From NCBI GenBank assembly GCA_023664045.1, contig JAMPGH010000001.1, forward strand, positions 1,242,299 to 1,306,298: a stretch of 64,000 nucleotides of DNA, given 5' to 3'. The stretch is from Alistipes senegalensis (GTDB lineage: Bacteria; Bacteroidota; Bacteroidia; Bacteroidales; Rikenellaceae). The position numbers and the translations under genes were made by a program. Positions 1 through 64,000 of the stretch are shown here, one piece after another. Each line of letters starts with the position of its first letter. Within the stretch, counting starts at the first letter, position 1. The notes below the pieces were generated by a model. That model ran no database searches, had not been told where the DNA came from, and was given only the letters and a program-made list of their open reading frames with translations.

Positions 1-857
1 CTGGCGGCGGTGATGGCGTGCGGCTCGTCGATGATCGCGGCGCCGGCCCGCACCAGCGCTTCGCAGACGGCCGTGTCGGCCTGCTTGGAGAGCATCGAGA
101 CGTTGCGGACGGTCATTTCGCCGGCCGTGGCGCCTGCCACCAAGAGCATGGCCGCGGCGCTCCAGTCGCCCTCGATGGCGAAGTCGATGCCGCGGTAGCG
201 TTGCCCGCCGGGGACGTAGAATTCGCTGTAGTCGTTGTGGCAGATCTCCACGCCGAAGCGGGCGGCCGTGTCGACGGTCATATCTAAATAAGGAGCGGAG
301 ACGGCCTGCGCGACATGCAGCGTGCTGTCTTCGGCCGCAAGGGGCAGAGCGAGCAGCAGCCCCGTGATGAACTGCGAGGAGACCGAGCCGTCGACGCGCA
401 CCATGCCCCCGCGCAGGGGTCCGCGCACCTCCAGAGGCAGGAATCCGTTGCGGTCGGAAACCTCGGCTCCCAGCTGCCGCAGGGGTTCGATTATCGCTTG
501 CATGGGGCGCTGCAGAAGCGTCTTTTCGCCTTCGATGCGGATTTTTTCGCCGCAGAGCGCCGCCACGGGGGTGAAGAGCCGCGCGGCGAGCCCCGATTCT
601 CCGACATGCAGGATGTCGCCGCGGGGTCGCAGCCCGCCGCGGATCGCGAACGTATGTTCGTCCTCGCAGCGCACCTCGGCACCGAGCATTTCGATGCAGC
701 GCAGGGCCGAGCGGGTGTCGTCGCAGAGTTCGACGTTGCGCAGCACGGAGCTCTCTTCCGAGAGCAGCGATGCCGCGAGGGCGCGCTGGGCGTAACTCTT
801 CGAACAGGGAGGCGTCAGCGCGCCTGCGACGCGTCCCGGAGGCAGGGTGATCTCCAT
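1..857 (-). CDS. aroA: 3-phosphoshikimate 1-carboxyvinyltransferase (EPSP synthase), 3' end outside window
   Basis: Sixth step of the shikimate pathway: joins phosphoenolpyruvate to shikimate-3-phosphate in the cytoplasm. The start codon is at 855-857 (protein begins MEITLPPGR) and 285 codons are readable before the window edge, so roughly the last third of a ~410-residue enzyme is missing. Seen motifs are the phosphate-binding segment PPCSKSYAQRALAA near the N-terminus (family form PGDKSISHRA) and GESGLAARLF (family form GNAGTAMR). The divergent wording of both motifs is in keeping with the Bacteroidota branch, from memory. No partner gene of the pathway is visible. An AT-rich inverted-arm element begins right upstream of the start. 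Confidence 0.88.
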   Translation of the reverse strand, partial: MEITLPPGRVAGALTPPCSKSYAQRALAASLLSEESSVLRNVELCDDTRSALRCIEMLGAEVRCEDEHTFAIRGGLRPRGDILHVGESGLAARLFTPVAALCGEKIRIEGEKTLLQRPMQAIIEPLRQLGAEVSDRNGFLPLEVRGPLRGGMVRVDGSVSSQFITGLLLALPLAAEDSTLHVAQAVSAPYLDMTVDTAARFGVEICHNDYSEFYVPGGQRYRGIDFAIEGDWSAAAMLLVAGATAGEMTVRNVSMLSKQADTAVCEALVRAGAAIIDEPHAITAA

Positions 858-860
858 TTC

Positions 861-994
861 CAAATTAAGAATCGAGCATGAAAAATTAAAAATCGGGTCG
901 GATCCGCTTTCCGGAGATTCGCGGCGTGCGGAAACTTTCGTCGTCCTGCTTTGCGCCGCGTGATTTTTAATTCTTAATTTTTCATTTTTAATTT
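861..994. repeat. AT-rich inverted-arm intergenic element 1
   Basis: Arms at 861-893 (AAATTAAGAAT...AAAAATTAAAAAT) and 962-994 (ATTTTTAATTCTTAATTTTT...) are imperfect inverted copies around a 68-base GC-rich spacer. It fills the gap between the aroA start and the lptB stop. The same arm text recurs at 5.5, 27.8, 35.7 and 38.5 kb. Confidence 0.7.
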
Positions 995-1778
995 ATTCGC
1001 GTCCTCCCCGGTTTTTCATCTCCTGCGTGATCTGGTGGCTGCGCTTGAGCTCGAAGTGCTGCCCGAGGTATACCTTGCGGACCATCGGGTCGGCGGCCAG
1101 CTCTTCGGCCGAACCGGTCTTGAGGATCTTGCCTTCGTAGAGGAGGTAGGTGCGGTCGGTGATGGCCAGCGTCTCGTCGACGTTGTGGTCGGTGATGATG
1201 ACGCCGATGTTCTTGTGCTTGAGGGTCGCCACGATCGACTGGATGTCTTCCACGGCGATGGGATCCACGCCCGCGAAAGGTTCGTCCAGCAGGATGAACG
1301 CCGGGTTGATGGCCACGGCGCGGGCGATCTCCGTGCGGCGGCGCTCGCCTCCCGAGAGCTGGATGCCCAGACTCTTGCGGACTTTCTGGAGACGGAACTC
1401 CTCGATCAGCGCCTCGACGCGTTCGTTCTGGTACTCCTTGCTGTAGTCGGTCATCTCCAGCACGGCGCGGATGTTCTGCTCGACGGTCAGGCGGCGGAAT
1501 ACGGAGGCTTCCTGCGCCAGATAGCCCACGCCCAGCTGGGCGCGGCGATAGACGGGCAGCGCCGTCAGCTCGGAGACCTCTTTTTCGTCGTTCTCCAGAA
1601 AGATGCGCCCTTCGTTGGGCTTGATCAGGCCTACGATCATGTAGAAAGTCGTGGTCTTGCCGGCTCCGTTGGGGCCCAGCAGACCGACGATCTCGCCCTG
1701 ATTGACGTCGATCGACACGTGGTCGACCACCGTGCGGGATTTGTATTTCTTGACAAGCTGGCTGGTGTAGAGACGCAT
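993..1778 (-). CDS. lptB: LPS export ABC transporter ATP-binding protein LptB
   Basis: Cytoplasmic ATPase of the LptB2FG complex that extracts lipopolysaccharide from the inner membrane and drives it along the Lpt bridge. The 261-residue protein has Walker A GPNGAGKT (about residues 36-43), signature LSGGERRR, Walker [13 protein letters not shown] and the switch histidine in ITDHNV. Length is about 20 residues more than the E. coli enzyme, with the extra sequence at the C-terminus. LptB usually sits near lptA/lptC; here it stands alone, head to head with recQ. A TAACTTTG box (1803-1810, minus) lies about 25 bases before the start. Confidence 0.93.
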
Positions 1779-1802
1779 GCGGTTTGCAAATAAAATTTTT
1801 CA

Positions 1803-1810
1803 CAAAGTTA
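1803..1810 (-). promoter_or_regulatory. -7 promoter box of lptB
   Basis: TAACTTTG on the minus strand, a full TAnnTTTG match, 25 bases upstream of the lptB start in the divergent lptB/recQ gap. Confidence 0.5.
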
Positions 1811-1832
1811 TGCTTTTTTCGGAAAAAATTTT

Positions 1833-1840
1833 TATCTTTA
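1833..1840 (+). promoter_or_regulatory. candidate -7 box of recQ
   Basis: TATCTTTA (one mismatch to TAnnTTTG) about 25 bases upstream of the recQ start. Confidence 0.4.
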
Positions 1841-1864
1841 CGTTGAATTTTCGGATTTAAAAGC

Positions 1865-4072
1865 ATGCAAAACGGCGAAATGGAACGGTTCGATTCATCC
1901 CTGCTGCACGGAAAGCTGAAGGAATACTTCGGATTTTCCTCGTTCAAGGGCAATCAGGAGGCGGTCATCCGCAATGTGCTGGAGCGGAAGGATACGTTCG
2001 TGCTGATGCCTACGGGCGGCGGGAAGTCGCTCTGTTACCAGTTGCCGGCACTGCTGATGGAGGGCGTGGCCATCGTCATCTCGCCGCTGATCGCGCTGAT
2101 GAAGAATCAGGTCGACTCGATGCGCACGTTCGCCGCCGAGCCGGGCATCGCCCACTTCCTCAATTCGTCGCTCAACAAGACGGCCGTGCAGCAGGTGCGC
2201 GCCGACGTCATGGCGGGCAAGACCAAGCTGCTCTACTTCGCGCCCGAATCGCTCACCAAAGAGGACAACGTGGCTTTTCTGCGCAAGATCCGGATTTCGT
2301 TCTACGCCATCGACGAGGCCCACTGCATCTCCGAATGGGGCCACGACTTCCGGCCCGAGTATCGGCGTATCCGCCCGATCATCAACGAAATAGGCAGCGC
2401 TCCGCTGATCGCCCTCACCGCTACGGCTACGCCGAAGGTGCAGCTCGACATCCAGAAGAATCTGGGCATGTCCGACGCCGCGGTCTTCAAGTCGTCGTTC
2501 AACCGGGCCAACCTCTTCTACGAGATCCGGCCCAAACACGACGTCGACCGCGAGATCATCCGCTTCATCAAGCAGAAGGAGGGCAAGAGCGGCATCGTCT
2601 ATTGCCTGAGCCGCAAGAAGGTCGAGGAGCTCACCGAGCTGCTGATCGCCAACGGCATCAAGGCCCGGGCCTACCATGCCGGCATGGATGCCGCCACGCG
2701 GGCCGGCAATCAGGACGACTTCCTCATGGAGCGGGTCGACGTCATCGTCGCCACGATCGCTTTCGGCATGGGCATCGACAAGCCCGATGTGCGCTACGTG
2801 ATCCACTACGACATTCCCAAGTCGCTCGAAGGGTATTATCAGGAGACCGGGCGTGCCGGCCGCGACGGCGGCGAGGGCCACTGCCTCACCTTTTATAGTT
2901 ATAAGGACATCCAGAAGCTGGAGAAGTTCATGCAGGGCAAGCCCGTCGCCGAGCAGGAGATCGGCAAGCTGCTGCTCGTCGAGACGGTCTCCTACGCCGA
3001 AAGCTCGATGTGCCGCCGCAAGACGCTGCTGCACTACTTCGGCGAGGAATATACCGAGGAGAACTGCCATAACTGCGACAACTGCCGCAATCCCCGTCCG
3101 AAGGTCGACGCCCGCACGGCGCTCCGCACCGTGCTCGAAGCCCTGCGCGACATCGGCGACAAGTTCAAGGCCGACTACCTCGTAGCGGTGCTCACGGGCA
3201 AGAATACGGCCCTCATCAAGAGTTACGGACACAACAAGTCCAAGTGGTTCGGGGCCGGCGAGGAGCACGACGCCCGCTTCTGGGGTGCCGTGATCCGGCA
3301 GGCGCTGATTCTGGGCCTGATCGACAAGAACATCGAGAACTACGGCCTGATCTCCATCAACAAAAAGGGCGAGAACTACATCGCCATGCCGTTCCCCGTC
3401 TTCGTTACGTTGGACCACGACTACGATCAGGAGGAGAAGGAGGCCGAGGCCGAAGTGCCGGTAGGCAAGGGCGGCGCGGCCGACGAGGAGCTTTTCTCGA
3501 TGCTCAAGGACCTGCGCAAGAAGGTGGCCAAGAAACACGACCTGCCGCCGTTCGTCATCTTTCAGGATCCTTCGCTCGAAGACATGGCCGTGCAGTACCC
3601 CGTTACGTTGGAGGAGATGCAGAATATCACGGGCGTGGGCGTGGGCAAGGCCAGGAAGTTCGGAGAGGACTTCGTGCGCCTGATTAAAGCCTACGTCGAG
3701 GAGAAGGAGATCATCCGCCCGCAGGACATGGTGGTCAAGGGGGTCGCCAGCAAGTCGGGCAACAAGATCTTCATCATCCAGTCCATCGACCGCAAGATGG
3801 ATTTCGAGGACATCGCCCGGGCCCGGGACCTCGACTTCGACGAGCTGCTCACCGAGATCGAAGGCATCGTCAACTCGGGTACGAAGCTCGACATCTCCTA
3901 CTACATCCGCGATTTCATGGACGAGGACAAGGCCGAGGACATCTACCTCTATTTCAAGGAGGATGCCGAGAGCGATTCGCTCGACGATGCGCTGGAGGAG
4001 CTCGGCGCCGACTATACCGAGGAGGAGATCCGCCTCGTGCGCATCCGCTTCATGTGCGAACAGGGTAACTGA
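1865..4072 (+). CDS. recQ: ATP-dependent DNA helicase RecQ
   Basis: 3'-5' DNA helicase of recombination and fork repair. The 735-residue protein has the SF2 order: Walker A TGGGKS (residues 50-55), DEAH in YAIDEAHCISEWGHDFR, motif III ALTATATP, helicase C-domain ending in ETGRAGRDG, then the RecQ zinc cysteines (C in SSMC, later CHNCDNC), a winged-helix RQC part and an HRDC domain (about residues 540-605, around EEMQNITGVGVGKARKFG). Some 125 further residues form an acidic C-terminal extension beyond HRDC, longer than the ~610-residue E. coli enzyme. A second ATG lies five codons downstream; the first is used here because it fits the upstream box equally well. The next gene starts 20 bases after the stop. 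Confidence 0.96.
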   Translation: MQNGEMERFDSSLLHGKLKEYFGFSSFKGNQEAVIRNVLERKDTFVLMPTGGGKSLCYQLPALLMEGVAIVISPLIALMKNQVDSMRTFAAEPGIAHFLNSSLNKTAVQQVRADVMAGKTKLLYFAPESLTKEDNVAFLRKIRISFYAIDEAHCISEWGHDFRPEYRRIRPIINEIGSAPLIALTATATPKVQLDIQKNLGMSDAAVFKSSFNRANLFYEIRPKHDVDREIIRFIKQKEGKSGIVYCLSRKKVEELTELLIANGIKARAYHAGMDAATRAGNQDDFLMERVDVIVATIAFGMGIDKPDVRYVIHYDIPKSLEGYYQETGRAGRDGGEGHCLTFYSYKDIQKLEKFMQGKPVAEQEIGKLLLVETVSYAESSMCRRKTLLHYFGEEYTEENCHNCDNCRNPRPKVDARTALRTVLEALRDIGDKFKADYLVAVLTGKNTALIKSYGHNKSKWFGAGEEHDARFWGAVIRQALILGLIDKNIENYGLISINKKGENYIAMPFPVFVTLDHDYDQEEKEAEAEVPVGKGGAADEELFSMLKDLRKKVAKKHDLPPFVIFQDPSLEDMAVQYPVTLEEMQNITGVGVGKARKFGEDFVRLIKAYVEEKEIIRPQDMVVKGVASKSGNKIFIIQSIDRKMDFEDIARARDLDFDELLTEIEGIVNSGTKLDISYYIRDFMDEDKAEDIYLYFKEDAESDSLDDALEELGADYTEEEIRLVRIRFMCEQGN

Positions 4073-4092
4073 TCCGATAAAACTCGAGTGCT

Positions 4093-4317
4093 ATGAACAA
4101 GAAGACTTTCATCCTCGCTTCGATGTTTTTGTGCATCACGCTCGTGTGGCTGGGCGCCAACGTCTATTGGCGTGCGGTGCGTCCGGCTTGCGTGAGCGGA
4201 TTCGATCTGGCGGTCGCCGTGCTCTTCGTGGCCGTCGCCGCCGGCATGACCGTGCACGAGTTCCGCAAAAAGAAACGCCGGCATCTGGAGGATGTCAACA
4301 AACATCAGATTCCCTGA
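4093..4317 (+). CDS. small two-helix membrane protein, first of three
   Basis: I do not recognise a family. The 74 residues contain two hydrophobic segments (about 7-27 and 41-58) separated by a short loop with YWRAVRPACVSG, and end in a strongly basic tail (FRKKKRRH). It follows recQ by 20 bases and is followed 4 bases later by a second protein of the same plan, so recQ, the three small genes and rsmA look like one transcription unit. Basic tails after the second helix predict both ends inside the cytoplasm. Function unknown. Confidence 0.65.
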   Translation: MNKKTFILASMFLCITLVWLGANVYWRAVRPACVSGFDLAVAVLFVAVAAGMTVHEFRKKKRRHLEDVNKHQIP

Positions 4318-4321
4318 GCCT

Positions 4322-4513
4322 ATGAAAGCGTTGAGCCGATTCATGGCTGTCATGGCCGTCGTTTTCTTCGTGCTGGCCCTCGTGGCGGCATGGCGGGTCG
4401 TCATGTCCGGGAGCCACGGGATCTGGTACGTTCCGGTGGTGCTGGCGTTGGCTTCCGCCTCCATGATTTTCGGGTCGCTGCGCTTCCGGGGGCAGGATTC
4501 TCAGAACGAATAG
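4322..4513 (+). CDS. small two-helix membrane protein, second of three
   Basis: 63 residues starting MKALSRFMAVMAVV, with two hydrophobic stretches (about 7-25 and 35-50) and a short polar tail containing RFRGQ. An in-frame ATG exists ten codons upstream (4292), but it lies inside the preceding gene, so 4322 is preferred. Same topology as the neighbours but no obvious sequence identity with them. Function unknown. Confidence 0.6.
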   Translation: MKALSRFMAVMAVVFFVLALVAAWRVVMSGSHGIWYVPVVLALASASMIFGSLRFRGQDSQNE

Positions 4514-4516
4514 CTT

Positions 4517-4747
4517 ATGAATGCAGCTTCTTTCTGGCAGGCCGTAAGGTTGGCGACGATGGTGCTGGCGATCGCCGGAATCATCTACGCGCTGGAGTTC
4601 TTGCCGGGCGGCATCGCCCTCTGGTTCTGGGTCGCCTTGCTCGGCATCGGATTCGTCGGGTCGCTCGTCTCTTTCCGCCTCGCCCGGCGGCGCAATGCGC
4701 GCAACTCCCGGCAGCCGGTTCCCCGCAATAAAAAACGCCGCCGATGA
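4517..4747 (+). CDS. small two-helix membrane protein, third of three
   Basis: 76 residues: two hydrophobic segments (about 10-29 and 34-52) and a very basic C-terminus (RLARRRNARN ... KKRRR). The stop overlaps the rsmA start in an ATGA junction, which points to translational coupling with the rRNA methyltransferase. The arginine/lysine tail could also touch RNA or lipid head groups; that is only inference. No family recognised. Confidence 0.62.
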   Translation: MNAASFWQAVRLATMVLAIAGIIYALEFLPGGIALWFWVALLGIGFVGSLVSFRLARRRNARNSRQPVPRNKKRRR

Positions 4748-5547
4748 CCGAGGTCCGGGCTAAGAAGGCGTTGGGTCAGCATTTTCTGGTCGACCTCAAC
4801 ATCGCGCGCAAGATCTGCGACTCGCTTTCGGGCGGTACGGCCGCGGCGCCCGCCACGGTGCTGGAGGTCGGCTGCGGCATGGGCGTCCTGACGCAGTTCC
4901 TGCTGCAGCGCGACGACCTGACGACTTACGGTGCCGAGATCGACACGGAGAGCGTCGACTACCTCCGCAGCCATTTTCCCGACTTCGCGCCGCGGCTTTC
5001 GGAGGGCGACTTCCTCAAGATGGACTTGCGGGCGGCATTTCCCGACGTCGCGGCTCTGAGGATCATCGGCAATTTCCCCTACAATATCTCGTCGCAGATC
5101 TTCTTCAAGATCCTCGAACACCGCGATTTCGTGCCCGAGTGCGTCGGCATGATCCAGCGGGAGGTCGCCGTGCGGCTGGCCGAGCCTCCCGGGTCGAGGG
5201 AGTACGGCATCCTGTCGGTCTTGTTGCAGGCGTGGTACGACATCGAATACCTCTTCACGGTCGGCGAATCGGTTTTCAATCCGCCGCCCAAAGTCAAGTC
5301 GGCCGTCATCCGCCTGCGACGCAACGGCGTCGAACGCCTCGGGTGCGACGAGCGGTTGTTCATCCGCGTCGTCAAGGCTTCGTTCGGGCAGCGGCGCAAG
5401 ATGATCCGCAACTCCCTGCGGGCTGTCTTCGGCGACTTCGGGGGTGCGGAGCATCCGTTCTTCACCCGCCGTGCCGAGCAGTTGTCCGTCGCCGAGTTCG
5501 TCGAACTCACCAACTGGACGCAGGAGCATGCCGTAATCAAGAATTAA
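4744..5547 (+). CDS. rsmA: 16S rRNA adenine(1518/1519)-dimethyltransferase RsmA/KsgA
   Basis: Dimethylates two adjacent adenines in the 3' terminal helix of 16S rRNA, a late small-subunit assembly step using S-adenosylmethionine. The 267-residue length is normal. Seen: KKALGQHFLVD at the N-terminus, SAM motif I LEVGCGMGVLT (about residues 39-49), and the catalytic N-[LF]-P-Y motif as NFPYNISSQI. The C-terminal part carries SFGQRRKMIRNSL, typical of the family. It overlaps the previous small gene by four bases and is the last gene of the recQ unit; it converges on the M16 peptidase pair. Confidence 0.95.
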   Translation: MTEVRAKKALGQHFLVDLNIARKICDSLSGGTAAAPATVLEVGCGMGVLTQFLLQRDDLTTYGAEIDTESVDYLRSHFPDFAPRLSEGDFLKMDLRAAFPDVAALRIIGNFPYNISSQIFFKILEHRDFVPECVGMIQREVAVRLAEPPGSREYGILSVLLQAWYDIEYLFTVGESVFNPPPKVKSAVIRLRRNGVERLGCDERLFIRVVKASFGQRRKMIRNSLRAVFGDFGGAEHPFFTRRAEQLSVAEFVELTNWTQEHAVIKN

Positions 5548-5625
5548 AAATGCGGGTGCGGCGCAACTCCGGGGCGAAATTCCCGGAATTCGATTTTTAA
5601 TTTTTCATTCTTCATTTTTCATTTC
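5535..5625. repeat. AT-rich inverted-arm intergenic element 2
   Basis: Left arm about 5535-5552 (AATCAAGAATTAAAAAT) and right arm about 5588-5625 (ATTTTTAATTTTTCATTCTTC...). The left arm includes the rsmA stop and the right arm includes the M16 stop at 5605, so both convergent genes end inside the element. Confidence 0.6.
5568..5595 (+). terminator. weak hairpin after rsmA
   Basis: TCCGGG (5568-5573) pairs with CCCGGA (5582-5587) over an 8-base loop, followed by ATTCGATTTTT. Short stem, so only a candidate terminator. Confidence 0.35.
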
Positions 5626-6882
5626 CGAAGTCTCTCCCACGACCACCGTTACCAAGTCTTCCCGTTTCAGATACTTCTGCGCCAAGCGTCGTACGTCGGC
5701 GGGCGTCATGGCGCGTATGTCGCTGAGGTTCTCGTCGATGATCGAGTTGTCGGCTCCGCAGAGGATGTTTTCGATCGTTACGTCGGCAATGCCGAAAGGC
5801 CCGTCGAGGATGCGCATCATCTCGCCCGTCAGGATGTTCTTCACCAGCGACAGCTCCTCTTCCGGCACCGGTTCTTCGCGCAGACGTTCGATCTCCGCGT
5901 AGATTTCGCCGAGTGCCGCGCCGGTCGCTTCGGCGCCTACCTGCGTGGCGACGGCAAGGTAGCCCGCACGGTCGAAGTTGACCATCGCCGCCATCGCTCC
6001 GTAGGTGTAACCGTGGCGTTCGCGCAGGTTCTGCATCAGCCGCGACCCGAAGTAGCCGCCCAGCACGGTCGCCACCACCTGCATGCCCACGAAATCGGGG
6101 TGCCGGCGGTCGAAGAGCAGCCGTCCGATGCGGATCGACGACTGCACGGCTCCCGGGCGGTCGATAAGGACTTTGCGGTGCGTCTCCGGTTCGGGGAACA
6201 TCGCCCGGGCCGCCGCGCCGTGCGGCAGCCGGCCGGCGATCGCCGCCACGGCACGGCGTTCGTCGTCGCCGATGCGGCCGCTGCAGACCACGAAGCAGTT
6301 TTCGGCCGTGTAGTGCGTGCGGTAGAATCGTTGCACGTCGTCGCGCGTCAGGGTGTCGTAGAGCGCTTCGTCGAACGAAATGCCGTAGGGGTGGCGGGCT
6401 CCGAAGAGCGCTTCGGCGAAGGCTTCGCGGGCTTGGACGTCCACTTTCTGCCGGTCGATCCGCAGCCGTTGTTTGCGCTTGGCGCAGTAGGTGCGGAGTT
6501 CTTCTTCCGGGAATACGGGACGGAGCAGAATCTCTTCGGCCACGTCGAGCGTCGGGCGGCAGAACTTCGAGAGGGTCGCGAAGCTGATGTAGGCGTAGTC
6601 GCGGTCCAGATTGACATCGAACCACGAGCCGTAATAGTCCAGCCGCTCGGCGATTTCGCGGGCCGTGAGGTTCCGTGTGCCTTCGGCCAGCAGGTTGGCC
6701 GTGGTCGACGCCGCGAAGGGTTTTTCCTGCACGGCCGAGCCGGCATGGAATACGAATGTTACGCGCAGTACTTCGAAGTCGTCGGCCGGCAGCGCGTAGA
6801 GCGCTACGCCGTTGGGCAGCAGCTCCTTGTCGGCGCCTCGGATCTCGACGGACGAGGGAACGGTCAGGGGAGGAGGTGTCAT
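5605..6882 (-). CDS. M16 family peptidase-like subunit lacking the zinc motif
   Basis: 425 residues with the two-lobed insulinase/processing-peptidase fold: an N-terminal part (TANLLAEGT around residue 61) and a C-terminal part with GGYFGSRLMQNLRERHGYTY. At the place where active M16 enzymes have HxxEH, this protein reads AASTTANLLAEGT, so it cannot bind the catalytic zinc. The start ATG (6880-6882) overlaps the stop of the upstream active subunit in an ATGA junction. Known heterodimeric M16 enzymes (mitochondrial MPP, bacterial PQQ-type and Sphingomonas pairs) pair one active with one inactive chain that helps hold substrate; the same arrangement is inferred here. Substrate unknown. Confidence 0.88.
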   Translation of the reverse strand: MTPPPLTVPSSVEIRGADKELLPNGVALYALPADDFEVLRVTFVFHAGSAVQEKPFAASTTANLLAEGTRNLTAREIAERLDYYGSWFDVNLDRDYAYISFATLSKFCRPTLDVAEEILLRPVFPEEELRTYCAKRKQRLRIDRQKVDVQAREAFAEALFGARHPYGISFDEALYDTLTRDDVQRFYRTHYTAENCFVVCSGRIGDDERRAVAAIAGRLPHGAAARAMFPEPETHRKVLIDRPGAVQSSIRIGRLLFDRRHPDFVGMQVVATVLGGYFGSRLMQNLRERHGYTYGAMAAMVNFDRAGYLAVATQVGAEATGAALGEIYAEIERLREEPVPEEELSLVKNILTGEMMRILDGPFGIADVTIENILCGADNSIIDENLSDIRAMTPADVRRLAQKYLKREDLVTVVVGETSEMKNEE

Positions 6883-8114
6883 TTCGCTCGGTAGATTAGG
6901 GTCGAGCTGCGCTCTTCGCGCAGCGTGCGGCGGCAGAAATCCAGAATGTCGTCTTTCGTTACGGCCCGGTAGACGTCGACTTCGCGGTTCATGAGGTCGA
7001 GGTCGCCCAGCATCTCGTAGAATCCCAGATTCATCGCCTTGTTCATTACGTTCAGTTCGCCGAAGAGCGTGTTCGCTTCGAACTTGTTCTTCACTTTCTC
7101 CATTTCGTAGTCGGAGGCCGCTTCCCGGCAGAGGAGGTCTATTTCGTCCCGGAACGCCTGCTCGGCCTGCTCGGGCGTCGTCTCCGGCAGCAGCTGCCCC
7201 GTGAAGATGAAGAGCCCCGGATCGAGGCTTCCCAGAATGTAGGCGTTGACCGACGAGAGCAGTTTCCGCTCCTTGACCAGCCGCGTGTAGAGGCGCGAGG
7301 AGTCGCCGCCCGACAGCAGATCCGACGTCAGATCGGCCGTGTAGAAGTCCGGCGACAGCCGCCCGCCCATCGGGTAGGCTACGGTTACGGTCGTCGCCGG
7401 GACGTCGCGTTCGACTTCTCGGCGGCGCGCCTCGTGCTGCGGCGGTTCCTGAGGAATGGCCGCCGGAGGCGTCGGACGGTCCGGAAGAGCGCCGAACCAC
7501 TTCTCCGCGAGGTCGAACATTCGCTCTTCGTCCATGTCCGCCGAGAGCGACAGAATCGCGTTCGAGGGGTGGTAGTAGGTGCGGTAGAACGCCTCCACGT
7601 CGTCGAGCGTCGCCCGGGCGATGTGGTCGGGCGTCAGGCCGATGGCCGCCCAGCGATAGGGGTGGACCCGGTAGGCCAGCGCCCGCAGCAGCAGGGTCTG
7701 GTCGCCGTAGGGTTGGTTGAGGTAGCGTTGCCGGTACTCCTCGATGACCACTTTTTTCTCGGGCTCCAGCTTCTCGGGCGTGATGTCGAGCCCTTCGATG
7801 CGGTCGCTTTCGAGCCACAGGGCCGTTTCGAGGTTGTCGACGGGCAGGGTGATGTAGAAGTTCGTGTAGTCGTTGTTGGTGAAGGCGTTGTCGTCGCCCG
7901 AGGCCATCTGCACGGGCAGGTCGAAATTCGGGATCTCGCGCGTCCCGCGGAACATCAGGTGTTCGAACAGGTGGGCGAATCCCGTACGCGAGGGATCCTC
8001 GTTGCGGGCTCCCACCTTGTAGAGGATGTTCACGGCGGCCAGCTTCGACTGACGATCGCGGTTCACGGCGACCGTCAGTCCGTTGGCGAGTATTTTCTTG
8101 CGATAGGGTATCAT
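6879..8114 (-). CDS. M16 family zinc peptidase, active subunit
   Basis: 411 residues from MIPYRKKILANG. The zinc motif HLFEH is at residues 48-52, and the third ligand glutamate lies in the KKVVIEEYRQR helix about 75 residues on. The C-lobe has the usual GGDSSRLYTRLVKERKL segment. A longer reading frame begins at 8141, but a TACCTTTG promoter box at 8119-8126 (minus) lies between that ATG and 8114, which decides for 8114. Only four bases separate the box from the ATG, so the message is probably leaderless. Co-translated with the zinc-less partner. No signal peptide, so a cytoplasmic enzyme is inferred. Confidence 0.9.
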   Translation of the reverse strand: MIPYRKKILANGLTVAVNRDRQSKLAAVNILYKVGARNEDPSRTGFAHLFEHLMFRGTREIPNFDLPVQMASGDDNAFTNNDYTNFYITLPVDNLETALWLESDRIEGLDITPEKLEPEKKVVIEEYRQRYLNQPYGDQTLLLRALAYRVHPYRWAAIGLTPDHIARATLDDVEAFYRTYYHPSNAILSLSADMDEERMFDLAEKWFGALPDRPTPPAAIPQEPPQHEARRREVERDVPATTVTVAYPMGGRLSPDFYTADLTSDLLSGGDSSRLYTRLVKERKLLSSVNAYILGSLDPGLFIFTGQLLPETTPEQAEQAFRDEIDLLCREAASDYEMEKVKNKFEANTLFGELNVMNKAMNLGFYEMLGDLDLMNREVDVYRAVTKDDILDFCRRTLREERSSTLIYRAK

Positions 8115-8118
8115 GAGC

Positions 8119-8126
8119 CAAAGGTA
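8119..8126 (-). promoter_or_regulatory. -7 box of the M16 pair, 4 bases from the ATG
   Basis: TACCTTTG on the minus strand, full TAnnTTTG match, ending four bases before the start codon. Confidence 0.5.
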
Positions 8127-8291
8127 CGAAAGAATCCGCAAATCCCGTTCCGTGTTCCGTAATTCTTGCCGGACCGGCTCGCGGGAGGGTACGGCGATGC
8201 TTCGCGGAACCGCACGGCAGGGGTGCGGGCGATTATCAAAAAATGCAATTTATTTGTACAAAATTCGGGGTATTTTTTGTTGCGAATTCGT

Positions 8292-8299
8292 TATCTTTG
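8292..8299 (+). promoter_or_regulatory. -7 box of nifJ
   Basis: TATCTTTG, full consensus, about 90 bases before the nifJ start. The upstream region is AT-rich (ATTTTTTGTTG) but I see no clean TTTG at the usual 19-21 base spacing. The 5' leader contains ACACATCAAATACTCC and no clear ribosome binding site. Confidence 0.55.
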
Positions 8300-8388
8300 C
8301 ATCGCGCGTCCGGTCGGAGGAGCGGATGCCGCCGAAAGAAGGTCCGTTCGAAAAATACACACATCAAATACTCCTAAATTTTAACAAA

Positions 8389-11300
8389 ATGGCAGAAAAG
8401 AAATTCATCACGTGCGATGGCAACTATGCTGCGGCGCATGTGGCTTACATGTTCTCGGAGGTTGCGGCCATCTATCCCATCACGCCCTCTTCGACCATGG
8501 CCGAACTCGTCGACGAGTGGGCCGCCCAGGGTCGCAAGAATATCTTCGGCGAGACGGTGAAGGTCGTGGAGATGCAGTCCGAGGCCGGTGCCGCCGGCGC
8601 CGTGCACGGTTCGCTGCAGAGCGGAGCCCTCACCTCGACGTTCACCGCGTCGCAGGGCCTGCTGCTGATGATCCCCAATATGTACAAGATCTCGGGCGAG
8701 CTGCTGCCGGGCGTCTTCCACGTCTCGGCGCGTGCGCTGGCCGCGCAGTCGCTGTCGATCTTCGGCGACCATCAGGACGTCATGGCTACGCGCCAGACCG
8801 GCTTCGCCATGCTCGCCACCTCGTCCGTGCAGGAGGTCATGGACCTCGCCGGCATCGCGCATATCGTCTCGCTGAAGGCCCGCGTGCCGTTCCTGCACTT
8901 CTTCGACGGCTTCCGCACCTCGCATGAGATCCAGAAGATCGAGCTCATCGACGAGGCCGCCCTCACGGCCATGCTCGACCGCGACGCCCTGAAGAAATTC
9001 CGTGCCCAGGCGCTCAACCCCGAGCATCCCGTAACGCGCGGTACGGCCCAGAACCCCGACATCTACTTCCAGACCCGCGAGGCGGCCAACAAGTTCTATC
9101 AGGCCGTGCCCGACATGGTCAACGACGCCATGAAGGAGATCTCCAAGATCACGGGCCGCGAGTACAAGCCCTTCACCTACTACGGCGCTGCGGATGCCGA
9201 GCATGTCATCGTCGCGATGGGTTCCGTAACGGAGACCATCAAGGAGACCATCGACTACCTGCAGAAGCAGGGCAAGAAGGTCGGTCTGATCACCGTCCAC
9301 CTCTACCGTCCTTTCTCCGAGAAGTATTTCTTCGACGTCGTGCCCGCTACGGTGAAGCGCGTCTGCGTGCTCGACCGTACGAAGGAGCCCGGCGCCGAGG
9401 GCGAACCTCTCTACCTCGACGTGAAGTCGATGTTCTACGGCAAGCAGCTCCAGCCCATGATCCTCGGCGGCCGCTACGGCCTCTCGTCGAAGGACACCAC
9501 GCCGGCCCAGATGCTCGCCGTCTTCGAGAACCTTGCCGCCGCCGCTCCCAAAGAGCACTTCACGGTGGGTATCAACGACGACGTTACGAACCTCTCGCTG
9601 CCCGTCGGCGAGGAGATTTCGCTCGCCAAGCCCGGTACGTTCGAGGCTCTGTTCTTCGGTCTGGGCGCCGACGGTACGGTGGGTGCCAACAAGAACTCGA
9701 TCAAGATCATCGGCGGCACGACCGACAAGTATTGCCAGGCCTACTTCTCCTACGATTCGAAGAAGTCCGGCGGCTATACCTCGTCGCACCTGCGTTTCGG
9801 CGATCTGCCCATCACTTCGCCCTACCTCGTTACCACGCCCGACTTCGTCGCCTGCCATGTACCTTCGTACGTCGACAAGTACGACGTGCTGAAGGGCCTC
9901 AAGAAGGGCGGTTCGTTCCTGCTGAACTCGGTGCACGACGCCGAGACCACCTGCAAGACGCTGCCCGACCACATGAAGGCTTACCTTGCCAAGAACGACA
10001 TCAACTTCTATATCATCAACGCCACGAAGATCGCCGCCGAGCTGGGTCTGGGTTCGCGTACGAACACCATCATGCAGTCGGCGTTCTTCAAGATCGCCAA
10101 TGTCATTCCGTTCGAGAAGGCCGTCGAGGAGATGAAGCACGCGATCCTCAAGTCCTACGGCAAGAAGGGCGAGGATATCGTCAACATGAACTACGCGGCC
10201 GTTGACGCCGGCGGCAACGCCGTCGTCAAGATCGACGTGCCGGCCGAGTGGGCTTCGATCGAGGTCAAGGCCGCTGCGCACAACGTCGACATGTCGCGTC
10301 CCGAGTTCGTCCGCAACATCGTCGATCCGATCAACGCCCTCAAGGGCGACGACCTGCCCGTCTCGGCTTTCAACGGCCGCGAGGACGGTACGTGGGACAA
10401 CGGCACGGCCGCCTACGAGAAGCGCGGCATCGCCGTCAGCGTCCCCGAGTGGCAGATCGACAACTGCATCCAGTGCAACCAGTGCGCTTACGTCTGCCCC
10501 CACGCCGCCATCCGGCCGTTCCTCGCCACGGAGGCCGAGGCTGCCGCTTCGGGTCTGGAGTGGAAGCAGGGTCTGGGCGAGACCAAAGAGTACAAGTTCC
10601 GCATTCAGGTAACGCCGCTCGACTGTACGGGTTGCAACAACTGCGTCGACGTCTGCCCCGCCAAGGAGAAGGCGCTGGTCATGAAGCCGCTCGAATCGCA
10701 GATGAAGCAGGCCGAGAATTGGGACTACATTACCAAGAACATCGGTTACAAGGAGGTCGTCGACAAGACCAAGTCGGTCAAGAACCTGCAGTTCGCACAG
10801 CCTTTGTTCGAGTTCTCGGGCGCCTGCGCCGGCTGCGGCGAAACCCCCTATATCAAGGCTATTTCGCAGCTCTTCGGCGACAAGATGATGGTCGCCAACG
10901 CCACGGGCTGTACCTCCATCTACTCGGGTTCGGCTCCCTCGACGCCTTATTGCACCAACGCGAAGGGTCAGGGTCCCGCTTGGGCCAACTCGCTCTTCGA
11001 GGATAACGCCGAGTTCGGTCTGGGTATGCACGTCGGTATCGAGAAGCTCCGCGACCGCATTCAGGAGACGATGGAAGCTGCCATCGCTTCTTGCACCAAG
11101 TGTTCCGAGGAGCTGAAGGGCACCATGAAAGAGTGGATCGCCTCGCGCGGTTCGTCGGCCGTTTCGGCCGAGGTTTCGGCCCGTCTGATTCCCATGATGG
11201 AGGCTTGCGGCTGCGACTATTGCAAGAAGATCCTCGAAATGAAGGATTGGCTCGTCAAGAAGTCGCAGTGGATCATCGGCGGCGACGGCTGGGGCTACGA

Positions 11301-11916
11301 CATCGGCTACGGCGGCGTCGACCACGTCCTCGCCTCGGGTCAGGATGTCAACATTCTGGTCGTCGATACGGAGGTCTACTCCAACACCGGCGGTCAGTCG
11401 TCCAAGTCGACGCCCGTGGGTGCCGTCGCCAAGTTTGCATCGAGCGGCAAGCGCATCCGCAAGAAGGACCTCGGCGCGATGGCCATGACCTACGGCTATG
11501 TCTACGTCGCCCAGGTTTCGATCGGCGCGTCGCAGCAGCAGTTGTTCAACGTGCTCAAGGAGGCCGAGGCTTATCCCGGCCCGTCGCTGGTCATCGCCTA
11601 CGCTCCCTGTATCAACCACGGTATCAAGGGCGGCATGACCCGCACGCAGACCGTCGGCAAGGAGGCCGTAGCTTGCGGTTACTGGCACCTGTGGCACTAC
11701 AACCCGCAGCTCGAGGAGCAGGGCAAGAACCCCTTCGTGCTCGACTCCAAAGAGCCCGACTGGTCGAAGTTCCAGGACTTCCTCAAGAAGGAGGTTCGTT
11801 ACACGTCGCTCCAGAAGGCGTTCCCCGCCGAGGCCGAGGAGTTGTTCCGTGCCGCCGAGGAGAATGCCAAGTGGCGTTACAACGGTTACAAGCGTCTCTC
11901 CGCGATCGAGTACTAA
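8389..11916 (+). CDS. nifJ: pyruvate:ferredoxin (flavodoxin) oxidoreductase
   Basis: Oxidative decarboxylation of pyruvate to acetyl-CoA with reduction of ferredoxin; key catabolic step in anaerobic Bacteroidales. 1175 residues from MAEKKFIT, the usual length for the single-chain enzyme. Order seen: N-terminal domain with YPITPSSTMAELVDEW, transketolase-like middle domains, a 2x[4Fe-4S] insert (CIQCNQCAYVCPHAAIRP and CTGCNNCVDVCPAKEKAL), the third-cluster cysteines (ACAGCGETPY and later C residues in EACGCDYC), and the thiamin diphosphate site GGDGWGYDIGYGG followed by EVYSNTGGQSSKSTP. The open frame extends upstream to 8113, but that part lies before the promoter box. A strong terminator follows. 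It supplies reduced ferredoxin for the Rnf complex encoded at 55-61 kb. Confidence 0.97.
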   Translation: MAEKKFITCDGNYAAAHVAYMFSEVAAIYPITPSSTMAELVDEWAAQGRKNIFGETVKVVEMQSEAGAAGAVHGSLQSGALTSTFTASQGLLLMIPNMYKISGELLPGVFHVSARALAAQSLSIFGDHQDVMATRQTGFAMLATSSVQEVMDLAGIAHIVSLKARVPFLHFFDGFRTSHEIQKIELIDEAALTAMLDRDALKKFRAQALNPEHPVTRGTAQNPDIYFQTREAANKFYQAVPDMVNDAMKEISKITGREYKPFTYYGAADAEHVIVAMGSVTETIKETIDYLQKQGKKVGLITVHLYRPFSEKYFFDVVPATVKRVCVLDRTKEPGAEGEPLYLDVKSMFYGKQLQPMILGGRYGLSSKDTTPAQMLAVFENLAAAAPKEHFTVGINDDVTNLSLPVGEEISLAKPGTFEALFFGLGADGTVGANKNSIKIIGGTTDKYCQAYFSYDSKKSGGYTSSHLRFGDLPITSPYLVTTPDFVACHVPSYVDKYDVLKGLKKGGSFLLNSVHDAETTCKTLPDHMKAYLAKNDINFYIINATKIAAELGLGSRTNTIMQSAFFKIANVIPFEKAVEEMKHAILKSYGKKGEDIVNMNYAAVDAGGNAVVKIDVPAEWASIEVKAAAHNVDMSRPEFVRNIVDPINALKGDDLPVSAFNGREDGTWDNGTAAYEKRGIAVSVPEWQIDNCIQCNQCAYVCPHAAIRPFLATEAEAAASGLEWKQGLGETKEYKFRIQVTPLDCTGCNNCVDVCPAKEKALVMKPLESQMKQAENWDYITKNIGYKEVVDKTKSVKNLQFAQPLFEFSGACAGCGETPYIKAISQLFGDKMMVANATGCTSIYSGSAPSTPYCTNAKGQGPAWANSLFEDNAEFGLGMHVGIEKLRDRIQETMEAAIASCTKCSEELKGTMKEWIASRGSSAVSAEVSARLIPMMEACGCDYCKKILEMKDWLVKKSQWIIGGDGWGYDIGYGGVDHVLASGQDVNILVVDTEVYSNTGGQSSKSTPVGAVAKFASSGKRIRKKDLGAMAMTYGYVYVAQVSIGASQQQLFNVLKEAEAYPGPSLVIAYAPCINHGIKGGMTRTQTVGKEAVACGYWHLWHYNPQLEEQGKNPFVLDSKEPDWSKFQDFLKKEVRYTSLQKAFPAEAEELFRAAEENAKWRYNGYKRLSAIEY

Positions 11917-11938
11917 GCGCGAAGAGCGTCGGATTTCG

Positions 11939-11971
11939 AACCGCGCCCCTGAACAGGGGCGCGGTTTTTTT
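11939..11971 (+). terminator. rho-independent terminator of nifJ
   Basis: Perfect 12-base-pair stem (11939-11950 with 11955-11966), GAAC loop, then a T-run to 11971. Confidence 0.92.
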
Positions 11972-11999
11972 GTCGGTTCCCGGATTTCTTTTATCTTTG
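11969..11999 (+). promoter_or_regulatory. promoter of the META-domain lipoprotein gene
   Basis: TTTG (11969-11972), 19 bases, then TATCTTTG (11992-11999): a complete Bacteroidota housekeeping promoter. Its -33 box is formed by the T-run of the nifJ terminator, so the two signals share bases. Confidence 0.8.
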
Positions 12000-12064
12000 T
12001 ATCATCGGGAGGACGGCTCGTTATTTGCCGTTTCCGAGAATTGTCAATTTAAAACGGAAAGATT

Positions 12065-12493
12065 ATGAAAAAGTTTTTCGCAGCCGCTGCGCTGCTTGCT
12101 GCAATGACCGCTTGCGGAGGTGCCGCGAACGACAAACCACTGGAGGGTACCGTCTGGAAGCTCTCGGCGATGGAGGGAATTCCCGCTTCGGCGATCGGGA
12201 GCGAGGAGGACGCGTTCACCTTGTCGTTCGACGGCGAGGAGATGATGGTCGCCGGACGTACGAACTGCAACCGCTTCTTCTCCAATTACGAGGCGATCGA
12301 CGGTACGTTGGCTTTCGGCGACATGGGCATGACGCGCATGGCTTGCCCCGATATGGAGTTCGAGGATGCTTTCGTGCAGATGCTGGGGCGGGTCGACGGC
12401 TTCGCCATCGACGGCGATCGTCTGACGCTTTTCGGCGACGGCGAAACCCTCGCTTCGTTCGAGGCCATCGAGTTGCCGCAGGACGAGGAGTAG
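12065..12493 (+). CDS. META-domain (HslJ-like) lipoprotein
   Basis: 142 residues. The N-terminus is a lipoprotein signal (MKKFFAAAALLAAMTAC, lipobox with Cys17). The rest is one META domain: LEGTVWKLSAMEG, the conserved GRTNCNRFFSNY, and GMTRMACPDMEFEDAF, followed by the terminal strand LTLFGDGE. META domains in HslJ are linked to stress and novobiocin resistance in E. coli, but no biochemical activity is firm. It has its own promoter fused to the nifJ terminator. The protein is acidic at the end (PQDEE). An envelope location, facing the periplasm, is inferred. Confidence 0.88.
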   Translation: MKKFFAAAALLAAMTACGGAANDKPLEGTVWKLSAMEGIPASAIGSEEDAFTLSFDGEEMMVAGRTNCNRFFSNYEAIDGTLAFGDMGMTRMACPDMEFEDAFVQMLGRVDGFAIDGDRLTLFGDGETLASFEAIELPQDEE

Positions 12494-12589
12494 TTTTTCT
12501 CAGAGAACAGCCCCCTCGAAAGAGCCTGTTTCCGCCGGCCATCGCTTTTCTCAGTGGAAGCCGACTTTCGTGGGGGCGGTTCTTTCTGT

Positions 12590-12765
12590 CGAAAGGTTCG
12601 GTTTGCGCAGGCAGCCAACGCTTTCTTCGAGGAATCCGGCCTTTCGTATTCAAGGACCGGGTTCCCGTTTTCGAAAGATTCGGTTTCCGCAGGCAGCAAA
12701 CGCTTTCCTCGAGGAATCCGATCTTTCGTACTCAAGGGCCGGGTCCCCGTTTTCGAAAGGTTCGC
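12590..12765. repeat. 82-base tandem repeat, two copies and a partial third
   Basis: Copies at 12590-12671 and 12672-12753, each starting CGAAAG[GA]TTCGG and ending with CCCGTTTT, differing at a scattered set of positions; a truncated third copy begins at 12754. It lies between the META gene and the bidirectional terminator at 12825. No reading frame of convincing character crosses it. Confidence 0.85.
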
Positions 12766-12824
12766 CGGGCGCAAACGTTTCTCGTATTCGGGGCAGGTTT
12801 CTCGAAAGATTCTTTCGGGTATAC

Positions 12825-12861
12825 AAAAAAAAGACTTCCGGTTTTCCGGAAGTCTTTTTTT
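12825..12861. terminator. bidirectional terminator between META gene and rpmA
   Basis: AAGACTTCCGG (12831-12841) and CCGGAAGTCTT (12846-12856) form an 11-base-pair stem over TTTT, extended by A8 on the left and T7 on the right, so it can stop transcription from both sides. Confidence 0.9.
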
Positions 12862-12972
12862 CTTCGTTGCGGCGGGTTGTGGCAGGGGATTTTTTCGATC
12901 GTAAGGAGTTTTCAGGCTTCTTCGGAGTTTTTCTTCTCTCAAGGCCTTTTAGCTCTGTCAATCCTCTCTCCT

Positions 12973-13152
12973 CTCAAGTTCCCTTTCTTCAAGGGCTCTT
13001 TTCCGAGTTCCTTTATGGGGGGCTTCTCTCTCTTTCGAGGTCCTTTATGAGGCCCCTCTTTCTCAAGTTCCCCTTTCTTCAAGGGCTCTTTTCCGAGCTC
13101 CTTTATGGGGTCCCCTCTCTTTTTTCCGAGGTCCTCTTTACGAGCCCCCCCC
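12973..13152. repeat. 89-base pyrimidine-rich tandem repeat ending in C8
   Basis: Two degenerate copies (12973-13061 and 13062-about 13150), both opening CTCAAGTTCCC and containing TTTCTTCAAGGGCTCTTTT. A C8 run at 13145-13152 closes the array, 36 bases from the rpmA stop. With the 82-base repeat and the terminator this accounts for most of the 694-base gap 12494-13187; I see no gene in it. Confidence 0.8.
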
Positions 13153-13187
13153 TCTCTTTCGCCCCGGCCGCTTTTTCTCTTCGCTGC

Positions 13188-13448
13188 CTATTCGGCCAGC
13201 GGGGTTACGCTCACATAGGATTTTCCTTCGCCTTTTTTGCAGAAGGCTACCGTGCCGTCTACCAGTGCGAAGAGGGTGTGATCCTTGCCCATGCCTACGT
13301 TTTCGCCGGGGTTGTGCACCGTGCCGCGCTGGCGTACGATGATGTTGCCCGCCTTTGCGAACTGCCCGCCGAACAATTTGATGCCGAGTCGTTTGCTCTC
13401 CGACTCACGGCCGTTCTTCGAACTACCTACACCTTTCTTGTGTGCCAT
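13188..13448 (-). CDS. rpmA: 50S ribosomal protein L27
   Basis: 86 residues starting [18 protein letters not shown], the characteristic N-terminus that reaches the peptidyl-transferase centre, and containing [10 protein letters not shown], as in all L27. No Firmicutes-type cleavable leader. It follows rplU by 20 bases, the standard rplU-rpmA order. Downstream, on the coding strand, come a G8 tract and purine-rich tandem repeats before the shared terminator at 12825. Confidence 0.98.
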
Positions 13449-13468
13449 GTTGATTCGGTTTTAAAAGG

Positions 13469-13780
13469 TTACGCAACGATTTCCTCGACAAGAATCTGCG
13501 TCAGATACTGGCGATGACCGTTGCATTTCTGGTATCCCGTGCGACGCTTTTTCTTGAAGACCAGAACTTTGTCGTCCTTGAGGTGCTTCAGGATCTTGCA
13601 CTTTACCGAGGCGCCTTCTACTACAGGTGCGCCTACTTTGACCTGACCGTCGTTGTCTGCGAGCAGGACTTTGTCGAAACTTACGGACGAATTTTCTTCG
13701 CCCTGAAGACGGTGAACATAAAGTTTCCGACCTTTTTCAGCTTTGAATTGCTGACCTGCGATCTCTACTATAACGTACAT
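13469..13780 (-). CDS. rplU: 50S ribosomal protein L21
   Basis: 103 residues starting [17 protein letters not shown] and ending with the conserved [15 protein letters not shown] segment that binds 23S rRNA. First gene of the rplU-rpmA operon, read from a full-consensus promoter at 13823-13852. The ~40-base leader contains an 8-base inverted repeat (13792-13799 with 13807-13814) that could form a hairpin just upstream of the start. Confidence 0.98.
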
Positions 13781-13791
13781 GAATGCGTTTT

Positions 13792-13814
13792 ATTATGTAT
13801 AATAGGTACATAAT
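13792..13814 (-). promoter_or_regulatory. inverted repeat in rplU leader
   Basis: ATTATGTA and TACATAAT, perfect 8-base arms with a 7-base loop, inside the short rplU leader. Possible autoregulatory hairpin; only position and symmetry support it. Confidence 0.4.
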
Positions 13815-13822
13815 TCGAGGTG

Positions 13823-13852
13823 CAAATATACGCATATTTATCGTATAAACAA
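13823..13852 (-). promoter_or_regulatory. promoter of rplU-rpmA
   Basis: On the minus strand TTG (13850-13852), 19 bases, TATATTTG (13823-13830). Matches the Bacteroidota consensus in both boxes and spacing. Confidence 0.78.
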
Positions 13853-13947
13853 CATCCGCGGGAACTTTTTTTTGCCGGCCGATCCTCTGGCACGGTTTTG
13901 GGCCGGGGCGGCTGCGGTTCCGGGGTCGTGCCGGTGCTTGGTTGGCC

Positions 13948-14316
13948 ATGCAAAGGATATTGATCGCTTCCGACGACGGGTTTTCCCGCGAGTTGATACG
14001 TCTCGCGCTTTCGGGCGTCGGGGCGGAGGTGCGATGTTGCGGGTGCGGTTCGGAGTTGGAGCGGTTGTGCGGGCGCATGGTCTTCGATCTGGTCATCGTG
14101 TTGCGTTGCGCGCCCTTTTTTTGCGGCCGGGAGTTGATCGGGCGGCTGCGGCCCGAGGGACTGCGGCATCCGGTCTTCTTCGTCGTTTCGTGGCAGCAGA
14201 GCGAGCAGACCGTGTTGAGTTTGTTGGAGTGCGGCGTCGACCAGTACCTGACTTTTCCCGTCAGCTTGCAGCGGCTCCGTTCCAAAGTCGTCGATGTGTT
14301 GTCCGCAGTAAGGTAG
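13948..14316 (+). CDS. receiver-domain protein without phospho-acceptor aspartate
   Basis: 122 residues from MQRILIASDD with the alternating strand/helix pattern of a CheY-like receiver and nothing else. The acidic pair is kept (Asp9-Asp10), but the third-strand segment reads FDLVIVLRC, placing Leu52 where the phosphorylated Asp should be, and the last-strand Lys-Pro pair is replaced (LTFPVS, Phe103). Ser81 stands at the Thr/Ser position. So the fold is likely and ordinary phosphorylation is not. A TTG six bases upstream is a weaker start. The next gene starts 2 bases after the stop, so it is co-translated with the helical-repeat protein. Unusually many leucines use TTG, as in the two genes that follow. 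Confidence 0.75.
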   Translation: MQRILIASDDGFSRELIRLALSGVGAEVRCCGCGSELERLCGRMVFDLVIVLRCAPFFCGRELIGRLRPEGLRHPVFFVVSWQQSEQTVLSLLECGVDQYLTFPVSLQRLRSKVVDVLSAVR

Positions 14317-14318
14317 GT

Positions 14319-15245
14319 ATGGTCTCTTCTCTTTCGGTTTGCGCTCTCTTTTCGGCCCTCGCCGCCGCCGGGTTCTCGGTCTTGTTCGGCGTCGAATCCT
14401 TGCGGTTGCGGCGCCGGGGTTGCGACAGCGTGTTGCGGCGGCGGTATCTGCGGATCGTCATGACCGCGTTGTTCGCCGGCGAACGCCTCGTGCCGCGCTT
14501 TCCCATGTTGCGGAGGCGCGGCGCCCGGCTGTTGCTCGCCGAAACGTTGGCAGGAATCGTTACCATGACTTACGGACTTGACGTCGCTTTGCTCCGGCGC
14601 ATCGTGCGGCGTTACCGGATCGACGAGTGGTTGTTGCGGCGCGCACGGTATGCGCAGGGTTACCGGCGGGCCCGTTGCCTCGCGTTGTTGGCGGCTTTGC
14701 CCGTCGGCCGGGAGGTCGCCCGCCGTGCCGCCCGCTACGGGCGCAGCCGGAACCGCTATGTTCGCTTCTACGCCTTGTTGATCCGGATGACGGCCGAGCC
14801 CGCGGCTGCCTTGCGTTGCATCTCCGGGTTCCCGCAGCCGTTTTCGGAAGCCGAGGTCGCCGAGATCACGGCTCTGTTGCGGCGCGGGTTGTTGCCTCTC
14901 GCCTACGAGCCTCTGGTCGCTTCCTCGTCGTCCAATCTGCGGAGGGTGGGGCTGAGCATCGTGCGGCAGTTCGGCATCGAGCAGGCCGAACCTTTCTTGT
15001 GGAGGATGCTCGCCGAGGAGGAGGGCGCCGATGCGTTGCATGCGTTGTGCGCGCTGCGACGGCCGTTGGTCCGGCCGGAGGTCGTCGGTTTCGTCTCCCG
15101 CCTGAATCCCGGCGAGCGCCGGACCTTGATGCGTTACATGGCCCGAATGGGTTATTCGCCCCGGTTGCTGCGACGGCTCTTCGATCCGGGCGAATGCGCG
15201 TATTACGAAACGATCGTGCGATCTTATAAACGTTGTCTGGTATGA
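14319..15245 (+). CDS. membrane-anchored helical-repeat (HEAT-like) protein
   Basis: 308 residues from MVSSLSVCALF. One N-terminal hydrophobic segment (about 4-24) is followed by an arginine- and leucine-rich soluble part built of short amphipathic helices, with a repeating pattern such as LRRGLLPLAYEPLVASSSSNLRRVGLSIVRQFG split over several units; this resembles HEAT repeats but I cannot place exact units. Starts two bases after the receiver-like gene and overlaps the next start in ATGA. Likely a scaffold at the inner face of the membrane, an inference from topology and the arginine content. Exact family not recognised. Confidence 0.6.
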   Translation: MVSSLSVCALFSALAAAGFSVLFGVESLRLRRRGCDSVLRRRYLRIVMTALFAGERLVPRFPMLRRRGARLLLAETLAGIVTMTYGLDVALLRRIVRRYRIDEWLLRRARYAQGYRRARCLALLAALPVGREVARRAARYGRSRNRYVRFYALLIRMTAEPAAALRCISGFPQPFSEAEVAEITALLRRGLLPLAYEPLVASSSSNLRRVGLSIVRQFGIEQAEPFLWRMLAEEEGADALHALCALRRPLVRPEVVGFVSRLNPGERRTLMRYMARMGYSPRLLRRLFDPGECAYYETIVRSYKRCLV

Positions 15246-16153
15246 TGGCTGTCGTCGTTTGGATTTTCGCGGGGGCGGCGATCGCCGGAGCTTGCCTGTA
15301 CGTGCTGCCGCTCGTTCGGGCCCGCAACCGACGGTCGCTGACCTCCTGTATGTACGGTATGGCCGGCGATGCGTCGGCCGTTGTCGGATTCTCGCTGCTG
15401 TGCAGCGGGGTGCGGCGGAGCGGCCAGATCGAGAACCTCCTTTCGTCGGAATATGCCCGTTGCGAGGTGATCGTGGTGGCGGATGCCTGGCATCGTCCCG
15501 TCTTCTTCGAGTCGCTGGTGGCCCGTTACAAGTTGATCCGCGTCGAATATCTCCCCGCCGACGAGTTTCCCGTGCATCGCGTGCGGAGCATGTGGCGGTC
15601 GCGCAAGCGTTGTTTCCGAAGGTTGGTGTTGCTCGATTGTTCCGGGGAGAGCCCCGAGGGCGATTTCGATGCCGCGGCATCGGTCGCTACCTACGATTGG
15701 TTGATTCCCGTCCGCAACGGGCGTTATCTATTGCCGGGGGCGCTCGAACGACTGGCGGTCGAAGTGGGACAGTCGGCTCCCGGTTCGGTCGGAGTGATCC
15801 GTTCGCGGATCGGCGAGCCTTTCGTTCTCTTCAGCCGCGAGGCGGTCGTCGCGGCCGGCGGGTTCGGCCGACACCCGGAGCGGCGGATTCCGCGACGCGC
15901 CCGCCGCAGGTTGTGGGAGCCGTTTTTCTGGCGCTCGGAGTTCCGGCGCTCGGAGTTCCGGCGGTCGTCGGGCCGGCGGTGGCGTCCGTGGGTGTCGGCG
16001 CTCCTCGTCGGCGGAATCGCCGCAGCCGGTTGGACCGGGCGTTGGGCACTCGTCTGCGTGTTGCTCATGGCGGCCGTCGGGTGGTGTGCCGCGGCGTGCG
16101 GCCGGTTGTTGTCCGACGAAATGGCCGGCCGGAACCGCTTGTCGGACCTTTGA
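15242..16153 (+). CDS. degenerate glycosyltransferase-like membrane protein
   Basis: 303 residues from MMAVVVWIFAG. An N-terminal helix (about 2-22), a central part with Rossmann-like segments (VVGFSLLCSG, CEVIVVADAW, RLVLLDCSGE, YDWLIPVRNG, ending FVLFSREAVVAAGGFG as in GT2 enzymes), and two C-terminal hydrophobic helices. I do not see a convincing DxD metal motif or Q/RxxRW, so activity is doubtful. Starts inside the previous stop (ATGA). A 15-base exact tandem duplication (15931-15945 and 15946-15960) makes a five-residue in-frame repeat (RSEFR twice) just before the last helices. Pairing of receiver, HEAT-like and GT2-like proteins suggests an envelope polysaccharide role, not proven. Confidence 0.55.
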   Translation: MMAVVVWIFAGAAIAGACLYVLPLVRARNRRSLTSCMYGMAGDASAVVGFSLLCSGVRRSGQIENLLSSEYARCEVIVVADAWHRPVFFESLVARYKLIRVEYLPADEFPVHRVRSMWRSRKRCFRRLVLLDCSGESPEGDFDAAASVATYDWLIPVRNGRYLLPGALERLAVEVGQSAPGSVGVIRSRIGEPFVLFSREAVVAAGGFGRHPERRIPRRARRRLWEPFFWRSEFRRSEFRRSSGRRWRPWVSALLVGGIAAAGWTGRWALVCVLLMAAVGWCAAACGRLLSDEMAGRNRLSDL

Positions 16154-16174
16154 GATGCGGGCATATCGAATTAG

Positions 16175-16190
16175 TGTGAAAAATTTCACA
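16175..16190. promoter_or_regulatory. perfect Crp/Fnr-type palindrome upstream of cysQ
   Basis: TGTGAAAAATTTCACA: TGTGA, six bases, TCACA, with 7-base perfect arms. Identical to the E. coli CRP half-sites. It lies 18 bases upstream of a TATCTTTA box, over the -33 region, where a bound regulator would block or touch RNA polymerase. Confidence 0.55.
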
Positions 16191-16207
16191 GTCTCGTAAA
16201 ATTAGCT

Positions 16208-16215
16208 TATCTTTA
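16208..16215 (+). promoter_or_regulatory. candidate -7 box of cysQ
   Basis: TATCTTTA, one mismatch to TAnnTTTG. It would start transcription about at the in-frame ATG 16218, so it favours the downstream ATG at 16257. Confidence 0.45.
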
Positions 16216-16256
16216 CCATGCCGATTTCCCATACCGACCTTAAATCACGCGCTACG

Positions 16257-17099
16257 ATGATAAACGACAAGGTGAGGATGTACCTGCTGCCCCCGCTTTT
16301 CAATGCGGCGGTGCGTGCCGGGGCTTCGATCATGCAGGTCTACAAGAATCTCGACGACTACGACATCAGTCTCAAGAGCGACCGTACGCCCATCACGATG
16401 GCCGACCGATTGGCGCATAAGACCATCCGCGAATACCTCGGGCCGACGCGCATTCCCGTGCTGAGCGAGGAGGGGCGCGAAATGCGCTACGAGGAGCGCC
16501 GCAACTGGGAGCTCTACTGGCTGGTCGATCCGCTGGACGGTACGGTCGAGTTCATCAAGGGCAACAACGAGTTCACGGTCAATATCGCCCTGATGGAGAA
16601 CAACGTCTGCATCGGTGCGGTGATCTATGTGCCTTATTACGGAAAAATGTACCTTGCGGGTCGCGGCGAGGGCACCTACCTCAAGGAGCATGTCGTGCCC
16701 GACTCCGCTGCGGAGCATACCTACGACGAGATCGTCCGCGACTGCCGGCGGCTGCCGCTCGACCGACCGTCGCACGGGCATCTGCGCGTCGCCGTCTCCC
16801 GCTCGCACCAGACTCCCGAGACGCACGAGCATATCGCCCGCCTGCGCGAGCGCTTTCCCGATCTGGAGGTCGTCGAGCAGGGCAGTTCCTACAAGTTCTG
16901 CATGTTGGCCGAGGGATCTGCCGACTACTACGTCCGTACCACGCATACCTACGAGTGGGATACGGCGGCCGGCGAGCTGATCCTCGCCGAGGCGGGCGGT
17001 TCCACGCGCACGTTGCCCGACGGCGGAAGCCTGCTCTACAACGAGGAGGACCTGCACAATCCGTGGTTCGTCTGCCGTTCGGGGTTCTGCAAGGTCTGA
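16257..17099 (+). CDS. cysQ: 3'(2'),5'-bisphosphate nucleotidase CysQ-like (inositol monophosphatase family)
   Basis: 280 residues from MINDKVRMYLLPPL. Metal/phosphate motifs of the FIG superfamily: EEGR (PVLSEEG), WLVDPLDGTVEFIKGNNEFTVNIAL, and the C-terminal YEWDTAAGELILAEAGG. The WxVDPLDGT..F and WD..A pairs are the lithium-sensitive phosphatase signature; the KG(N)NEF wording after it is the CysQ form. It would recycle 3'-phosphoadenosine 5'-phosphate from sulfate activation. An earlier ATG (16218) coincides with the expected transcription start, so 16257 was chosen. No sulfate-activation gene is nearby. A terminator hairpin follows. Confidence 0.88.
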   Translation: MINDKVRMYLLPPLFNAAVRAGASIMQVYKNLDDYDISLKSDRTPITMADRLAHKTIREYLGPTRIPVLSEEGREMRYEERRNWELYWLVDPLDGTVEFIKGNNEFTVNIALMENNVCIGAVIYVPYYGKMYLAGRGEGTYLKEHVVPDSAAEHTYDEIVRDCRRLPLDRPSHGHLRVAVSRSHQTPETHEHIARLRERFPDLEVVEQGSSYKFCMLAEGSADYYVRTTHTYEWDTAAGELILAEAGGSTRTLPDGGSLLYNEEDLHNPWFVCRSGFCKV

Positions 17100-17203
17100 A
17101 CGCTCCCCGCTTTCAGTTCGTTGATACAGCAGCTTCGACCCGGAGTGGCGGGGCGTCCTTTCGGGGCTTCCGCCAGCGCGGCCGCAGATTCAGCAATCCC
17201 CCG

Positions 17204-17224
17204 CCCCGTTAAGAACGGGGTTTT
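17204..17224 (+). terminator. terminator downstream of cysQ
   Basis: CCCCGTT and AACGGGG, 7-base-pair stem with AAG loop, then TTTT (17221-17224). Confidence 0.65.
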
Positions 17225-17302
17225 AATGGGGAGATAGGGCCGGTTGCTTCTGTTCGCCCTCATCTGTCCCCTCACCCCCGGGCGGGTTTATATTCCAGCC
17301 TG

Positions 17303-17429
17303 CCGGAAAGCAGATCTTAATTAATAGTTAATAATGAATAGTGAATAATTATTTACGAGTCCACAAATCAGATACGATAATTATTCATTATTAACTATTC
17401 ATTATTCATTAAGAAAGGTTTCCTTTCCG
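17303..17429. repeat. long AT-rich inverted repeat
   Basis: Left arm about 17303-17357 and right arm about 17371-17429 are imperfect inverted copies. The outer ends are GC-rich (GCCGGAAAG against CTTTCCGGC) and the inner parts AT-rich (TAATAGTTAATAATGAATAGTGAATAATTAT against ATAATTATTCATTATTAAC...), around a 13-20 base centre. The inner motif AGTGAATAATTATT occurs again at about 17671 after the open frame, so it flanks the fragment on both sides. Confidence 0.75.
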
Positions 17430-17670
17430 GCATCCATTCCAGCGATTGCTCCATGCGCCTGCTTCGGGCTACCGCAACTACCAGTCGGGAGCCCTGACGA
17501 ATGTCGGCACTACAGGGGTCTGCTGGTCATCGTCGCCTCTCGATGCCGGGAGCGTCAATGGCGGCGACCTGATTTTCGATGCAGGCCGAGTGAAACCGTT
17601 CGATAACAATAACCGTTCTTACGGCTTCACCGTGCGCTGCGTCCAGCATCTGCAAGCTGCTATTCTTTAG
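17413..17670 (+). pseudogene. orphan C-terminal fragment resembling a DGR variable-region target
   Basis: The frame is open from 17413; the first possible start is TTG at 17446 (74 codons). It encodes GYRNYQSGALTNVG, then CWSSSP, GGDLIFD, and ends NNNRSYGFTVRCVQHLQ. This is the terminal lectin-like part of Fibro-succinogenes-type/C-lectin-fold proteins which, in Bacteroidales, are common targets of diversity-generating retroelements: asparagine codons AAC/AAT cluster before a fixed RCVQ end. No signal peptide, no N-terminal domains and no reverse transcriptase are in the window, so this looks like a relic or a donor cassette. Its last 27 bases are repeated next to the der stop. Confidence 0.55.
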
Positions 17671-17726
17671 TGAATAATTATTCGAACTTTCAAAAATTCC
17701 GCACCGTTGTCGAAGCCGTCCGCGGA

Positions 17727-17807
17727 GGAGCGGCTAAAAGCGTCAGCGCAGGGGCCGGTGTGCTCGCACACCCGCGAATAGGCGCCCGGAGCAGCGTTAG
17801 CCGCTCC
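17727..17807. other. structured region, possible RNA or cruciform
   Basis: GGAGCGGCTAA (17727-17737) and TTAGCCGCTCC (17797-17807) pair perfectly over a 59-base interior that itself holds GTGTGC-TC-GCACAC. Not coding on either strand as far as I can tell. Confidence 0.5.
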
Positions 17808-17844
17808 GTAGCAGGCGGAGACAGTCGGGCGGAGAGGTTTTTCC

Positions 17845-17872
17845 GCCGCTTTTTGCCGGAACAAAAAGCGGC
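17845..17872. terminator. hairpin downstream of der
   Basis: GCCGCTTTTTG and CAAAAAGCGGC, perfect 11-base-pair stem with a 6-base loop, 37 bases past the der stop on the minus strand. T-runs are within the stem, so its efficiency is uncertain. Confidence 0.5.
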
Positions 17873-17908
17873 AAATGCTCGCTGCGTCCAGCATCTGCAA
17901 GCTGCTTT

Positions 17909-19213
17909 TTATTTCTGTCGGAAGTAGATCTGCATCGGCACGCCCGAGAAGTCCCACTGGCTGCGGATGTTGTTTTCCAGAAAGCGGCGGTAGGGCTCCT
18001 TGATGTATTGGGGCAGGTTCACGAAGAACGCGAACTGCGGCGTGGGCGTCGGGAGCTGCGTTACGTACTTGATCTTGATGTACTTGCCTTTGGTCGCCGG
18101 GGGAGGGTAGTTCTCGATGAGCGGCAGCAGGTATTCGTTCAGCTCCGAGGTCGCGATGCGGCGTTTGCGTGACTGGTATACGCGGACGGCGGTCTGCAGC
18201 ACGTCGAAGATGCGTTGTTTCGAGAGCACCGACGTAAAGATGATGGGTATGTCGTTGAAGGGCGCCAGCTTCTTCTTCAGAAACTCCGTCCACTCCTTCA
18301 TCGTGTTGTTTTCTTTCTCCACAAGGTCCCACTTGTTCACCACGATCACGCAGCCTTTGCGGTTGCGGACGATCAGGTTGTGGATGTTGAGGTCCTGCGA
18401 TTCGAGCCCCTGCTGGGCGTCGAGCATCAGCACGCAGACGTCGGAGTTCTCGATGGCGCGGATCGAGCGCATGACGGAGTAGAACTCCAGATCTTCCATC
18501 GTCTTGCCTTTCTTGCGCATGCCCGCCGTGTCCACCAGATAGAAGTCCATGCCGAATTTGTTGTAGCGCGTATGGATCGAGTCGCGCGTCGTCCCGGCAA
18601 TGGAGGTTACGATGTTGCGTTCTTCGCCCAAGAGGGCGTTGGTCATCGACGACTTGCCTACGTTGGGACGGCCGACGATCGTGATGCGCGGCAGGTCGTC
18701 TTCCTCTTCCGAGGAGGTCTCGGCCGGGAGTGCGGCCAGTATGGCATCCATCATATCGCCCGTGCCGCTTCCCGACATGGAGCTGATGCAGTAGGGATCG
18801 CCCAGCCCGAGGGCGTAGAATTCGTGCGACGAGTAGATCTGGTCGTTGTTGTCCACCTTGTTGCAGACCAGAATCGTCTTCTTGTCGCTGCGGCGCAACA
18901 GGTCGGCCATCAGGGCGTCCAGATCGGTGATGCCCGTCGTTACCTCCACCAGAAAGAGGATCACGTCGGCTTCGTCGATGGCCAGCAGCACCTGACGGCG
19001 GATCTCGTCTTCGAAGATATCTTCCGAGTTGACCGTATAGCCGCCCGTGTCGATCACCGAGAACTCCTTGCCGTTCCAGTCGGTTTTGCCGTAGTGGCGG
19101 TCGCGCGTGGTGCCGGCCGTCGAGTCCACGATGGCCTTGCGCTGGCCGACCAGCCGGTTGAAGAGGGTGCTCTTGCCCACGTTGGGGCGTCCTACGATTG
19201 CTACGAGACTCAT
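17909..19213 (-). CDS. der: ribosome biogenesis GTPase Der (EngA)
   Basis: Essential double GTPase needed for 50S subunit maturation. 434 residues with two G domains: first GRPNVGKST (about residues 8-16), DTGG and NKVD; second GRPNVGKSS (about 181-189), DTAGM and NKWD; then a KH-like C-terminal domain with [17 protein letters not shown]. Length and order are standard. Monocistronic by context; promoter TTTG-N18-TATCTTTG at 19245-19274. The stop codon lies three bases from a 27-base repeat shared with the lectin-like fragment, so the insertion island abuts this gene. Confidence 0.97.
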
Positions 19214-19244
19214 GCTGCAGTGGTTGTTATTGCGGTTCCGGGGG

Positions 19245-19274
19245 CAAAGATACGCTTATTCGGCGAAAGGCAAA
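19245..19274 (-). promoter_or_regulatory. promoter of der
   Basis: On the minus strand TTTG (19271-19274), 18 bases, TATCTTTG (19245-19252). Confidence 0.7.
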
Positions 19275-19361
19275 AACCGAAAGGCGAAATGTTCCGTAAA
19301 ATTTCGGCCGGCACGCTGTCTCCTGCCCGGCCTGTGCTCTCCTCCGCTCGGTCCGCAGACA

Positions 19362-21470
19362 CTATCCCGCGTTCATGTTGAAGATGCCTTGCTGGTCGTC
19401 ATGACCCGCCTGCACCGGGTAGACCAGCACGAAGTTGTTCGCGCGGAGCGTCTCGTCCAGATAGGCCGGAATGCGGTTCATGCCCGCCTGATAGGAGATG
19501 CGGTCGCGGCGGCTCATCACCACCCACAGACAGTCGTCGTCCCGTACTTCGGGCAGCAGGAGCGCCGGATTTTCCCAGCCCTCTTCCCGCACTTCGTAGC
19601 GGGCGATGTCTTTGCGTTTGCGGCGGCCGCGCAGATGTTGCACGGTCTGCGCCGGAGCATGGAATATGAGCTGGGCTCCCGTGTCGTGGGCCAAGTGGCG
19701 GATGCGCAGCAGCCAGGCTTGGAATCCCGCTTCCAGCTCCGCACGGCGCGGCACCACCACCACGTGGCGCTTGACCGTCGGCAGCGGCTGCACCGAGCGG
19801 TAGATGAACGTCGTTACGGAGCATTGCGCCAGCACGGCCGCCAGCGTCTTGCCTAAGGCGGCGGTTGGCGCGACGCCCGGTATACCCGGAATCTGCAGGT
19901 TCGGACCCGGTGCCGCGCGGTGCATGCCCAGCACCAGATCGGTGATGTTGCGTTCCCGCACGGCGCTCACGATCGCATTGACGATGTTCACGTCGTAGCG
20001 CAGCAGGCTGTGCAGGTGGATGTCGGCCGCCGCCGCCGTCGTTGCGGCCGTCTCCAGAAGATTCTCGGCATGTTTCTTCAGCTCGGGGTCGTCCGTGCGG
20101 TTGTCTATGACGTTCAGCGCATAGAGGCTGCGGTATTTCTGTTTCGTGAGCGCGATGCTCAGCCCGACCAGCTCGCCGATCGTCTCGCGGTGGGCTATCG
20201 GAATCAGCACATGTTCGCCCGTGCCGCGTTCGGGCGTGCCTTGCGCGCCTCCGATCGCCAGATTGTGGGCTCCGCGCTGCGAGGCGAAGGTCGAGATCGT
20301 GCAGGTGGCCAGAATCATCAGGATCGTGCCGTTGAGGACCGCTTCGTTGAGCAGGCGGATCGGCTCGCCGTCGGGCGTGTGTCCCAGTATGACGTTGTAG
20401 CCCACCATCACCGCCGCCAGCGTCGCCGCCACATGGGCGCTGCTCAGTCCGAAGAGCAGCGTGCGTTGGTCGCGGCTCAGGCGGAAGGTCTTCTGCGTCA
20501 GGCAGGCCGCAAGGTACTTGGCCGCCGTAACCATGACGATCATCACGATGCTCACGCGGATGCTCTCCCAGCTCTCGAAGAAAGCCCGGTAGTCGATCAG
20601 CATGCCCACGCCGATCAGGAAGAAGGGGATGAAGATCGCGTTGCCCACGAATTCGATGCGGTTCATCAGGGGCGAGGTGCCGGGGATCAGGCGGTTCATG
20701 GCCAGCCCCGCAAGGAAAGCTCCGATGATGGGCTCGAGCCCCGCCAGCTGGGCGAGGTAGGCTCCCAGAAAGACCATCACCAGCACGAAAACATATTGCG
20801 ATATGTTGTCGCTGCAATGTTTGAAGAACCAGCGCCCGATGATCGGGAAGAGCAGCAGGATGCCCGCCACGCAGGCTGCCACCGAGCAGCCGAAGCGCAC
20901 CCAAAAGCCGTTGTCGGCTTCGCCCGTCGAGAGCCCCACGACCACGGTCAGAACCATCAGGGCCAGCATGTCGGTGATGATCGTGCCGCCCACGGCGATC
21001 GTTACGGCCTTGTCGCGCGTGATGCCCAGCCGGCTGACGATCGGGTAGGCGATCAGCGTCTGCGAGGCGAAGAGCCCCGCCAGCAGGATCGACGAGCGGA
21101 GCGGGTAGCCCAGCATATAATAGCCCGCCACGATGCCGAACGCCATCGGCACCGAGAAGGTGTAGAGTCCGAAGACCAGGCTGCGCCAGCCGTTGCGGCG
21201 GAAGTCGTTCATGTCCATCTCCAGTCCCGAGAGGAACATGATGTAGAGCAGACCCGCCGTGCCCGAAAGAATGATGCTGCTGTCGCGAAGCACCAGATTC
21301 AGACCGTGGGGCCCGATCACCGCGCCCGCGATGATGAGCCCCAGCAGATAGGGGATCTTCAGGCGGTTGAGCAGGAGCGGCGCCCCCAGCACGATGGCCA
21401 TGATGAGCATGAACTTGAGGATCGGATCCTCCAGCGGCAGGGTGATCGGCGATAGGAAAGCGAGTATCAT
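19362..21470 (-). CDS. CPA2-type cation:proton antiporter with universal-stress-like C-terminal half
   Basis: 702 residues. The N-terminal half (to about residue 385) is a Kef/NhaS3-like exchanger with about 12 membrane helices: LGAPLLLNRLKIPYLLGLIIAGAVIGP, GLYTFSVPMAFGIV, and GAFLAGLAMNRLIPGTSPL are family landmarks. The C-terminal ~310 residues are soluble, with two alpha/beta segments (EHVLIPIAHRETIGELVGLS and the later HVVVVPRRAELEAGF) like tandem UspA domains rather than the TrkA-N domain of KefC. Such a tail could sense nucleotides. Exports or imports Na+ or K+ against protons; ion not predictable. Promoter box TATCTTTG ends five bases before the ATG. Confidence 0.88.
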   Translation of the reverse strand: MILAFLSPITLPLEDPILKFMLIMAIVLGAPLLLNRLKIPYLLGLIIAGAVIGPHGLNLVLRDSSIILSGTAGLLYIMFLSGLEMDMNDFRRNGWRSLVFGLYTFSVPMAFGIVAGYYMLGYPLRSSILLAGLFASQTLIAYPIVSRLGITRDKAVTIAVGGTIITDMLALMVLTVVVGLSTGEADNGFWVRFGCSVAACVAGILLLFPIIGRWFFKHCSDNISQYVFVLVMVFLGAYLAQLAGLEPIIGAFLAGLAMNRLIPGTSPLMNRIEFVGNAIFIPFFLIGVGMLIDYRAFFESWESIRVSIVMIVMVTAAKYLAACLTQKTFRLSRDQRTLLFGLSSAHVAATLAAVMVGYNVILGHTPDGEPIRLLNEAVLNGTILMILATCTISTFASQRGAHNLAIGGAQGTPERGTGEHVLIPIAHRETIGELVGLSIALTKQKYRSLYALNVIDNRTDDPELKKHAENLLETAATTAAAADIHLHSLLRYDVNIVNAIVSAVRERNITDLVLGMHRAAPGPNLQIPGIPGVAPTAALGKTLAAVLAQCSVTTFIYRSVQPLPTVKRHVVVVPRRAELEAGFQAWLLRIRHLAHDTGAQLIFHAPAQTVQHLRGRRKRKDIARYEVREEGWENPALLLPEVRDDDCLWVVMSRRDRISYQAGMNRIPAYLDETLRANNFVLVYPVQAGHDDQQGIFNMNAG

Positions 21471-21475
21471 CGTTA

Positions 21476-21483
21476 CAAAGATA
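21476..21483 (-). promoter_or_regulatory. -7 box of the antiporter gene, 5 bases from ATG
   Basis: TATCTTTG on the minus strand, full consensus, so close that the transcript must start at or within a few bases of the start codon. Confidence 0.55.
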
Positions 21484-21745
21484 GGGAAATAAGATGAAAG
21501 TTGAAAGGCGGAAGGTGAACTTTGCGGATAGAGCAGGGACCTCGTTTCCCGAATCTCCGTTCTTCACGGGGGTGCCGGGCGAGAGCATCTTGGGTGCAGC
21601 CAAAGATGGGTTAAGCCGAGTGCAAAAAACGAATCGATCCGCTTTTTCGACGGTTGCGGCCGGATTTTTGGGTGGCGAGGGCGGGGCGGAGAGGGGCGGC
21701 CGCATTTTTTTCGGCTGGCTCGAATCCGGTTTCCCGAAAAATGTG

Positions 21746-21753
21746 TAACTTTG
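21746..21753 (+). promoter_or_regulatory. -7 box of the MFS gene, 5 bases from ATG
   Basis: TAACTTTG, full consensus, five bases before ATG 21759 (11 before the next in-frame ATG). Confidence 0.5.
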
Positions 21754-21758
21754 TCAAA

Positions 21759-22910
21759 ATGCAAATGGAAAAAGTCGACAAACGTCTGCTGGCCCCCGTG
21801 CTGGCCGGTTTCTTCATTATGGGATTCTGCGACATCGTCGCCCCCATCACCGGGCGGATCGCCGCCGGGCTGCCCGCGGCCCGGCAGGGTGCCGTGAGTT
21901 TCTTGCCCACAATGGTCTTTTTGTGGTTCCTCTTGTTGTCCGCGCCCGTCGCTTCGCTGATGAACCGCATCGGTCGCAAGTCTACGGCGCTTTTGGGCTA
22001 CGCTTTCACGTGCGTAGGTCTGTCGGTGCCGTTTTTCGCCGGCGAGGGCTGCGCGCTGGGGTGGTACTTCGTGGGCTTCGGCCTGTTGGGCATCGGCAAC
22101 ACCGTCGTGCAGGTCGCCGTCAACCCGCTGCTGGCTACCATCGTGCCCGGCGAGCGCATGACCAGCTACCTTACCGTCGGGCAGATCTTCCGCAACACCT
22201 CCCTGCTTCTGCTCGCACCCCTCGTTACGGGGCTCGTCGCCGCCACCGGATCGTGGCGCCTGCTGTTGCCGATCTATGCCGTGCTGACCGTCGCCGGGGG
22301 CGTGTGGCTGCAGCTGACGACCGTCCCCGAGCCGTCGCAAGGCGGGCGGAGCGCCGGAGCGGCCGACTCTTTCCGCCTGTTGCGCAATCCGTCGGTGCTC
22401 CTCGCCACCCTCGGCGTGGCCTGCTTCATCGCCGCCGACGTCGGCATCGGGTTCCTCTCGGTGCGGTTGATCGACAACCCCTCTTCGATCCTCACCACCA
22501 CGGGCTTCTACGCCTGCCGCATCGTCGGTACGTTGGTCGGGGCCTGGGTCTTGGTCCGCTACTCCGACGTGAAGTACCTGCGCTGGAACATGGCCGCTGC
22601 GTTGGCGCTCGTCGTCGCGCTGCTCTTCGTGCGCAACGAGGCCGCGATCTACGCCGCCGTCGGGTTGCTGGGCTTCGCGATGGCCTGCGTCTTCGCGACC
22701 TTCTACGCCGTGGCGACCAAAGCCGAGGCCGACCATGCCAACGGCGTGGCCGGATTGATGATCATGGCCATCTCCGCCGGGGCTCTCTCCGGCCCGGTCT
22801 GCGGGGCCATCGTCCGCTCGGCGGGCAATCCCCGTGCAGGCATGCTCTTCGTCGCCGTATGCGTGGGCTACATGCTCTGGGCGGCATGCCGGCTGCGAAC
22901 TGAAAAATAA
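21759..22910 (+). CDS. major facilitator superfamily transporter
   Basis: 383 residues from MQMEKVDKRLLAP, with about 12 hydrophobic segments. The loop after helix 2 reads MNRIGRKSTALLGY, a version of the MFS motif GxxxDRxGRR; GLLGIGNTVVQVAVNPL and the order of helices resemble the FucP/sugar-porter branch. The reading frame extends upstream to 21654, but the TAACTTTG box at 21746-21753 excludes that part. Substrate not predictable. The next gene starts 78 bases downstream behind an AT-rich stretch. Confidence 0.85.
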   Translation: MQMEKVDKRLLAPVLAGFFIMGFCDIVAPITGRIAAGLPAARQGAVSFLPTMVFLWFLLLSAPVASLMNRIGRKSTALLGYAFTCVGLSVPFFAGEGCALGWYFVGFGLLGIGNTVVQVAVNPLLATIVPGERMTSYLTVGQIFRNTSLLLLAPLVTGLVAATGSWRLLLPIYAVLTVAGGVWLQLTTVPEPSQGGRSAGAADSFRLLRNPSVLLATLGVACFIAADVGIGFLSVRLIDNPSSILTTTGFYACRIVGTLVGAWVLVRYSDVKYLRWNMAAALALVVALLFVRNEAAIYAAVGLLGFAMACVFATFYAVATKAEADHANGVAGLMIMAISAGALSGPVCGAIVRSAGNPRAGMLFVAVCVGYMLWAACRLRTEK

Positions 22911-22988
22911 GAATGAACAATTAAAAAAAAGTCGTTCCGAGGCGCAAGCCGAAGAACCCGTATTCCGCAAGTCAAAAATCACTTCAAC

Positions 22989-23579
22989 ATGTTTCGCAAA
23001 CTATTCTTTACGCTGCTTTTCTGCTCGACGGTCGCCGCAGCGGCGGCCCAGCCTCTGAAGGTCGAGTGGGGTCTGATGGGCGGTATCAACGTGCCCGATT
23101 ATTCGACCAACATGTCGGCCACGGACGTCAAGAACAAGCTCGGCTGGCAGGCCGGTATCGTTACGTCGCTCAAGTTCGGCATCGTGTCGCTCGACCCGCA
23201 GATCTTCTACGTGCGGCAGGGGTTGCGCATCCGTCCCGAGGGGGGCGACGAGCTCAACCTCAAGTCCAATTCGATCGACGTGCCCGTGCTGGTGTCGTTC
23301 CGCATGCTCAAGCCGCTGCGGATCTTCGCCGGCCCGGTCTTCACCGTGCTGAACAGCTGCAAGCAGAAGTCGGGCGGCGATCTGCTCGACTTCGGACGCG
23401 TGCGCCCCACGCTCTCTTATTCCGTCGGCGTGGGAGTTACCGTGCTGAAGCATTTGGCCATCGATCTGCGTTACAACGGACAGTTCAAGTCCAAGACCGA
23501 CGTCGTGCTGCCCGACGGCTCCACGCTCGACAAGCTGCGCACCTACAACGTCGCCCTGAACGTCGGTTATCTCTTCTGA
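22989..23579 (+). CDS. small outer-membrane beta-barrel protein (PorT-like family)
   Basis: 196 residues: signal peptide (MFRKLFFTLLFCSTVAAAAAQ), then alternating beta segments with WGLMGGINVPDYST, GWQAGIVTSLKFG, IFYVRQGLRI, LRIFAGPVF and the terminal aromatic strand VALNVGYLF, as in the 8-stranded OMP_b-brl_2 family. Starts 78 bases after the MFS gene; phoH follows 3 bases after the stop, so phoH, pepD and the lipid kinase may be read from the same message. Role unknown; such proteins are often structural or porin-like. Confidence 0.85.
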   Translation: MFRKLFFTLLFCSTVAAAAAQPLKVEWGLMGGINVPDYSTNMSATDVKNKLGWQAGIVTSLKFGIVSLDPQIFYVRQGLRIRPEGGDELNLKSNSIDVPVLVSFRMLKPLRIFAGPVFTVLNSCKQKSGGDLLDFGRVRPTLSYSVGVGVTVLKHLAIDLRYNGQFKSKTDVVLPDGSTLDKLRTYNVALNVGYLF

Positions 23580-23582
23580 GGC

Positions 23583-24533
23583 ATGACCGACATCGCTAAG
23601 GAGATTCCCGTCGACGGGGTCGATCCCCGCGAGCTCTACGGTCCGCAGAGCGTCTACCTCGACCGGATCCGCTCGCTGCACCCGTCGTTGAAAATCGTCG
23701 CCCGGGGTTCGACGCTCAAGGTGCTGGGTTCCGAGGCCGAGACGGAGCAGTTCCGCCGCCGCTTCGAGGGTTTCGCGGCCTACTACCTCAAGTACGGGCA
23801 CGTCTCCTCGCAGGTCGTCGACCAGTGTTTCGCCGGATCGTCGCTCCGCGCGGAGGAGCCCGTCGACCAAGACGTCATCGTCTACGGCAACAACGGCTGC
23901 ATCGTCCGCGCGCGTACGCCCAACCAGCAGCGGCTGGTGCAGCTCTTCGAGAAGAACGACCTGCTCTTCGCCGTGGGTCCCGCGGGTTCGGGCAAAACCT
24001 ATACCGCCATCGCACTGGCCGTCAGGGCTCTGAAGGAGCGGCAGGTGCGGCGCATCATCCTCACGCGGCCGGCCGTCGAGGCGGGCGAGAAACTGGGTTT
24101 CCTGCCCGGCGACATGAAGGAGAAGCTCGATCCCTACCTGCAGCCGCTCTACGACGCTCTGAACGACATGATCCCGCCCGCGCGGCTGGTCAAGCTCATG
24201 GAGGAGGGGGCCGTGCAGATCGCACCGCTGGCCTACATGCGCGGCCGCACGCTCGACAACGCTTTCGTCATCCTCGACGAGGCTCAGAACACCACCTTGT
24301 CGCAGATCAAGATGTTCCTCACGCGCATGGGCCGCAACGCCCGCTTCATCATCACGGGCGACGTTACGCAGATCGACCTGCCGCACCGGAGCGACAGCGG
24401 ACTGGTGCGGGCGATGGAGATCCTGCGGTCCGTCCCGGGGATCGGCATCGTCGAGTTCGACCGCCGCGACATCGTGCGCCACGAGCTGGTCAAGCGGATC
24501 GTCGAGGCGTTCGACCGGGTCAACAACGAATAA
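23583..24533 (+). CDS. phoH: PhoH-like ATPase
   Basis: 316 residues. N-terminal ~100 residues hold a small nucleic-acid-binding-like region, followed by a P-loop domain with GPAGSGKTYTAIALA (about residues 135-149), the conserved AGEKLGFLPGD, and Walker B VILDEAQNTT. This is the YbeZ/PhoH branch found beside RNA-processing genes; here it lies between a beta-barrel gene (3-base gap) and pepD (19-base gap), with no ybeY in view. RNA helicase or RNase-partner roles are known for relatives. Ends EAFDRVNNE, family length. Confidence 0.93.
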   Translation: MTDIAKEIPVDGVDPRELYGPQSVYLDRIRSLHPSLKIVARGSTLKVLGSEAETEQFRRRFEGFAAYYLKYGHVSSQVVDQCFAGSSLRAEEPVDQDVIVYGNNGCIVRARTPNQQRLVQLFEKNDLLFAVGPAGSGKTYTAIALAVRALKERQVRRIILTRPAVEAGEKLGFLPGDMKEKLDPYLQPLYDALNDMIPPARLVKLMEEGAVQIAPLAYMRGRTLDNAFVILDEAQNTTLSQIKMFLTRMGRNARFIITGDVTQIDLPHRSDSGLVRAMEILRSVPGIGIVEFDRRDIVRHELVKRIVEAFDRVNNE

Positions 24534-24552
24534 TCATCAAACCGATACCGTT

Positions 24553-26016
24553 ATGGATAGAAATCTCGCCGCGCTCAAGCCGGCGCTCGTCTGGAAACAT
24601 TTCGCCGAAATCGTCCGCATTCCGCGTCCCTCGGGACACGAGGAGAAGATCCGCGACTACGTGCTCCGCACCGCGAAGGCGCTGGGGCTCGAATGCCGCG
24701 AGGACGGGGCCCACAACATCTACGTCCGCAAGCCCGCTTCGCCGGGCATGGAGAACCGCAAGGGCGTCGTTCTGCAGGCGCACCTCGACATGGTGCCGCA
24801 GAAGAACAACGACAAGATCTTCGACTTCATTGTCGATCCCGTCGACGCCTATGTCGACGGTGAGTGGGTTACGGCCGACGGCACGACCTTAGGCGCCGAC
24901 AACGGCATCGGCGCGGCGGCCATCCTCGCCGTGCTGGAGGACAAGACGCTCGTGCATGGACCTCTCGAAGCGCTCTTCACCGCCACCGAGGAGACCGGCA
25001 TGGACGGCGCTTTCGGCCTGCAGCCCGGGCTTCTGCAGGGCGACATCCTGCTGAACCTCGACTCCGAAACCGAGGGCGAACTCTACGTCGGCTGCGCCGG
25101 CGGCCTCGATGCCAACATCCGCTTCGATTATCACGCCGCCGCGGTTCCGGAGGGCGACTACAAGGCCCTGCGGCTCACGGTCAAGGGGCTCAAGGGCGGA
25201 CATTCGGGCATCCAGATCGTCGCCCAGCGCGCCAATGCCAACAAGGTCTTGTTCCGCTTCCTGAACGCCGAGGCGGAGCGGGCCGGTGCCCTCCTCGCGT
25301 CGGTCGACGGCGGAGGCCTGCGCAACGCCATTCCGCGCGAGGCCGAGGCGGTCCTGCTGGTTCCGGTGGCCCGTGTCGGAGCCTTCGAGGAGGCCGTGCA
25401 GGCTTACGAGAAGATCGTCGTCGCCGAGTTCGACGGCATCGAGGATTCGATCGAGATCCGCCTCGCGACGTGCGACATGCTCGCGGAGATCATCCCCGCC
25501 GACGTGGCGTCGAAACTCATCCGGGCCGTGGTCGGCTGCCCCGACGGCGTCGTCCGCATGTCGACGGCCATGCCCGGACTGGTGCAGACCTCGACCAATC
25601 TGGCCCGCGTCGTCTCCGACGGCTCGACGATCGCGCTGCAATGCCTGCTGCGCAGCTCCGTGCGTTCCGAGAAGGAGGCGCTGGGCGAGGCGATCGCCGC
25701 CGTCTTCGCGCTGGCCGGCGCCAAGACCGAGCTCACGGGCAGCTACGACGGCTGGAATCCCGACATGAAGTCGCCGATTCTGGGTGCCATGACCGCTTCC
25801 TACGAGCAGCTCTACGGCCGCAAGCCCGCCGTTACGGCGATCCACGCCGGACTGGAGTGCGGCATCATCGGCAGCAACTATCCCGGTCTCGACATGATTT
25901 CGTTCGGTCCGACGATCCTCTATCCCCACTCGCCCGACGAGCGGGTCGAGATCGCCTCCGTGGCGAAGTTCTACGATTTTCTGGTGCGTACGCTGGCCAA
26001 CATTCCTCAAAAATAG
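24553..26016 (+). CDS. pepD: aminoacyl-histidine dipeptidase (cytosol non-specific dipeptidase), M20C
   Basis: Di-zinc dipeptidase hydrolysing many dipeptides in the cytoplasm. 487 residues. Metal and catalytic motifs in order: LQAHLDMVPQKN (His and catalytic Asp, about residue 77-79), LGADNGIGAAA (bridging Asp), TATEETGMDGAFGL (catalytic Glu and zinc Glu), LNLDSETEGE (zinc Asp), and near the C-terminus LYPHSPDER (zinc His). Length matches E. coli PepD (485). No signal peptide. Sits in the phoH-pepD-lipid kinase run, 6 bases before the next start. Confidence 0.95.
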   Translation: MDRNLAALKPALVWKHFAEIVRIPRPSGHEEKIRDYVLRTAKALGLECREDGAHNIYVRKPASPGMENRKGVVLQAHLDMVPQKNNDKIFDFIVDPVDAYVDGEWVTADGTTLGADNGIGAAAILAVLEDKTLVHGPLEALFTATEETGMDGAFGLQPGLLQGDILLNLDSETEGELYVGCAGGLDANIRFDYHAAAVPEGDYKALRLTVKGLKGGHSGIQIVAQRANANKVLFRFLNAEAERAGALLASVDGGGLRNAIPREAEAVLLVPVARVGAFEEAVQAYEKIVVAEFDGIEDSIEIRLATCDMLAEIIPADVASKLIRAVVGCPDGVVRMSTAMPGLVQTSTNLARVVSDGSTIALQCLLRSSVRSEKEALGEAIAAVFALAGAKTELTGSYDGWNPDMKSPILGAMTASYEQLYGRKPAVTAIHAGLECGIIGSNYPGLDMISFGPTILYPHSPDERVEIASVAKFYDFLVRTLANIPQK

Positions 26017-26022
26017 CCGCCT

Positions 26023-27054
26023 GTGGAGTCTCCCGACAACAGGTGGTTCGCGATCGTCAACCCCGTGGCCGGCGGCGGCCGCGGGCTCGACCACTTCCCC
26101 CGCATCTCGAAGCATCTGCGCGATGCGCATATCGTCTGCGAGCCCGTCTTCACGGAGCATAAGTTCCACGCCACGGAACTCACCGTCTCGGCCGTGCGCG
26201 AGGGCTACCGCCGCATCATCGTCGTGGGGGGCGACGGCACGCTGCACGAGGTCGTCAACGGCCTCTTCATCCAGCAGGAGGTGCGGCCCGACGAGGTGCT
26301 CGTGGCCGTCATTGCCGTGGGCACGGGCAACGACTGGGTGCGCACGTTCGGCATCTCCGACCGCTACCGCGATGCCGTCGAGGCGATCCGCGAGGGCTAT
26401 TCGTTCCTGCAGGACGTCGGCGTGGTCTCCTACGAGGAGTCGCATTACCGCCAGAGCCGCTATATCGCCAACGTCGCGGGCGCCGGGTTCGACGCGCAGG
26501 TGATCCGCAAGCTGACGCATCTGAAAAAGAAGGGCCGCAAAAGCCGCTGGCGTTATACGTGGTGCCTCGTCCGGTCGTTTTTCCGTTACAAGTCCACCGG
26601 CATGAAGGTGTGGGTCGACGGCAAGCTGGTTTACAACGACCTGCTGCTCTCGATCGCCATCGGCATCTGCAAATACAACGGCGGGGGCATGCAGCAGCTG
26701 CCCGAGGCGGTCGCCGACGACGGGATGCTCGACCTCTCGCTCATCCGGCCCATTCATTTCTGGCACGTGCTGTTCCGCTTCCACTACCTCTTCAACGGCG
26801 GCATCTACCGCATCCGCCACATTCTGCAGGCGCGCGGCAGCCATATCCGCATCGAGTCCTCGCCCGAGGTTTCGGTCGAGGCCGACGGGGAGTTGTTGGG
26901 CGAAACGCCGCTGGAGTTCTCGGTGCTGCATCGCGCGATCCGCATCGTCGTGGGCGCCGATTTCTACCGGGCCCACGCTCCCGAGGCCGAAGAAAGGGAG
27001 GCGGAGAAGAGGGCGGGGGCGGCCGGAGAACCGAAAGGTGCGGCACACTCCTGA
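26023..27054 (+). CDS. diacylglycerol kinase family lipid kinase (YegS/DgkB type)
   Basis: 343 residues; the start is a GTG at 26023, six bases after the pepD stop, and no ATG fits as well. The catalytic N-domain shows IVNPVAGGGRG, the glycine-rich VVGGDGTLHEVVNGL and GTGNDWVRTFGI, the hallmark of the DAGK catalytic domain; the C-domain is beta-rich with EVSVEADGELLGETPLEFSVLHRAIRI. Phosphorylates diacylglycerol or a related lipid at the inner membrane face. The last ~25 residues are charged and low-complexity. A long perfect hairpin follows. Confidence 0.9.
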   Translation: MESPDNRWFAIVNPVAGGGRGLDHFPRISKHLRDAHIVCEPVFTEHKFHATELTVSAVREGYRRIIVVGGDGTLHEVVNGLFIQQEVRPDEVLVAVIAVGTGNDWVRTFGISDRYRDAVEAIREGYSFLQDVGVVSYEESHYRQSRYIANVAGAGFDAQVIRKLTHLKKKGRKSRWRYTWCLVRSFFRYKSTGMKVWVDGKLVYNDLLLSIAIGICKYNGGGMQQLPEAVADDGMLDLSLIRPIHFWHVLFRFHYLFNGGIYRIRHILQARGSHIRIESSPEVSVEADGELLGETPLEFSVLHRAIRIVVGADFYRAHAPEAEEREAEKRAGAAGEPKGAAHS

Positions 27055-27080
27055 TTCCGGCCGGACCGGTCGGACGCAAC

Positions 27081-27118
27081 GAATCGGGCGGGACTTTTTG
27101 AAAAGTCCCGCCCGATTC
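27081..27118. terminator. bidirectional hairpin terminator
   Basis: GAATCGGGCGGGACTTTT (27081-27098) and its perfect complement (27101-27118), 18 base pairs with a 2-base loop, between convergent genes. Confidence 0.8.
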
Positions 27119-27137
27119 CGTTTTGGTTCGGCGTCCG

Positions 27138-27710
27138 TCAGTCGACTTCGAGGACGTCGATTTCGGTTACCGTCCAGTCGAAGAGGTCGTCGGCGCACTG
27201 CAGCTCCATGCGGCGGATGCCCGACGTGTCGGTCGTGTCGGCCAGTACGGCGTTGAAGAACTGCGTCATGGTCTGATAGGCGTTGTTCACCTTGTAGGCG
27301 AAGCAGTTGTAGAACTGGCGCTGCTGCTGATGATCGAGCCCCGCAGGCAGCACGCCCTGCGCCACCAGATAGGGATAGGGGTAGATGTGCCGCATGTTGC
27401 GGGCATCGGCGTTCAGTTCGTCGACGATCGCCGTTACCACCACCATATCCACCGTATCGCTTGCGCCCGGCATGGCGACGAAGGCGGTGTATACCGGATA
27501 GGCTGCTTCCAGATCGTCGGCCACGCCGTCGGTGAAGAGCACGTATTCGTCGTCGGTCAGATCGTCCAGATAGACCATCTGGCGGTAGCTGCGCAGGGCT
27601 TCGCGCATGGCCTTGCGTTCTTCGTGCTTCCATTCGCGGCGCTGCGAGCAGCCGATGAATCCCGCGGCCAGCAGAGCCAGCAGGGGCATGCAGAGGAGAA
27701 TTTTTTTCAT
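27138..27710 (-). CDS. lipoprotein of unknown function
   Basis: 190 residues. Lipoprotein signal MKKILLCMPLLALLAAGFIGC with lipobox FIGC (Cys21), a basic stretch after it (SQRREWKHEERKAMREAL), then an acidic soluble domain with DLTDDEYVLFTDGVADDLEAAYP and a C-terminal beta segment DWTVTEIDVLEVD. I recognise no family. Stands alone, convergent with the lipid kinase across the 18-base-pair hairpin. No clear promoter box within 100 bases upstream. Confidence 0.75.
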   Translation of the reverse strand: MKKILLCMPLLALLAAGFIGCSQRREWKHEERKAMREALRSYRQMVYLDDLTDDEYVLFTDGVADDLEAAYPVYTAFVAMPGASDTVDMVVVTAIVDELNADARNMRHIYPYPYLVAQGVLPAGLDHQQQRQFYNCFAYKVNNAYQTMTQFFNAVLADTTDTSGIRRMELQCADDLFDWTVTEIDVLEVD

Positions 27711-27776
27711 TGTTTACCTCGTTTTTGGTTTTACTCCCCGCCTCCAGCAATCCGTGTGCCAAACCCCCGAAGCGGG

Positions 27777-27953
27777 GAAAATGAAGAATGAAAACCGATC
27801 GCATCTCTCCACGTACCCGCGTTTTCGCACTGCCGGTTACAAATCCGACCGCTGTCGTTTGCGGTCCGAGGCCGCATATTCGGGTCGGACCCTCCCCTGA
27901 ATCCCCGGAGCGACAAATTTTTCATTTTTAATTCTTCATTCTCGATTTTTCAT
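27777..27953. repeat. AT-rich inverted-arm intergenic element 3
   Basis: Left arm about 27777-27797 (AAAATGAAGAATGAAAA), right arm about 27914-27953 (AATTTTTCATTTTTAATTC...), spacer about 116 bases. The right arm runs directly into the promoter of the thiamin uptake operon. The rest of 27711-27950 shows no gene. Confidence 0.6.
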
Positions 27954-27961
27954 TACCTTTG
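27954..27961 (+). promoter_or_regulatory. -7 box of the thiamin uptake operon
   Basis: TACCTTTG, full consensus, 15 bases before the TPP riboswitch. Confidence 0.65.
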
Positions 27962-27968
27962 CCCCCGA

Positions 27969-28050
27969 TATTCCGAAGGGGTGCCTTACTGTCAGGCTGA
28001 GATTATACCCATAGAACCGGAGACGGGTAATGCCGAGACCGGGAAAAGCG
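27969..28050 (+). promoter_or_regulatory. TPP (THI element) riboswitch
   Basis: Conserved segments in the right order: AAGGGGTGCC (27976-27985), GGCTGAGA (27995-28002), ACCC (28007-28010), GAACC (28014-28018), then GGGTAATGCCG (28025-28035) and GGGAA (28041-28045). These build the pyrimidine- and diphosphate-sensing arms of the thiamin diphosphate aptamer. It lies 56 bases before a TonB receptor gene. ACCCCTT at 28066-28072 is exactly complementary to AAGGGGT at 27976-27982, so an alternative helix could compete with the aptamer. Confidence 0.93.
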
Positions 28051-28105
28051 TAAATCGACACACATACCCCTTTTCTGTTACTTAACTTTTTTAAAGGTTT
28101 CAAAC

Positions 28106-30403
28106 ATGAAAAGGTATCTGCTACCCATCGCGGCCCTCGCTCTGTCGGCGGCCGCACAGGCCGGGAATCTCTTCGATTCCCGCAGCGGGCGATCGCCCGA
28201 ACTCTCCGAGAGCCCGGCGCCGGGCGCCGGGGAGACCTCGCCCGAGGATTCCGTGCGCATGTTCCACTTGCAGGAGATCGAGGTTACGGCCACCCGCGCC
28301 ACCGACCGCACGCCCGTGGCTTTCTCGCAGCTCGCCCGCGAGGAGATCGCCCGCAACAGCTTCGGCTGCGACATCCCTTCGGTGCTGGCTCTCGCACCTT
28401 CGGTCGTCGCCACCAACGAAACGGGCATCGGCATCGGCGGCACCTCCGTCCGGCTGCGCGGCACCGATGCTTCGCGCCTCAGCGTTACCATCAACGGCGT
28501 CTCGTTGAACAATCCCGATTCGCATTCGATGTACTGGTACGACACGCCCGACCTGATTTCGGCCGTCGGCGACATGCAGATCCAGCGGGGCGCCGGCATC
28601 TCCACCAACGGCACGGGGGCTTTCGGCGGCGCCGTCAACATGACCACCGAGGCCCTCTCCACCGAGTTCGGGGGCTCGGCGTCGCTCTCCTACGGCTCCT
28701 ACAACACCAACAAGCAGGCCGTGCAACTCTCGTCGGGGCTTCTGGGCGGCCATTGGGCTCTCGATGCACGCCTCACGCACATCGGTTCCGACGGCTACAT
28801 CGACCGCGGAGCCACCGACCTGAAATCCTACATGTTCCAGGCCGGGTACTACGGCGGCAACACCATGTTGAAGCTCGTCTCGTTCGGCGGCAAAAGCCGA
28901 ACCTACCTCACCTACAACGGCGTTTCGAAGGAGGAGATGGCCCTCTACGGCCGCCGCTACCACACCGGCGGCCAGTACTACACCTCCGACGGTCCCCACG
29001 TGCTGGCCGACGGCTCGCACGTCGATTATTACGACGATCAGACCGACAACTACCTGCAGATCAACAACCAGCTGCTCCTGAGCCACCGCTTCGACGACCG
29101 CTGGACCATGAACGCCACGGCTTTCTATACCTATGGCTACGGTTATTACAAGCAGTACAAGGACGACGCTTGGATCATGGGTTACGACAATCTGGAGGGT
29201 CCCGAGCAGGCCGACCTGATCCGCGAGAAGATCATGCGCAACCACTTGGGCGGCCTCCACGCAGCGGCGCACTATGCCTCGCAGCGTCTCGAACTCTCGT
29301 TCGGCGGTTCCTACAGCTACTATTCGTGCCCTCACTGGGGTACGCTCGACTGGGTGGACGGCATGGATCCCTCGGCGATCGGGGGCCGCTGGTACGACAA
29401 CGACGTCGACAAGCACGACGCCAACCTCTTCGCGCGCGCCAACTGGACGGTGGCCCGGGGGCTCGGCCTCTTCGCCGACCTCCAATACCGCTACGTCAGC
29501 TACAAGGCATGGGGCACCAACGACAACTACGACTGGAACCGCTACGAGATGCAGCCCATCGACGTCGACCGGCAGTACCGCTTCTTCAACCCGCACGTCG
29601 GTCTGAACTATACCCGCGGACGCCATTCGCTCTATGCTTCGTTCGCCGTCGCGCAGAAGGAGCCCACGCGCAACGACTTCACCGACCGCTACATGTTCTC
29701 GGGCGACGAGGCCTATCCCTCCTTCGAGCGGCTCTACGACTACGAACTGGGTTACAACTACCGCTCGCCGCGGCTGGCCGCAGGCATCAACCTCTACTAC
29801 ATGGACTACAAGGACCAGCTGGTTCCCACCGGCATGGTCAACGACGGCGGCGACGCGCTGAATATCAACATCCCGGAAAGTTACCGCTGCGGCGTCGAGC
29901 TCTCGGCTTCGTGGCAGGCGACCCGTTGGTTCTCCTTCGGGGGCAACGCCACGTGGAGCCGCAACAAGCTCCGCCACTTCGTCGATCGCCTGGCCGACAG
30001 TCCCACTTTCGGGCAGGACCTCGGCACCCGCACGCTCTCCTATTCGCCCGACTGGATCGCCGGGGCGTTCCTCGACTTCCACGCGCGGGGATTCGAGGCC
30101 GTGCTGCGTACGCGCTACGTCGGCAAGCAGTATTTCACCAACGAGCAGATCGACGCCCTCTCGATGGAGGCCTATTGCGTTTCCGACCTGCATCTGGGTT
30201 ATACCTTGCGGACCGCCCGGTCGCGGAGCGTGCGCTTCGGCGTGATCGTCTACAACCTCTTCGATGCCGAGTACGAAAGCAACGGCTACGGATACTCCTA
30301 CTTCGACAAGGACGACAACGGCGCTCCGAAGCGCGTCGACGCCGCCTATTACTTCCCGCAGGCGCCGTTGCACGTGCTGGCGAACGTAACGATTTCTTTC
30401 TGA
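28106..30403 (+). CDS. TonB-dependent outer-membrane receptor, thiamin uptake
   Basis: 765 residues. Signal peptide (MKRYLLPIAALALSAAAQAG), a linker of ~45 residues, the TonB box/plug region (FHLQEIEVTATRATDRTPVAFSQL), plug motifs IPSVLALAPSVV, GTSVRLRGTDASRLSVTINGVSLN and GTGAFGGAVNMTTE, then a 22-strand barrel rich in aromatic girdle residues, ending in a terminal strand APLHVLANVTISF. The substrate is assigned from the TPP riboswitch upstream and PnuT downstream, the OMR-PnuT arrangement described for Bacteroidetes thiamin uptake. No SusD partner. Next gene 10 bases downstream. Confidence 0.92.
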   Translation: MKRYLLPIAALALSAAAQAGNLFDSRSGRSPELSESPAPGAGETSPEDSVRMFHLQEIEVTATRATDRTPVAFSQLAREEIARNSFGCDIPSVLALAPSVVATNETGIGIGGTSVRLRGTDASRLSVTINGVSLNNPDSHSMYWYDTPDLISAVGDMQIQRGAGISTNGTGAFGGAVNMTTEALSTEFGGSASLSYGSYNTNKQAVQLSSGLLGGHWALDARLTHIGSDGYIDRGATDLKSYMFQAGYYGGNTMLKLVSFGGKSRTYLTYNGVSKEEMALYGRRYHTGGQYYTSDGPHVLADGSHVDYYDDQTDNYLQINNQLLLSHRFDDRWTMNATAFYTYGYGYYKQYKDDAWIMGYDNLEGPEQADLIREKIMRNHLGGLHAAAHYASQRLELSFGGSYSYYSCPHWGTLDWVDGMDPSAIGGRWYDNDVDKHDANLFARANWTVARGLGLFADLQYRYVSYKAWGTNDNYDWNRYEMQPIDVDRQYRFFNPHVGLNYTRGRHSLYASFAVAQKEPTRNDFTDRYMFSGDEAYPSFERLYDYELGYNYRSPRLAAGINLYYMDYKDQLVPTGMVNDGGDALNINIPESYRCGVELSASWQATRWFSFGGNATWSRNKLRHFVDRLADSPTFGQDLGTRTLSYSPDWIAGAFLDFHARGFEAVLRTRYVGKQYFTNEQIDALSMEAYCVSDLHLGYTLRTARSRSVRFGVIVYNLFDAEYESNGYGYSYFDKDDNGAPKRVDAAYYFPQAPLHVLANVTISF

Positions 30404-30413
30404 CCTTACCGAA

Positions 30414-30986
30414 ATGGACTGGAAACTGTCGTTGCAAATCGTCGGCGTCGCGCTCGGGCTCCTGTACCTCTGGTTGGAGTATCGGGCCGACATCCGGCTG
30501 TGGATCGTCGGGCTCGTCATGCCCGTCGTCCACGGGGCGCTCTACTTCCGCTCGGGCCTCTATGCCGACTGCTCCATGCAGCTCTACTACGTGCTGGCCG
30601 GGCTCTACGGGTGGTTCGCATGGCATCGCGCTCCCAAGAGCCGGCCTGCCGATGCCACGATCGGCCATACGCCTTTGCGGATGCTTCCGCTCCTCTTCGG
30701 CGCCTACGTTCTCTTGCATGCCGCGATCTGGTTCGTGCTCGTGCGCTTCACCGACAGCTCCGTTCCCGTTTGGGACAGCTTCACCACGGCGCTCTGCATC
30801 GTGGCTTACTGGATGCTCTCGCGCAAGTGGGTCGAGCAGTGGCTCGTGTGGCTCGTCGTCGACCTCACGACCGTGGGGCTCTACCTCTATAAGGGCATCC
30901 CCATCACCGCCGGCCTCTACGCCCTCTATTCCGCGTTGGCCGTCGCGGGGTACCTCCGGTGGCGCCGCATGGCTTCGCACGCATAA
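30414..30986 (+). CDS. pnuT: thiamin transporter of the PnuC family (PnuT)
   Basis: 190 residues with about seven hydrophobic segments and many tryptophans: LYLWLEYRADIRLWIVGLVMP, YADCSMQLYYVLAGLYGWFAW, and WLVWLVVDLTTVGLYLYKG are PnuC-family landmarks (the WxxW and YxxL..GWxxW regions). PnuC transports nicotinamide riboside; the branch under TPP riboswitch control carries thiamin across the inner membrane. Second gene of the operon. The thiamin pyrophosphokinase that often completes this operon in Bacteroides is not present downstream. Confidence 0.9.
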   Translation: MDWKLSLQIVGVALGLLYLWLEYRADIRLWIVGLVMPVVHGALYFRSGLYADCSMQLYYVLAGLYGWFAWHRAPKSRPADATIGHTPLRMLPLLFGAYVLLHAAIWFVLVRFTDSSVPVWDSFTTALCIVAYWMLSRKWVEQWLVWLVVDLTTVGLYLYKGIPITAGLYALYSALAVAGYLRWRRMASHA

Positions 30987-31005
30987 GCCCCGATTCCATA
31001 ACCAT

Positions 31006-31035
31006 GCGGCCCGCCCCATTCGTGGGGCGGGCCGC
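31006..31035. terminator. hairpin terminator after pnuT
   Basis: GCGGCCCGCCCCA and its perfect complement (13 base pairs, TTCG loop). No T-run follows; possibly used by both convergent genes. Confidence 0.65.
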
Positions 31036-31067
31036 TTCGTTCGACGGGCACCGGGGAAAGTGGCGGA

Positions 31068-31451
31068 TCACTCCGGCAGTCCGTGCCGTTCCACGCAGGC
31101 CAGAATCTCTTCGCGCAACGATTTCGGGGTTACGTTTCGCCGCAGCACCAGCAGGTAGGAGTTGCGGATCTGTTCGCGCAGGAACGCATCCGGCAGGTCG
31201 CTGCCCGTGAGCACGTCGTTCCAGTGGCGTTTGTTGAAATGGTATGCCGGCCTTATTTCAGGATGCCGGTCGCGCAGGCGCTGCGCTTCCTCCGGGTCGC
31301 ACTTCACCGCAAAATGATCGAAGTCGACCATGTCGGCACAGGCGTACATCTTGCCGCCGATCTTGTAGACCAGCGTCGTCTCGTCGAAGGGCGTCGTCTC
31401 CTCGGTCAGCGGGAGCGACAGGCAGTAGTCCCGGAATTCCAGAATATCCAT
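31068..31451 (-). CDS. yjbR: MmcQ/YjbR family protein
   Basis: 127 residues: DILEFRDYCLSLPLTEETTPFDETTLVYKIGGKMYA, FAVKCDPEEAQRLRD, YHFNKRHWNDV and the terminal SYLLVLRR. This is the CyaY-like fold of YjbR/MmcQ, described as DNA-binding, with no fixed role. Promoter box TAACTTTG (31456-31463, minus) ends four bases before the ATG, so the transcript is probably leaderless. Separated from the upstream rpoD by a terminator. Confidence 0.92.
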   Translation of the reverse strand: MDILEFRDYCLSLPLTEETTPFDETTLVYKIGGKMYACADMVDFDHFAVKCDPEEAQRLRDRHPEIRPAYHFNKRHWNDVLTGSDLPDAFLREQIRNSYLLVLRRNVTPKSLREEILACVERHGLPE

Positions 31452-31455
31452 ACGC

Positions 31456-31463
31456 CAAAGTTA
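31456..31463 (-). promoter_or_regulatory. -7 box of yjbR, 4 bases from ATG
   Basis: TAACTTTG on the minus strand, full consensus, directly before the start codon. Confidence 0.55.
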
Positions 31464-31477
31464 CTGTTTTTTCGCTT

Positions 31478-31516
31478 AAAAAAAGAGGACCTGCCGAAAA
31501 GCGGGTCCCCTTTTTT
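31478..31516 (-). terminator. terminator of htrA-rpoD
   Basis: On the minus strand GGACCCGC and GCAGGTCC form a stem (one G-T pair) followed by CTTTTTTT. Confidence 0.8.
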
Positions 31517-31534
31517 CGTCTCCGGAGCCGAGGC

Positions 31535-32395
31535 TCAGCCCAAGTAGGACTTCAGCAGCTTCGAGCGCGAGGAGTGGCGGAGGCGGCGGATAGCTTTCTC
31601 CTTGATCTGACGCACGCGTTCGCGCGTGAGGTCGAATTTCTCGCCGATCTCTTCGAGGGTCATCTCCGAGCAGCCGATGCCGAAGAAGTACTTGATGATG
31701 TCGCGTTCGCGTTCGGTCAGGGTCTCCAGCGCCCGGTCCACCTCCGTCGAGAGCGATTCGTTGATCAGCCCGCGGTCGGCGTTGGGCGAATCGGGGTTCA
31801 CCAGCACGTCCAGCAAAGAGTTGTCTTCTCCGTCGGCGAACGGGGCGTCCACCGAGACATGGCGGCCGGCCACACGCAGCGTGTCCGTAACTTTCTCTTT
31901 CGGGAGTTCCAGTTCGTTGGCCAGCTCCTCGGGCGAGGGCGTGCGTTCGTGTTCCTGTTCGAAGCGGGCGAAAGCCTTGTTGATCTTGTTGAGCGAGCCC
32001 ACCTGATTCAGGGGCAGACGCACGATGCGCGATTGTTCGGCCAGCGCCTGAAGTATCGACTGGCGAATCCACCACACGGCGTAGGATATGAACTTGAAGC
32101 CGCGGGTTTCGTCGAACTTCTCCGCCGCTTTGATCAGTCCGAGGTTTCCCTCGTTGATCAGGTCGGGGAGGCTGAGGCCCTGATTCTGGTATTGCTTGGC
32201 TACGGAGACCACGAATCGCAGGTTGGCTTTGGTAAGTTTTTCGAGCGCTTCCTGATCTCCTTTCTTGATCCGCTGGGCGAGTTCCACCTCTTCTTCTACC
32301 GTGATGAGTTCTTCCTTGCCGATCTCTTGGAGATACTTGTCCAGCGAGGCGCTCTCCCGGTTGGTGATGGATTTCGTAATTTTTAACTGACGCAT
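31535..32395 (-). CDS. rpoD: primary sigma factor RpoD (sigma-ABfr type)
   Basis: 286 residues from [15 protein letters not shown], the compact primary sigma of Bacteroidota, lacking the long region 1.1 of E. coli sigma-70. Region 1.2 ([13 protein letters not shown]), region 2 with the core-binding and -10 helix ([16 protein letters not shown] ... [21 protein letters not shown]), region 3, and region 4 with the helix-turn-helix [26 protein letters not shown] are all present. It would read the TAnnTTTG promoters listed here. An in-frame ATG ten codons upstream was not used because the [11 protein letters not shown] start is the family norm. It follows htrA by 55 bases. Confidence 0.96.
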
Positions 32396-32450
32396 AGGTT
32401 TATCTTCTTTTTGTTTCTTCCTCAATGGTTACGACTCGCCCCGGTTTTAT

Positions 32451-33941
32451 TTACTCCACCAGTACGTAGCTCGCGGCCCGACCGTCGGGGTAGATGCCGT
32501 CGATCGCACGGACCTTGTCGCTCATGCGGCGCAGGTCGTCGAGCGTCCGGACAGGTTTGTCGTTGATGTGCGTGATGACGAAGCCTTGTTTCACGCGGGC
32601 CCGGGAGAGTATGCCGTCGGCTTTGATGTTCAGGACCTGTACTCCGCCTTTGATCTCTAATTGGCGGCACAGCTTCTCGCCGGCATCCTGCAGTTTGCCG
32701 CCCAGCGCTTCGATCACGTCGACCGATTCTCGGGCCAGCAGCTCGGGTTTGTCTGCCTTATTACGCAAAACCACTTCGAATTGTTTCACTTTGCCGTCTC
32801 TTTTTACCGACAGCTTCACTTTGTCGTTGGGACGGTGGCGGGCGATCTGTTCCTGCAGCGTCGCCGAGGAGTTCAGGGCTACTCCGTCGATGTCGAGTAC
32901 CACGTCTCCCTTGCGGATGCCCGCTTCCGAGGCCGCACCGTTTTCCGTTACGCCCGCGACGTATACTCCGCCGATTTGGTCGATGCCCAGTTCCTTGCCG
33001 TCGGCATCGAGGAAGTCTTGGTCGATCGGACGATACATGATGCCCAGCAGGGCCCGTTGTACCAGTCCGTATTCCTTGAGGTCGACCACGACCTTGCGGA
33101 CGATCGCTTCGGGTATGGCGAACGAGTAGCCGATGTAGCTTCCCGTCTGCGATTTGATGAGCGTGTTGATGCCTACCAGTTCACCGTGGGTGTTGACCAG
33201 CGCACCGCCCGAGTTGCCCGGGTTCACCGCCGCGTCGGTCTGAATGAACGACTCGATGCTGAAATCGTTGGGTATGGCTCCCAGGTTGCGGGCTTTGGCG
33301 CTCACGATGCCCGCCGTGATCGTCGACTGCAGGTCGAAGGGCGAGCCGATGGCCAGCACCCATTCGCCTAAGCGCAGGGCGTCGGAGGATCCGAACGCCA
33401 GCGTCGGCAGGGCGTCGGCTTCGATCTTCAGCAGGGCGAGGTCGGTCGCCGAATCTTTGCCCACCAGCTTCGCATCGAAGGCCCGGCCGTCGTTGAGTTT
33501 CACGCGCAGCTTCGTCGCTCCGTCCACCACATGGTTGTTGGTTACCACATAGCCGTCGGCCGAGATGATTACGCCCGAGCCGCCCGCACGGCGTTCCTGA
33601 TAGCGGGGTTCGCCGTTTCCGCGCTGCCGCTCCTGCGGGATTCCGAAGAACTCCAGAAACGGGTCGTATCCGTACTGGCCGCGCCGGGGCACCTCCACCT
33701 GCTGGATCGCTTCGATGTTCACCACCGCTTTCACGGCGTTTTCCGCAGCGTAGGTCAGATCGGGGTATTGGCCCGCTTCGTAGGTCGTGAATTGCGTGCC
33801 GAGTGCCGGCGTGCGTTCCACTTCGCGTTCTACGTATTCCACGTGCGCGCCGTCGCTTCGTCCGGCGACCGCCCACGCCGATACGCCGCCGGCAAGGGCC
33901 GAGGCGGCGATGATTCCCATAAACAAAAATGCCTTTTTCAT
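32451..33941 (-). CDS. degP: HtrA/DegP-like serine protease
   Basis: 496 residues from MKKAFLFMGIIAASALAGG, an uncleaved or cleaved N-terminal signal, so a periplasmic location. The trypsin-like domain has His in TNNHVVDGA, Asp in DSATDLALLKI and Ser in AAVNPGNSGGALVN. Two PDZ domains follow (GLVQRALLGI...GIRKGDVVLDIDG and the C-terminal GILSRARVKQGFVITHINDKPV). Acts as chaperone-protease on misfolded envelope proteins. A poorly matching box (TAATTTTA, 34020-34027 minus) could drive it; rpoD may be co-transcribed. The open frame continues upstream to 34058, but only MKKAFLF starts a signal peptide. Confidence 0.95.
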   Translation of the reverse strand: MKKAFLFMGIIAASALAGGVSAWAVAGRSDGAHVEYVEREVERTPALGTQFTTYEAGQYPDLTYAAENAVKAVVNIEAIQQVEVPRRGQYGYDPFLEFFGIPQERQRGNGEPRYQERRAGGSGVIISADGYVVTNNHVVDGATKLRVKLNDGRAFDAKLVGKDSATDLALLKIEADALPTLAFGSSDALRLGEWVLAIGSPFDLQSTITAGIVSAKARNLGAIPNDFSIESFIQTDAAVNPGNSGGALVNTHGELVGINTLIKSQTGSYIGYSFAIPEAIVRKVVVDLKEYGLVQRALLGIMYRPIDQDFLDADGKELGIDQIGGVYVAGVTENGAASEAGIRKGDVVLDIDGVALNSSATLQEQIARHRPNDKVKLSVKRDGKVKQFEVVLRNKADKPELLARESVDVIEALGGKLQDAGEKLCRQLEIKGGVQVLNIKADGILSRARVKQGFVITHINDKPVRTLDDLRRMSDKVRAIDGIYPDGRAASYVLVE

Positions 33942-34058
33942 ACGTGTCAGAATATTGGTTCGTAGGCGATGTTTCCCATAGGCTTTTTTTTCGGTTTGCA
34001 GGATAAACGGACCCGGCAGTAAAATTAGTATGCGGAAATCGGGTAAATTGAAAATCAT

Positions 34059-34093
34059 TCCGCCCCGCCGGCGACTCCGACAGCGGGGCGGAA
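34059..34093 (-). terminator. hairpin downstream of metK
   Basis: TTCCGCCCCGC (34059-34069) and GCGGGGCGGAA (34083-34093), 11 base pairs, 13-base loop; only a weak T-tract follows on the minus strand. Confidence 0.55.
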
Positions 34094-34156
34094 ATCTCGA
34101 CTGCGCTCCTTCTCTGCATGGCTTCTTTCAGCCCGCCTTCCGGAGCGCAGAGTTCG

Positions 34157-35461
34157 TTACAGCCCGAACTCCTTGCGGATCGCCTCCACGGCGTCGAGCT
34201 TCTCCCAGCCGAAGAATTCGATTTCGCGTTCGACTTCGCGGCCGTTTTCGAAAACCTTGACCGGGCGGGTGTAGGGGCGGTTTCCGAAGTGGCCGTAGGA
34301 GGCCGTCGCTTCGAAAATCGGGTTCTTCAGACCGAAGCGCCGCACGATGGCCGCGGGCCGCAGGTCGAAAAGTTTGCCGATGCGGCGGGCGATCTCGCCG
34401 TCGGTCATTCCTTTCAGCGCCTCGGGACGTTGCGAGCGGTAGGTATCCACATAGATCGAGAGGGGCTCTGCAATGCCGATGGCGTACGAAAGTTCCACCA
34501 GCACCTCGTCGGCCACACCCGCCGCCACCAGATTCTTGGCGATATGGCGCGCCGCATAGGCCGCCGAGCGGTCTACTTTCGAGGCGTCCTTGCCCGAGAA
34601 GGCGCCTCCTCCGTGGGCTCCGCGGCCGCCGTAGGTGTCCACGATGATCTTGCGGCCCGTCAGGCCCGTATCTCCGTGGGGACCTCCGATCACGAATTTG
34701 CCCGTGGGGTTCACATGGAGGATGTAGTCGTCGCCGATCAGCTCGGAGAGCTTGTCGCCGGCCCGCTGCAGCCGGGCCTTGACGCGCGGGATGAGAATCG
34801 TGCGGACATCTTCGCGGATGCGTTCCTGCATCTGCCGCTCGGCATCTTCGGCGGTCAGGCCCTCTCCGGGGGTTATGAATTCGTCGTGTTGCGTGGAGAC
34901 CACGATCGTGTGCACGCGCAGGGGACGTCCCGTCCGTTCGTCGTACTCGATCGTTACCTGCGACTTCGAGTCGGGCCGAAGGTAGGGCATCGGTTCTCCT
35001 TCGCGGCGGATCACGGCCAGTTCTTTCAGGATGACATGCGAAAGAATCAGCGTCGCCGGCATCATCTCGCGGGTTTCGTTGCAGGCATATCCGAACATGA
35101 TGCCCTGATCGCCCGCGCCCTGTTCCTCTTCGGTGGCGCGCTCCACGCCCTGATTGATGTCGGACGACTGTTCATGGATGGCCGAGAGGATTCCGCACGA
35201 ATTGCAGTCGAACTGATATTCGCTCTTGGTGTAGCCGATGCGTTCGATCACGCCGCGGGCCACGCCCTGCACGTCGACGTAGGCTTCCGAGCGCACTTCG
35301 CCCGCCACCACGACCAGACCGGTCGTGCAGAGCGTTTCGCACGCTACTTTGGAGTTGGGATCGCGACGCAGGAATTCGTCGAGTACGGCATCGGAAATCT
35401 GATCCGATACTTTGTCGGGGTGCCCTTCGGACACCGATTCCGAGGTAAATAAAAAGCCCAT
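34157..35461 (-). CDS. metK: S-adenosylmethionine synthetase
   Basis: Makes S-adenosylmethionine from methionine and ATP. 434 residues from [17 protein letters not shown]. Catalytic landmarks: [13 protein letters not shown], the [12 protein letters not shown] loop, the P-loop-like [22 protein letters not shown], and PIDVDTF-like C-terminal region IYVDTYRS. Slightly longer than the ~384-residue E. coli enzyme, with extra residues around 95-140 and near the end ([18 protein letters not shown]), as seen in Bacteroidota. The frame extends upstream to 35512, but that part lies in the structured leader. Expression should be repressed by its own product through the SAM-II riboswitch at 35558-35609. 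Confidence 0.96.
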
Positions 35462-35557
35462 GTTTATACGTTTTTTGTGGAGCCGCCGCCTCGCGCCGCC
35501 GCTCCGGTTCATAGTATAAAATGGGAAAAATTGGCTGTTTGGAAATAAAAAACGTGC

Positions 35558-35609
35558 TGTTTTAGCGATTTTTTATTGTGGTTTGCAATCAGTCAAATCT
35601 TTCCACATC
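35558..35609 (-). promoter_or_regulatory. SAM-II riboswitch upstream of metK
   Basis: On the minus strand GTGG (35603-35606) and CCAC (35578-35581) make helix P1 around the loop AAAGATTTGACTGATTGCAA, followed by ATAAAAAATCGCTAAAA. The spaced elements GATTTGAC, ATTGCAA, ATAAA and GCTAAA match the SAM-II aptamer (for comparison the crystallised metX RNA has GAUUUAAC, AUUGCAA, AUAAA, GCUAAA). It lies ~100 bases before metK, just after a promoter box and a 6-base-pair hairpin (35609-35614 with 35624-35629). Confidence 0.85.
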
Positions 35610-35631
35610 TCCCGTCTTCCGATCGGGAGGG

Positions 35632-35639
35632 CAAAGATA
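35632..35639 (-). promoter_or_regulatory. -7 box of metK
   Basis: TATCTTTG on the minus strand, full consensus, immediately upstream of the SAM-II leader. Confidence 0.65.
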
Positions 35640-35640
35640 G

Positions 35641-35862
35641 AAATTAAAAATGAAAAATGAAGAATCAAGAATTAAAAATTGCGTATCGCTCCTCCGCTTT
35701 GCCATTCTTCGCTGCGCCTGTTTCCCTTTTCCTTGCTCGGCATGGTCTGCTTCCTCCCGACTGGCTTGGGAGCGGAGGTCTCTGCTTTCGCTGCGTTCGT
35801 CGGTCTTGCGGATTTCCTTCGGAATGATAATTCTTAATTCTTCATTTTTCATTCTTAATTAA
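35641..35862. repeat. AT-rich inverted-arm intergenic element 4
   Basis: Left arm 35641-35680 (AAATTAAAAATGAAAAATGA...), right arm 35827-35862 (TAATTCTTAATTCTTCATTTT...), 146-base GC-richer spacer. It begins right behind the metK promoter and ends 8 bases before the clpC stop. Confidence 0.7.
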
Positions 35863-35869
35863 GCGGGCG

Positions 35870-38326
35870 CTACGCTACCCGCAGCCTCACGCCGTGCGAC
35901 TTGTCGGCTTCGACCACCACGGTGTCGCCTTCGTGCAGTTGCCCGTCGATGATGAGCGCCGAGAGGGGGTCTTCCACCTGATCCGTCAGCGTGCGCTTGA
36001 GCGAGCGTACTCCGTAGCGCGGTTCGTAGCCCATCGCGGCCAGCCGGCGGCGCGCCCCGTCGGTGATCTTCACCTTGTAGCCCAGCCGGCGCGTCCGCGA
36101 GAAGAGCCCTTCGAGCTCCAGCTCGATGATCCGTTCGACGTCCGCCGACTCCAGCGTGCGGAAGACCACGATGTCGTCGATGCGGTTCAGAAACTCGGGA
36201 GCGAAGGTCTGCTCCAGCGCCTTGCGGTATTCGATCTGCGGCGCCACGTTCTCCACGGCGCTCTTCGACGTGGTGCTGTAGCCCACCTGCACCTGCTTCT
36301 GCGCCGCGGCCCGCGACCCCACGTTGGAGGTCATGATGATGATCGTGTTGCGGAAATCCACCTTGCGGCCCGAGCCGTCGGTCAGATGCCCTTCGTCGAA
36401 GAGCTGCAGCAGCGTGTTGAAGACCTCGGGATGCGCCTTCTCGATTTCGTCGAACAGCACCACCGAGTAGGGACGGCGCCGCACCGCTTCGGTTAGCTGG
36501 CCGCCCTCGCCGTAGCCCACGTAGCCCGGAGGCGAGCCGATCAGGCGCGCCACGTTGTGCTTCTCGCCGTATTCGCTCATGTCGATGCGGATCAGGCCCA
36601 TGCGCTCGTCGAAGAGCCACTTCGAGACCTCTTTGGCCAGCAGCGTCTTGCCCACGCCCGTGGGTCCCACGAAGAGGAATACGCCGATCGGGCGTTTCTC
36701 GTCCTTGAGGCCGGCCCGCGAGCGGCGGATCGTGCGCGAAATCTTCTTCACGGCATCTTCCTGACCCACCACGCGGCCCGCAAGGTGGTCGTAGAGGGTG
36801 CGCAGACGGCCCGCTTCGCCGTCGCTCACCCGCTCGGCCGGAATGCCCGTCATCGAGGTGATTACTTCGCGGATCGCCTCTTCGCCGATCTGAGCAGGGT
36901 TGTTCTCGAGCGAGCGGCGCCACGCGGAGCGCGTCTCGTCGATCTTCGAGCGCAGGGCGATTTCGCGCAGCCGCGCCGAAGCGGCCTTTTCGTAGACCAT
37001 CGTCTCGACCGCTTCGCGGCGTTCGCGCTGCACGTCGCAGACGGCGGTCTCCATTTCGCGCAGTTCCTCCGGTTCGTGGGCCGATCGCAGGTGTACGCGC
37101 GAGCCCGCTTCGTCCAGTACGTCGATCGCCTTGTCCGGGAAGAAGCGGTCGGTGATGAAGCGCTCGGTCAGCGATACGCAGGCTCGCAGCGCCTCTTCGG
37201 TGTAGCGGACCTTGTGGTGGCGTTCGTAGTGGGGCGCGATGTTGCGCAGGATCTGCAGCGTCTCTTCGGGCGTCGTGGGCTCGACCACCACCTTCTGGAA
37301 GCGGCGTTCGAGGGCCGCGTCGCTCTCGATGTTCTCGCGGTATTCGTCGAGCGTCGTGGCGCCGATGGTTTGCAGTTCGCCGCGCGCAAGGGCCGGTTTG
37401 AGGATGTTGGCCGTGTCCAGACTCCCTTGCGTCGAGCCCGCACCCACGATGGTGTGGATCTCGTCGATGAAGATGATCGTGTCTTTGGCTTGGCGCAGTT
37501 CGTCCAGAAGCTGCTGCATGCGCTCCTCGAACTCGCCGCGGAACTTCGTCCCGGCCACCAGCGACGAGACGTCCAGCGAGAAGAGCGTCTTGTCGGCAAT
37601 CGTGTAGGGCACCTCGCCCGCGGCGATGCGCAGCGCCAGTCCCTCCACGATGGCGCTCTTGCCCACGCCCGCTTCGCCGATCAGAATCGGATTGTTCTTC
37701 TTGCGGCGCGAGAGGATCTGCACCACGCGTTCGATCTCCTGCTCGCGCCCCACCACGGGGTCGATGCGCCCTTCGCGGGCCATGCGCGTCAGGTTCACGC
37801 CGAACTTGTCCAGAAGGTGGGGTTCCTCCTTCTCCTCGGGGCGACCTCCCGACGGGAAGTCGAGCATGTGCACCTGTATCTCGGTGCGGAAGTCGTCGCC
37901 CACGGCGAACTTCTGCAGCTCGGAGGCCACGACTTCGGCCGTCAGGCCGTACATCTCCAGCGCCCGGGCCGTGGCGGTCGTCGGGTCCGCAGCGATCGCG
38001 TAGAGCGCGTGGGCCGTGGAGACGCTGCGCCCCGCGCCCGGCTGCATGCGCAGCTCGTCGGCGAACGTGCGGTAGAACGTCTCGGGGTCGAGTTCTTCGC
38101 CCTGTTTCGTGTCGGTCGTTATCTCATGTTCGATGCGCAGACGGATCTGGTAAACTTCCCAGTCTTTGAGCCGGGAAGCGAGAAGCTGGAACGCCAGAGA
38201 GCCCTCTTCGCGGAGCAGTTCGACCGCGAGGTGGTCTTTGAGCGACCGGGTGATGCCCGCTTTGGCGGTGTTGAACGCGGCGCGAGCAAGGACGCCTTCG
38301 AGCGTCTTCGAAATTTTCATTTGCAT
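35870..38326 (-). CDS. clpC: Clp protease ATP-binding subunit, ClpC/ClpA type
   Basis: 818 residues from [14 protein letters not shown] (MKIS at 38320 is an equal alternative). N-domain to ~160, first AAA+ with Walker A GEAGVGKS (217-224) and [12 protein letters not shown], a short middle region (~50 residues, residues 415-475), second AAA+ with Walker A GPTGVGKT (554-561) and [15 protein letters not shown]. The short middle region and the VGY segment (681-683) where ClpP-docking loops carry VGF/IGF/LGL place it with ClpC/ClpA rather than the disaggregase ClpB. The N-domain is divergent: it lacks the usual duplicated 'GxEHLLLGL' wording and is acidic to 100. It would unfold substrates for ClpP in the cytoplasm; no clpP or adaptor gene is nearby. 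Confidence 0.88.
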
Positions 38327-38428
38327 GTTGCGTCGTTTTTTTGAATTCGCAAGGAAAACGACGCGGACGGGGTCGATATTGTATCGGGCCCCGTCCGTCG
38401 GCATTCCGGTCCGGCGCAGTGCGCTGAA

Positions 38429-38591
38429 CAAGAATTGAAAATGAAAAATTCAGAATGATACTTTAACATGCGGGCCGTTTACGGGCTACGGCCGGAGGAG
38501 ACCGCAACCCCTCGGTTTCAAGAACCGCTTTCGGCAACCGAAATAGGAGCGGATATTTCGATTCTTAATTTTTCATTTTTAATTCTTCATT
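38429..38591. repeat. AT-rich inverted-arm intergenic element 5
   Basis: Left arm 38429-38459 (AAGAATTGAAAATGAAAAATT), right arm 38560-38591 (ATTCTTAATTTTTCATTTTT...), 100-base GC-rich spacer. Ends five bases before the yfcE-like stop. Confidence 0.7.
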
Positions 38592-38595
38592 GGGT

Positions 38596-39093
38596 TTACC
38601 CCCTCCTTTCCCATTCTCCGACTTCCATGTCGCGCATCTCCGTGCCGTCGACTACAAGGCGTACGGCCGTGCGGACCCGGTGGAATCCGAATTCGCCCGC
38701 CGCCCCCGGGTTCACGGCCAGCAGGTCGTATACGGGGTCGTACATCACCTTGAGTATGTGCGAGTGTCCCGCAATGAAAAGTTTCGGCCGCAGGGCTTGT
38801 ATGCGCGCCACGGCCCGGGGATCGTAGTGCCGCGGGTAGCCGCCTATGTGGGTCATCAGCACTTCCACGCCTTCGCAGCGGAACGATGCGAAATCGGGGT
38901 ATACGCGGCGCGTCAGCCCGCCGTCGATGTTGCCCGATACGGCTCGCAGGGGCTTGTAGGCCGCTATCTCGTCGGCCAGCCCCAGCGAGCCGATGTCGCC
39001 CGCATGCCAGATTTCGTCCACGTCGCGCAGAAATTCGCGCAGTTTCTCGTCGAACGTGCCGTGGGTGTCGGAGAGGATGCCGATGCGTTTCAT
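38596..39093 (-). CDS. YfcE-type metallophosphoesterase
   Basis: 165 residues with the two-metal phosphoesterase motifs: GILSDTHG, WHAGDIGS, SGNID, TH(IGG), and GHSH near residue 110. Compact YfcE/MJ0936 size. It hydrolyses phosphodiesters in related proteins; the natural substrate is unknown. Follows the outer-membrane barrel gene by 10 bases, so the two are probably co-transcribed. Confidence 0.92.
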   Translation of the reverse strand: MKRIGILSDTHGTFDEKLREFLRDVDEIWHAGDIGSLGLADEIAAYKPLRAVSGNIDGGLTRRVYPDFASFRCEGVEVLMTHIGGYPRHYDPRAVARIQALRPKLFIAGHSHILKVMYDPVYDLLAVNPGAAGEFGFHRVRTAVRLVVDGTEMRDMEVGEWERRG

Positions 39094-39103
39094 CCGGGGA
39101 GGG

Positions 39104-39691
39104 TCAGAACGTGTAGCAGAAGCCCAGCTTCAGGTCGGACGACGAGAAGCGGAATCCGAATCCCTGACTGTCGTCGGTCCCGTCGTTGAAGTAGTTGGTG
39201 CAGTAGCCCAGAAATCCCAGATGGGCCTGGAAGCGGACATGCTTGTTGATGCGTACGGCCACGCCCGGCTGGATGCCGATCTTGAAGCCGTCCATGTCGC
39301 CGCCGGCCACGCCGATGCCGCCGTCCAGAAAGAGCGATACGCGGCCCGGGTTGTAGTACTTCCAGCGGGCATAGGGGTTGAACAGGAAGACGTTCGCCTT
39401 GATATATCCGTCGTATCCCGGTTCCGCCGTTTCGGTCGAGGCGTACGCATAGCCGATCGCCACGCCGAGCCCCCAGCGTTTGTTGAAGTCGTAGCCTATT
39501 TCGGGCGAAAGGGCTACCGAGACGGTGCCCCAGTCTTCGGCGTCCGTCGAGTGCCATAGCCCCACTTCTCCGCCGATCCACCAGCCCTTGTATTCGGGGT
39601 CGGCGTTCTTCTCTTTCTTTTCTTGGGCGATTGCCGCCGTCGTCGCCAGCAGCATCGCCGCCAGCATTCCCAATGTACACAGTTTCTTCAT
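39104..39691 (-). CDS. outer-membrane beta-barrel protein
   Basis: 195 residues from MKKLCTLGMLAAMLLATTAAIAQ, a clear signal peptide. The mature part has alternating strands with aromatic ends: GWWIGGEVGLWHS, VALSPEIGYDFNKRWGLGVAIGYAY, VFLFNPYARWKYY, VSLFLDGGIGVAGG, PGVAVRINKHVRFQAHLGFLGY and a terminal Phe strand LKLGFCYTF, as in small porin-like OMP_b-brl proteins. The open frame reaches up to 39754, but only this ATG gives a signal peptide. Role unknown. Confidence 0.85.
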   Translation of the reverse strand: MKKLCTLGMLAAMLLATTAAIAQEKKEKNADPEYKGWWIGGEVGLWHSTDAEDWGTVSVALSPEIGYDFNKRWGLGVAIGYAYASTETAEPGYDGYIKANVFLFNPYARWKYYNPGRVSLFLDGGIGVAGGDMDGFKIGIQPGVAVRINKHVRFQAHLGFLGYCTNYFNDGTDDSQGFGFRFSSSDLKLGFCYTF

Positions 39692-39732
39692 GGTTATTAT
39701 TCTTTGGGATGCGGCCCGCAGGCCGCTCCGGG

Positions 39733-41007
39733 TTATCGGTACTTCTCTTTCCACAGTTGCGCCATGCGTTCGGCGATCTTCGTCTCGGCGGCATTCTGCG
39801 TGTCGGGTTCGTAGAACTTCGTGCCGCTGAGCCCTTCCGGCAGGAATTCCAGTTCGGCGAAGTGGCCTTCGTAGTCGTGGGCGTATTTGTAGCCTTTGCC
39901 GTAGCCCGCACCGCTCATCAGCTTGGTCGGGGCGTTTCGAAGATGCAGGGGTACGGGGCGGTTCGTCGTGTCGTGCTCCACCTGCGCAAGGGCTTTGTTT
40001 ATGGCCATGTAGGCCGAGTTGCTCTTGGGCGAGGTCGCCAGATAGATCGTCGTCTCGGCCAGCGTGATGCGGGCTTCGGGCATGCCGATCTTGTGCACCG
40101 TGTCGAAGCAGGCGTTGGCCAGCAGCAGGGCGTTGGGGTTGGCCAGTCCGATATCTTCCGAGGCCAGAATCACCAGCCGGCGGGCGATGAAGCGGGGTTC
40201 TTCGCCTCCGGCCAGCATGCGCGCCAGATAGTAGATCGCCGCATTGGGATCGCTGCCGCGCACCGATTTGATGAACGCCGAGATGACGTCGTAGTGTTGT
40301 TCGCCCTGCTTGTCGTAGAGGGCGATGTTTTGCTGAAGGCAGTCGGTTACGTATCGGTCCGTGATCTTCACTTCGCCTTCCGTGGCCCCGACCATGATGT
40401 CCAGTATGTTGAGCAGCTTGCGCGCATCGCCGCCCGAGAAGCGGAACAGCGCTGCCGTCTCCTCCACTTCGATCTTGCGTTCTTTCAGCTCGGTGTCGGT
40501 CGCCAGCGCCCGGTCGAGCAGGGTCTGCAGGTCTTTCTCTTCCAGCGACTTGAGGATGTAGACCTGACAGCGGCTCAGCAGCGGGGAGATCACTTCGAAC
40601 GAGGGGTTCTCCGTCGTGGCTCCGATCAGCGTTACGACTCCTTGCTCGACGGCCCCCAGCAGCGAATCCTGCTGCGATTTGTTGAACCGGTGGATCTCGT
40701 CGATGAACAGAAACGGGGGCCGCCGGTCGAAGAAGCGTTGCTTGCGGGCCGATTCGATCACCTCGCGTACCTCCTTCACGCCCGACGTTACGGCCGAGAG
40801 CGTGAAGAACGGGCGTTCCAGCTGCGTGGCCACGATCTTGGCCAGCGTCGTCTTGCCTACGCCCGGGGGACCCCAGAGGATGAACGAGGGGACGTTTCCC
40901 GTCTCGAAGAATTTGCGGAATACTCCGTTTTCGCCCACAAGATGCTCCTGCCCGATGTATTCGTCTATCGTGCGGGGGCGCAGGCGTTCGGCTAAGGGTG
41001 CGGACAT
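39733..41007 (-). CDS. rarA: replication-associated recombination protein RarA (MgsA)
   Basis: 424 residues. AAA+ ATPase with Walker A WGPPGVGKTTLAK (about residues 47-55), Walker B FLFIDEIHRFNKSQQD, sensor 1 LIGATTENPSFEV and the C-terminal tetramerisation region with the family marker YLARMLAGGEEPRFIARRL and GSDPNAAIYY. Acts at stalled replication forks. Promoter box TACTTTTG at 41109-41116 (minus), about 100 bases of leader. The start at 41007 gives MSAPLAERLRPRTIDEYIGQEHL, the family norm. Confidence 0.95.
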   Translation of the reverse strand: MSAPLAERLRPRTIDEYIGQEHLVGENGVFRKFFETGNVPSFILWGPPGVGKTTLAKIVATQLERPFFTLSAVTSGVKEVREVIESARKQRFFDRRPPFLFIDEIHRFNKSQQDSLLGAVEQGVVTLIGATTENPSFEVISPLLSRCQVYILKSLEEKDLQTLLDRALATDTELKERKIEVEETAALFRFSGGDARKLLNILDIMVGATEGEVKITDRYVTDCLQQNIALYDKQGEQHYDVISAFIKSVRGSDPNAAIYYLARMLAGGEEPRFIARRLVILASEDIGLANPNALLLANACFDTVHKIGMPEARITLAETTIYLATSPKSNSAYMAINKALAQVEHDTTNRPVPLHLRNAPTKLMSGAGYGKGYKYAHDYEGHFAELEFLPEGLSGTKFYEPDTQNAAETKIAERMAQLWKEKYR

Positions 41008-41108
41008 GATCGGAGTCGGTTTTCGGAATCGCGGATTCGTTTATCGGTCGAAGGGCTCCGAGGATCGGTTCGGCCCGCTCCGGAATTTCCGATACATCAA
41101 TTTTTTTA

Positions 41109-41116
41109 CAAAAGTA
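41109..41116 (-). promoter_or_regulatory. -7 box of rarA
   Basis: TACTTTTG on the minus strand, TAnnTTTG match, ~100 bases upstream of rarA. Confidence 0.5.
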
Positions 41117-41189
41117 TAATTTTTTCGGCGCTCCGGCAACGCTTCTGCCGGAACATTTCGGATGCCGACATGCAGGAAAAGGTCCGTTT

Positions 41190-42158
41190 TCAGCCGATGC
41201 GGCTGGTCAGCAGCTTCATGCCGCCGTCCGCGGGTGCGATCTTCAGCATCGGCGCGCAGGCCGGCACGAGGAGCGTTTCGCCCCGGCGGATCGTCGCCGG
41301 TTCGCCCTGCAGGTCGTCGAGCGTTCCGGCGCCTTCGATGCAGATCGCTATCAGGAAGGAGTCCAGCGTCGTCAGGTCGAGGGTGCGGGGTGCGGTCAGT
41401 TCATGGAGCGACGTGGTGAAATAGGGACAGGCTATCAGTTCCGTTTCGGCATTTTCGCGCCGTTCGCAGCGGATGCGGCCGGCGGGTTGCGCCTCGAAGT
41501 CGATGGCTTCCGCAGCCAGCTCGGTGTGCAGCTCCCGCAGCCGCCCCGACGCATCGCGGCGGTCGAAGTCGTAGATGCGGTAGGTCAGGTCGGAGGTTTG
41601 TTGAATCTCGGCGACCAGCGTGCCGGCTCCGAGGGAGTGTATGCACCCCGCCGGCAGGAAAAAGACGTCTCCCGGGCGCAGGGCATGTTCGGCCAGCAGG
41701 TCGGTGATGCGGTTCGCGGCTACGCTCGCAGCATATTCTTCGGGCGTCGTGCGCCGGCGGAATCCCGAGTAGAGACGGGCTCCTTCGTCCGCCGCGATTA
41801 CGTACCACATCTCGGCCTTGCCTTTGGTCCGGTGGCGCTTCCATGCCACTTCGTCGTTGGGGTGTACTTGTATCGAAAGATCTTGCCGCGCGTCGATGAA
41901 CTTCACAAGCAGCGGAAATTCCGTGCCGAAGCGGGCATAGTTGCGGGCGCCCAGCAGCCGCTCCTTGTCCCGGGCTATCACTTCTTCGAGCGTTTTGCCC
42001 GCATCCGCTCCCTCGGCTACTACCGAGACGTCGCCCGCCAGCCCCGAGAGTTCCCAGCTCTCGCCGATCTGCCTGCGGTCGGTAGCCATGCCTTTGTAGG
42101 CGGCGATGCGGTCGCCGCCCCACAGGCGCGTCTTGAGTATGGGTACGAATCGGTACAT
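41190..42158 (-). CDS. manA: mannose-6-phosphate isomerase, class I
   Basis: Zinc enzyme interconverting mannose-6-phosphate and fructose-6-phosphate. 322 residues, cupin fold: QVHPNDEVAWKRHRTKGKAEMWYVI (zinc ligands in QxH and the later Glu), GCIHSLGAGTLVAEIQQTSDLTYRIYDF with a third ligand, and the C-terminal short cupin part. A short type I enzyme as in Bacteroidales. Promoter box TAATTTTG at 42198-42205 (minus), 40 bases upstream. Divergent from the GH97 gene. Confidence 0.94.
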   Translation of the reverse strand: MYRFVPILKTRLWGGDRIAAYKGMATDRRQIGESWELSGLAGDVSVVAEGADAGKTLEEVIARDKERLLGARNYARFGTEFPLLVKFIDARQDLSIQVHPNDEVAWKRHRTKGKAEMWYVIAADEGARLYSGFRRRTTPEEYAASVAANRITDLLAEHALRPGDVFFLPAGCIHSLGAGTLVAEIQQTSDLTYRIYDFDRRDASGRLRELHTELAAEAIDFEAQPAGRIRCERRENAETELIACPYFTTSLHELTAPRTLDLTTLDSFLIAICIEGAGTLDDLQGEPATIRRGETLLVPACAPMLKIAPADGGMKLLTSRIG

Positions 42159-42197
42159 CGGATCGGTTTTCTGCCGTCGCCGGTCTCATCCGGCATA

Positions 42198-42205
42198 CAA
42201 AATTA
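42198..42205 (-). promoter_or_regulatory. -7 box of manA
   Basis: TAATTTTG on the minus strand, full TAnnTTTG match. Confidence 0.5.
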
Positions 42206-42206
42206 G

Positions 42207-44525
<2,319 letters not shown>

Positions 44526-44544
44526 CACTCTTCTTTTCGGGCAG

Positions 44545-44586
44545 CACCGCCGGGCGTTCGATCATACGCCCGGCGGTGTCGTTTTT
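44545..44586 (+). terminator. terminator of the GH97 gene
   Basis: CACCGCCGGGCG and CGCCCGGCGGTG, perfect 12-base-pair stem, 10-base loop, then TCGTTTTT. I see nothing further in 44587-44854. Confidence 0.88.
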
Positions 44587-44854
44587 CCGAAATCGTTTCC
44601 GATGTCGGGCGGCGCGGTTTTTCCTGCGTTTGTTCGGGCCGAAGTCTCGTTTTGGGACAAGACCCTGCTTTGTTTCAGGCTTGCTATCGTTCTCAATCCG
44701 TTTCGTCGAGTTCGCCGTAGCTTTTTGTTTCGATCCCGTCGCCGTCCCTGCTCGCTTCCGCCCATTAAAAAAGCAAGAACCTTTCGATTCTCGCTTTCAT
44801 CGTTGCATTCATTCTTATCTTCGCCGGTAAAAAGCTCCCTCCTCCCGCAAAAAC

Positions 44855-44881
44855 AAAAAAGGTCGCTGCAAAGCGACCTTT
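44855..44881 (-). terminator. terminator of tRNA-Lys
   Basis: On the minus strand AAAGGTCGC and GCGACCTTT form 9 base pairs followed by TTT; begins three bases after the tRNA 3' end. Confidence 0.85.
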
Positions 44882-44883
44882 CG

Positions 44884-44956
44884 TACCCCCTCAGGGGCTC
44901 GAACCCTGGACCCCAACATTAAGAGTGTCGTGCTCTACCAACTGAGCTAAAGAGGC
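44884..44956 (-). tRNA. tRNA-Lys (anticodon CTT)
   Basis: 73 bases, cloverleaf complete: acceptor GCCTCTT with AGGGGGT (two internal G-U pairs and a terminal G-U), D arm GCTCAGTTGGTAGAGC, anticodon loop CTCTTAA (CTT), T arm CAGGG-TTCGAGC-CCCTG, discriminator A. No encoded CCA, so CCA must be added by an enzyme. A full-consensus promoter lies upstream and a terminator immediately downstream: a stand-alone transcription unit. A 13-base palindrome (AATCCTTAGGATT, 44960-44972) lies in the short leader. Confidence 0.95.
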
Positions 44957-44979
44957 ATCAATCCTTAGGATTGCGAGTG

Positions 44980-45010
44980 CAAAGATAGAGACAATTTTCG
45001 GAACTCCAAA
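44980..45010 (-). promoter_or_regulatory. promoter of tRNA-Lys
   Basis: On the minus strand TTTG (45007-45010), 19 bases, TATCTTTG (44980-44987): an exact full match to the consensus promoter. Confidence 0.85.
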
Positions 45011-45087
45011 AAAAATGCCGAAAAAAATTATGCGTTTCTTCGTCCGCCCCGTTTTTTTCGGCTGCATTCCGGCCGCAGCCATCCCTT

Positions 45088-45320
45088 GAAGCCCGCCTGC
45101 TCTTTCTGTCTGGTCGCCGCCGCCCTAAAAGCCCGTCGAACTTCCGCCCGCTCTCGTTCCTTCCGTCTCGCCACCGCGCAGCCAACCCTTGAAGTCCGCC
45201 TGCTCTTTCTGTTTGGTCGCTGTCGCAGCCGCCCTAAAAGCCCGCCCGAATTCCGCCCGCTCTCGCTCCTTTCCGTCTCGTCGCCGCCGCGCAGCCAACC
45301 CTTGAAGCCCGCGCCGTAAA
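45088..45320. repeat. tandem repeat of ~103-113 bases
   Basis: Units begin GAAG[CT]CCGCCTGCTCTTTCTG at 45088 and 45191, with a truncated third start at 45304 (offsets 103 and 113). Both full units contain CCCTAAAAGCCCG and CGCGCAGCCAACCCTTG. Located between the GH2-like stop and the tRNA promoter; no gene seen in 45011-45383. Confidence 0.8.
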
Positions 45321-45383
45321 CTGTCCGAACTTCTCCGCAGGCCTTACGAAAACCGCAGGCCGGTCGGAAAAACACCTTCTCTG

Positions 45384-46691
45384 TTATTTCATCAGCAGGC
45401 GGTCGCTGTTCCATTCGCCCGCGCCATCGGGATAGATGAAGGGCCTCGATTCGTCCAGACGCTTCATCTTTAGATAGGTCTCGTACAGGTTGATGCCGTT
45501 CGACGATCGGCGCGCCAGCTCGAACGCCACCACCGAGGGGTGCAGCTTGGTCGTGTGGTATGCGTCTTCGGCACGTTCCAGAAAGGCTCCTTCCCATGCC
45601 GGGTCGTTCGTCGGATTGCCTCCCTTGCGGCGCGATTCTCCGTCGCGACGGGTATCGATGGGGGCCGTTGCGATCACGTAGATGCCCAAACTGTCGCAGG
45701 TGTCGTAGAGCGATTCGGGTGCCGGTCCCGGCTTCAGTCGCAGGGTGTTGTAGCCTCGTTCGCGCAGACTTTCGATTTCCGCCCGGCCGATTTGCGGTTC
45801 TATTTCCACCGTCCGCAGCTCCACCGGTTCTCCGTTGATCGACAGCAGGCCGTTTCTCGTCTCCACCGTGCGGAATCCCGTGCGGAATTCAAGGTATTCG
45901 CCGTAGCGGCCGTCATGCTGCGTCTTCAGCCGCAGGGTGTAGCGGACCGGATGGGCGGCGCTCCATTGCAGCGAGTCGGGAATCCGTGCAAGGAAACGCA
46001 GCGTGTCTTCGCGGCGCATGTCGAGCGTCAGGTCGTCGTGGCCCACGGCGGCCGTCCGACCGTCGGGCGTCAGCAGTTCGTAGTGGATGCGCGAGGTCCG
46101 AGGATTGAGGGTCCCGGTCTTGACTACGATCCCCACTTCGGCCAGCAGGAAGTCGTCGAGGGCTGCGTTGCGGCGGCTTTCCACCGTGATGTCGCGGATG
46201 TACATCGCCGGGCGGCTCGTCAGCCACGTGCGGCCGAGGGCGGGTGCCGGCGACTCCCGCCAGCTCTCCAGCCGGGTCGTGGCCGAGGGCTCCGCCACGA
46301 CGATTTCAAGTCTGTTCGCTCCCTCTTCGAGTACGCGCGTGAGGTTGAATTCCGCCGGCGAGCTTCCATTTTCGTTGTATGCTACCGGGCGGCCGTCGAC
46401 GCGGATTTCATACTCCGCCGAGGCTTTTTCCACATGCAGCAGCACCTGCCGGTTCGCCCATGCGAAAGGTACCGTAACTACGGTCTCGAAGCGGTTTCCC
46501 GCCTGCGTCCATTCGTCGAGGTTCGTTCGGTAGAGGTTGTCCGCATCGGCAGCGTCGGCCGCTTCGCGTTGCGTGGGGTATGCTATCGTTTCGCTGCCGG
46601 GCAGTTCGCGTCCGTAGGAGGGGACGTATTCCTGCGCACGGAGCGTGCCGCAGAGGAGCAGAAGAATCGGGGTCGAAAATAGAATCCGCAT
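45384..46691 (-). CDS. truncated GH2-like (beta-galactosidase family) secreted protein
   Basis: 435 residues from MRILFSTPILLLLCGTLRAQ, signal peptide. Contains the GH2 jelly-roll sugar-binding domain (RVDGRPVAYNENGSSPAEFNL ... RLEIVVAEPSATTRLESW, WLTSRPAMYIRDITV), an Ig-like middle domain and only the first part of the TIM barrel (NTLRLKPGPAPESLYDTCDSLGIYVI). Where active enzymes read SLGNE, this one reads FELARRSS (residues about 390-397), so the acid/base glutamate is lacking, and the C-terminal half with the nucleophile is absent. Probably a binding or inactive protein. No remnant of a barrel is seen downstream, only tandem repeats. Confidence 0.72.
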   Translation of the reverse strand: MRILFSTPILLLLCGTLRAQEYVPSYGRELPGSETIAYPTQREAADAADADNLYRTNLDEWTQAGNRFETVVTVPFAWANRQVLLHVEKASAEYEIRVDGRPVAYNENGSSPAEFNLTRVLEEGANRLEIVVAEPSATTRLESWRESPAPALGRTWLTSRPAMYIRDITVESRRNAALDDFLLAEVGIVVKTGTLNPRTSRIHYELLTPDGRTAAVGHDDLTLDMRREDTLRFLARIPDSLQWSAAHPVRYTLRLKTQHDGRYGEYLEFRTGFRTVETRNGLLSINGEPVELRTVEIEPQIGRAEIESLRERGYNTLRLKPGPAPESLYDTCDSLGIYVIATAPIDTRRDGESRRKGGNPTNDPAWEGAFLERAEDAYHTTKLHPSVVAFELARRSSNGINLYETYLKMKRLDESRPFIYPDGAGEWNSDRLLMK

Positions 46692-46883
46692 GGTTTTCGT
46701 CTCTTGTTTCGGGGTGTAGACCCGGGTGTTCATGTGGCGAAGATACTCATTATTCCGGGAAATGCGAAAGACGTAGGGTGTTTTTCATCTTCGGCGCATC
46801 GTCCCCGATTCGCGATTTCTTGGTCGCCGGTTGTTCGTTATTCGTTAAAAATCCCTTACTTTGCAGTTGCAAAATCGTTGCCG

Positions 46884-47357
46884 ATGAATCCTTCTTCCGA
46901 AAATCCCGGCATGCCCCGGCTCAATTTCCCGCCCGTGCGATTGCGTGCGCGGCGGCGCGGCGATGCGGTCGAGGTGTGGGACGGGCTGCGGGGGATCTAC
47001 CTGCTTCTCACTCCCGAGGAGTGGGTGCGGCAGCATCTGATCGCCTACCTCGTGTCGGCTTGCGGCGTGCAGGCCAAGCGGATCGTCGAGGAGTACGCCG
47101 TGGCGCTCAACGGACAGCCGCAGCGGGCCGACGTCGTCGTCGTGGGCGACTGGGCCGAACCGCTCTTGTTGGCCGAGTGCAAGGCTCCCGACATTCCCCT
47201 CGGCGAGCGAACTCTCGCGCAGGCCGTGCGGTATAATTCGGTGCTCGGTGCCCGCTGGATCGTCCTCACCAACGGCTTGCGGCATTATTGTTGGGAGCTG
47301 CGCGACGGTCGTTACGAGCAGCTCTCCGGCTTCCCGAATCTCGCCGCCGATTTGTAA
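46884..47357 (+). CDS. HsdR N-terminal-like nuclease-fold protein (HSDR_N_2)
   Basis: 157 residues from MNPSSENPGMPRLNFP (ATG 46911 is an alternative). It matches the stand-alone type I restriction R-subunit N-terminal family: EEWVRQHLIAYLVSACGV, then the PD-(D/E)xK core ADVVVVGDWAEPLLLAECKAP with Asp, Glu and Lys all present, then AVRYNSVLGARWIVLTNG. There is no helicase part, no hsdM/hsdS gene near it. Stand-alone copies are widespread in Bacteroidota and their role is unclear. Confidence 0.85.
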   Translation: MNPSSENPGMPRLNFPPVRLRARRRGDAVEVWDGLRGIYLLLTPEEWVRQHLIAYLVSACGVQAKRIVEEYAVALNGQPQRADVVVVGDWAEPLLLAECKAPDIPLGERTLAQAVRYNSVLGARWIVLTNGLRHYCWELRDGRYEQLSGFPNLAADL

Positions 47358-47476
47358 TCGGCTTTTCTGCAGTCGCCGCTGCGCCGTAATAGCTGTTCTG
47401 CAGGGCATTGCCGCCGACCTGTAGCCGCTTCTCTGAAAGCCGCGCCGTAATTGCCGTTTGGTAAAGCCCCGCCGCC

Positions 47477-47543
47477 TCTCCGCAAAATTTCTCCGCAAAC
47501 TCCTTTTCCTGCCGTTTCTCCGCAAAATTTCTCCGCAAACTCC
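47477..47543. repeat. 27-base direct repeat, 40-base spacing
   Basis: TCTCCGCAAAATTTCTCCGC + AAACTCC at 47477-47503 and 47517-47543, exact; each copy itself contains CTCCGCAAA twice. Located directly 3' of the lytR stop. Confidence 0.8.
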
Positions 47544-47579
47544 CGTTTCGGCCGCCTTCGTAAAAGTCCCTGCCGCCGC

Positions 47580-48323
47580 CTACAGATTCCGGAAATTGGT
47601 GTCCACGTAGCGTTGGAAGGCCTCCTTGTAGTTTTCGCCGATCGGCACGTACTCCGTGTCGCTGAGGAAGATGCGGCCTTTGACGTAGGCTTTGATGCAG
47701 CGCAGGTTCACAATGTAGGAGCGGTGTACGCGCATGAATTGTTCGGAAGGGAGCGCCGCCTCCATGTTCTTGAGCCGGAAGAGGGTCGTGATCGCACTGC
47801 CGTCGGCCAGATGCAGCCGCACGTATTCTCCCTCGCTCTCCAGATAAACGATGTCGGCGATCTTCACCAGCGACACCTTGTAGTCGGCTTTCACCGAGAT
47901 GTATTCCTTGTCTTTGGGTTCGGCTTCGGGGGCGGAGTCCGTCGTCGCGGTGCGTTGGTTGCAGCGCAGTTCGTAGAGCGAGTTGGCTTTGGCCGCCGCA
48001 CGGCTGAAGTCCGAGAATCCGAAGGGTTTGAGCAGGTAGTCCACGGCGTCGAGGCGGAATCCCTCCACCGCGTATTCCGAGTAGGCCGTCGTGAAGATCA
48101 CCATCGGGCGTTCGGTGAGCGTCCGCACGAAATCCACGCCGCTCAGGTCGGGCATGTTGATGTCCACGAAGATCAGGTCGACGGGTTGCGACGCCAGCAG
48201 TTGCTGCGCCTCCAGCGCGTTGTCGCACGAGGCCACATGTTGCAGATAGGGGATCTTGGCGATGTAGGAGGTTACTTGGCGGAGGGCCAGCGGCTCGTCG
48301 TCTATGGCGATACATTTAAGCAT
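47580..48323 (-). CDS. LytTR-family response regulator
   Basis: 247 residues. Receiver domain with LKCIAIDDEPLAL, phosphorylatable Asp in DLIFVDINMPDLSG, TTAYSEYA and DYLLKPFG, so fully competent, in contrast to the receiver-like gene at 13.9 kb. C-terminal LytTR DNA-binding domain: YISVKADYKVSLVKIADIVYLESEGEYV and MRVHRSYIVNL. Overlaps the sensor kinase gene by 8 bases. Controls genes by binding direct-repeat sites; targets unknown. Confidence 0.95.
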   Translation of the reverse strand: MLKCIAIDDEPLALRQVTSYIAKIPYLQHVASCDNALEAQQLLASQPVDLIFVDINMPDLSGVDFVRTLTERPMVIFTTAYSEYAVEGFRLDAVDYLLKPFGFSDFSRAAAKANSLYELRCNQRTATTDSAPEAEPKDKEYISVKADYKVSLVKIADIVYLESEGEYVRLHLADGSAITTLFRLKNMEAALPSEQFMRVHRSYIVNLRCIKAYVKGRIFLSDTEYVPIGENYKEAFQRYVDTNFRNL

Positions 48324-49377
48324 GGAGTACGGGGATTTCGAGTTTCACGGTGTAGGTCTGCGCTTCTTCGCGGATGTCGAGCGTGTAGCCTTTCGGGCCG
48401 TAGATCAGCTCCAGCCGTTTGTGCACGTTCTCCAGTCCGATGCCGGCTTGGGTGCGGCGGCCGTCTCGCACGGCGTGGCGGCTGTTTACGATCGTGCTCT
48501 TCACCTTGCCGTCGGCGCATTCGATCTGCAGGTGGATGAACGAGGGGCGGTTGTTGGCGATGCCGTGTTTGAAGGCGTTCTCCACGAAGACGATCAGCAG
48601 CAGCGGCGGAATCGACACGCGGCTCGAGCGGTCGCGGGGATACTCCACGCGGATGTCTATGGCGTCCGTGTAGCGGATGCGCATCAGTTCGATGTAGTTC
48701 TTGACGAACTGGATGTCCCGTTCGAGGGAGATCTGTTCGCTTCCCGAGTCGTAGAGTACGTAGCGCATCATCTTCGAAAGTTCGATCACCGCATTCTTGG
48801 CCGATTCGGGGTCTATGTCGATCAGCGCATGGATGTTGTTGAGCGTGTTCATGAAGAAGTGCGGGTTGATCTGGTACTTCAGGTAGTCGATCTCGGCCTG
48901 CATGTTCTGTTGTTTGAGGGCTTCCAGCTGTTGTTCGTCGCGGATCGACTGGTACATCAGCTTGATTCCCGAGTTGGCTCCGTTCATGAAGAGGGCCAGC
49001 ACCACGTTCCAGTACATCTCCAGATTGGCGAACGATACGCGGCGGATTTCGCCCGTGTCGTCCGTCGGCAGGAGGTTGCCCGGCAGGTCGGTGTAAAGAT
49101 ATACCGGCGTGAATACCGCAAGGATCAGCACGATGTTGCCCGCCAGGTATTTCCAGTATTTGTGGCGCAGCATGTAGCGGGGCGCCAGCACCGAGTTGTG
49201 TATGAGGAAGATCAGCAGGTAGGGGGCTATCTGCCACCATGCGATCAGGACGTTTTCGATGTCGACATGCAGCTCGGCCATCATCTGCGAGTTGAGCACC
49301 GGCACCAGAATGAGCGCCGACCACACCATCACGTAGAGCAGATTTTCGCCGATGGTCTGTTTCTTCTGGATTTTCAT
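48316..49377 (-). CDS. LytS-type sensor histidine kinase
   Basis: 353 residues from MKIQKKQTIGENLLY. Four hydrophobic segments in the first ~155 residues form the membrane sensor, then the His-kinase box AEIDYLKYQINPHFFMNTLN with phospho-accepting His, followed by an HATPase domain (PPLLLIVFVENAFKHGI as N-box, GIGLENVHKRL as G-box). The stop overlaps the start of the response regulator gene, giving a coupled pair. A TATATTTA box ends about 6 bases before the ATG. The frame upstream to 49512 has no sensible start. Confidence 0.94.
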   Translation of the reverse strand: MKIQKKQTIGENLLYVMVWSALILVPVLNSQMMAELHVDIENVLIAWWQIAPYLLIFLIHNSVLAPRYMLRHKYWKYLAGNIVLILAVFTPVYLYTDLPGNLLPTDDTGEIRRVSFANLEMYWNVVLALFMNGANSGIKLMYQSIRDEQQLEALKQQNMQAEIDYLKYQINPHFFMNTLNNIHALIDIDPESAKNAVIELSKMMRYVLYDSGSEQISLERDIQFVKNYIELMRIRYTDAIDIRVEYPRDRSSRVSIPPLLLIVFVENAFKHGIANNRPSFIHLQIECADGKVKSTIVNSRHAVRDGRRTQAGIGLENVHKRLELIYGPKGYTLDIREEAQTYTVKLEIPVLHA

Positions 49378-49512
49378 GTTGTAAATATAGTCATTTATCC
49401 GCTTCCGGCAATGCGTTCCGCGCTTCTTCGCAATGCGAACTTCGGCCGCTTCGGCCCGCCGCAACTTCTCTTTCGGAGTTTGCGGTTCGATTGCCCGCAC
49501 CGCCCGAAACAT

Positions 49513-49543
49513 AAAAAAGGAGCGTCCGATCGCCGGATGCTCC
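49513..49543 (-). terminator. terminator of the acyl-CoA ligase gene
   Basis: On the minus strand GGAGCATCCG and CGGACGCTCC (one G-T pair) followed by TTTTTT. Confidence 0.8.
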
Positions 49544-49618
49544 TCGTTTTCGTCGTCCGTAGGGTAGTAGCCCTCCCCCTCGCTCCCGTAGGGTAGGTCG
49601 CTCTTTTGCTTTCCGCTT

Positions 49619-49680
49619 GCCGGCGTCTCTCGTCGTCCGCTCCTTTTCGTCCGCCGGTGTCTCTCGTCGTCCGCTTCTCT
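49619..49680. repeat. 34-base tandem repeat beside a C9 tract
   Basis: GCCGG[CT]GTCTCTCGTCGTCC at 49619 and 49653. A C9 run (49686-49694) lies 10 bases from the fadD stop. The repeat and the terminator fill the 327-base gap 49378-49704. Confidence 0.7.
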
Positions 49681-49704
49681 CCTCGCCCCCCCCCTCGGCC
49701 CGAC

Positions 49705-51405
49705 TTATTTCCCCAGCACCGAGGCAGTGTAAAGATAGCGCTTGATGCTCCGCTTGGGGGTCTTTTCGAATTCGGTAGGGTAGAGCACGATCTCCGATAC
49801 GCGTTCGTAGGCCGCCAGCTGGGCGTTCAGCTCCACCAGATTGTTTCGCATGATTCCCGGGAGTTCGTCCTTGTCCACTCCTTCGTTTTCGGCTTGTTCG
49901 TAGTCCGGCACCACCAGCGCCCGCAGGCGGCCTTCGCCGATGTCGATCACCAGCGATTCGAGTACCATGTACATGTTGTTCAGGCGGTCTTCGATCTCTT
50001 CGGGGTAGATGTTCTGGCCGCTTCCCGAGAGGATCATCGTCTTCGAGCGGCCGCGGATGTAGAGCGTGCCGTCGGGTTCCATCGTGCCCATGTCGCCCGT
50101 GTGGAGCCAGCCCTCGGCGTCGAGGACTTTCCGCGTGTCTTGGTCGTTCTTGTAGTAGCCCGCCATCACATGTTCGCCGCGCACCAGAATCTCGCCCGTC
50201 GTATGTTCCGGATCGGGCGAGTCGATCTTCACTTCGAGCAGGTTTTTCAGGTAGCAGCCGCACGATCCGGCCTTGAATTCGTTGTCGGGGGCGAAGCTGA
50301 TCAGGGGCGCGCATTCGGTCATGCCGTAGCCGATGGTGATCGGGAAGCGGATCTTCATCAGGAAGGCTTCGGTCTCTTGGTTCATCGGGGCTCCGCCCAC
50401 GATGAATATCGAGACGTTGCCTCCGAAGGCGTCCATCAGTTTCTTGCGGATCGCCGTGTAGATCGCCGCGTTGAGCAGCGGAATCTTCACCGCCAGACTC
50501 ATCGGGCCTTTCTCCAGCATCGGCAGCACTTGCTTGCGGTAGATCTTTTCCAGAATCATCGGCACGCAGCAGATGATCGTCGGGCGCACCACCGACATCG
50601 CTTCGATAAGAATCTTGGGCGAGGGGATGCGGCCCAGCAGGGTGATGTGGCCGCCCACGGCCAGCGGGGCCAGGAAGTCGAACGCGCAGCCGTAGGCGTG
50701 GGCCAGCGGCAGGAACGAGAGCGTGCGGCCTCCTTTCTGGAAGTAGCGTTGTCCCGTCTGGGTGTTGAGCGCTTCCCGGGCGAATACCACGTTTCCCGTC
50801 AGGTTGTTCACCGTCAGCATCACGCCTTTCGAGTAGCCCGTCGTGCCGGAGGTGTAGTTCAGCAGAATCACCCGGTCGTTGGGAATCTCCGGGTACTTGA
50901 TGTCGTTTATGTTGAATCCGCGCGGGTACTTGGCCCGGTAGTTCTTCACGATGTCGCGTTGGAACTTGGTCAGCGACTTGCCGTCGCGTTCGTAGATCGC
51001 ATGGAAGTCCGTCAGCGAGAATACCGCTTCGATCTGACGGATCTGTTCTTCTTCGATCACGTCCCAGAAGTTGTCGCTCAGAAAGAGCAGGCGGCTCTCC
51101 GAATGGTTTACGATGTGGATGATGTCGGCGGGGGTGAAGTCTTGCAGAATCGGTACGATCACGGCTCCGTAGGTGATCGTTCCGATGTAGGTGATGCACC
51201 AGCGGGGGTTGTTCCGGCCGATCAGGGCGATCTTGTCGCCTTGCTTGATTCCCGCTTTCTTGAAGAGCAGGTGGAGCTTGGCGATCTCTTTGGCCATTTC
51301 GTAGTACGAGAAGGTCTCGTTTTTGAAATAGTCCGTCAGCGCCGACATCTCGCGATTTTCGCGGAAACTCGCTTCGTAGATTTTCAGTAGGTTTTCCTGT
51401 AGCAT
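49705..51405 (-). CDS. fadD: AMP-binding long-chain acyl-CoA ligase
   Basis: 566 residues. Adenylate-forming fold: phosphate loop LNYTSGTTGYSKGVMLT (about residues 180-196), the substrate-binding A5 motif YGMTECAPL, A7 TGDMG, and A8/A10 RSKTMILSGSGQNIYPEEIED with the catalytic Lys near the C-terminus (TPKRSIKRYLY). Activates fatty acids to acyl-CoA via acyl-AMP at the inner membrane face. The substrate class is inferred from the eukaryote-like long-chain wording (YPRGFNINDIKYPEIPNDRVILLNY split). Plausible partner of plsY, which lies next to it, in phospholipid making. Confidence 0.9.
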   Translation of the reverse strand: MLQENLLKIYEASFRENREMSALTDYFKNETFSYYEMAKEIAKLHLLFKKAGIKQGDKIALIGRNNPRWCITYIGTITYGAVIVPILQDFTPADIIHIVNHSESRLLFLSDNFWDVIEEEQIRQIEAVFSLTDFHAIYERDGKSLTKFQRDIVKNYRAKYPRGFNINDIKYPEIPNDRVILLNYTSGTTGYSKGVMLTVNNLTGNVVFAREALNTQTGQRYFQKGGRTLSFLPLAHAYGCAFDFLAPLAVGGHITLLGRIPSPKILIEAMSVVRPTIICCVPMILEKIYRKQVLPMLEKGPMSLAVKIPLLNAAIYTAIRKKLMDAFGGNVSIFIVGGAPMNQETEAFLMKIRFPITIGYGMTECAPLISFAPDNEFKAGSCGCYLKNLLEVKIDSPDPEHTTGEILVRGEHVMAGYYKNDQDTRKVLDAEGWLHTGDMGTMEPDGTLYIRGRSKTMILSGSGQNIYPEEIEDRLNNMYMVLESLVIDIGEGRLRALVVPDYEQAENEGVDKDELPGIMRNNLVELNAQLAAYERVSEIVLYPTEFEKTPKRSIKRYLYTASVLGK

Positions 51406-51779
51406 GGCGTCGGTTTCTTCGGTGCAAAAATCGGACCGTTCGGAGGATCGGTTTTTCCCGGTTCTTTCCGCCTTTCTCGCAAGTTCTCTCCGGTTTTTCT
51501 TCCCTCTGGGGTTGCGGATTTCTCGAAATTATTCTGGATTCTCGCCGTGCCCCTTCCGGTTTCCTCTCGTTTTTTCTCCCTCTGGAGTTGTGGATTTTCG
51601 GTTCTCGGGTTTCTCGGAGACCGGTTCTTTCCGCCTTTCTCGCGGCTTCTTTTTCGGGGCGGTCCTTTCGCCTGCCCTCTGCCTGCCTCTCCTTGTCGGT
51701 TCCTCTCTGTCGGGCTCTCTTTGCCGGGCTCTCTTTGCCTGCCTCTCCTCCTTGCCCCCCCCCTGGTCGGGCCCCTCCG
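51406..51779. repeat. pyrimidine-rich degenerate repeat region between fadD and plsY
   Basis: 374 bases without a gene. Repeats seen: GGTTCTTTCCGCCTTTCTCGC at 51460-51480 and 51623-51643; CCCTCTGG[GA]GTTG[CT]GGATTT twice near 51500 and 51580; GGGCTCTCTTTGCC at 51712-51725 and 51726-51739. A C9 tract (51755-51763) lies 16 bases before the plsY stop. Confidence 0.75.
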
Positions 51780-52475
51780 TTATTTCGGGGTGCCCCCGTT
51801 TTTCGGAGCGTCGTTGCCGTTTGAGCGCAGACGGCGGGGTTTCCAGATGTAGATCTTCGATTCGGTGCCTTCTTTCAGACGGCGGATGTTCTTGCGGTGG
51901 GTTACGATCAGCAGCACGGCGATCACGAACGAGAAGACCACGAAGGCTTTCGAGCCGTTCACTTTGGGCGATATGAGCGTGAATACCGGGAAGCAGCATC
52001 CGGCGATCATCGACGAGAGGGATACGTAGTGCGAGATCATCAGCACGACGATCCATACGCCGAAGCAGAGCAGCGCCGCCGGGGGGTAGATGCCCGTTAC
52101 GGCTCCCACGAGCGTCGCCACGCCTTTGCCGCCCCGGAATCCCGCGAATATCGGGAATATGTGGCCCAGCACGGCCGCCGCCACGGCTCCGATCTTGAGG
52201 TTGATGATGTCGTTCTGTCCGATGATCGGGTCGTATTGCAGCAGTTCGATGACCGTTACGGCGACGAATCCTTTCAGGAAGTCCAGCGCGAATACCGGGG
52301 CTGCGGCCCGGCGGCCCAGTACGCGCAGCATGTTGGTCGTTCCGGCGTTCTTGCTGCCGTGTTCGCGGATGTCTATGCCGTAGTACTTCTTGCCGATCCA
52401 CACGGCGCTCGGTATCGAGCCCAGCAGATAGGCCAGTACGATCATCGTCGTGGCTGTATAAATCGTCAGTATCAT
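51780..52475 (-). CDS. plsY: glycerol-3-phosphate acyltransferase PlsY
   Basis: 231 residues from MILTIYTATTMIVLAYLLGS. Polytopic (5-7 helices) with the three PlsY motifs: GSIPSAVWIGK, HGSKNAGTTNMLRVLG and GFRGGKGVAT. Transfers acyl from acyl-phosphate to glycerol-3-phosphate, the first step of phospholipid synthesis. Normal family length ~200 with a ~30-residue basic tail. Promoter box TATATTTG at 52501-52508 (minus), 25 bases before the ATG, which excludes the longer frame up to 52565. Confidence 0.95.
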   Translation of the reverse strand: MILTIYTATTMIVLAYLLGSIPSAVWIGKKYYGIDIREHGSKNAGTTNMLRVLGRRAAAPVFALDFLKGFVAVTVIELLQYDPIIGQNDIINLKIGAVAAAVLGHIFPIFAGFRGGKGVATLVGAVTGIYPPAALLCFGVWIVVLMISHYVSLSSMIAGCCFPVFTLISPKVNGSKAFVVFSFVIAVLLIVTHRKNIRRLKEGTESKIYIWKPRRLRSNGNDAPKNGGTPK

Positions 52476-52500
52476 GGTCGATTCGGTATGGTTCGTTATG

Positions 52501-52508
52501 CAAATATA
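52501..52508 (-). promoter_or_regulatory. -7 box of plsY
   Basis: TATATTTG on the minus strand, full consensus. Confidence 0.6.
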
Positions 52509-52693
52509 GTTAAATTCCCAGATTATATGCTTTCTCGGGCCGACATTTCTCATCTTCATTTGCAAATCCGACCGTCGCGGCTCCGCATGCGGGGCCTCCG
52601 TCCACCTCCTTCCGCCCCCGATCGCACACTCCTTTCTCCTTTCGCGTTCCGATTCTTACCTTATTTTCGTATCTTCGCACAAATCTTCCTGCC

Positions 52694-53632
52694 ATGACCG
52701 AATTCGGATTCATCGATACGCTCCGGACTTTGTGCGCCGATCTGCCCGCCAACGGCTTCGAGGGCATCGGCGACGACTGCGCCGTCTTGCCCGTCGGGGC
52801 GGGCGAATCGCTCGTCTTCACGGCCGATCTCTTGGTCGAGGGGGTGCATTTTCTGCGCGCCGCCGCTTCGCCCGAGGAGATCGGGCGCAAGGCGTTGGCC
52901 GTCAACTTGAGCGACGTCGCCGCTATGGGTGCGCGGCCCGTGGCTACGTTGTTGTCGCTCGCTTTGCCCGCCGACGCCACCGACGAGTGGGCCCTCCGCT
53001 TTTCGCAGGGTTACCACGAGCTGTCCGCTCGCTACGGCACCGCGTTGATCGGCGGCGATACGACCCGTTCCGAGGGGGGCATCGCGATCAACGTTACGGC
53101 CATCGGGCGTGCCGAGGATGCGCACCTCAAGCGGCGTTCCGACGCCCGGCCGGGCGATGCGTTGTTCGTTTCCGGTCCGTTGGGGGCTTCCGGCGCAGGG
53201 TTGCAGGATATTTTGGCGGGGCGGTTCGATACTCCCGCGGCTGCCCTCCACCGCAATCCGGTGCCGCAGGTCGAGGAGGGCGCGTGGCTCGGTGCCCGGC
53301 CGGAGGTGCACGCCATGATGGACCTCTCCGACGGCCTCGCTTCGGACGTAAGGCATATCTTGGAGCGATCGGAGGTCGGGGCCGTCCTCGACCTCGATCG
53401 CATTCCCGTTGCCGAGGGCGCCGATTTGCAGACCGCCGCTTGCGGGGGCGAGGATTACAGGTTGTTGTTTTCGGTCGCTTCAGATGCTGCCCGGCAGCTC
53501 GACGACGACTTCCGCGCCCGCTTCGGTTCGCCGCTCTATCTCGTCGGACGGATCGAGCCGGGCGACCGGCTCCGGTGGTCGCACCGCGGCCGCGAGGTTT
53601 CGCTCGACTGGAAGGGTTTTTCGCATTATTAG
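52694..53632 (+). CDS. thiL: thiamine-monophosphate kinase
   Basis: Phosphorylates thiamin monophosphate to thiamin diphosphate, the last step of de novo thiamin making. 312 residues with the PurM/ThiL fold: GIGDDCAVLPVG, TADLLVEGVHFL, GRKALAVNLSDVAAMGARPVATLLSLALP, GGDTTRSEGGIAINVTAIG and the C-terminal PDLLEGL-like DLSDGLASDVRHI. Monocistronic; a TATCTTCG box (one mismatch) precedes it. Together with PnuT and the TPP riboswitch it covers thiamin in this window; because ThiL acts on the monophosphate, it does not replace thiamin pyrophosphokinase. Confidence 0.95.
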   Translation: MTEFGFIDTLRTLCADLPANGFEGIGDDCAVLPVGAGESLVFTADLLVEGVHFLRAAASPEEIGRKALAVNLSDVAAMGARPVATLLSLALPADATDEWALRFSQGYHELSARYGTALIGGDTTRSEGGIAINVTAIGRAEDAHLKRRSDARPGDALFVSGPLGASGAGLQDILAGRFDTPAAALHRNPVPQVEEGAWLGARPEVHAMMDLSDGLASDVRHILERSEVGAVLDLDRIPVAEGADLQTAACGGEDYRLLFSVASDAARQLDDDFRARFGSPLYLVGRIEPGDRLRWSHRGREVSLDWKGFSHY

Positions 53633-53667
53633 ATTTTCCGTCCCGCCGCCGTCAGAACGTCGGTTCC

Positions 53668-53955
53668 TCATTCCACAATGTAAACGTGTTCGTCGGTGCG
53701 GCGCATGCGGAAGTGTTCGCGGGCGTATTCTTCCAGATATTCGTCGTAGCGGAGTTGTTCGAGCAGCGCACTGTCGGCCGCAATTTTGGCCCGGTAGGTC
53801 TCTTCCTGACGGTGCAGGACGTTGATTTGGCGTTTGATCCGGATCGCATGCACGGCGTTTCGGCCCATGATGAAGAGCGTGAACAGCGCGATGGAGCCCG
53901 TTACGGTGAGCCAGAATTTCTTGCTGAAGTGCGAGCTGAGGGGCGGCGTTTTCAT
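53668..53955 (-). CDS. septum formation initiator family protein (DivIC/FtsB-like)
   Basis: 95 residues: a short basic N-terminus (MKTPPLSSHFSKKFW), one membrane helix (about 16-34), then a coiled coil (RIKRQINVLHRQEETYRAKIAADSALLEQL split around residue 40-68) and the family end YLEEYAREHFRMRR. This is the usual FtsB/DivIC plan: single-span divisome protein. It starts 2 bases after queE, as third gene of hpt-queE-divIC. The much longer frame up to 54444 is antisense noise of queE in another frame. Confidence 0.9.
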   Translation of the reverse strand: MKTPPLSSHFSKKFWLTVTGSIALFTLFIMGRNAVHAIRIKRQINVLHRQEETYRAKIAADSALLEQLRYDEYLEEYAREHFRMRRTDEHVYIVE

Positions 53956-53957
53956 CG

Positions 53958-54593
53958 TCAGGGTATGCGCATGTATTTGTGCGTCTGTATGGAGATGTTC
54001 CAGCGGGGATGCGCTTTGGCATACTCCACGATCGCAGGCATCATCCGCTCCGCCACGCTCCATTCGGGTTGCAGGTAGAGCCGGCAGCCCTCTTTCACGT
54101 GCGCCGCATTCGCTTCGGCCCACTCGAAATCCGCCTCTCCCTCGACGATCGCTTTCAGTTCGTCCGCCCGGTCGTAGGCTTCCGTCAGCGGGGCCCGCCG
54201 GCGCTTGGGCGAAAGACATACCCAGTCGAATCGGCCGCTGAAAGGGTGCGATCCCGAGGTCTCCAGAAAGATCTTCAGCCCTCGTCGCGTCAGCGCCTCC
54301 GTCAGCGCCTCCAGCGGGTAGAGCAGGGGTTCTCCGCCCGTAAGGACGGTCGCCTGCGCTCCGCTCGCCGCCGCACGCTCCGCTACGGTTTCGACTTCGA
54401 CCAGCGGATGGCGCTTCGGGTCCCACGTGTATTTGGCGTCGCACCAGCTGCAGCCCACGTCGCAGCCGCCCAGCCGGATGAAGTAGGCGGGTTTCCCGGC
54501 GTGGCAGCCTTCGCCCTGTATGGTGTAGAAATCTTCCGCGAGGGGCAGCCGGCGGCCTCCGTCGAGCGCTTCGATGTCGGGATGCAGGGCCAT
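53958..54593 (-). CDS. queE: 7-carboxy-7-deazaguanine synthase QueE
   Basis: Radical SAM enzyme turning 6-carboxy-tetrahydropterin into 7-carboxy-7-deazaguanine for queuosine. 211 residues from MALHPDIEALDGG. The start codon overlaps the hpt stop by one base (TAATG). Radical SAM cluster Cys in GGCDVGCSWCDAKYTW, here CxxxCxxC; FYTIQGEGCHAGKPAYFIRL before it and VLTGGEPLLYPLEALT after are family landmarks. Small QueE subclass. Cytoplasmic. No queC/D/F seen in the window. Confidence 0.94.
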   Translation of the reverse strand: MALHPDIEALDGGRRLPLAEDFYTIQGEGCHAGKPAYFIRLGGCDVGCSWCDAKYTWDPKRHPLVEVETVAERAAASGAQATVLTGGEPLLYPLEALTEALTRRGLKIFLETSGSHPFSGRFDWVCLSPKRRRAPLTEAYDRADELKAIVEGEADFEWAEANAAHVKEGCRLYLQPEWSVAERMMPAIVEYAKAHPRWNISIQTHKYMRIP

Positions 54594-55135
54594 TATTCCG
54601 TTACGACGTAAATGTCTTTCAGGCTGCGGCCCAGCTGGTCGTAGTCCAGTCCGTAGCCGACGATGAATTCGTTTCCGATCTCCATCGCGCGGTATTCGAT
54701 GGGTATCTGCTTGCGGTAGGAGCCGGGTTTGAAGAAGAGCGTGCAGACGGCTATCGAGGCCGGTTTGCGGGCTTCCAGATCGCGGACCATGTGTTCTATG
54801 GACTCGCCCGTGTCGACGATGTCTTCGACGATGATTACATGGCGGCCTTCGATCGGGTTGTTGAGGCCCAGCAGGCTCTTCACTTCGCCCGTCGAGGCGG
54901 TTCCTTCGTAGGAGGAGAGCTTCACGAACGAAAGTTCGTTGTTGAATTCGATCTTCTTGATGAGGTCGCTCATGAACATGAACGAGCCGTTGAGCACGCC
55001 GACGAACAGCGGGGTCTCCTTGTCGGCATAGTCGTCGTTGATGCGGCGCGCCACGGCGCTCACGGCTTCGTCGATCTTCTCGGCCGGAATCATGATCCGG
55101 AACTTCTTGTCGTGGAGTTGTATTACCTCTTTCAT
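54593..55135 (-). CDS. hpt: hypoxanthine phosphoribosyltransferase
   Basis: Purine salvage: hypoxanthine or guanine plus PRPP to the nucleotide. 180 residues with the PRPP loop VIIVEDIVDTGESIEH (about residues 98-113), the loop II region LSSYEGTASTGEV, VGVLNGSFMFMSDLI and the purine-binding VGYGLDYDQLGR. First gene of the hpt-queE-divIC operon. Promoter TTTG-N21-TACTTTTG upstream (55162-55194, minus). Confidence 0.95.
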   Translation of the reverse strand: MKEVIQLHDKKFRIMIPAEKIDEAVSAVARRINDDYADKETPLFVGVLNGSFMFMSDLIKKIEFNNELSFVKLSSYEGTASTGEVKSLLGLNNPIEGRHVIIVEDIVDTGESIEHMVRDLEARKPASIAVCTLFFKPGSYRKQIPIEYRAMEIGNEFIVGYGLDYDQLGRSLKDIYVVTE

Positions 55136-55161
55136 GGGGTGTCGGGATGTTTTTATTGTTG

Positions 55162-55194
55162 CAAAAGTAACTATTTAGACGCAAGAAATGCAAA
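55162..55194 (-). promoter_or_regulatory. promoter of hpt-queE-divIC
   Basis: On the minus strand TTTG (55191-55194), 21 bases, TACTTTTG (55162-55169). Confidence 0.6.
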
Positions 55195-55210
55195 ATTCGC
55201 CTTAAAATAT

Positions 55211-55245
55211 TTCGTCCCGGAAAGCCGCTCGCTCTCCGGGACGAA
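55211..55245. terminator. terminator hairpin after the rnf operon
   Basis: TTCGTCCCGGA (55211-55221) and TCCGGGACGAA (55235-55245), 11 base pairs, 13-base loop, AATATTTT following on the minus strand. Between it and rnfA lies a C8 tract (55270-55277), 9 bases from the rnfA stop. Confidence 0.75.
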
Positions 55246-55286
55246 ACCGTTCGTCGGGGGACGGTTCTTCCCCCCCCTTCCGCGTC

Positions 55287-55868
55287 TTACTTCACAAGGC
55301 CCGAGAATCCCATGAAGGCCATGGCCAGAATGCCGGCCGTGATCAGCGCAATGGGTATTCCCTTGAATGCTTTGGGTACGTCTTCGAACTCCAGCCGCTC
55401 GCGGATGCCGGCGAAGAGCACCAGCGCCAGCGCGAAGCCTACGGCGGTCGCTACCGAGTAGGTTACGCTCTGCAGCAGGTCGAACTCTTTCTGAATCATC
55501 AGAATCGCCACGCCCAGCACGGCGCAGTTCGTCGTAATCAGGGGCAGGAAGATACCCAGCGCCTGATAGAGCGAGGGCGAGAGTTTCTTGAGGATGATCT
55601 CCACCATCTGCACCAGCGCGGCGATCACCAGAATGAAGACGATCGTCTGCATGTATACGATGTCCAGCGGCACCAGTACGTAGGTCTGTATCAGCCACGC
55701 CACCACGGCGGCGATCGCCATCACGAACGTTACGGCAGCGCCCATACCCAGCGAGGTTTCCACTTTCGACGATACGCCCAGGAAAGGACAGATGCCGAGG
55801 AATTGCGCCAGTACGACGTTGTTGACGAAGATGGCGCCGATGATGATTGCGAAATATGAAAGCTCCAT
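55287..55868 (-). CDS. rnfA: Rnf complex subunit RnfA (RsxA)
   Basis: 193 residues, six hydrophobic helices, from [35 protein letters not shown], with the Cys-containing half-helix ICPFLG that with RnfE holds the membrane [2Fe-2S] cluster, and [15 protein letters not shown] as the second. Last gene of the rnf operon, 2 bases after rnfE. Confidence 0.96.
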
Positions 55869-55870
55869 GA

Positions 55871-56455
55871 CTATTTCTTGGCTAATTTGTTAAACAGAAC
55901 CATCAGGTAGCCCAGTACCAGAAACGCACCCGGCGCCAGCACGAAGATCAGGGGCGTGTAGTCTCCGATTCCGAGGCTCGCACCGAAGATCGAGCCGCCG
56001 CCCAGCACTTCGCGTACGGCACCGATGGCCGTCAGCGAGAGGGTGAATCCCAGGCCGATGCCTATTCCGTCCAGCACCGAGTCGAAGGGCGAGTTCTTGG
56101 AGGCGAAGGCTTCCGCGCGGCCCAGAATGATGCAGTTGACCACGATCAGGGGGATGAATACGCCCAGCGAGGCATAGAGCGCGGGCACGAAGGCCTGCAT
56201 GAGCATCTGGATGATCGTTACGAACGACGCGATGATGACGATGAACGCCGGGATGCGTACTTTGTCCGGAATGATGTTCTTCACCAGCGAGATCACCAGA
56301 TTCGACATGATCAGCACGGCCATCGTCGCCAGACCCATGCCCATGCCGTTCGCGGCCGAGGTCGTGGTTCCCAGCGTGGGGCACATGCCCAGTACGAGTA
56401 CGAACGTGGGGTTGTTCTTGACGATGCCGCTCAATACTATTTTCAGCTTATTCAT
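55871..56455 (-). CDS. rnfE: Rnf complex subunit RnfE (RsxE)
   Basis: 194 residues, six helices; [20 protein letters not shown] and [19 protein letters not shown] are the RnfA/E paired cluster segments, and [12 protein letters not shown]-like [14 protein letters not shown] is family-specific. Overlaps the rnfG gene by 8 bases. Membrane core of the ferredoxin:NAD+ oxidoreductase pump. Confidence 0.96.
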
Positions 56456-57098
56456 TCTGACCTCCTTCCTGAGCCGAGGGCTCGTTGGTTTGCGTTGCTC
56501 CCGTCGTCGTGTCGGGCAGCATTTCGCCGGACGCTACGTTCCGGAATGCCATCCACGCGCGGTTGATCGCGTCTACGTATGCGCGCGACGAGATCGTCGC
56601 CGCCGTCAGGGCATCCACGTCGCCGCCGTCTTTGGTTACGGCCAGCTTGCCGCCTACCAGTTTCTTCTGGTCGAGCTGTTGCCCTTGAATGCTCGTAATG
56701 AGCGGATTCCCCTCATCGGCCATCTTCGTGCCCAATCCCGGGGTCTCGGTCTGCTTGAGGACGCTGACGTTGATCACTTCGCCCGCCGGCGTGAATCCGA
56801 CCATCAGGTGGACCGGGCCGCCGAATCCTTGCTTGGACATCGTTTCCACCGCATAGCCTACGCGTTCGCCCGCAAGGGTCGCCGTGTAGACGGTGATGGG
56901 CATCTCGTCGATCGTCAGGTCGTCGATTTCCTGATCGTCGAATTCCGGGAGCACTCCGTTCAGGGCCTCGGTCTTGGCCGTCGCTTCGGCTTGGGCGATC
57001 GGGTCGAGGGTAATCATGTTGACGACGCCCACGCCCGCCGAGGCGATCAGCGTGATGCCGAAGAGGACGGCCGTCATGTTCAGAAGTGTGCTTTTCAT
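56448..57098 (-). CDS. rnfG: Rnf complex subunit RnfG (RsxG)
   Basis: 216 residues with one N-terminal helix and a periplasmic FMN-binding domain. The flavinylation segment reads DALTAATISSRAYVDAI, so the threonine that takes covalent FMN is in a TAAT rather than the common SGAT wording. GFGGPVHLMVGFTPAGEV and LKQTETPGLGTKM are conserved. The last ~25 residues are a Thr/Gln-rich tail not needed for the fold. Confidence 0.95.
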   Translation of the reverse strand: MKSTLLNMTAVLFGITLIASAGVGVVNMITLDPIAQAEATAKTEALNGVLPEFDDQEIDDLTIDEMPITVYTATLAGERVGYAVETMSKQGFGGPVHLMVGFTPAGEVINVSVLKQTETPGLGTKMADEGNPLITSIQGQQLDQKKLVGGKLAVTKDGGDVDALTAATISSRAYVDAINRAWMAFRNVASGEMLPDTTTGATQTNEPSAQEGGQNE

Positions 57099-57111
57099 CG
57101 TACGCTCCTCC

Positions 57112-58071
57112 TTATTTCACGCCGAAGCGCTTGGGTTTGACATATTTGTTGAGCAGGGGCACGGTCGAGTTCATGATCAGGATCGCGAACGACATGCCTT
57201 CCGGATAGGCTCCCCACAGACGGATGCACATCGTGATGGCTCCGATGCCCGCGGCGAAGATCACGCCGCCGCAGACGGTCATGGGCGAGGTCGAGTAGTC
57301 CGTGGCCATGAAGATCGCGCCCAGCATCGCGCCGCCGGCCAGTACATGGAACAGCGGATACTGCCACAGGGCGGCACCTTCGGCTTTGCCGGCCAGCGCC
57401 ACGACGAAGGCGAATGCGGCCATCGTCGCCAGAATCGTTACCGGTATGTGCCACGTGATGACCTTGCGCCACAGCAGGTAGCCGAATCCCGCCAGCAGGG
57501 CCAGCGCCGCCACTTCGCCTAAGGAGCCGGGCATGTGTCCCAGCATCAGATCCTGCATGGGCAGGATGTCGGCGGCGGCTCCCTGCTTCACGGCCGCTAA
57601 GGGCGTGGCGCCCGACAGGGCGTCGAGTCCTTCCACCGCAGGGAAAGTCGTCATCTGCACAGGGTAGGCGATCAGCAGGAAGACACGTCCTACGAGCGCC
57701 GGATTGAAGGGGTTCTTGCCCAGTCCGCCGAACGACATCTTGGCGATGGCGATGGCCACGAAGGCTCCGATCACCACGATCCACCACGGAATCGAGGCCG
57801 GGAGGTTGAACGCCAGCAGCACGCCCGTTACTACGGCCGACCAGTTGCCTACGGTCGGTTTTCCGCCGACCAGAAATCGTTGAATCAGGTATTCGAACAC
57901 TACGCATGCGAGCACCGAGAGTGCCGTAACACAGAGGGCGCTCCAGCCGAACACCACCGTCGAGACAATCAGCGCGGGCATCAGGGCGACCACCACGTCG
58001 CGCATGATCCGGGCCGTCGACTGCGAGGTCTGCACGTGGGGCGCAGGAGCGACGATAAGTTTGTTTGCCAT
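57112..58071 (-). CDS. rnfD: Rnf complex subunit RnfD (RsxD)
   Basis: 319 residues from MANKLIVAPAPHVQ (an ATG at 58095 would add 8 residues; MANK is preferred because VAPAPH is near the usual start). About ten helices. The covalent FMN threonine lies in DALSGATPLAAVKQG. FGGLGKNPFNPALVGRVFLL and YPEGMSFAILIMN are family markers. Second membrane flavoprotein of the pump. Confidence 0.95.
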   Translation of the reverse strand: MANKLIVAPAPHVQTSQSTARIMRDVVVALMPALIVSTVVFGWSALCVTALSVLACVVFEYLIQRFLVGGKPTVGNWSAVVTGVLLAFNLPASIPWWIVVIGAFVAIAIAKMSFGGLGKNPFNPALVGRVFLLIAYPVQMTTFPAVEGLDALSGATPLAAVKQGAAADILPMQDLMLGHMPGSLGEVAALALLAGFGYLLWRKVITWHIPVTILATMAAFAFVVALAGKAEGAALWQYPLFHVLAGGAMLGAIFMATDYSTSPMTVCGGVIFAAGIGAITMCIRLWGAYPEGMSFAILIMNSTVPLLNKYVKPKRFGVK

Positions 58072-58108
58072 ATTGTTTCTTTTTTCTGTTGACATGTGTG
58101 GATATCCC

Positions 58109-59458
58109 TTACTTCTTCGGGGCTGCGGCGGCCGCACGCTGGCGGACGATGCCCATGACGGTCTGTTTTCCCAGCCGCACCCAGTCCAGCAGCGGCAGAT
58201 AGGCCGGGCAGCTCGCCTGACAGCAGCCGCATTCGATGCACGAGGTAATCATGTGTGCTTCGAGGGTTTCCCAGCCTTTCTTCTGGGTCATCTTCGAAAG
58301 ATAGTAGGGTTCCAGTCCCATCGGGCAGGCGGCCACGCACTTGGCGCACTTGATGCACTGCGAGGCTTCGCGGCGCACGGCTTCGCGGCCGCTCATCACG
58401 GTGATACCCGAGCAGCCTTTCGTTACGGGCGACGTCAGGTCGATCATCGCGCGGCCCATCATCGGACCACCGTTGATTACCTTGCCCGCATCTTCGGGCA
58501 GACCGCCGGCCGCCTCGAGCAGCGTCTCGACGGGCGTGCCCATGCGGACGAGCAGGTTCTTGGGTTCCTTGAGGCGCTTGCCCGTTACGGTTACCACGCG
58601 TTCGATCAGGGGTTTGTTCTTCTGCACCGCCTGATAGACCGCATAGGTCGTCGAGGCGTTGCAGACCACGGCGCCCACGTCGATCGGCAGCGCCGGCGGG
58701 GGCGGTACCTGACGGCCCGTTACCGCTGCGATAAGTTGCTTTTCGCCGCCTTGCGGGTAGCGCACTTTCAGGGGCACCACCTCTACGCCATGATACTCCT
58801 TCACCAGCTTCGTCAGGTGGGCTATGGCGTCGGGTTTGTTGTTTTCGATGCCGATGAACGCGCGGTCCACGCCGATCGCTTTCATCAGGATCGCGACGCC
58901 CGCCAGCAGTTCTTCGCCGTGCTCCAGCATCGTGCGGTGGTCGGAGGTCAGGTAGGGCTCGCACTCCACACCGTTGATTATCAGGGCTTCGGCTTTCTTG
59001 CCGGGAGGTATCGAAAGTTTCACGTGCGTGGGGAACGTCGCTCCGCCCATGCCGACGATTCCGGCTTCTTTGATCTTGGCGATGATCTCTTCGGCGGTCA
59101 GCGTGCATTCTTTCTTCAGGTCGGGCGTGCGGTCGATGCCTTCGACCCACTCGTCGCCTTCGCGTTGAATGGTGATGGCCATCTGGCGTACGCCTTGTCC
59201 GTTGGGTTGCAGATCCACGGCCACGACCGTGCCCGATACGGGCGCGTGGATGTTGGCCGACATGAAGCTGCCCGCTTCGGCGATCAGCTGTCCCGTGAGT
59301 ACCTTGTCGCCTTTGGCTACTTTGGCCACGGCGGGTGCTCCGATGTGTTGGGCCAGCGGAATCGTTACCTTCTCGGGCAGGGGCAGCACCTCGATGGGGC
59401 GTCCGCCGCTCAGCTTGTTTTCCGACGGATGAACTCCGCCCATTGGAAATGTTTTCAT
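58109..59458 (-). CDS. rnfC: Rnf complex subunit RnfC (RsxC)
   Basis: 449 residues, NADH-facing peripheral subunit. N-terminal barrel-sandwich part (MGGVHPSENKLSGGRPIEVLP), Rossmann/SLBB middle (GIVGMGGATFPTHVKLSIPPGKK with flavin/NAD binding; INGVECEPYLTSDHRTMLE), and C-terminal 2x[4Fe-4S] (CIKCAKCVAACPMGLEPYYL and CIECGCCQASCPAYLPLL). Short form, without the long Ala-rich tail of E. coli RsxC. It is separated from rnfB by a 426-base repeat region although order and strand imply one operon. Confidence 0.96.
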   Translation of the reverse strand: MKTFPMGGVHPSENKLSGGRPIEVLPLPEKVTIPLAQHIGAPAVAKVAKGDKVLTGQLIAEAGSFMSANIHAPVSGTVVAVDLQPNGQGVRQMAITIQREGDEWVEGIDRTPDLKKECTLTAEEIIAKIKEAGIVGMGGATFPTHVKLSIPPGKKAEALIINGVECEPYLTSDHRTMLEHGEELLAGVAILMKAIGVDRAFIGIENNKPDAIAHLTKLVKEYHGVEVVPLKVRYPQGGEKQLIAAVTGRQVPPPPALPIDVGAVVCNASTTYAVYQAVQKNKPLIERVVTVTGKRLKEPKNLLVRMGTPVETLLEAAGGLPEDAGKVINGGPMMGRAMIDLTSPVTKGCSGITVMSGREAVRREASQCIKCAKCVAACPMGLEPYYLSKMTQKKGWETLEAHMITSCIECGCCQASCPAYLPLLDWVRLGKQTVMGIVRQRAAAAAPKK

Positions 59459-59884
59459 ATAGCTCTGTCTCTTTGTTTTGGCTTGATGTTCCTCGTCCGT
59501 CCGCTCCGGCAGCCGCAGCTTCGACCCGCTCTTCTCGGCGGTTTCGTCTCGCTTCGGCCGCTCGGCTTCACCGGCCGGCTCGCTCGTTGCTCAGCTTTTG
59601 CGCTGCTTCGGTCCGTGTCAGCTTCGGTCTCGCCGCTTCGCTTTCGCGGAGTGTCCCGGCCCGCTCAGCTTTTTCGGAATGTTCCGATCGGCTCGGTTAT
59701 TTCGCTCCACCGGTCGGCTCGCTCAGCTCTCTCGCTTCGGTCCGTGTCAGCTTCGGTCTCGCCGCTTCGCTTTCGCGGAGTGTTCCAGTTCGCTCAGCTC
59801 GCAGCTTCGGTCCGCTCGGCTCTCTCGCTGCTCCGCTTCTTCGGCAGCCGCCGCTCCCGGATTCCCGGACGTCGGACGTGTCGG
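59459..59884. repeat. repeat region interrupting the rnf operon
   Basis: 426 bases with no gene between rnfB and rnfC. A 50-base stretch starting GCTTCGGTCCGTGTCAGC and ending GCGGAGTGT is present twice without a mismatch, at 59605-59654 and 59734-59783 (129-base period); degenerate GCTTCGGTC/CTCGCT units fill the rest. On the plus strand it is pyrimidine-rich. Confidence 0.85.
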
Positions 59885-60874
59885 TTATTCCGCTTTTTCC
59901 GGGGCTTTCTTCTCGGCCGGGACCGATTTCGCCGCCCCGGCACTCGCTTCCGCCGCAGGCTTCTTCACTGCCGCCTCTGCCGCCGGCTTGGTGGCCGCGT
60001 TCTTCGTCGCTTCCGCCGCCGGCTTGGTCGCCGCCGGGGTTTTCGGTTCTTTGGGCAGCGGCTCCATGTTCACCAGCTTGATCGCTCCCGTCGGGCATTC
60101 GTTCACGCACTTGCGGCAGAGCTTGCACTTCTGCGGGTCGATGTAGGCCAGGTTGTTTTCCACCGTGATCGCTCCGAAGGGGCATGCTTTCTCGCATTTG
60201 CCGCAGCCGATGCAGCCCGCCTTGCAGGCTTTCATCACCGCCGCGCCCTTCTCTTTCGAGACGCACGACACGTAGACCGCCCGGTCTTTGGGCCATCTCT
60301 TGCGCAGCTCGATGATCCCTTTCGGGCAGGCTTTCACGCAGGCGCCGCAGGCCGTGCACTTCTCCGCGTCCACTTCGGGAAGCCCCGTTTCGGGGTTCAG
60401 TTCGATGGCGCCGAACGCGCAGACCGTTACGCAGTCGCCGAATCCCACGCAGCCGAACGTGCAGCCCGTCTCTCCGGCATAGAGCGACGAGGCCACGGCG
60501 CACGAGCGGGCTCCGTTGTAGTCGTTGGTGCGGGGACGCTTGGCGCAGGTGCCGCCGCAGCGGACCGTCGCCGTCTGAGGTTCCTTCTCGGCCGCCGCCT
60601 TGCCCAGAAATCCGGCAATGGCTTTCATGCAGTCGCCTCCGCCCACCGGACAGTAGAGCGACGAGATGTCGTCGTTCTTCACCAGTGCGTCGGCCATGCC
60701 GCGGCATCCGGCGAATCCGCAGCCGCCGCAGTTGGCTCCGGGCAGCATCTTCTCCACTTGGTCGATCCGGGGATCTTCCTCCACGCGGAACTTCTGTGCC
60801 ACGAAGTAGAGGATCACCGCGGAGAGTACTCCCAGTGCGCAGAGCGTCAGGATTGTGTAAAGTAATACTTCCAT
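59885..60874 (-). CDS. rnfB: Rnf complex subunit RnfB (RsxB) with Ala/Lys-rich tail
   Basis: 329 residues. One N-terminal helix, then the Fe-S domain GANCGGCGFAGCRGMADALV and several ferredoxin clusters: CTACGACVKACPKGIIEL, CIGCGKCEKACPFGAI and CKLCRKCVNECPTGAI. Accepts electrons from ferredoxin (PFOR, nifJ). The last ~65 residues form a low-complexity tail of KPAAEA-type repeats (AATKPAAEATKNAATKPAAE and on), absent from the short family members. Starts four bases into a UGA-AUG-type overlap with rseC (one shared base). Confidence 0.95.
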   Translation of the reverse strand: MEVLLYTILTLCALGVLSAVILYFVAQKFRVEEDPRIDQVEKMLPGANCGGCGFAGCRGMADALVKNDDISSLYCPVGGGDCMKAIAGFLGKAAAEKEPQTATVRCGGTCAKRPRTNDYNGARSCAVASSLYAGETGCTFGCVGFGDCVTVCAFGAIELNPETGLPEVDAEKCTACGACVKACPKGIIELRKRWPKDRAVYVSCVSKEKGAAVMKACKAGCIGCGKCEKACPFGAITVENNLAYIDPQKCKLCRKCVNECPTGAIKLVNMEPLPKEPKTPAATKPAAEATKNAATKPAAEAAVKKPAAEASAGAAKSVPAEKKAPEKAE

Positions 60875-61296
60875 CAGTTTTTAGTTATTGTAAATTGAAT
60901 TGTGTGTTCTATCTTGCGGCGGCAGAGCCACAGTACCATATAATATAGGACTACGCTTCCCAGCGCCGCCAGCGCTCCGGCCGCTTGGTTCCAGCCTCCC
61001 GCTCCGATCGTCAGCAGCAGGACGGCCAGCAGGACGGCCAATGCTCCGCCGTAGGCCAGTGCCACGGAGAGCAGTCCCGCGCGGCGTTTCATGCCCACCA
61101 GCACCTCCTCTCCCGGCCGGTATTGCGCCGCTTCGGGCGTCGGCACTTCCACGATCTTCTCTTGCGTCTCGGCCAGCCCGCAGGCTCGGCGGGCGCTGCA
61201 CGTGCCGCAGGCACTGCGGGATACGATCCGTACATATACCCGCCCCGCCTCCGTGCGTTCCACCACGCCGCTGTGTTCGATCAGCTCCGTCGCCAC
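60874..61296 (-). CDS. rseC: RseC/MucC-like SoxR-reducing system protein
   Basis: 140 residues. Cys-rich N-part (GVVERTEAGRVYVRIVSRSACGTCSARRACG) and two membrane helices (about residues 75-95 and 100-120). RseC-like proteins are encoded with rnf/rsx in many bacteria. It starts one base after the nadE stop and its stop overlaps the rnfB start, so nadE, rseC and rnfB are tightly linked. Confidence 0.92.
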   Translation of the reverse strand: MATELIEHSGVVERTEAGRVYVRIVSRSACGTCSARRACGLAETQEKIVEVPTPEAAQYRPGEEVLVGMKRRAGLLSVALAYGGALAVLLAVLLLTIGAGGWNQAAGALAALGSVVLYYMVLWLCRRKIEHTIQFTITKN

Positions 61297-61297
61297 T

Positions 61298-62875
61298 TCA
61301 GTCTCCGTATTTGTTGGTCAGGGGCATCAGGCGTTCGTGTCCGAACGAGCACATCGACAGACGCAGCACCGGCGGAAATTGGTAGCGTTTCTTTTCGTTG
61401 TGCATGATCATGGCGTGGATCTTCTCCACCACTTCCGAGTCGAATCCCGCGTTGATGATCTCTTCGCGGTGCTGTCCCTCTTCGATCATGCGGAAGAGGA
61501 TCGCGTCGACCACTTCGTAGGGCGGGAGTATGTCGGTGTCTTTCTGCCCCGGGTGAAGTTCCGAGGAGGGTTCTTTCGTCAGGATGCTCTCGGGTATGGG
61601 GTCGCCCTGCGTGCGGTTGATGTGGCGGGCCATGTCGTAGATCTCGCCTTTGTAGAGGTCGCCCGTGGGGCTGAATGCGCCGGCCGTATCGCCGTAGAGG
61701 GTGCAGAATCCCAGAGCGTTTTCGCTTTTGTTCGAGGAGTTGAGCAGGATGTAGTCGCTCTTGTTTTGCACGGCCATCAGCAGGATCGTGCGGATGCGGG
61801 TCTGGATGTTTTCTTCCGTGGCGTCGAACTCCGTGCCGCCGATCACCGGCTTGAGTGTGTCCGTTACGCTCGTGTAGATCTCCGCGATGGGGATCACGTT
61901 GTATTGAATCCCGAGACGTTCGGCCAGTTCTTTCGCATCTTCCACCGAGTGGTCCGACGAGAAAGGCGAGGGCATCAGCAGAGCCCTCACGTTCTCTTTG
62001 CCCAGCGCGTCGGCGGCCAGACAGGCCACCACCGCCGAGTCGATGCCGCCCGAGAGGCCGATCACGGCTTTTTCGTATCCGTTTTTGCGGAAGAAGTCCC
62101 TCAGGCCGCAGCGAGCCGCAGCATAGACCATGCGCGTGCGGTCGCCGCTCGAGGGAATCGTTACGGGTTCCGCGGCCGCTTCGGTATCGAAGATGCGGAA
62201 ATCTTCTTCGAAGCTCTTGAGCATCAGCACCAGTTCGCCCCGGTTGTTGAAGGCTCCCGACGTGCCGTCGTAGACGATCTCCGTCGCGCCGCCCACTTGA
62301 TTCACGAGCACCAGATTCTTGCCTTCCACGAACGAAAGGTTGCGCATCGCTTCGTAGCGGCGGGTCATGGCGCCCTTGCCGTATTTGCGGGCGTTGATCG
62401 AGACGATGGTCTCCACCGTGCGGTCGAAGTCGTGTTCGCGGCTCAGGTCGTCGCCCACGATGATGGCGCATTTGTGTCCTTTGATCGTGGCGTATTCGTA
62501 GCCTTTCGAGGGGACCAGAAAGCCCATTTCGCGACGGGCCGTGATGTGTTTCTTGCCGATGTAGCGGAGGACCTTGCGGTCTTGGATCAGGGCCGCGGCG
62601 CTGACCGTGCCGTCGGAGGTAAGCAGCGGGAGTCCCACGATGGCGGCTATGTCGTCGCAGCAGGAGGCTATTTCGACCAGCGCCTCTTCGCACAGTTCCA
62701 GAAAGGTGGTTTTTCGCAGCAGGTCGAATCCGGGGGTTCCGCTCAGGGCCTGTTCCGCGAAGATCACCAGATCGGCATGTTCGGCTTTCGCCTTGTTGAT
62801 CGCGTCGATGATTTTCGAGGCGTTTCCGTCCACATCGCCGACGGTGTAGTTCAACTGGGCTATGGCGATTTTCAT
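61298..62875 (-). CDS. nadE: NAD+ synthetase with a glutaminase-like domain lacking the catalytic cysteine
   Basis: 525 residues. C-terminal synthetase domain: PP-loop GLSGGIDSAVVACLAADALG (residues 273-292), ATP-binding, LLNSSNKSENALGFCTLYGDTAGAF. N-terminal nitrilase-like domain (1-235): catalytic Glu41 in IFAEQALSG and Lys of KKHITARRE (108/109) are present, but the nucleophile region reads CAIIVGDDLSRE, putting Gly141 where ICEDLW-type enzymes have the Cys. So ammonia rather than glutamine would be the nitrogen source. First gene of the operon with rseC-rnfBCDGEA: the rseC ATG lies one base past the stop. Promoter TACCTTTG at 62912-62919 (minus), ~30 bases of leader. Confidence 0.9.
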   Translation of the reverse strand: MKIAIAQLNYTVGDVDGNASKIIDAINKAKAEHADLVIFAEQALSGTPGFDLLRKTTFLELCEEALVEIASCCDDIAAIVGLPLLTSDGTVSAAALIQDRKVLRYIGKKHITARREMGFLVPSKGYEYATIKGHKCAIIVGDDLSREHDFDRTVETIVSINARKYGKGAMTRRYEAMRNLSFVEGKNLVLVNQVGGATEIVYDGTSGAFNNRGELVLMLKSFEEDFRIFDTEAAAEPVTIPSSGDRTRMVYAAARCGLRDFFRKNGYEKAVIGLSGGIDSAVVACLAADALGKENVRALLMPSPFSSDHSVEDAKELAERLGIQYNVIPIAEIYTSVTDTLKPVIGGTEFDATEENIQTRIRTILLMAVQNKSDYILLNSSNKSENALGFCTLYGDTAGAFSPTGDLYKGEIYDMARHINRTQGDPIPESILTKEPSSELHPGQKDTDILPPYEVVDAILFRMIEEGQHREEIINAGFDSEVVEKIHAMIMHNEKKRYQFPPVLRLSMCSFGHERLMPLTNKYGD

Positions 62876-62911
62876 GAATGGGTAGTTTTAGGTCCGCTAA
62901 TTACAACCTCG

Positions 62912-62919
62912 CAAAGGTA
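62912..62919 (-). promoter_or_regulatory. -7 box of nadE-rseC-rnf operon
   Basis: TACCTTTG on the minus strand, full consensus, ~37 bases before nadE. It is the only clear promoter seen upstream of the whole rnf unit. Confidence 0.55.
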
Positions 62920-63067
62920 AGGATTATTTGCAAAAGACGGAAACATTTTGGGGCGAAAGGTTGAAATGAAAGGCGGAAGTCGGAAAATCCGTACCTCGAT
63001 AATAAAAAATTAAGAATCGATGCCGACCCGCTCTCCCTTTCCGCAGCTCCTCCATGAACTACCCGTA

Positions 63068-63266
63068 AATCTTCTTTGCGGACTTTCCGCAGTTCTTCTT
63101 TCCACAACTTCTCTTTCCCCTCAGAACTTTTCTTTGAATCTTCTTTGCGAACTTTCCGCAGCTCTTCTCTCCGCAGCTCCCTCTTTCCCCTCAGAACTTT
63201 TTTCCGAGAATCTTCTTTGCGAACTTTGCGCAGTTCTTCTCTCCGCCCCTCCCTTAGCCCCCCCCC
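63068..63266. repeat. three-unit tandem repeat with C9 tract
   Basis: AATCTTCTTTGCG[GA]ACTTT... starts at 63068, 63137 and 63209 (units of 69 and 72 bases, third truncated). C9 at 63258-63266. Fills the nadE-upstream gap 62920-63341 together with a lone AT-rich arm at 63001-63020. No gene seen. Confidence 0.8.
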
Positions 63267-63267
63267 G

Positions 63268-63306
63268 AAAAAAAACGACAGCCGAAACCTCTGGGGGTTC
63301 CGGCTG
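63268..63306 (-). terminator. terminator of the zinc-ribbon gene
   Basis: On the minus strand CAGCCGGAACC pairs with GGTTTCGGCTG (one mismatch), loop CCCAGA, then T8 after CG. Ends right before the C9/repeat array. Confidence 0.8.
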
Positions 63307-63341
63307 CCGCCTCGTCGTTCGGCGCCTGTTCGGCACCTCGT

Positions 63342-64000
63342 TTATTCTTGCACCTCTTCCGGATCGGAGACCAGAATGCGGCCGCAGTATTCGCAGATGA
63401 TGATTTTCTTGCCTTGCCGGATGTCGGCCTGACGCTGGGGCGGGATGCGGTTGTAGCAGCCGCCGCAGGCGTCGCGCTTGACCGTTACCACGGCCAGTCC
63501 GTTGCGGACGTTTCCGCGGATGCGTTCGTAGGCGGTCAGCAGGCGGTCGTCGATCTTGACCTTGACTTTTTCGGCTTGGGCTCCGTATTCGGCTACCTGC
63601 GGGGCGGTCTCGGCTTCGATGCTCTCCAGTTCGTTTTTCTTGGCTTCCAGATCGGCGGCCCGTTCCTTGCTCAGCTGTTCGGCTTCTTCGAGTTGGAGTT
63701 TCTTGTTCTTGATGGCCGCAGCATACTCCTTGAGGCGTTTTTCGGCCAGTTCGATCTCCAGTTCCTGATACTCGATCTCTTTGGTTATGGCGTCGAATTC
63801 GCGGTTGTTGCGGACGTTGTTTTGTTGTTCCTTGTAGTTGGCGATCATGATCTTGGCCTGATCGGTCTCGCGCTTGCGTTGCTTGGTCAGCGTGTTGAGT
63901 TCTTCGATTTCGGCGTTGATCTTGTCCACGCGGGTCTGCATGCCCGCCATCTCGTCTTCGAGGTCCTGCACTTCCAGCGGCAGATCGCCTTTCACCTTGT
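63342..64000 (-). CDS. coiled-coil protein with C4 zinc ribbon, 5' end outside window
   Basis: 219 codons readable; the frame continues past 64000 and the first in-window candidate start is an in-frame GTG (63993-63995), preceded by an in-frame AAG, so the true start lies outside. A long coiled coil (LPLEVQDLEDEMAGMQ to EYGAQAEKVKVKIDD) is followed by a zinc ribbon: ACGGCYNRIPPQRQADI ... ICEYCGRIL (CxxC twice), then an acidic end DPEEVQE. This is the family of conserved C4-type zinc-ribbon (DUF164/RING_7-like) proteins of Bacteroidota; function unclear, possibly nucleic-acid binding. Confidence 0.88.
   Translation of the reverse strand, partial: KVKGDLPLEVQDLEDEMAGMQTRVDKINAEIEELNTLTKQRKRETDQAKIMIANYKEQQNNVRNNREFDAITKEIEYQELEIELAEKRLKEYAAAIKNKKLQLEEAEQLSKERAADLEAKKNELESIEAETAPQVAEYGAQAEKVKVKIDDRLLTAYERIRGNVRNGLAVVTVKRDACGGCYNRIPPQRQADIRQGKKIIICEYCGRILVSDPEEVQE

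Follow-up and report, generated by a model that had tools for sequence, protein, structure and literature searches.

Near-absence of GTSAC from an Alistipes genome as the probable footprint of a Type II restriction-modification system with the specificity of Tsp45I

Introduction

What could have emptied a long stretch of GC-rich DNA of one short palindrome? The stretch concerned, hereafter the window, comprises 64,000 bases with 60.9% GC on the main contig (C1) of an Alistipes genome. The first-pass annotation noticed that GTSAC was almost missing from it and that GTWAC was frequent, and saw in this a pattern that long-term avoidance of a restriction or modification target can leave. We examined this proposal in the genome itself (G000; 1.97 Mb, i.e. 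1,968 kb, in five contigs C1-C5, 86.13% complete) and in 179 genus mates, which gave a set of 180 genomes.

Results

GTSAC in the window and over the genome

A direct count on the plus strand of the window gave 0 GTCAC, 1 GTGAC, 84 GTTAC, and 14 GTAAC. The single GTGAC in der, the absence of GTCAC, and the abundance of GTTAC and GTAAC were thus as the first-pass annotation had described them, and its proposed comparison with a Markov model bore out the depletion. The maximal-order model predicted 46.7 GTSAC in the window, an expectation that is itself lowered by the depletion, with GTSAG, our rough control, slightly raised; the first-order model predicted 113. The Poisson probability of at most one occurrence given 46.7 is 2.5e-19. 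GTWAC was in excess (Table 1).

The depletion was spread over the sampled genome. In 384 kb of C1 (the window and sixteen 20-kb stretches), GTSAC occurred 7 times against 279 expected, and in one stretch each of C2 to C5 the observed/expected counts were 0/19, 0/10, 1/9, and 0/3. In total, about 500 kb of the 1,968 kb contained 11 sites, and with an observed-to-expected ratio (O/E) of about 0.015 to 0.025 the word is almost absent. GTSAC, a palindromic Type II site within the 4-6 bp range, therefore lies below its Markov expectation in the window and in the C1 sample alike, as is usual for restriction-site avoidance. Three of the seven sites of the C1 sample (positions 7670, 8570, and 9689), together with two CTAG, were located in a single 1044-aa frame of one stretch (L010:7372-10506; C1 at about 657-661 kb). 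We take this frame, from its sequence, to encode a TPR/CHAT-type protein; it was probably acquired or imported recently.

Table 1 Features of the window and of the same genome discussed in the text
Feature	Position	Strand	Remark
GTSAC-depleted, GTWAC-enriched region	window, 1..64000	.	GTSAC 1 vs 46.7 expected; GTWAC 98 vs 62 expected
Sole GTSAC in the window (plus-strand GTGAC)	window, 18169..18173	.	inside der
der, GTPase Der, 434 aa	window, 17909..19213	-	name from the first-pass annotation and the two-GTPase-domain sequence
Giant proteins with N6_Mtase domain	G000:C1:1509476; G000:C2:30883		frames of about 1985-1989 and 1811-1817 aa

Distribution of the gap among relatives

Relatives were ranked with der as the query. 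Forty-eight congeners were sampled, most of them by a single stretch no longer than 20 kb; 42 had no match to the Tsp45I endonuclease profile (PF06300) and six had one. In 41 of the 42 non-carriers the O/E of GTSAC was 0.57-1.33. The one exception was G009, with 0 sites against 28.5 expected in about 33 kb of readable sequence from an 82% complete assembly. Six short contigs (L129, L131, L134, L167, L283, and L285) consisted entirely of N and contributed nothing, which brought the G009 sample down from 40 kb to this figure. G009 showed 85.1% identity to G000 over the 10.5 kb aligned. Over the first 201 residues of Der, G009 was 97% identical to G000, whereas G012 and G084, both with normal GTSAC, were 95% identical; the loss is accordingly of recent date in the genus and common to G000 and G009. 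The footprint is thus lineage-specific: relatives without the system also lacked the avoidance, apart from G009.

Tsp45I carriers in the genus and beyond

Tsp45I cleaves GTSAC (Raven et al. 1993, by its title in the reference list of PMC3280180), and an m6A methylase of the beta class acting on GTSAC is mentioned in PMC3936762. PF06300 matched in six of the 180 genomes (G006, G080, G100, G134, G164, and G203). In G006 a 259-aa Tsp45I endonuclease (E 4e-123) adjoins a 342-aa N6_N4_Mtase; the PF06300 match was likewise adjoined by a PF01555 match in G080, G100, and G134, that of G134 being in two pieces with the C-terminus out of frame. Beside the PF06300 match of G164 and that of G203, a putative methylase frame was recognized from the DNA or the list of open reading frames.

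In the samples from these carriers the O/E of GTSAC was 0.16 (G006), 0.25 (G080), 0.37 (G100), 0.62 (G134), 0.04 (G164), and 0.04 (G203). Pooled counts were 102/403 in carriers and 1596/1666 in non-carriers, and the groups differed with a one-sided Mann-Whitney P of 3.6e-6, G009 being counted in. GTWAC was also in excess in two of the carriers (148 vs 95 in G164 and 112 vs 53 in G203, from cruder gene calls that let in antisense frames). Avoidance varied within two of the carriers: in G134 (L176-L179) two stretches had GTSAC counts of 0/16.1 and 0/16.4 and two were normal (33/32.4 and 21/23.4), and in G100 the counts were 1/14.3, 10/15.0, and 5/13.3. From these differences between stretches, imported or mis-binned DNA has probably raised the averages of both genomes.

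The analysis beyond the genus covered 80 loci, from many phyla, among the 166 in GTDB that encode relatives of Tsp45I; six of the 80 overlap the set of six genus carriers. All 80 pooled gave GTSAC 350/808 as against GTSAG 1261/1019. For the 45 loci with an expectation of at least 8, O/E was below 0.5 in 28, below 0.25 in 19, and below 0.1 in 6, with a median of 0.36; the remaining 17 loci had an O/E of at least 0.5, some above 1, and therefore carriage of Tsp45I does not by itself guarantee avoidance. The degree of avoidance is tied in PMC4687349 to the residence time of the system. Eleven viral contigs of IMG/VR (L296-L306) encoded Tsp45I relatives with 42-58% identity. Two of 72,556 plasmid records had such a relative (Campylobacter and Miltoncostaea), and a plasmid home of the system has no direct support in this group.

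The word avoided here is the one that Tsp45I recognizes, and its depletion goes with Tsp45I carriage in the genus and elsewhere, while sampled non-carriers are normal with one exception; on avoidance the first-pass annotation was therefore well founded. Taken together, these findings suggest that the gap very probably reflects purifying selection against sites recognized by an orthodox Type II restriction-modification system with the specificity of Tsp45I. The endonuclease would occasionally cut the host chromosome before methylation has protected a site, which would make every chromosomal GTSAC slightly costly. Synonymous substitutions that abolish a site, mostly at valine codons (GTC-AC or GTG-AC becoming GTT-AC or GTA-AC), would be retained and would thereby empty GTSAC and fill GTWAC. 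An enzyme acting on GTSAC is accordingly expected to have worked in this lineage, and G000 may well have a resident modification system.

Search for the enzyme and timing of its action

The matching system, present in six of the 180 genomes, was not found in G000. Profile searches of the 86.13% complete assembly gave no candidate for PF06300, none over the cut-off for PF01555, PF00145, and PF02086, and no neighbouring N6_N4_Mtase of the kind that accompanies Tsp45I. In G009, neither PF06300 nor PF01555 was matched in the profile search and one PF00145 match was obtained. The Tsp45I-associated methylase of G164 (a 315-aa piece) found nothing in either genome at E <= 10. The statement that the window contains no methyltransferase held for the DNA-methylase families searched, since three of these methylase families gave nothing genome-wide and both PF02384 proteins of G000 lie outside the window. 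The search for a GTSAC-specific enzyme that had been proposed succeeded in the genus and gave nothing in G000. The first-pass interpretation has good support as regards avoidance, but the enzyme it would call for was not found in this assembly.

The proteins over the PF02384 cut-off in G000 were two giant ones of mobile type with an N6_Mtase domain (Table 1). GTSAC is avoided in the sequence surrounding both (0/16.5 in L148 and 1/11.7 in L147), indicating that these elements have adapted to the host. Frames of like size are present in G084, a genome with a normal GTSAC count (72/78), and G009 yielded no such frame; these giant N6_Mtase/helicase proteins are accordingly disfavoured as the agent. 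Immediately left of the window, at C1:1240280-1240552, PF02384 gave a weak match to what is presumably, by its sequence, a PrmC/HemK-type protein methylase. At C1:1778217-1778396, PF02086 and PF00145 both matched weakly (E 0.011 and 0.12), in each case below the cut-off.

Under the reading of a Tsp45I-like footprint, the likeliest place for the system genes would be the part of the genome outside the assembly, with recent loss next. A gene would be missing from both assemblies by chance in about 2.5% of cases if the two are independent (14% and 18% missing), which is possible and a priori not likely, and this leaves some weight to recent loss and to an enzyme of another family.

Recent loss would mean that the GTSAC restriction-modification genes were deleted a short time ago and that the gap is a fossil awaiting refill by mutation. 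The failure to find these genes in G000 fits this account, as does published experience: avoidance without a system is common, and when a system occurred only in other species of the same genus, its sites were under-represented in 18.4% of 5162 cases (PMC4687349). The timing speaks against it. In the comparison of G009 with G000, six types of control 5-mer gave 99 conserved sites out of 139, a turnover of about 29% or about 14% per lineage, with the types varying from 16% to 50% over only 10.5 kb aligned. Had selection relaxed at the split, about 14% of sites would have been refilled, which is about 40 in the 384 kb of C1 against 7 seen, and about 4 in G009 against 0 seen. This shortfall suggests that the agent acted in both lineages after the split, and any loss would have come well after it and in both. 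We therefore consider the lost system the best of the alternatives, but rather unlikely.

A GTSAC-specific system of another protein family, uncaught by the profiles used, would also explain a gap shared by two related assemblies, neither with the known family. This account appears somewhat less likely again, because no PF00145 or PF02086 match over the cut-off was present in G000, and because the giant N6_Mtase kind also occurs in G084 with its normal GTSAC and was not found in G009.

The lineage of G000 and G009 might instead purge GTSAC under a cutting agent that no dedicated methylase counters within the cell. The agent could be a solitary nuclease, which a chromosome nearly without sites would tolerate, or could come from outside, as an element, a neighbour, or a phage. 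Immunity by absence of sites would then replace methylation. However, about 11 sites in 500 kb remain and would have to be spared, and we regard this account as improbable.

How the sites were lost

The sequence of G000 was aligned with stretches of G007, G012, G023, G032, and G084; alignments shorter than 250 bases (300 in one comparison) and overlapping matches were left out, and predicted genes, the basis of the escape counts here and the frame counts below, were required to have GC3 > GC1 > GC2. None of the 109 GTSAC sites in the five relatives was kept in G000, whereas 122 of 239 sites of the control GTSAG stayed in class in the same alignments. Ten of the 109 lay outside predicted genes, 20 differed at more than one base, and 79 were single-base escapes in genes, of which 62 were synonymous and 17 non-synonymous (the direction of change being unpolarised). 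The synonymous escapes comprised 55 at the central base in codon position 3 (G to A 23, C to T 16, G to T 10, C to A 6) and 7 of the T2C type in codon position 3. Where the T occupies codon position 3 and the central base position 1, it was the T that changed, as T2C, in 7 of 9 single escapes. At CCWGG, the synonymous escapes C1T and C1G numbered 22 and 21.

The escapes thus track codon synonymy and not a single type of chemical change, a pattern that speaks for selection and against deamination. Decay of a methylated or damaged central C to T, from GTCAC to GTTAC, would account for the transitions that make up 39 of the 55 central escapes (23 G to A and 16 C to T). But the other 16 are transversions, the T2C escapes lose no cytosine, and at CCWGG C1G is as common as C1T, and mutation in place of selection is accordingly very improbable; deamination of m5C is disfavoured by the transversions and the T2C escapes. 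In a two-state model of selection, a footprint with an O/E near 0.015 would correspond to a 2Ns of about 4 for each site.

Codon usage and protein constraints

Synonymous codons were shuffled within each gene with the protein and the codon set fixed. Under this shuffle GTSAC numbered 1 against 64 (sd 4.7) in the window and 5 against 331 (sd 13.1) in the C1 sample, over its 254 predicted genes. Split by frame, the C1 counts were 3, 1, and 1 against 228, 96, and 7. GTWAC in the C1 sample was doubled, with 426 against 208 (sd 13.2). The avoidance is thus independent of codon and protein constraints. The shift from GTC-AC to GTT-AC at valine junctions, pointed out in the first-pass annotation, was confirmed in the frame GTN-AC, where a valine codon precedes AC: GTSAC 3 vs 228 and GTWAC 291 vs 65. 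Relatives gave GTSAC counts of 158/189 (G012), 58/74 (G084), and 97/128 (G007) in the same shuffle.

That codon-pair preference, which the first-pass annotation had named among the grounds that could refute its reading, or the base composition of the group emptied GTSAC agrees with the shift being strongest at these valine codons, but is strongly disfavoured to the point of rejection by the shuffles and by near relatives of similar GC having normal GTSAC.

Other avoided words

Two further words, absent from the list of the first-pass annotation, were depleted. In the window, CCWGG occurred 22 times against 138 expected and CTAG 0 times against 70; in the 384 kb of C1 the counts were 125/786 and 9/450. 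CTAG was low in most sampled congeners and CCWGG only in some. G000 itself gave no match over the cut-off to the C5-methylase profile PF00145. Among genomes with a PF00145 match, CCWGG was 1/218 in G007 and 0/47 in G147; among those without one, it was 0/21 in G184 and 2/28 in G124. G014, with four PF00145 matches, had GATC 0/172, CATG 1/144, and AGCT 2/103, and G176 had ACGT 1/57. Several palindromes were nearly absent together in G014, G015, and G034 (L085, L144, L082, L145, L071, L142, and L143). The palindromes emptied among the sampled species of the genus were GTSAC, CCWGG, GATC, CATG, AGCT, GGCC, CCGG, ACGT, and GGWCC.

Discussion

The gap is an unusually complete case of avoidance, and the genus supplies a natural comparison for it, with carriers, non-carriers, and one footprint lineage without a visible gene. 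As different palindromes are emptied in the sampled species of the genus, gaps in k-mer counts could record past and present restriction systems. Such gaps could also point to genes missing from draft genomes and flag imported DNA, as in G134 with two stretches at 0/16 and two normal. Our literature search, which fell short of most subscription journals, found no paper on Alistipes with restriction-modification and avoidance.

The genome differs from the Tsp45I carriers in having neither an endonuclease nor a methylase of the Tsp45I kind in its assembly. In the Tsp45I system, a PF06300 endonuclease with an N6_N4_Mtase neighbour, the recognition site GTSAC is the avoided word, and carriers are likewise depleted. 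The case is also alike to the avoidance published in PMC4687349, where a short palindrome is rare genome-wide and relatives encode the matching system. Of the orthodox pairs in that study, 47.9% show avoidance, and avoidance of a site for which no system is visible is read there as the trace of a lost one. The threshold of that study is a Kr under 0.78 (legend of its Fig. 6); here the word is nearly absent. The gap in G000 is thus a known kind of footprint, and an unusually complete one.
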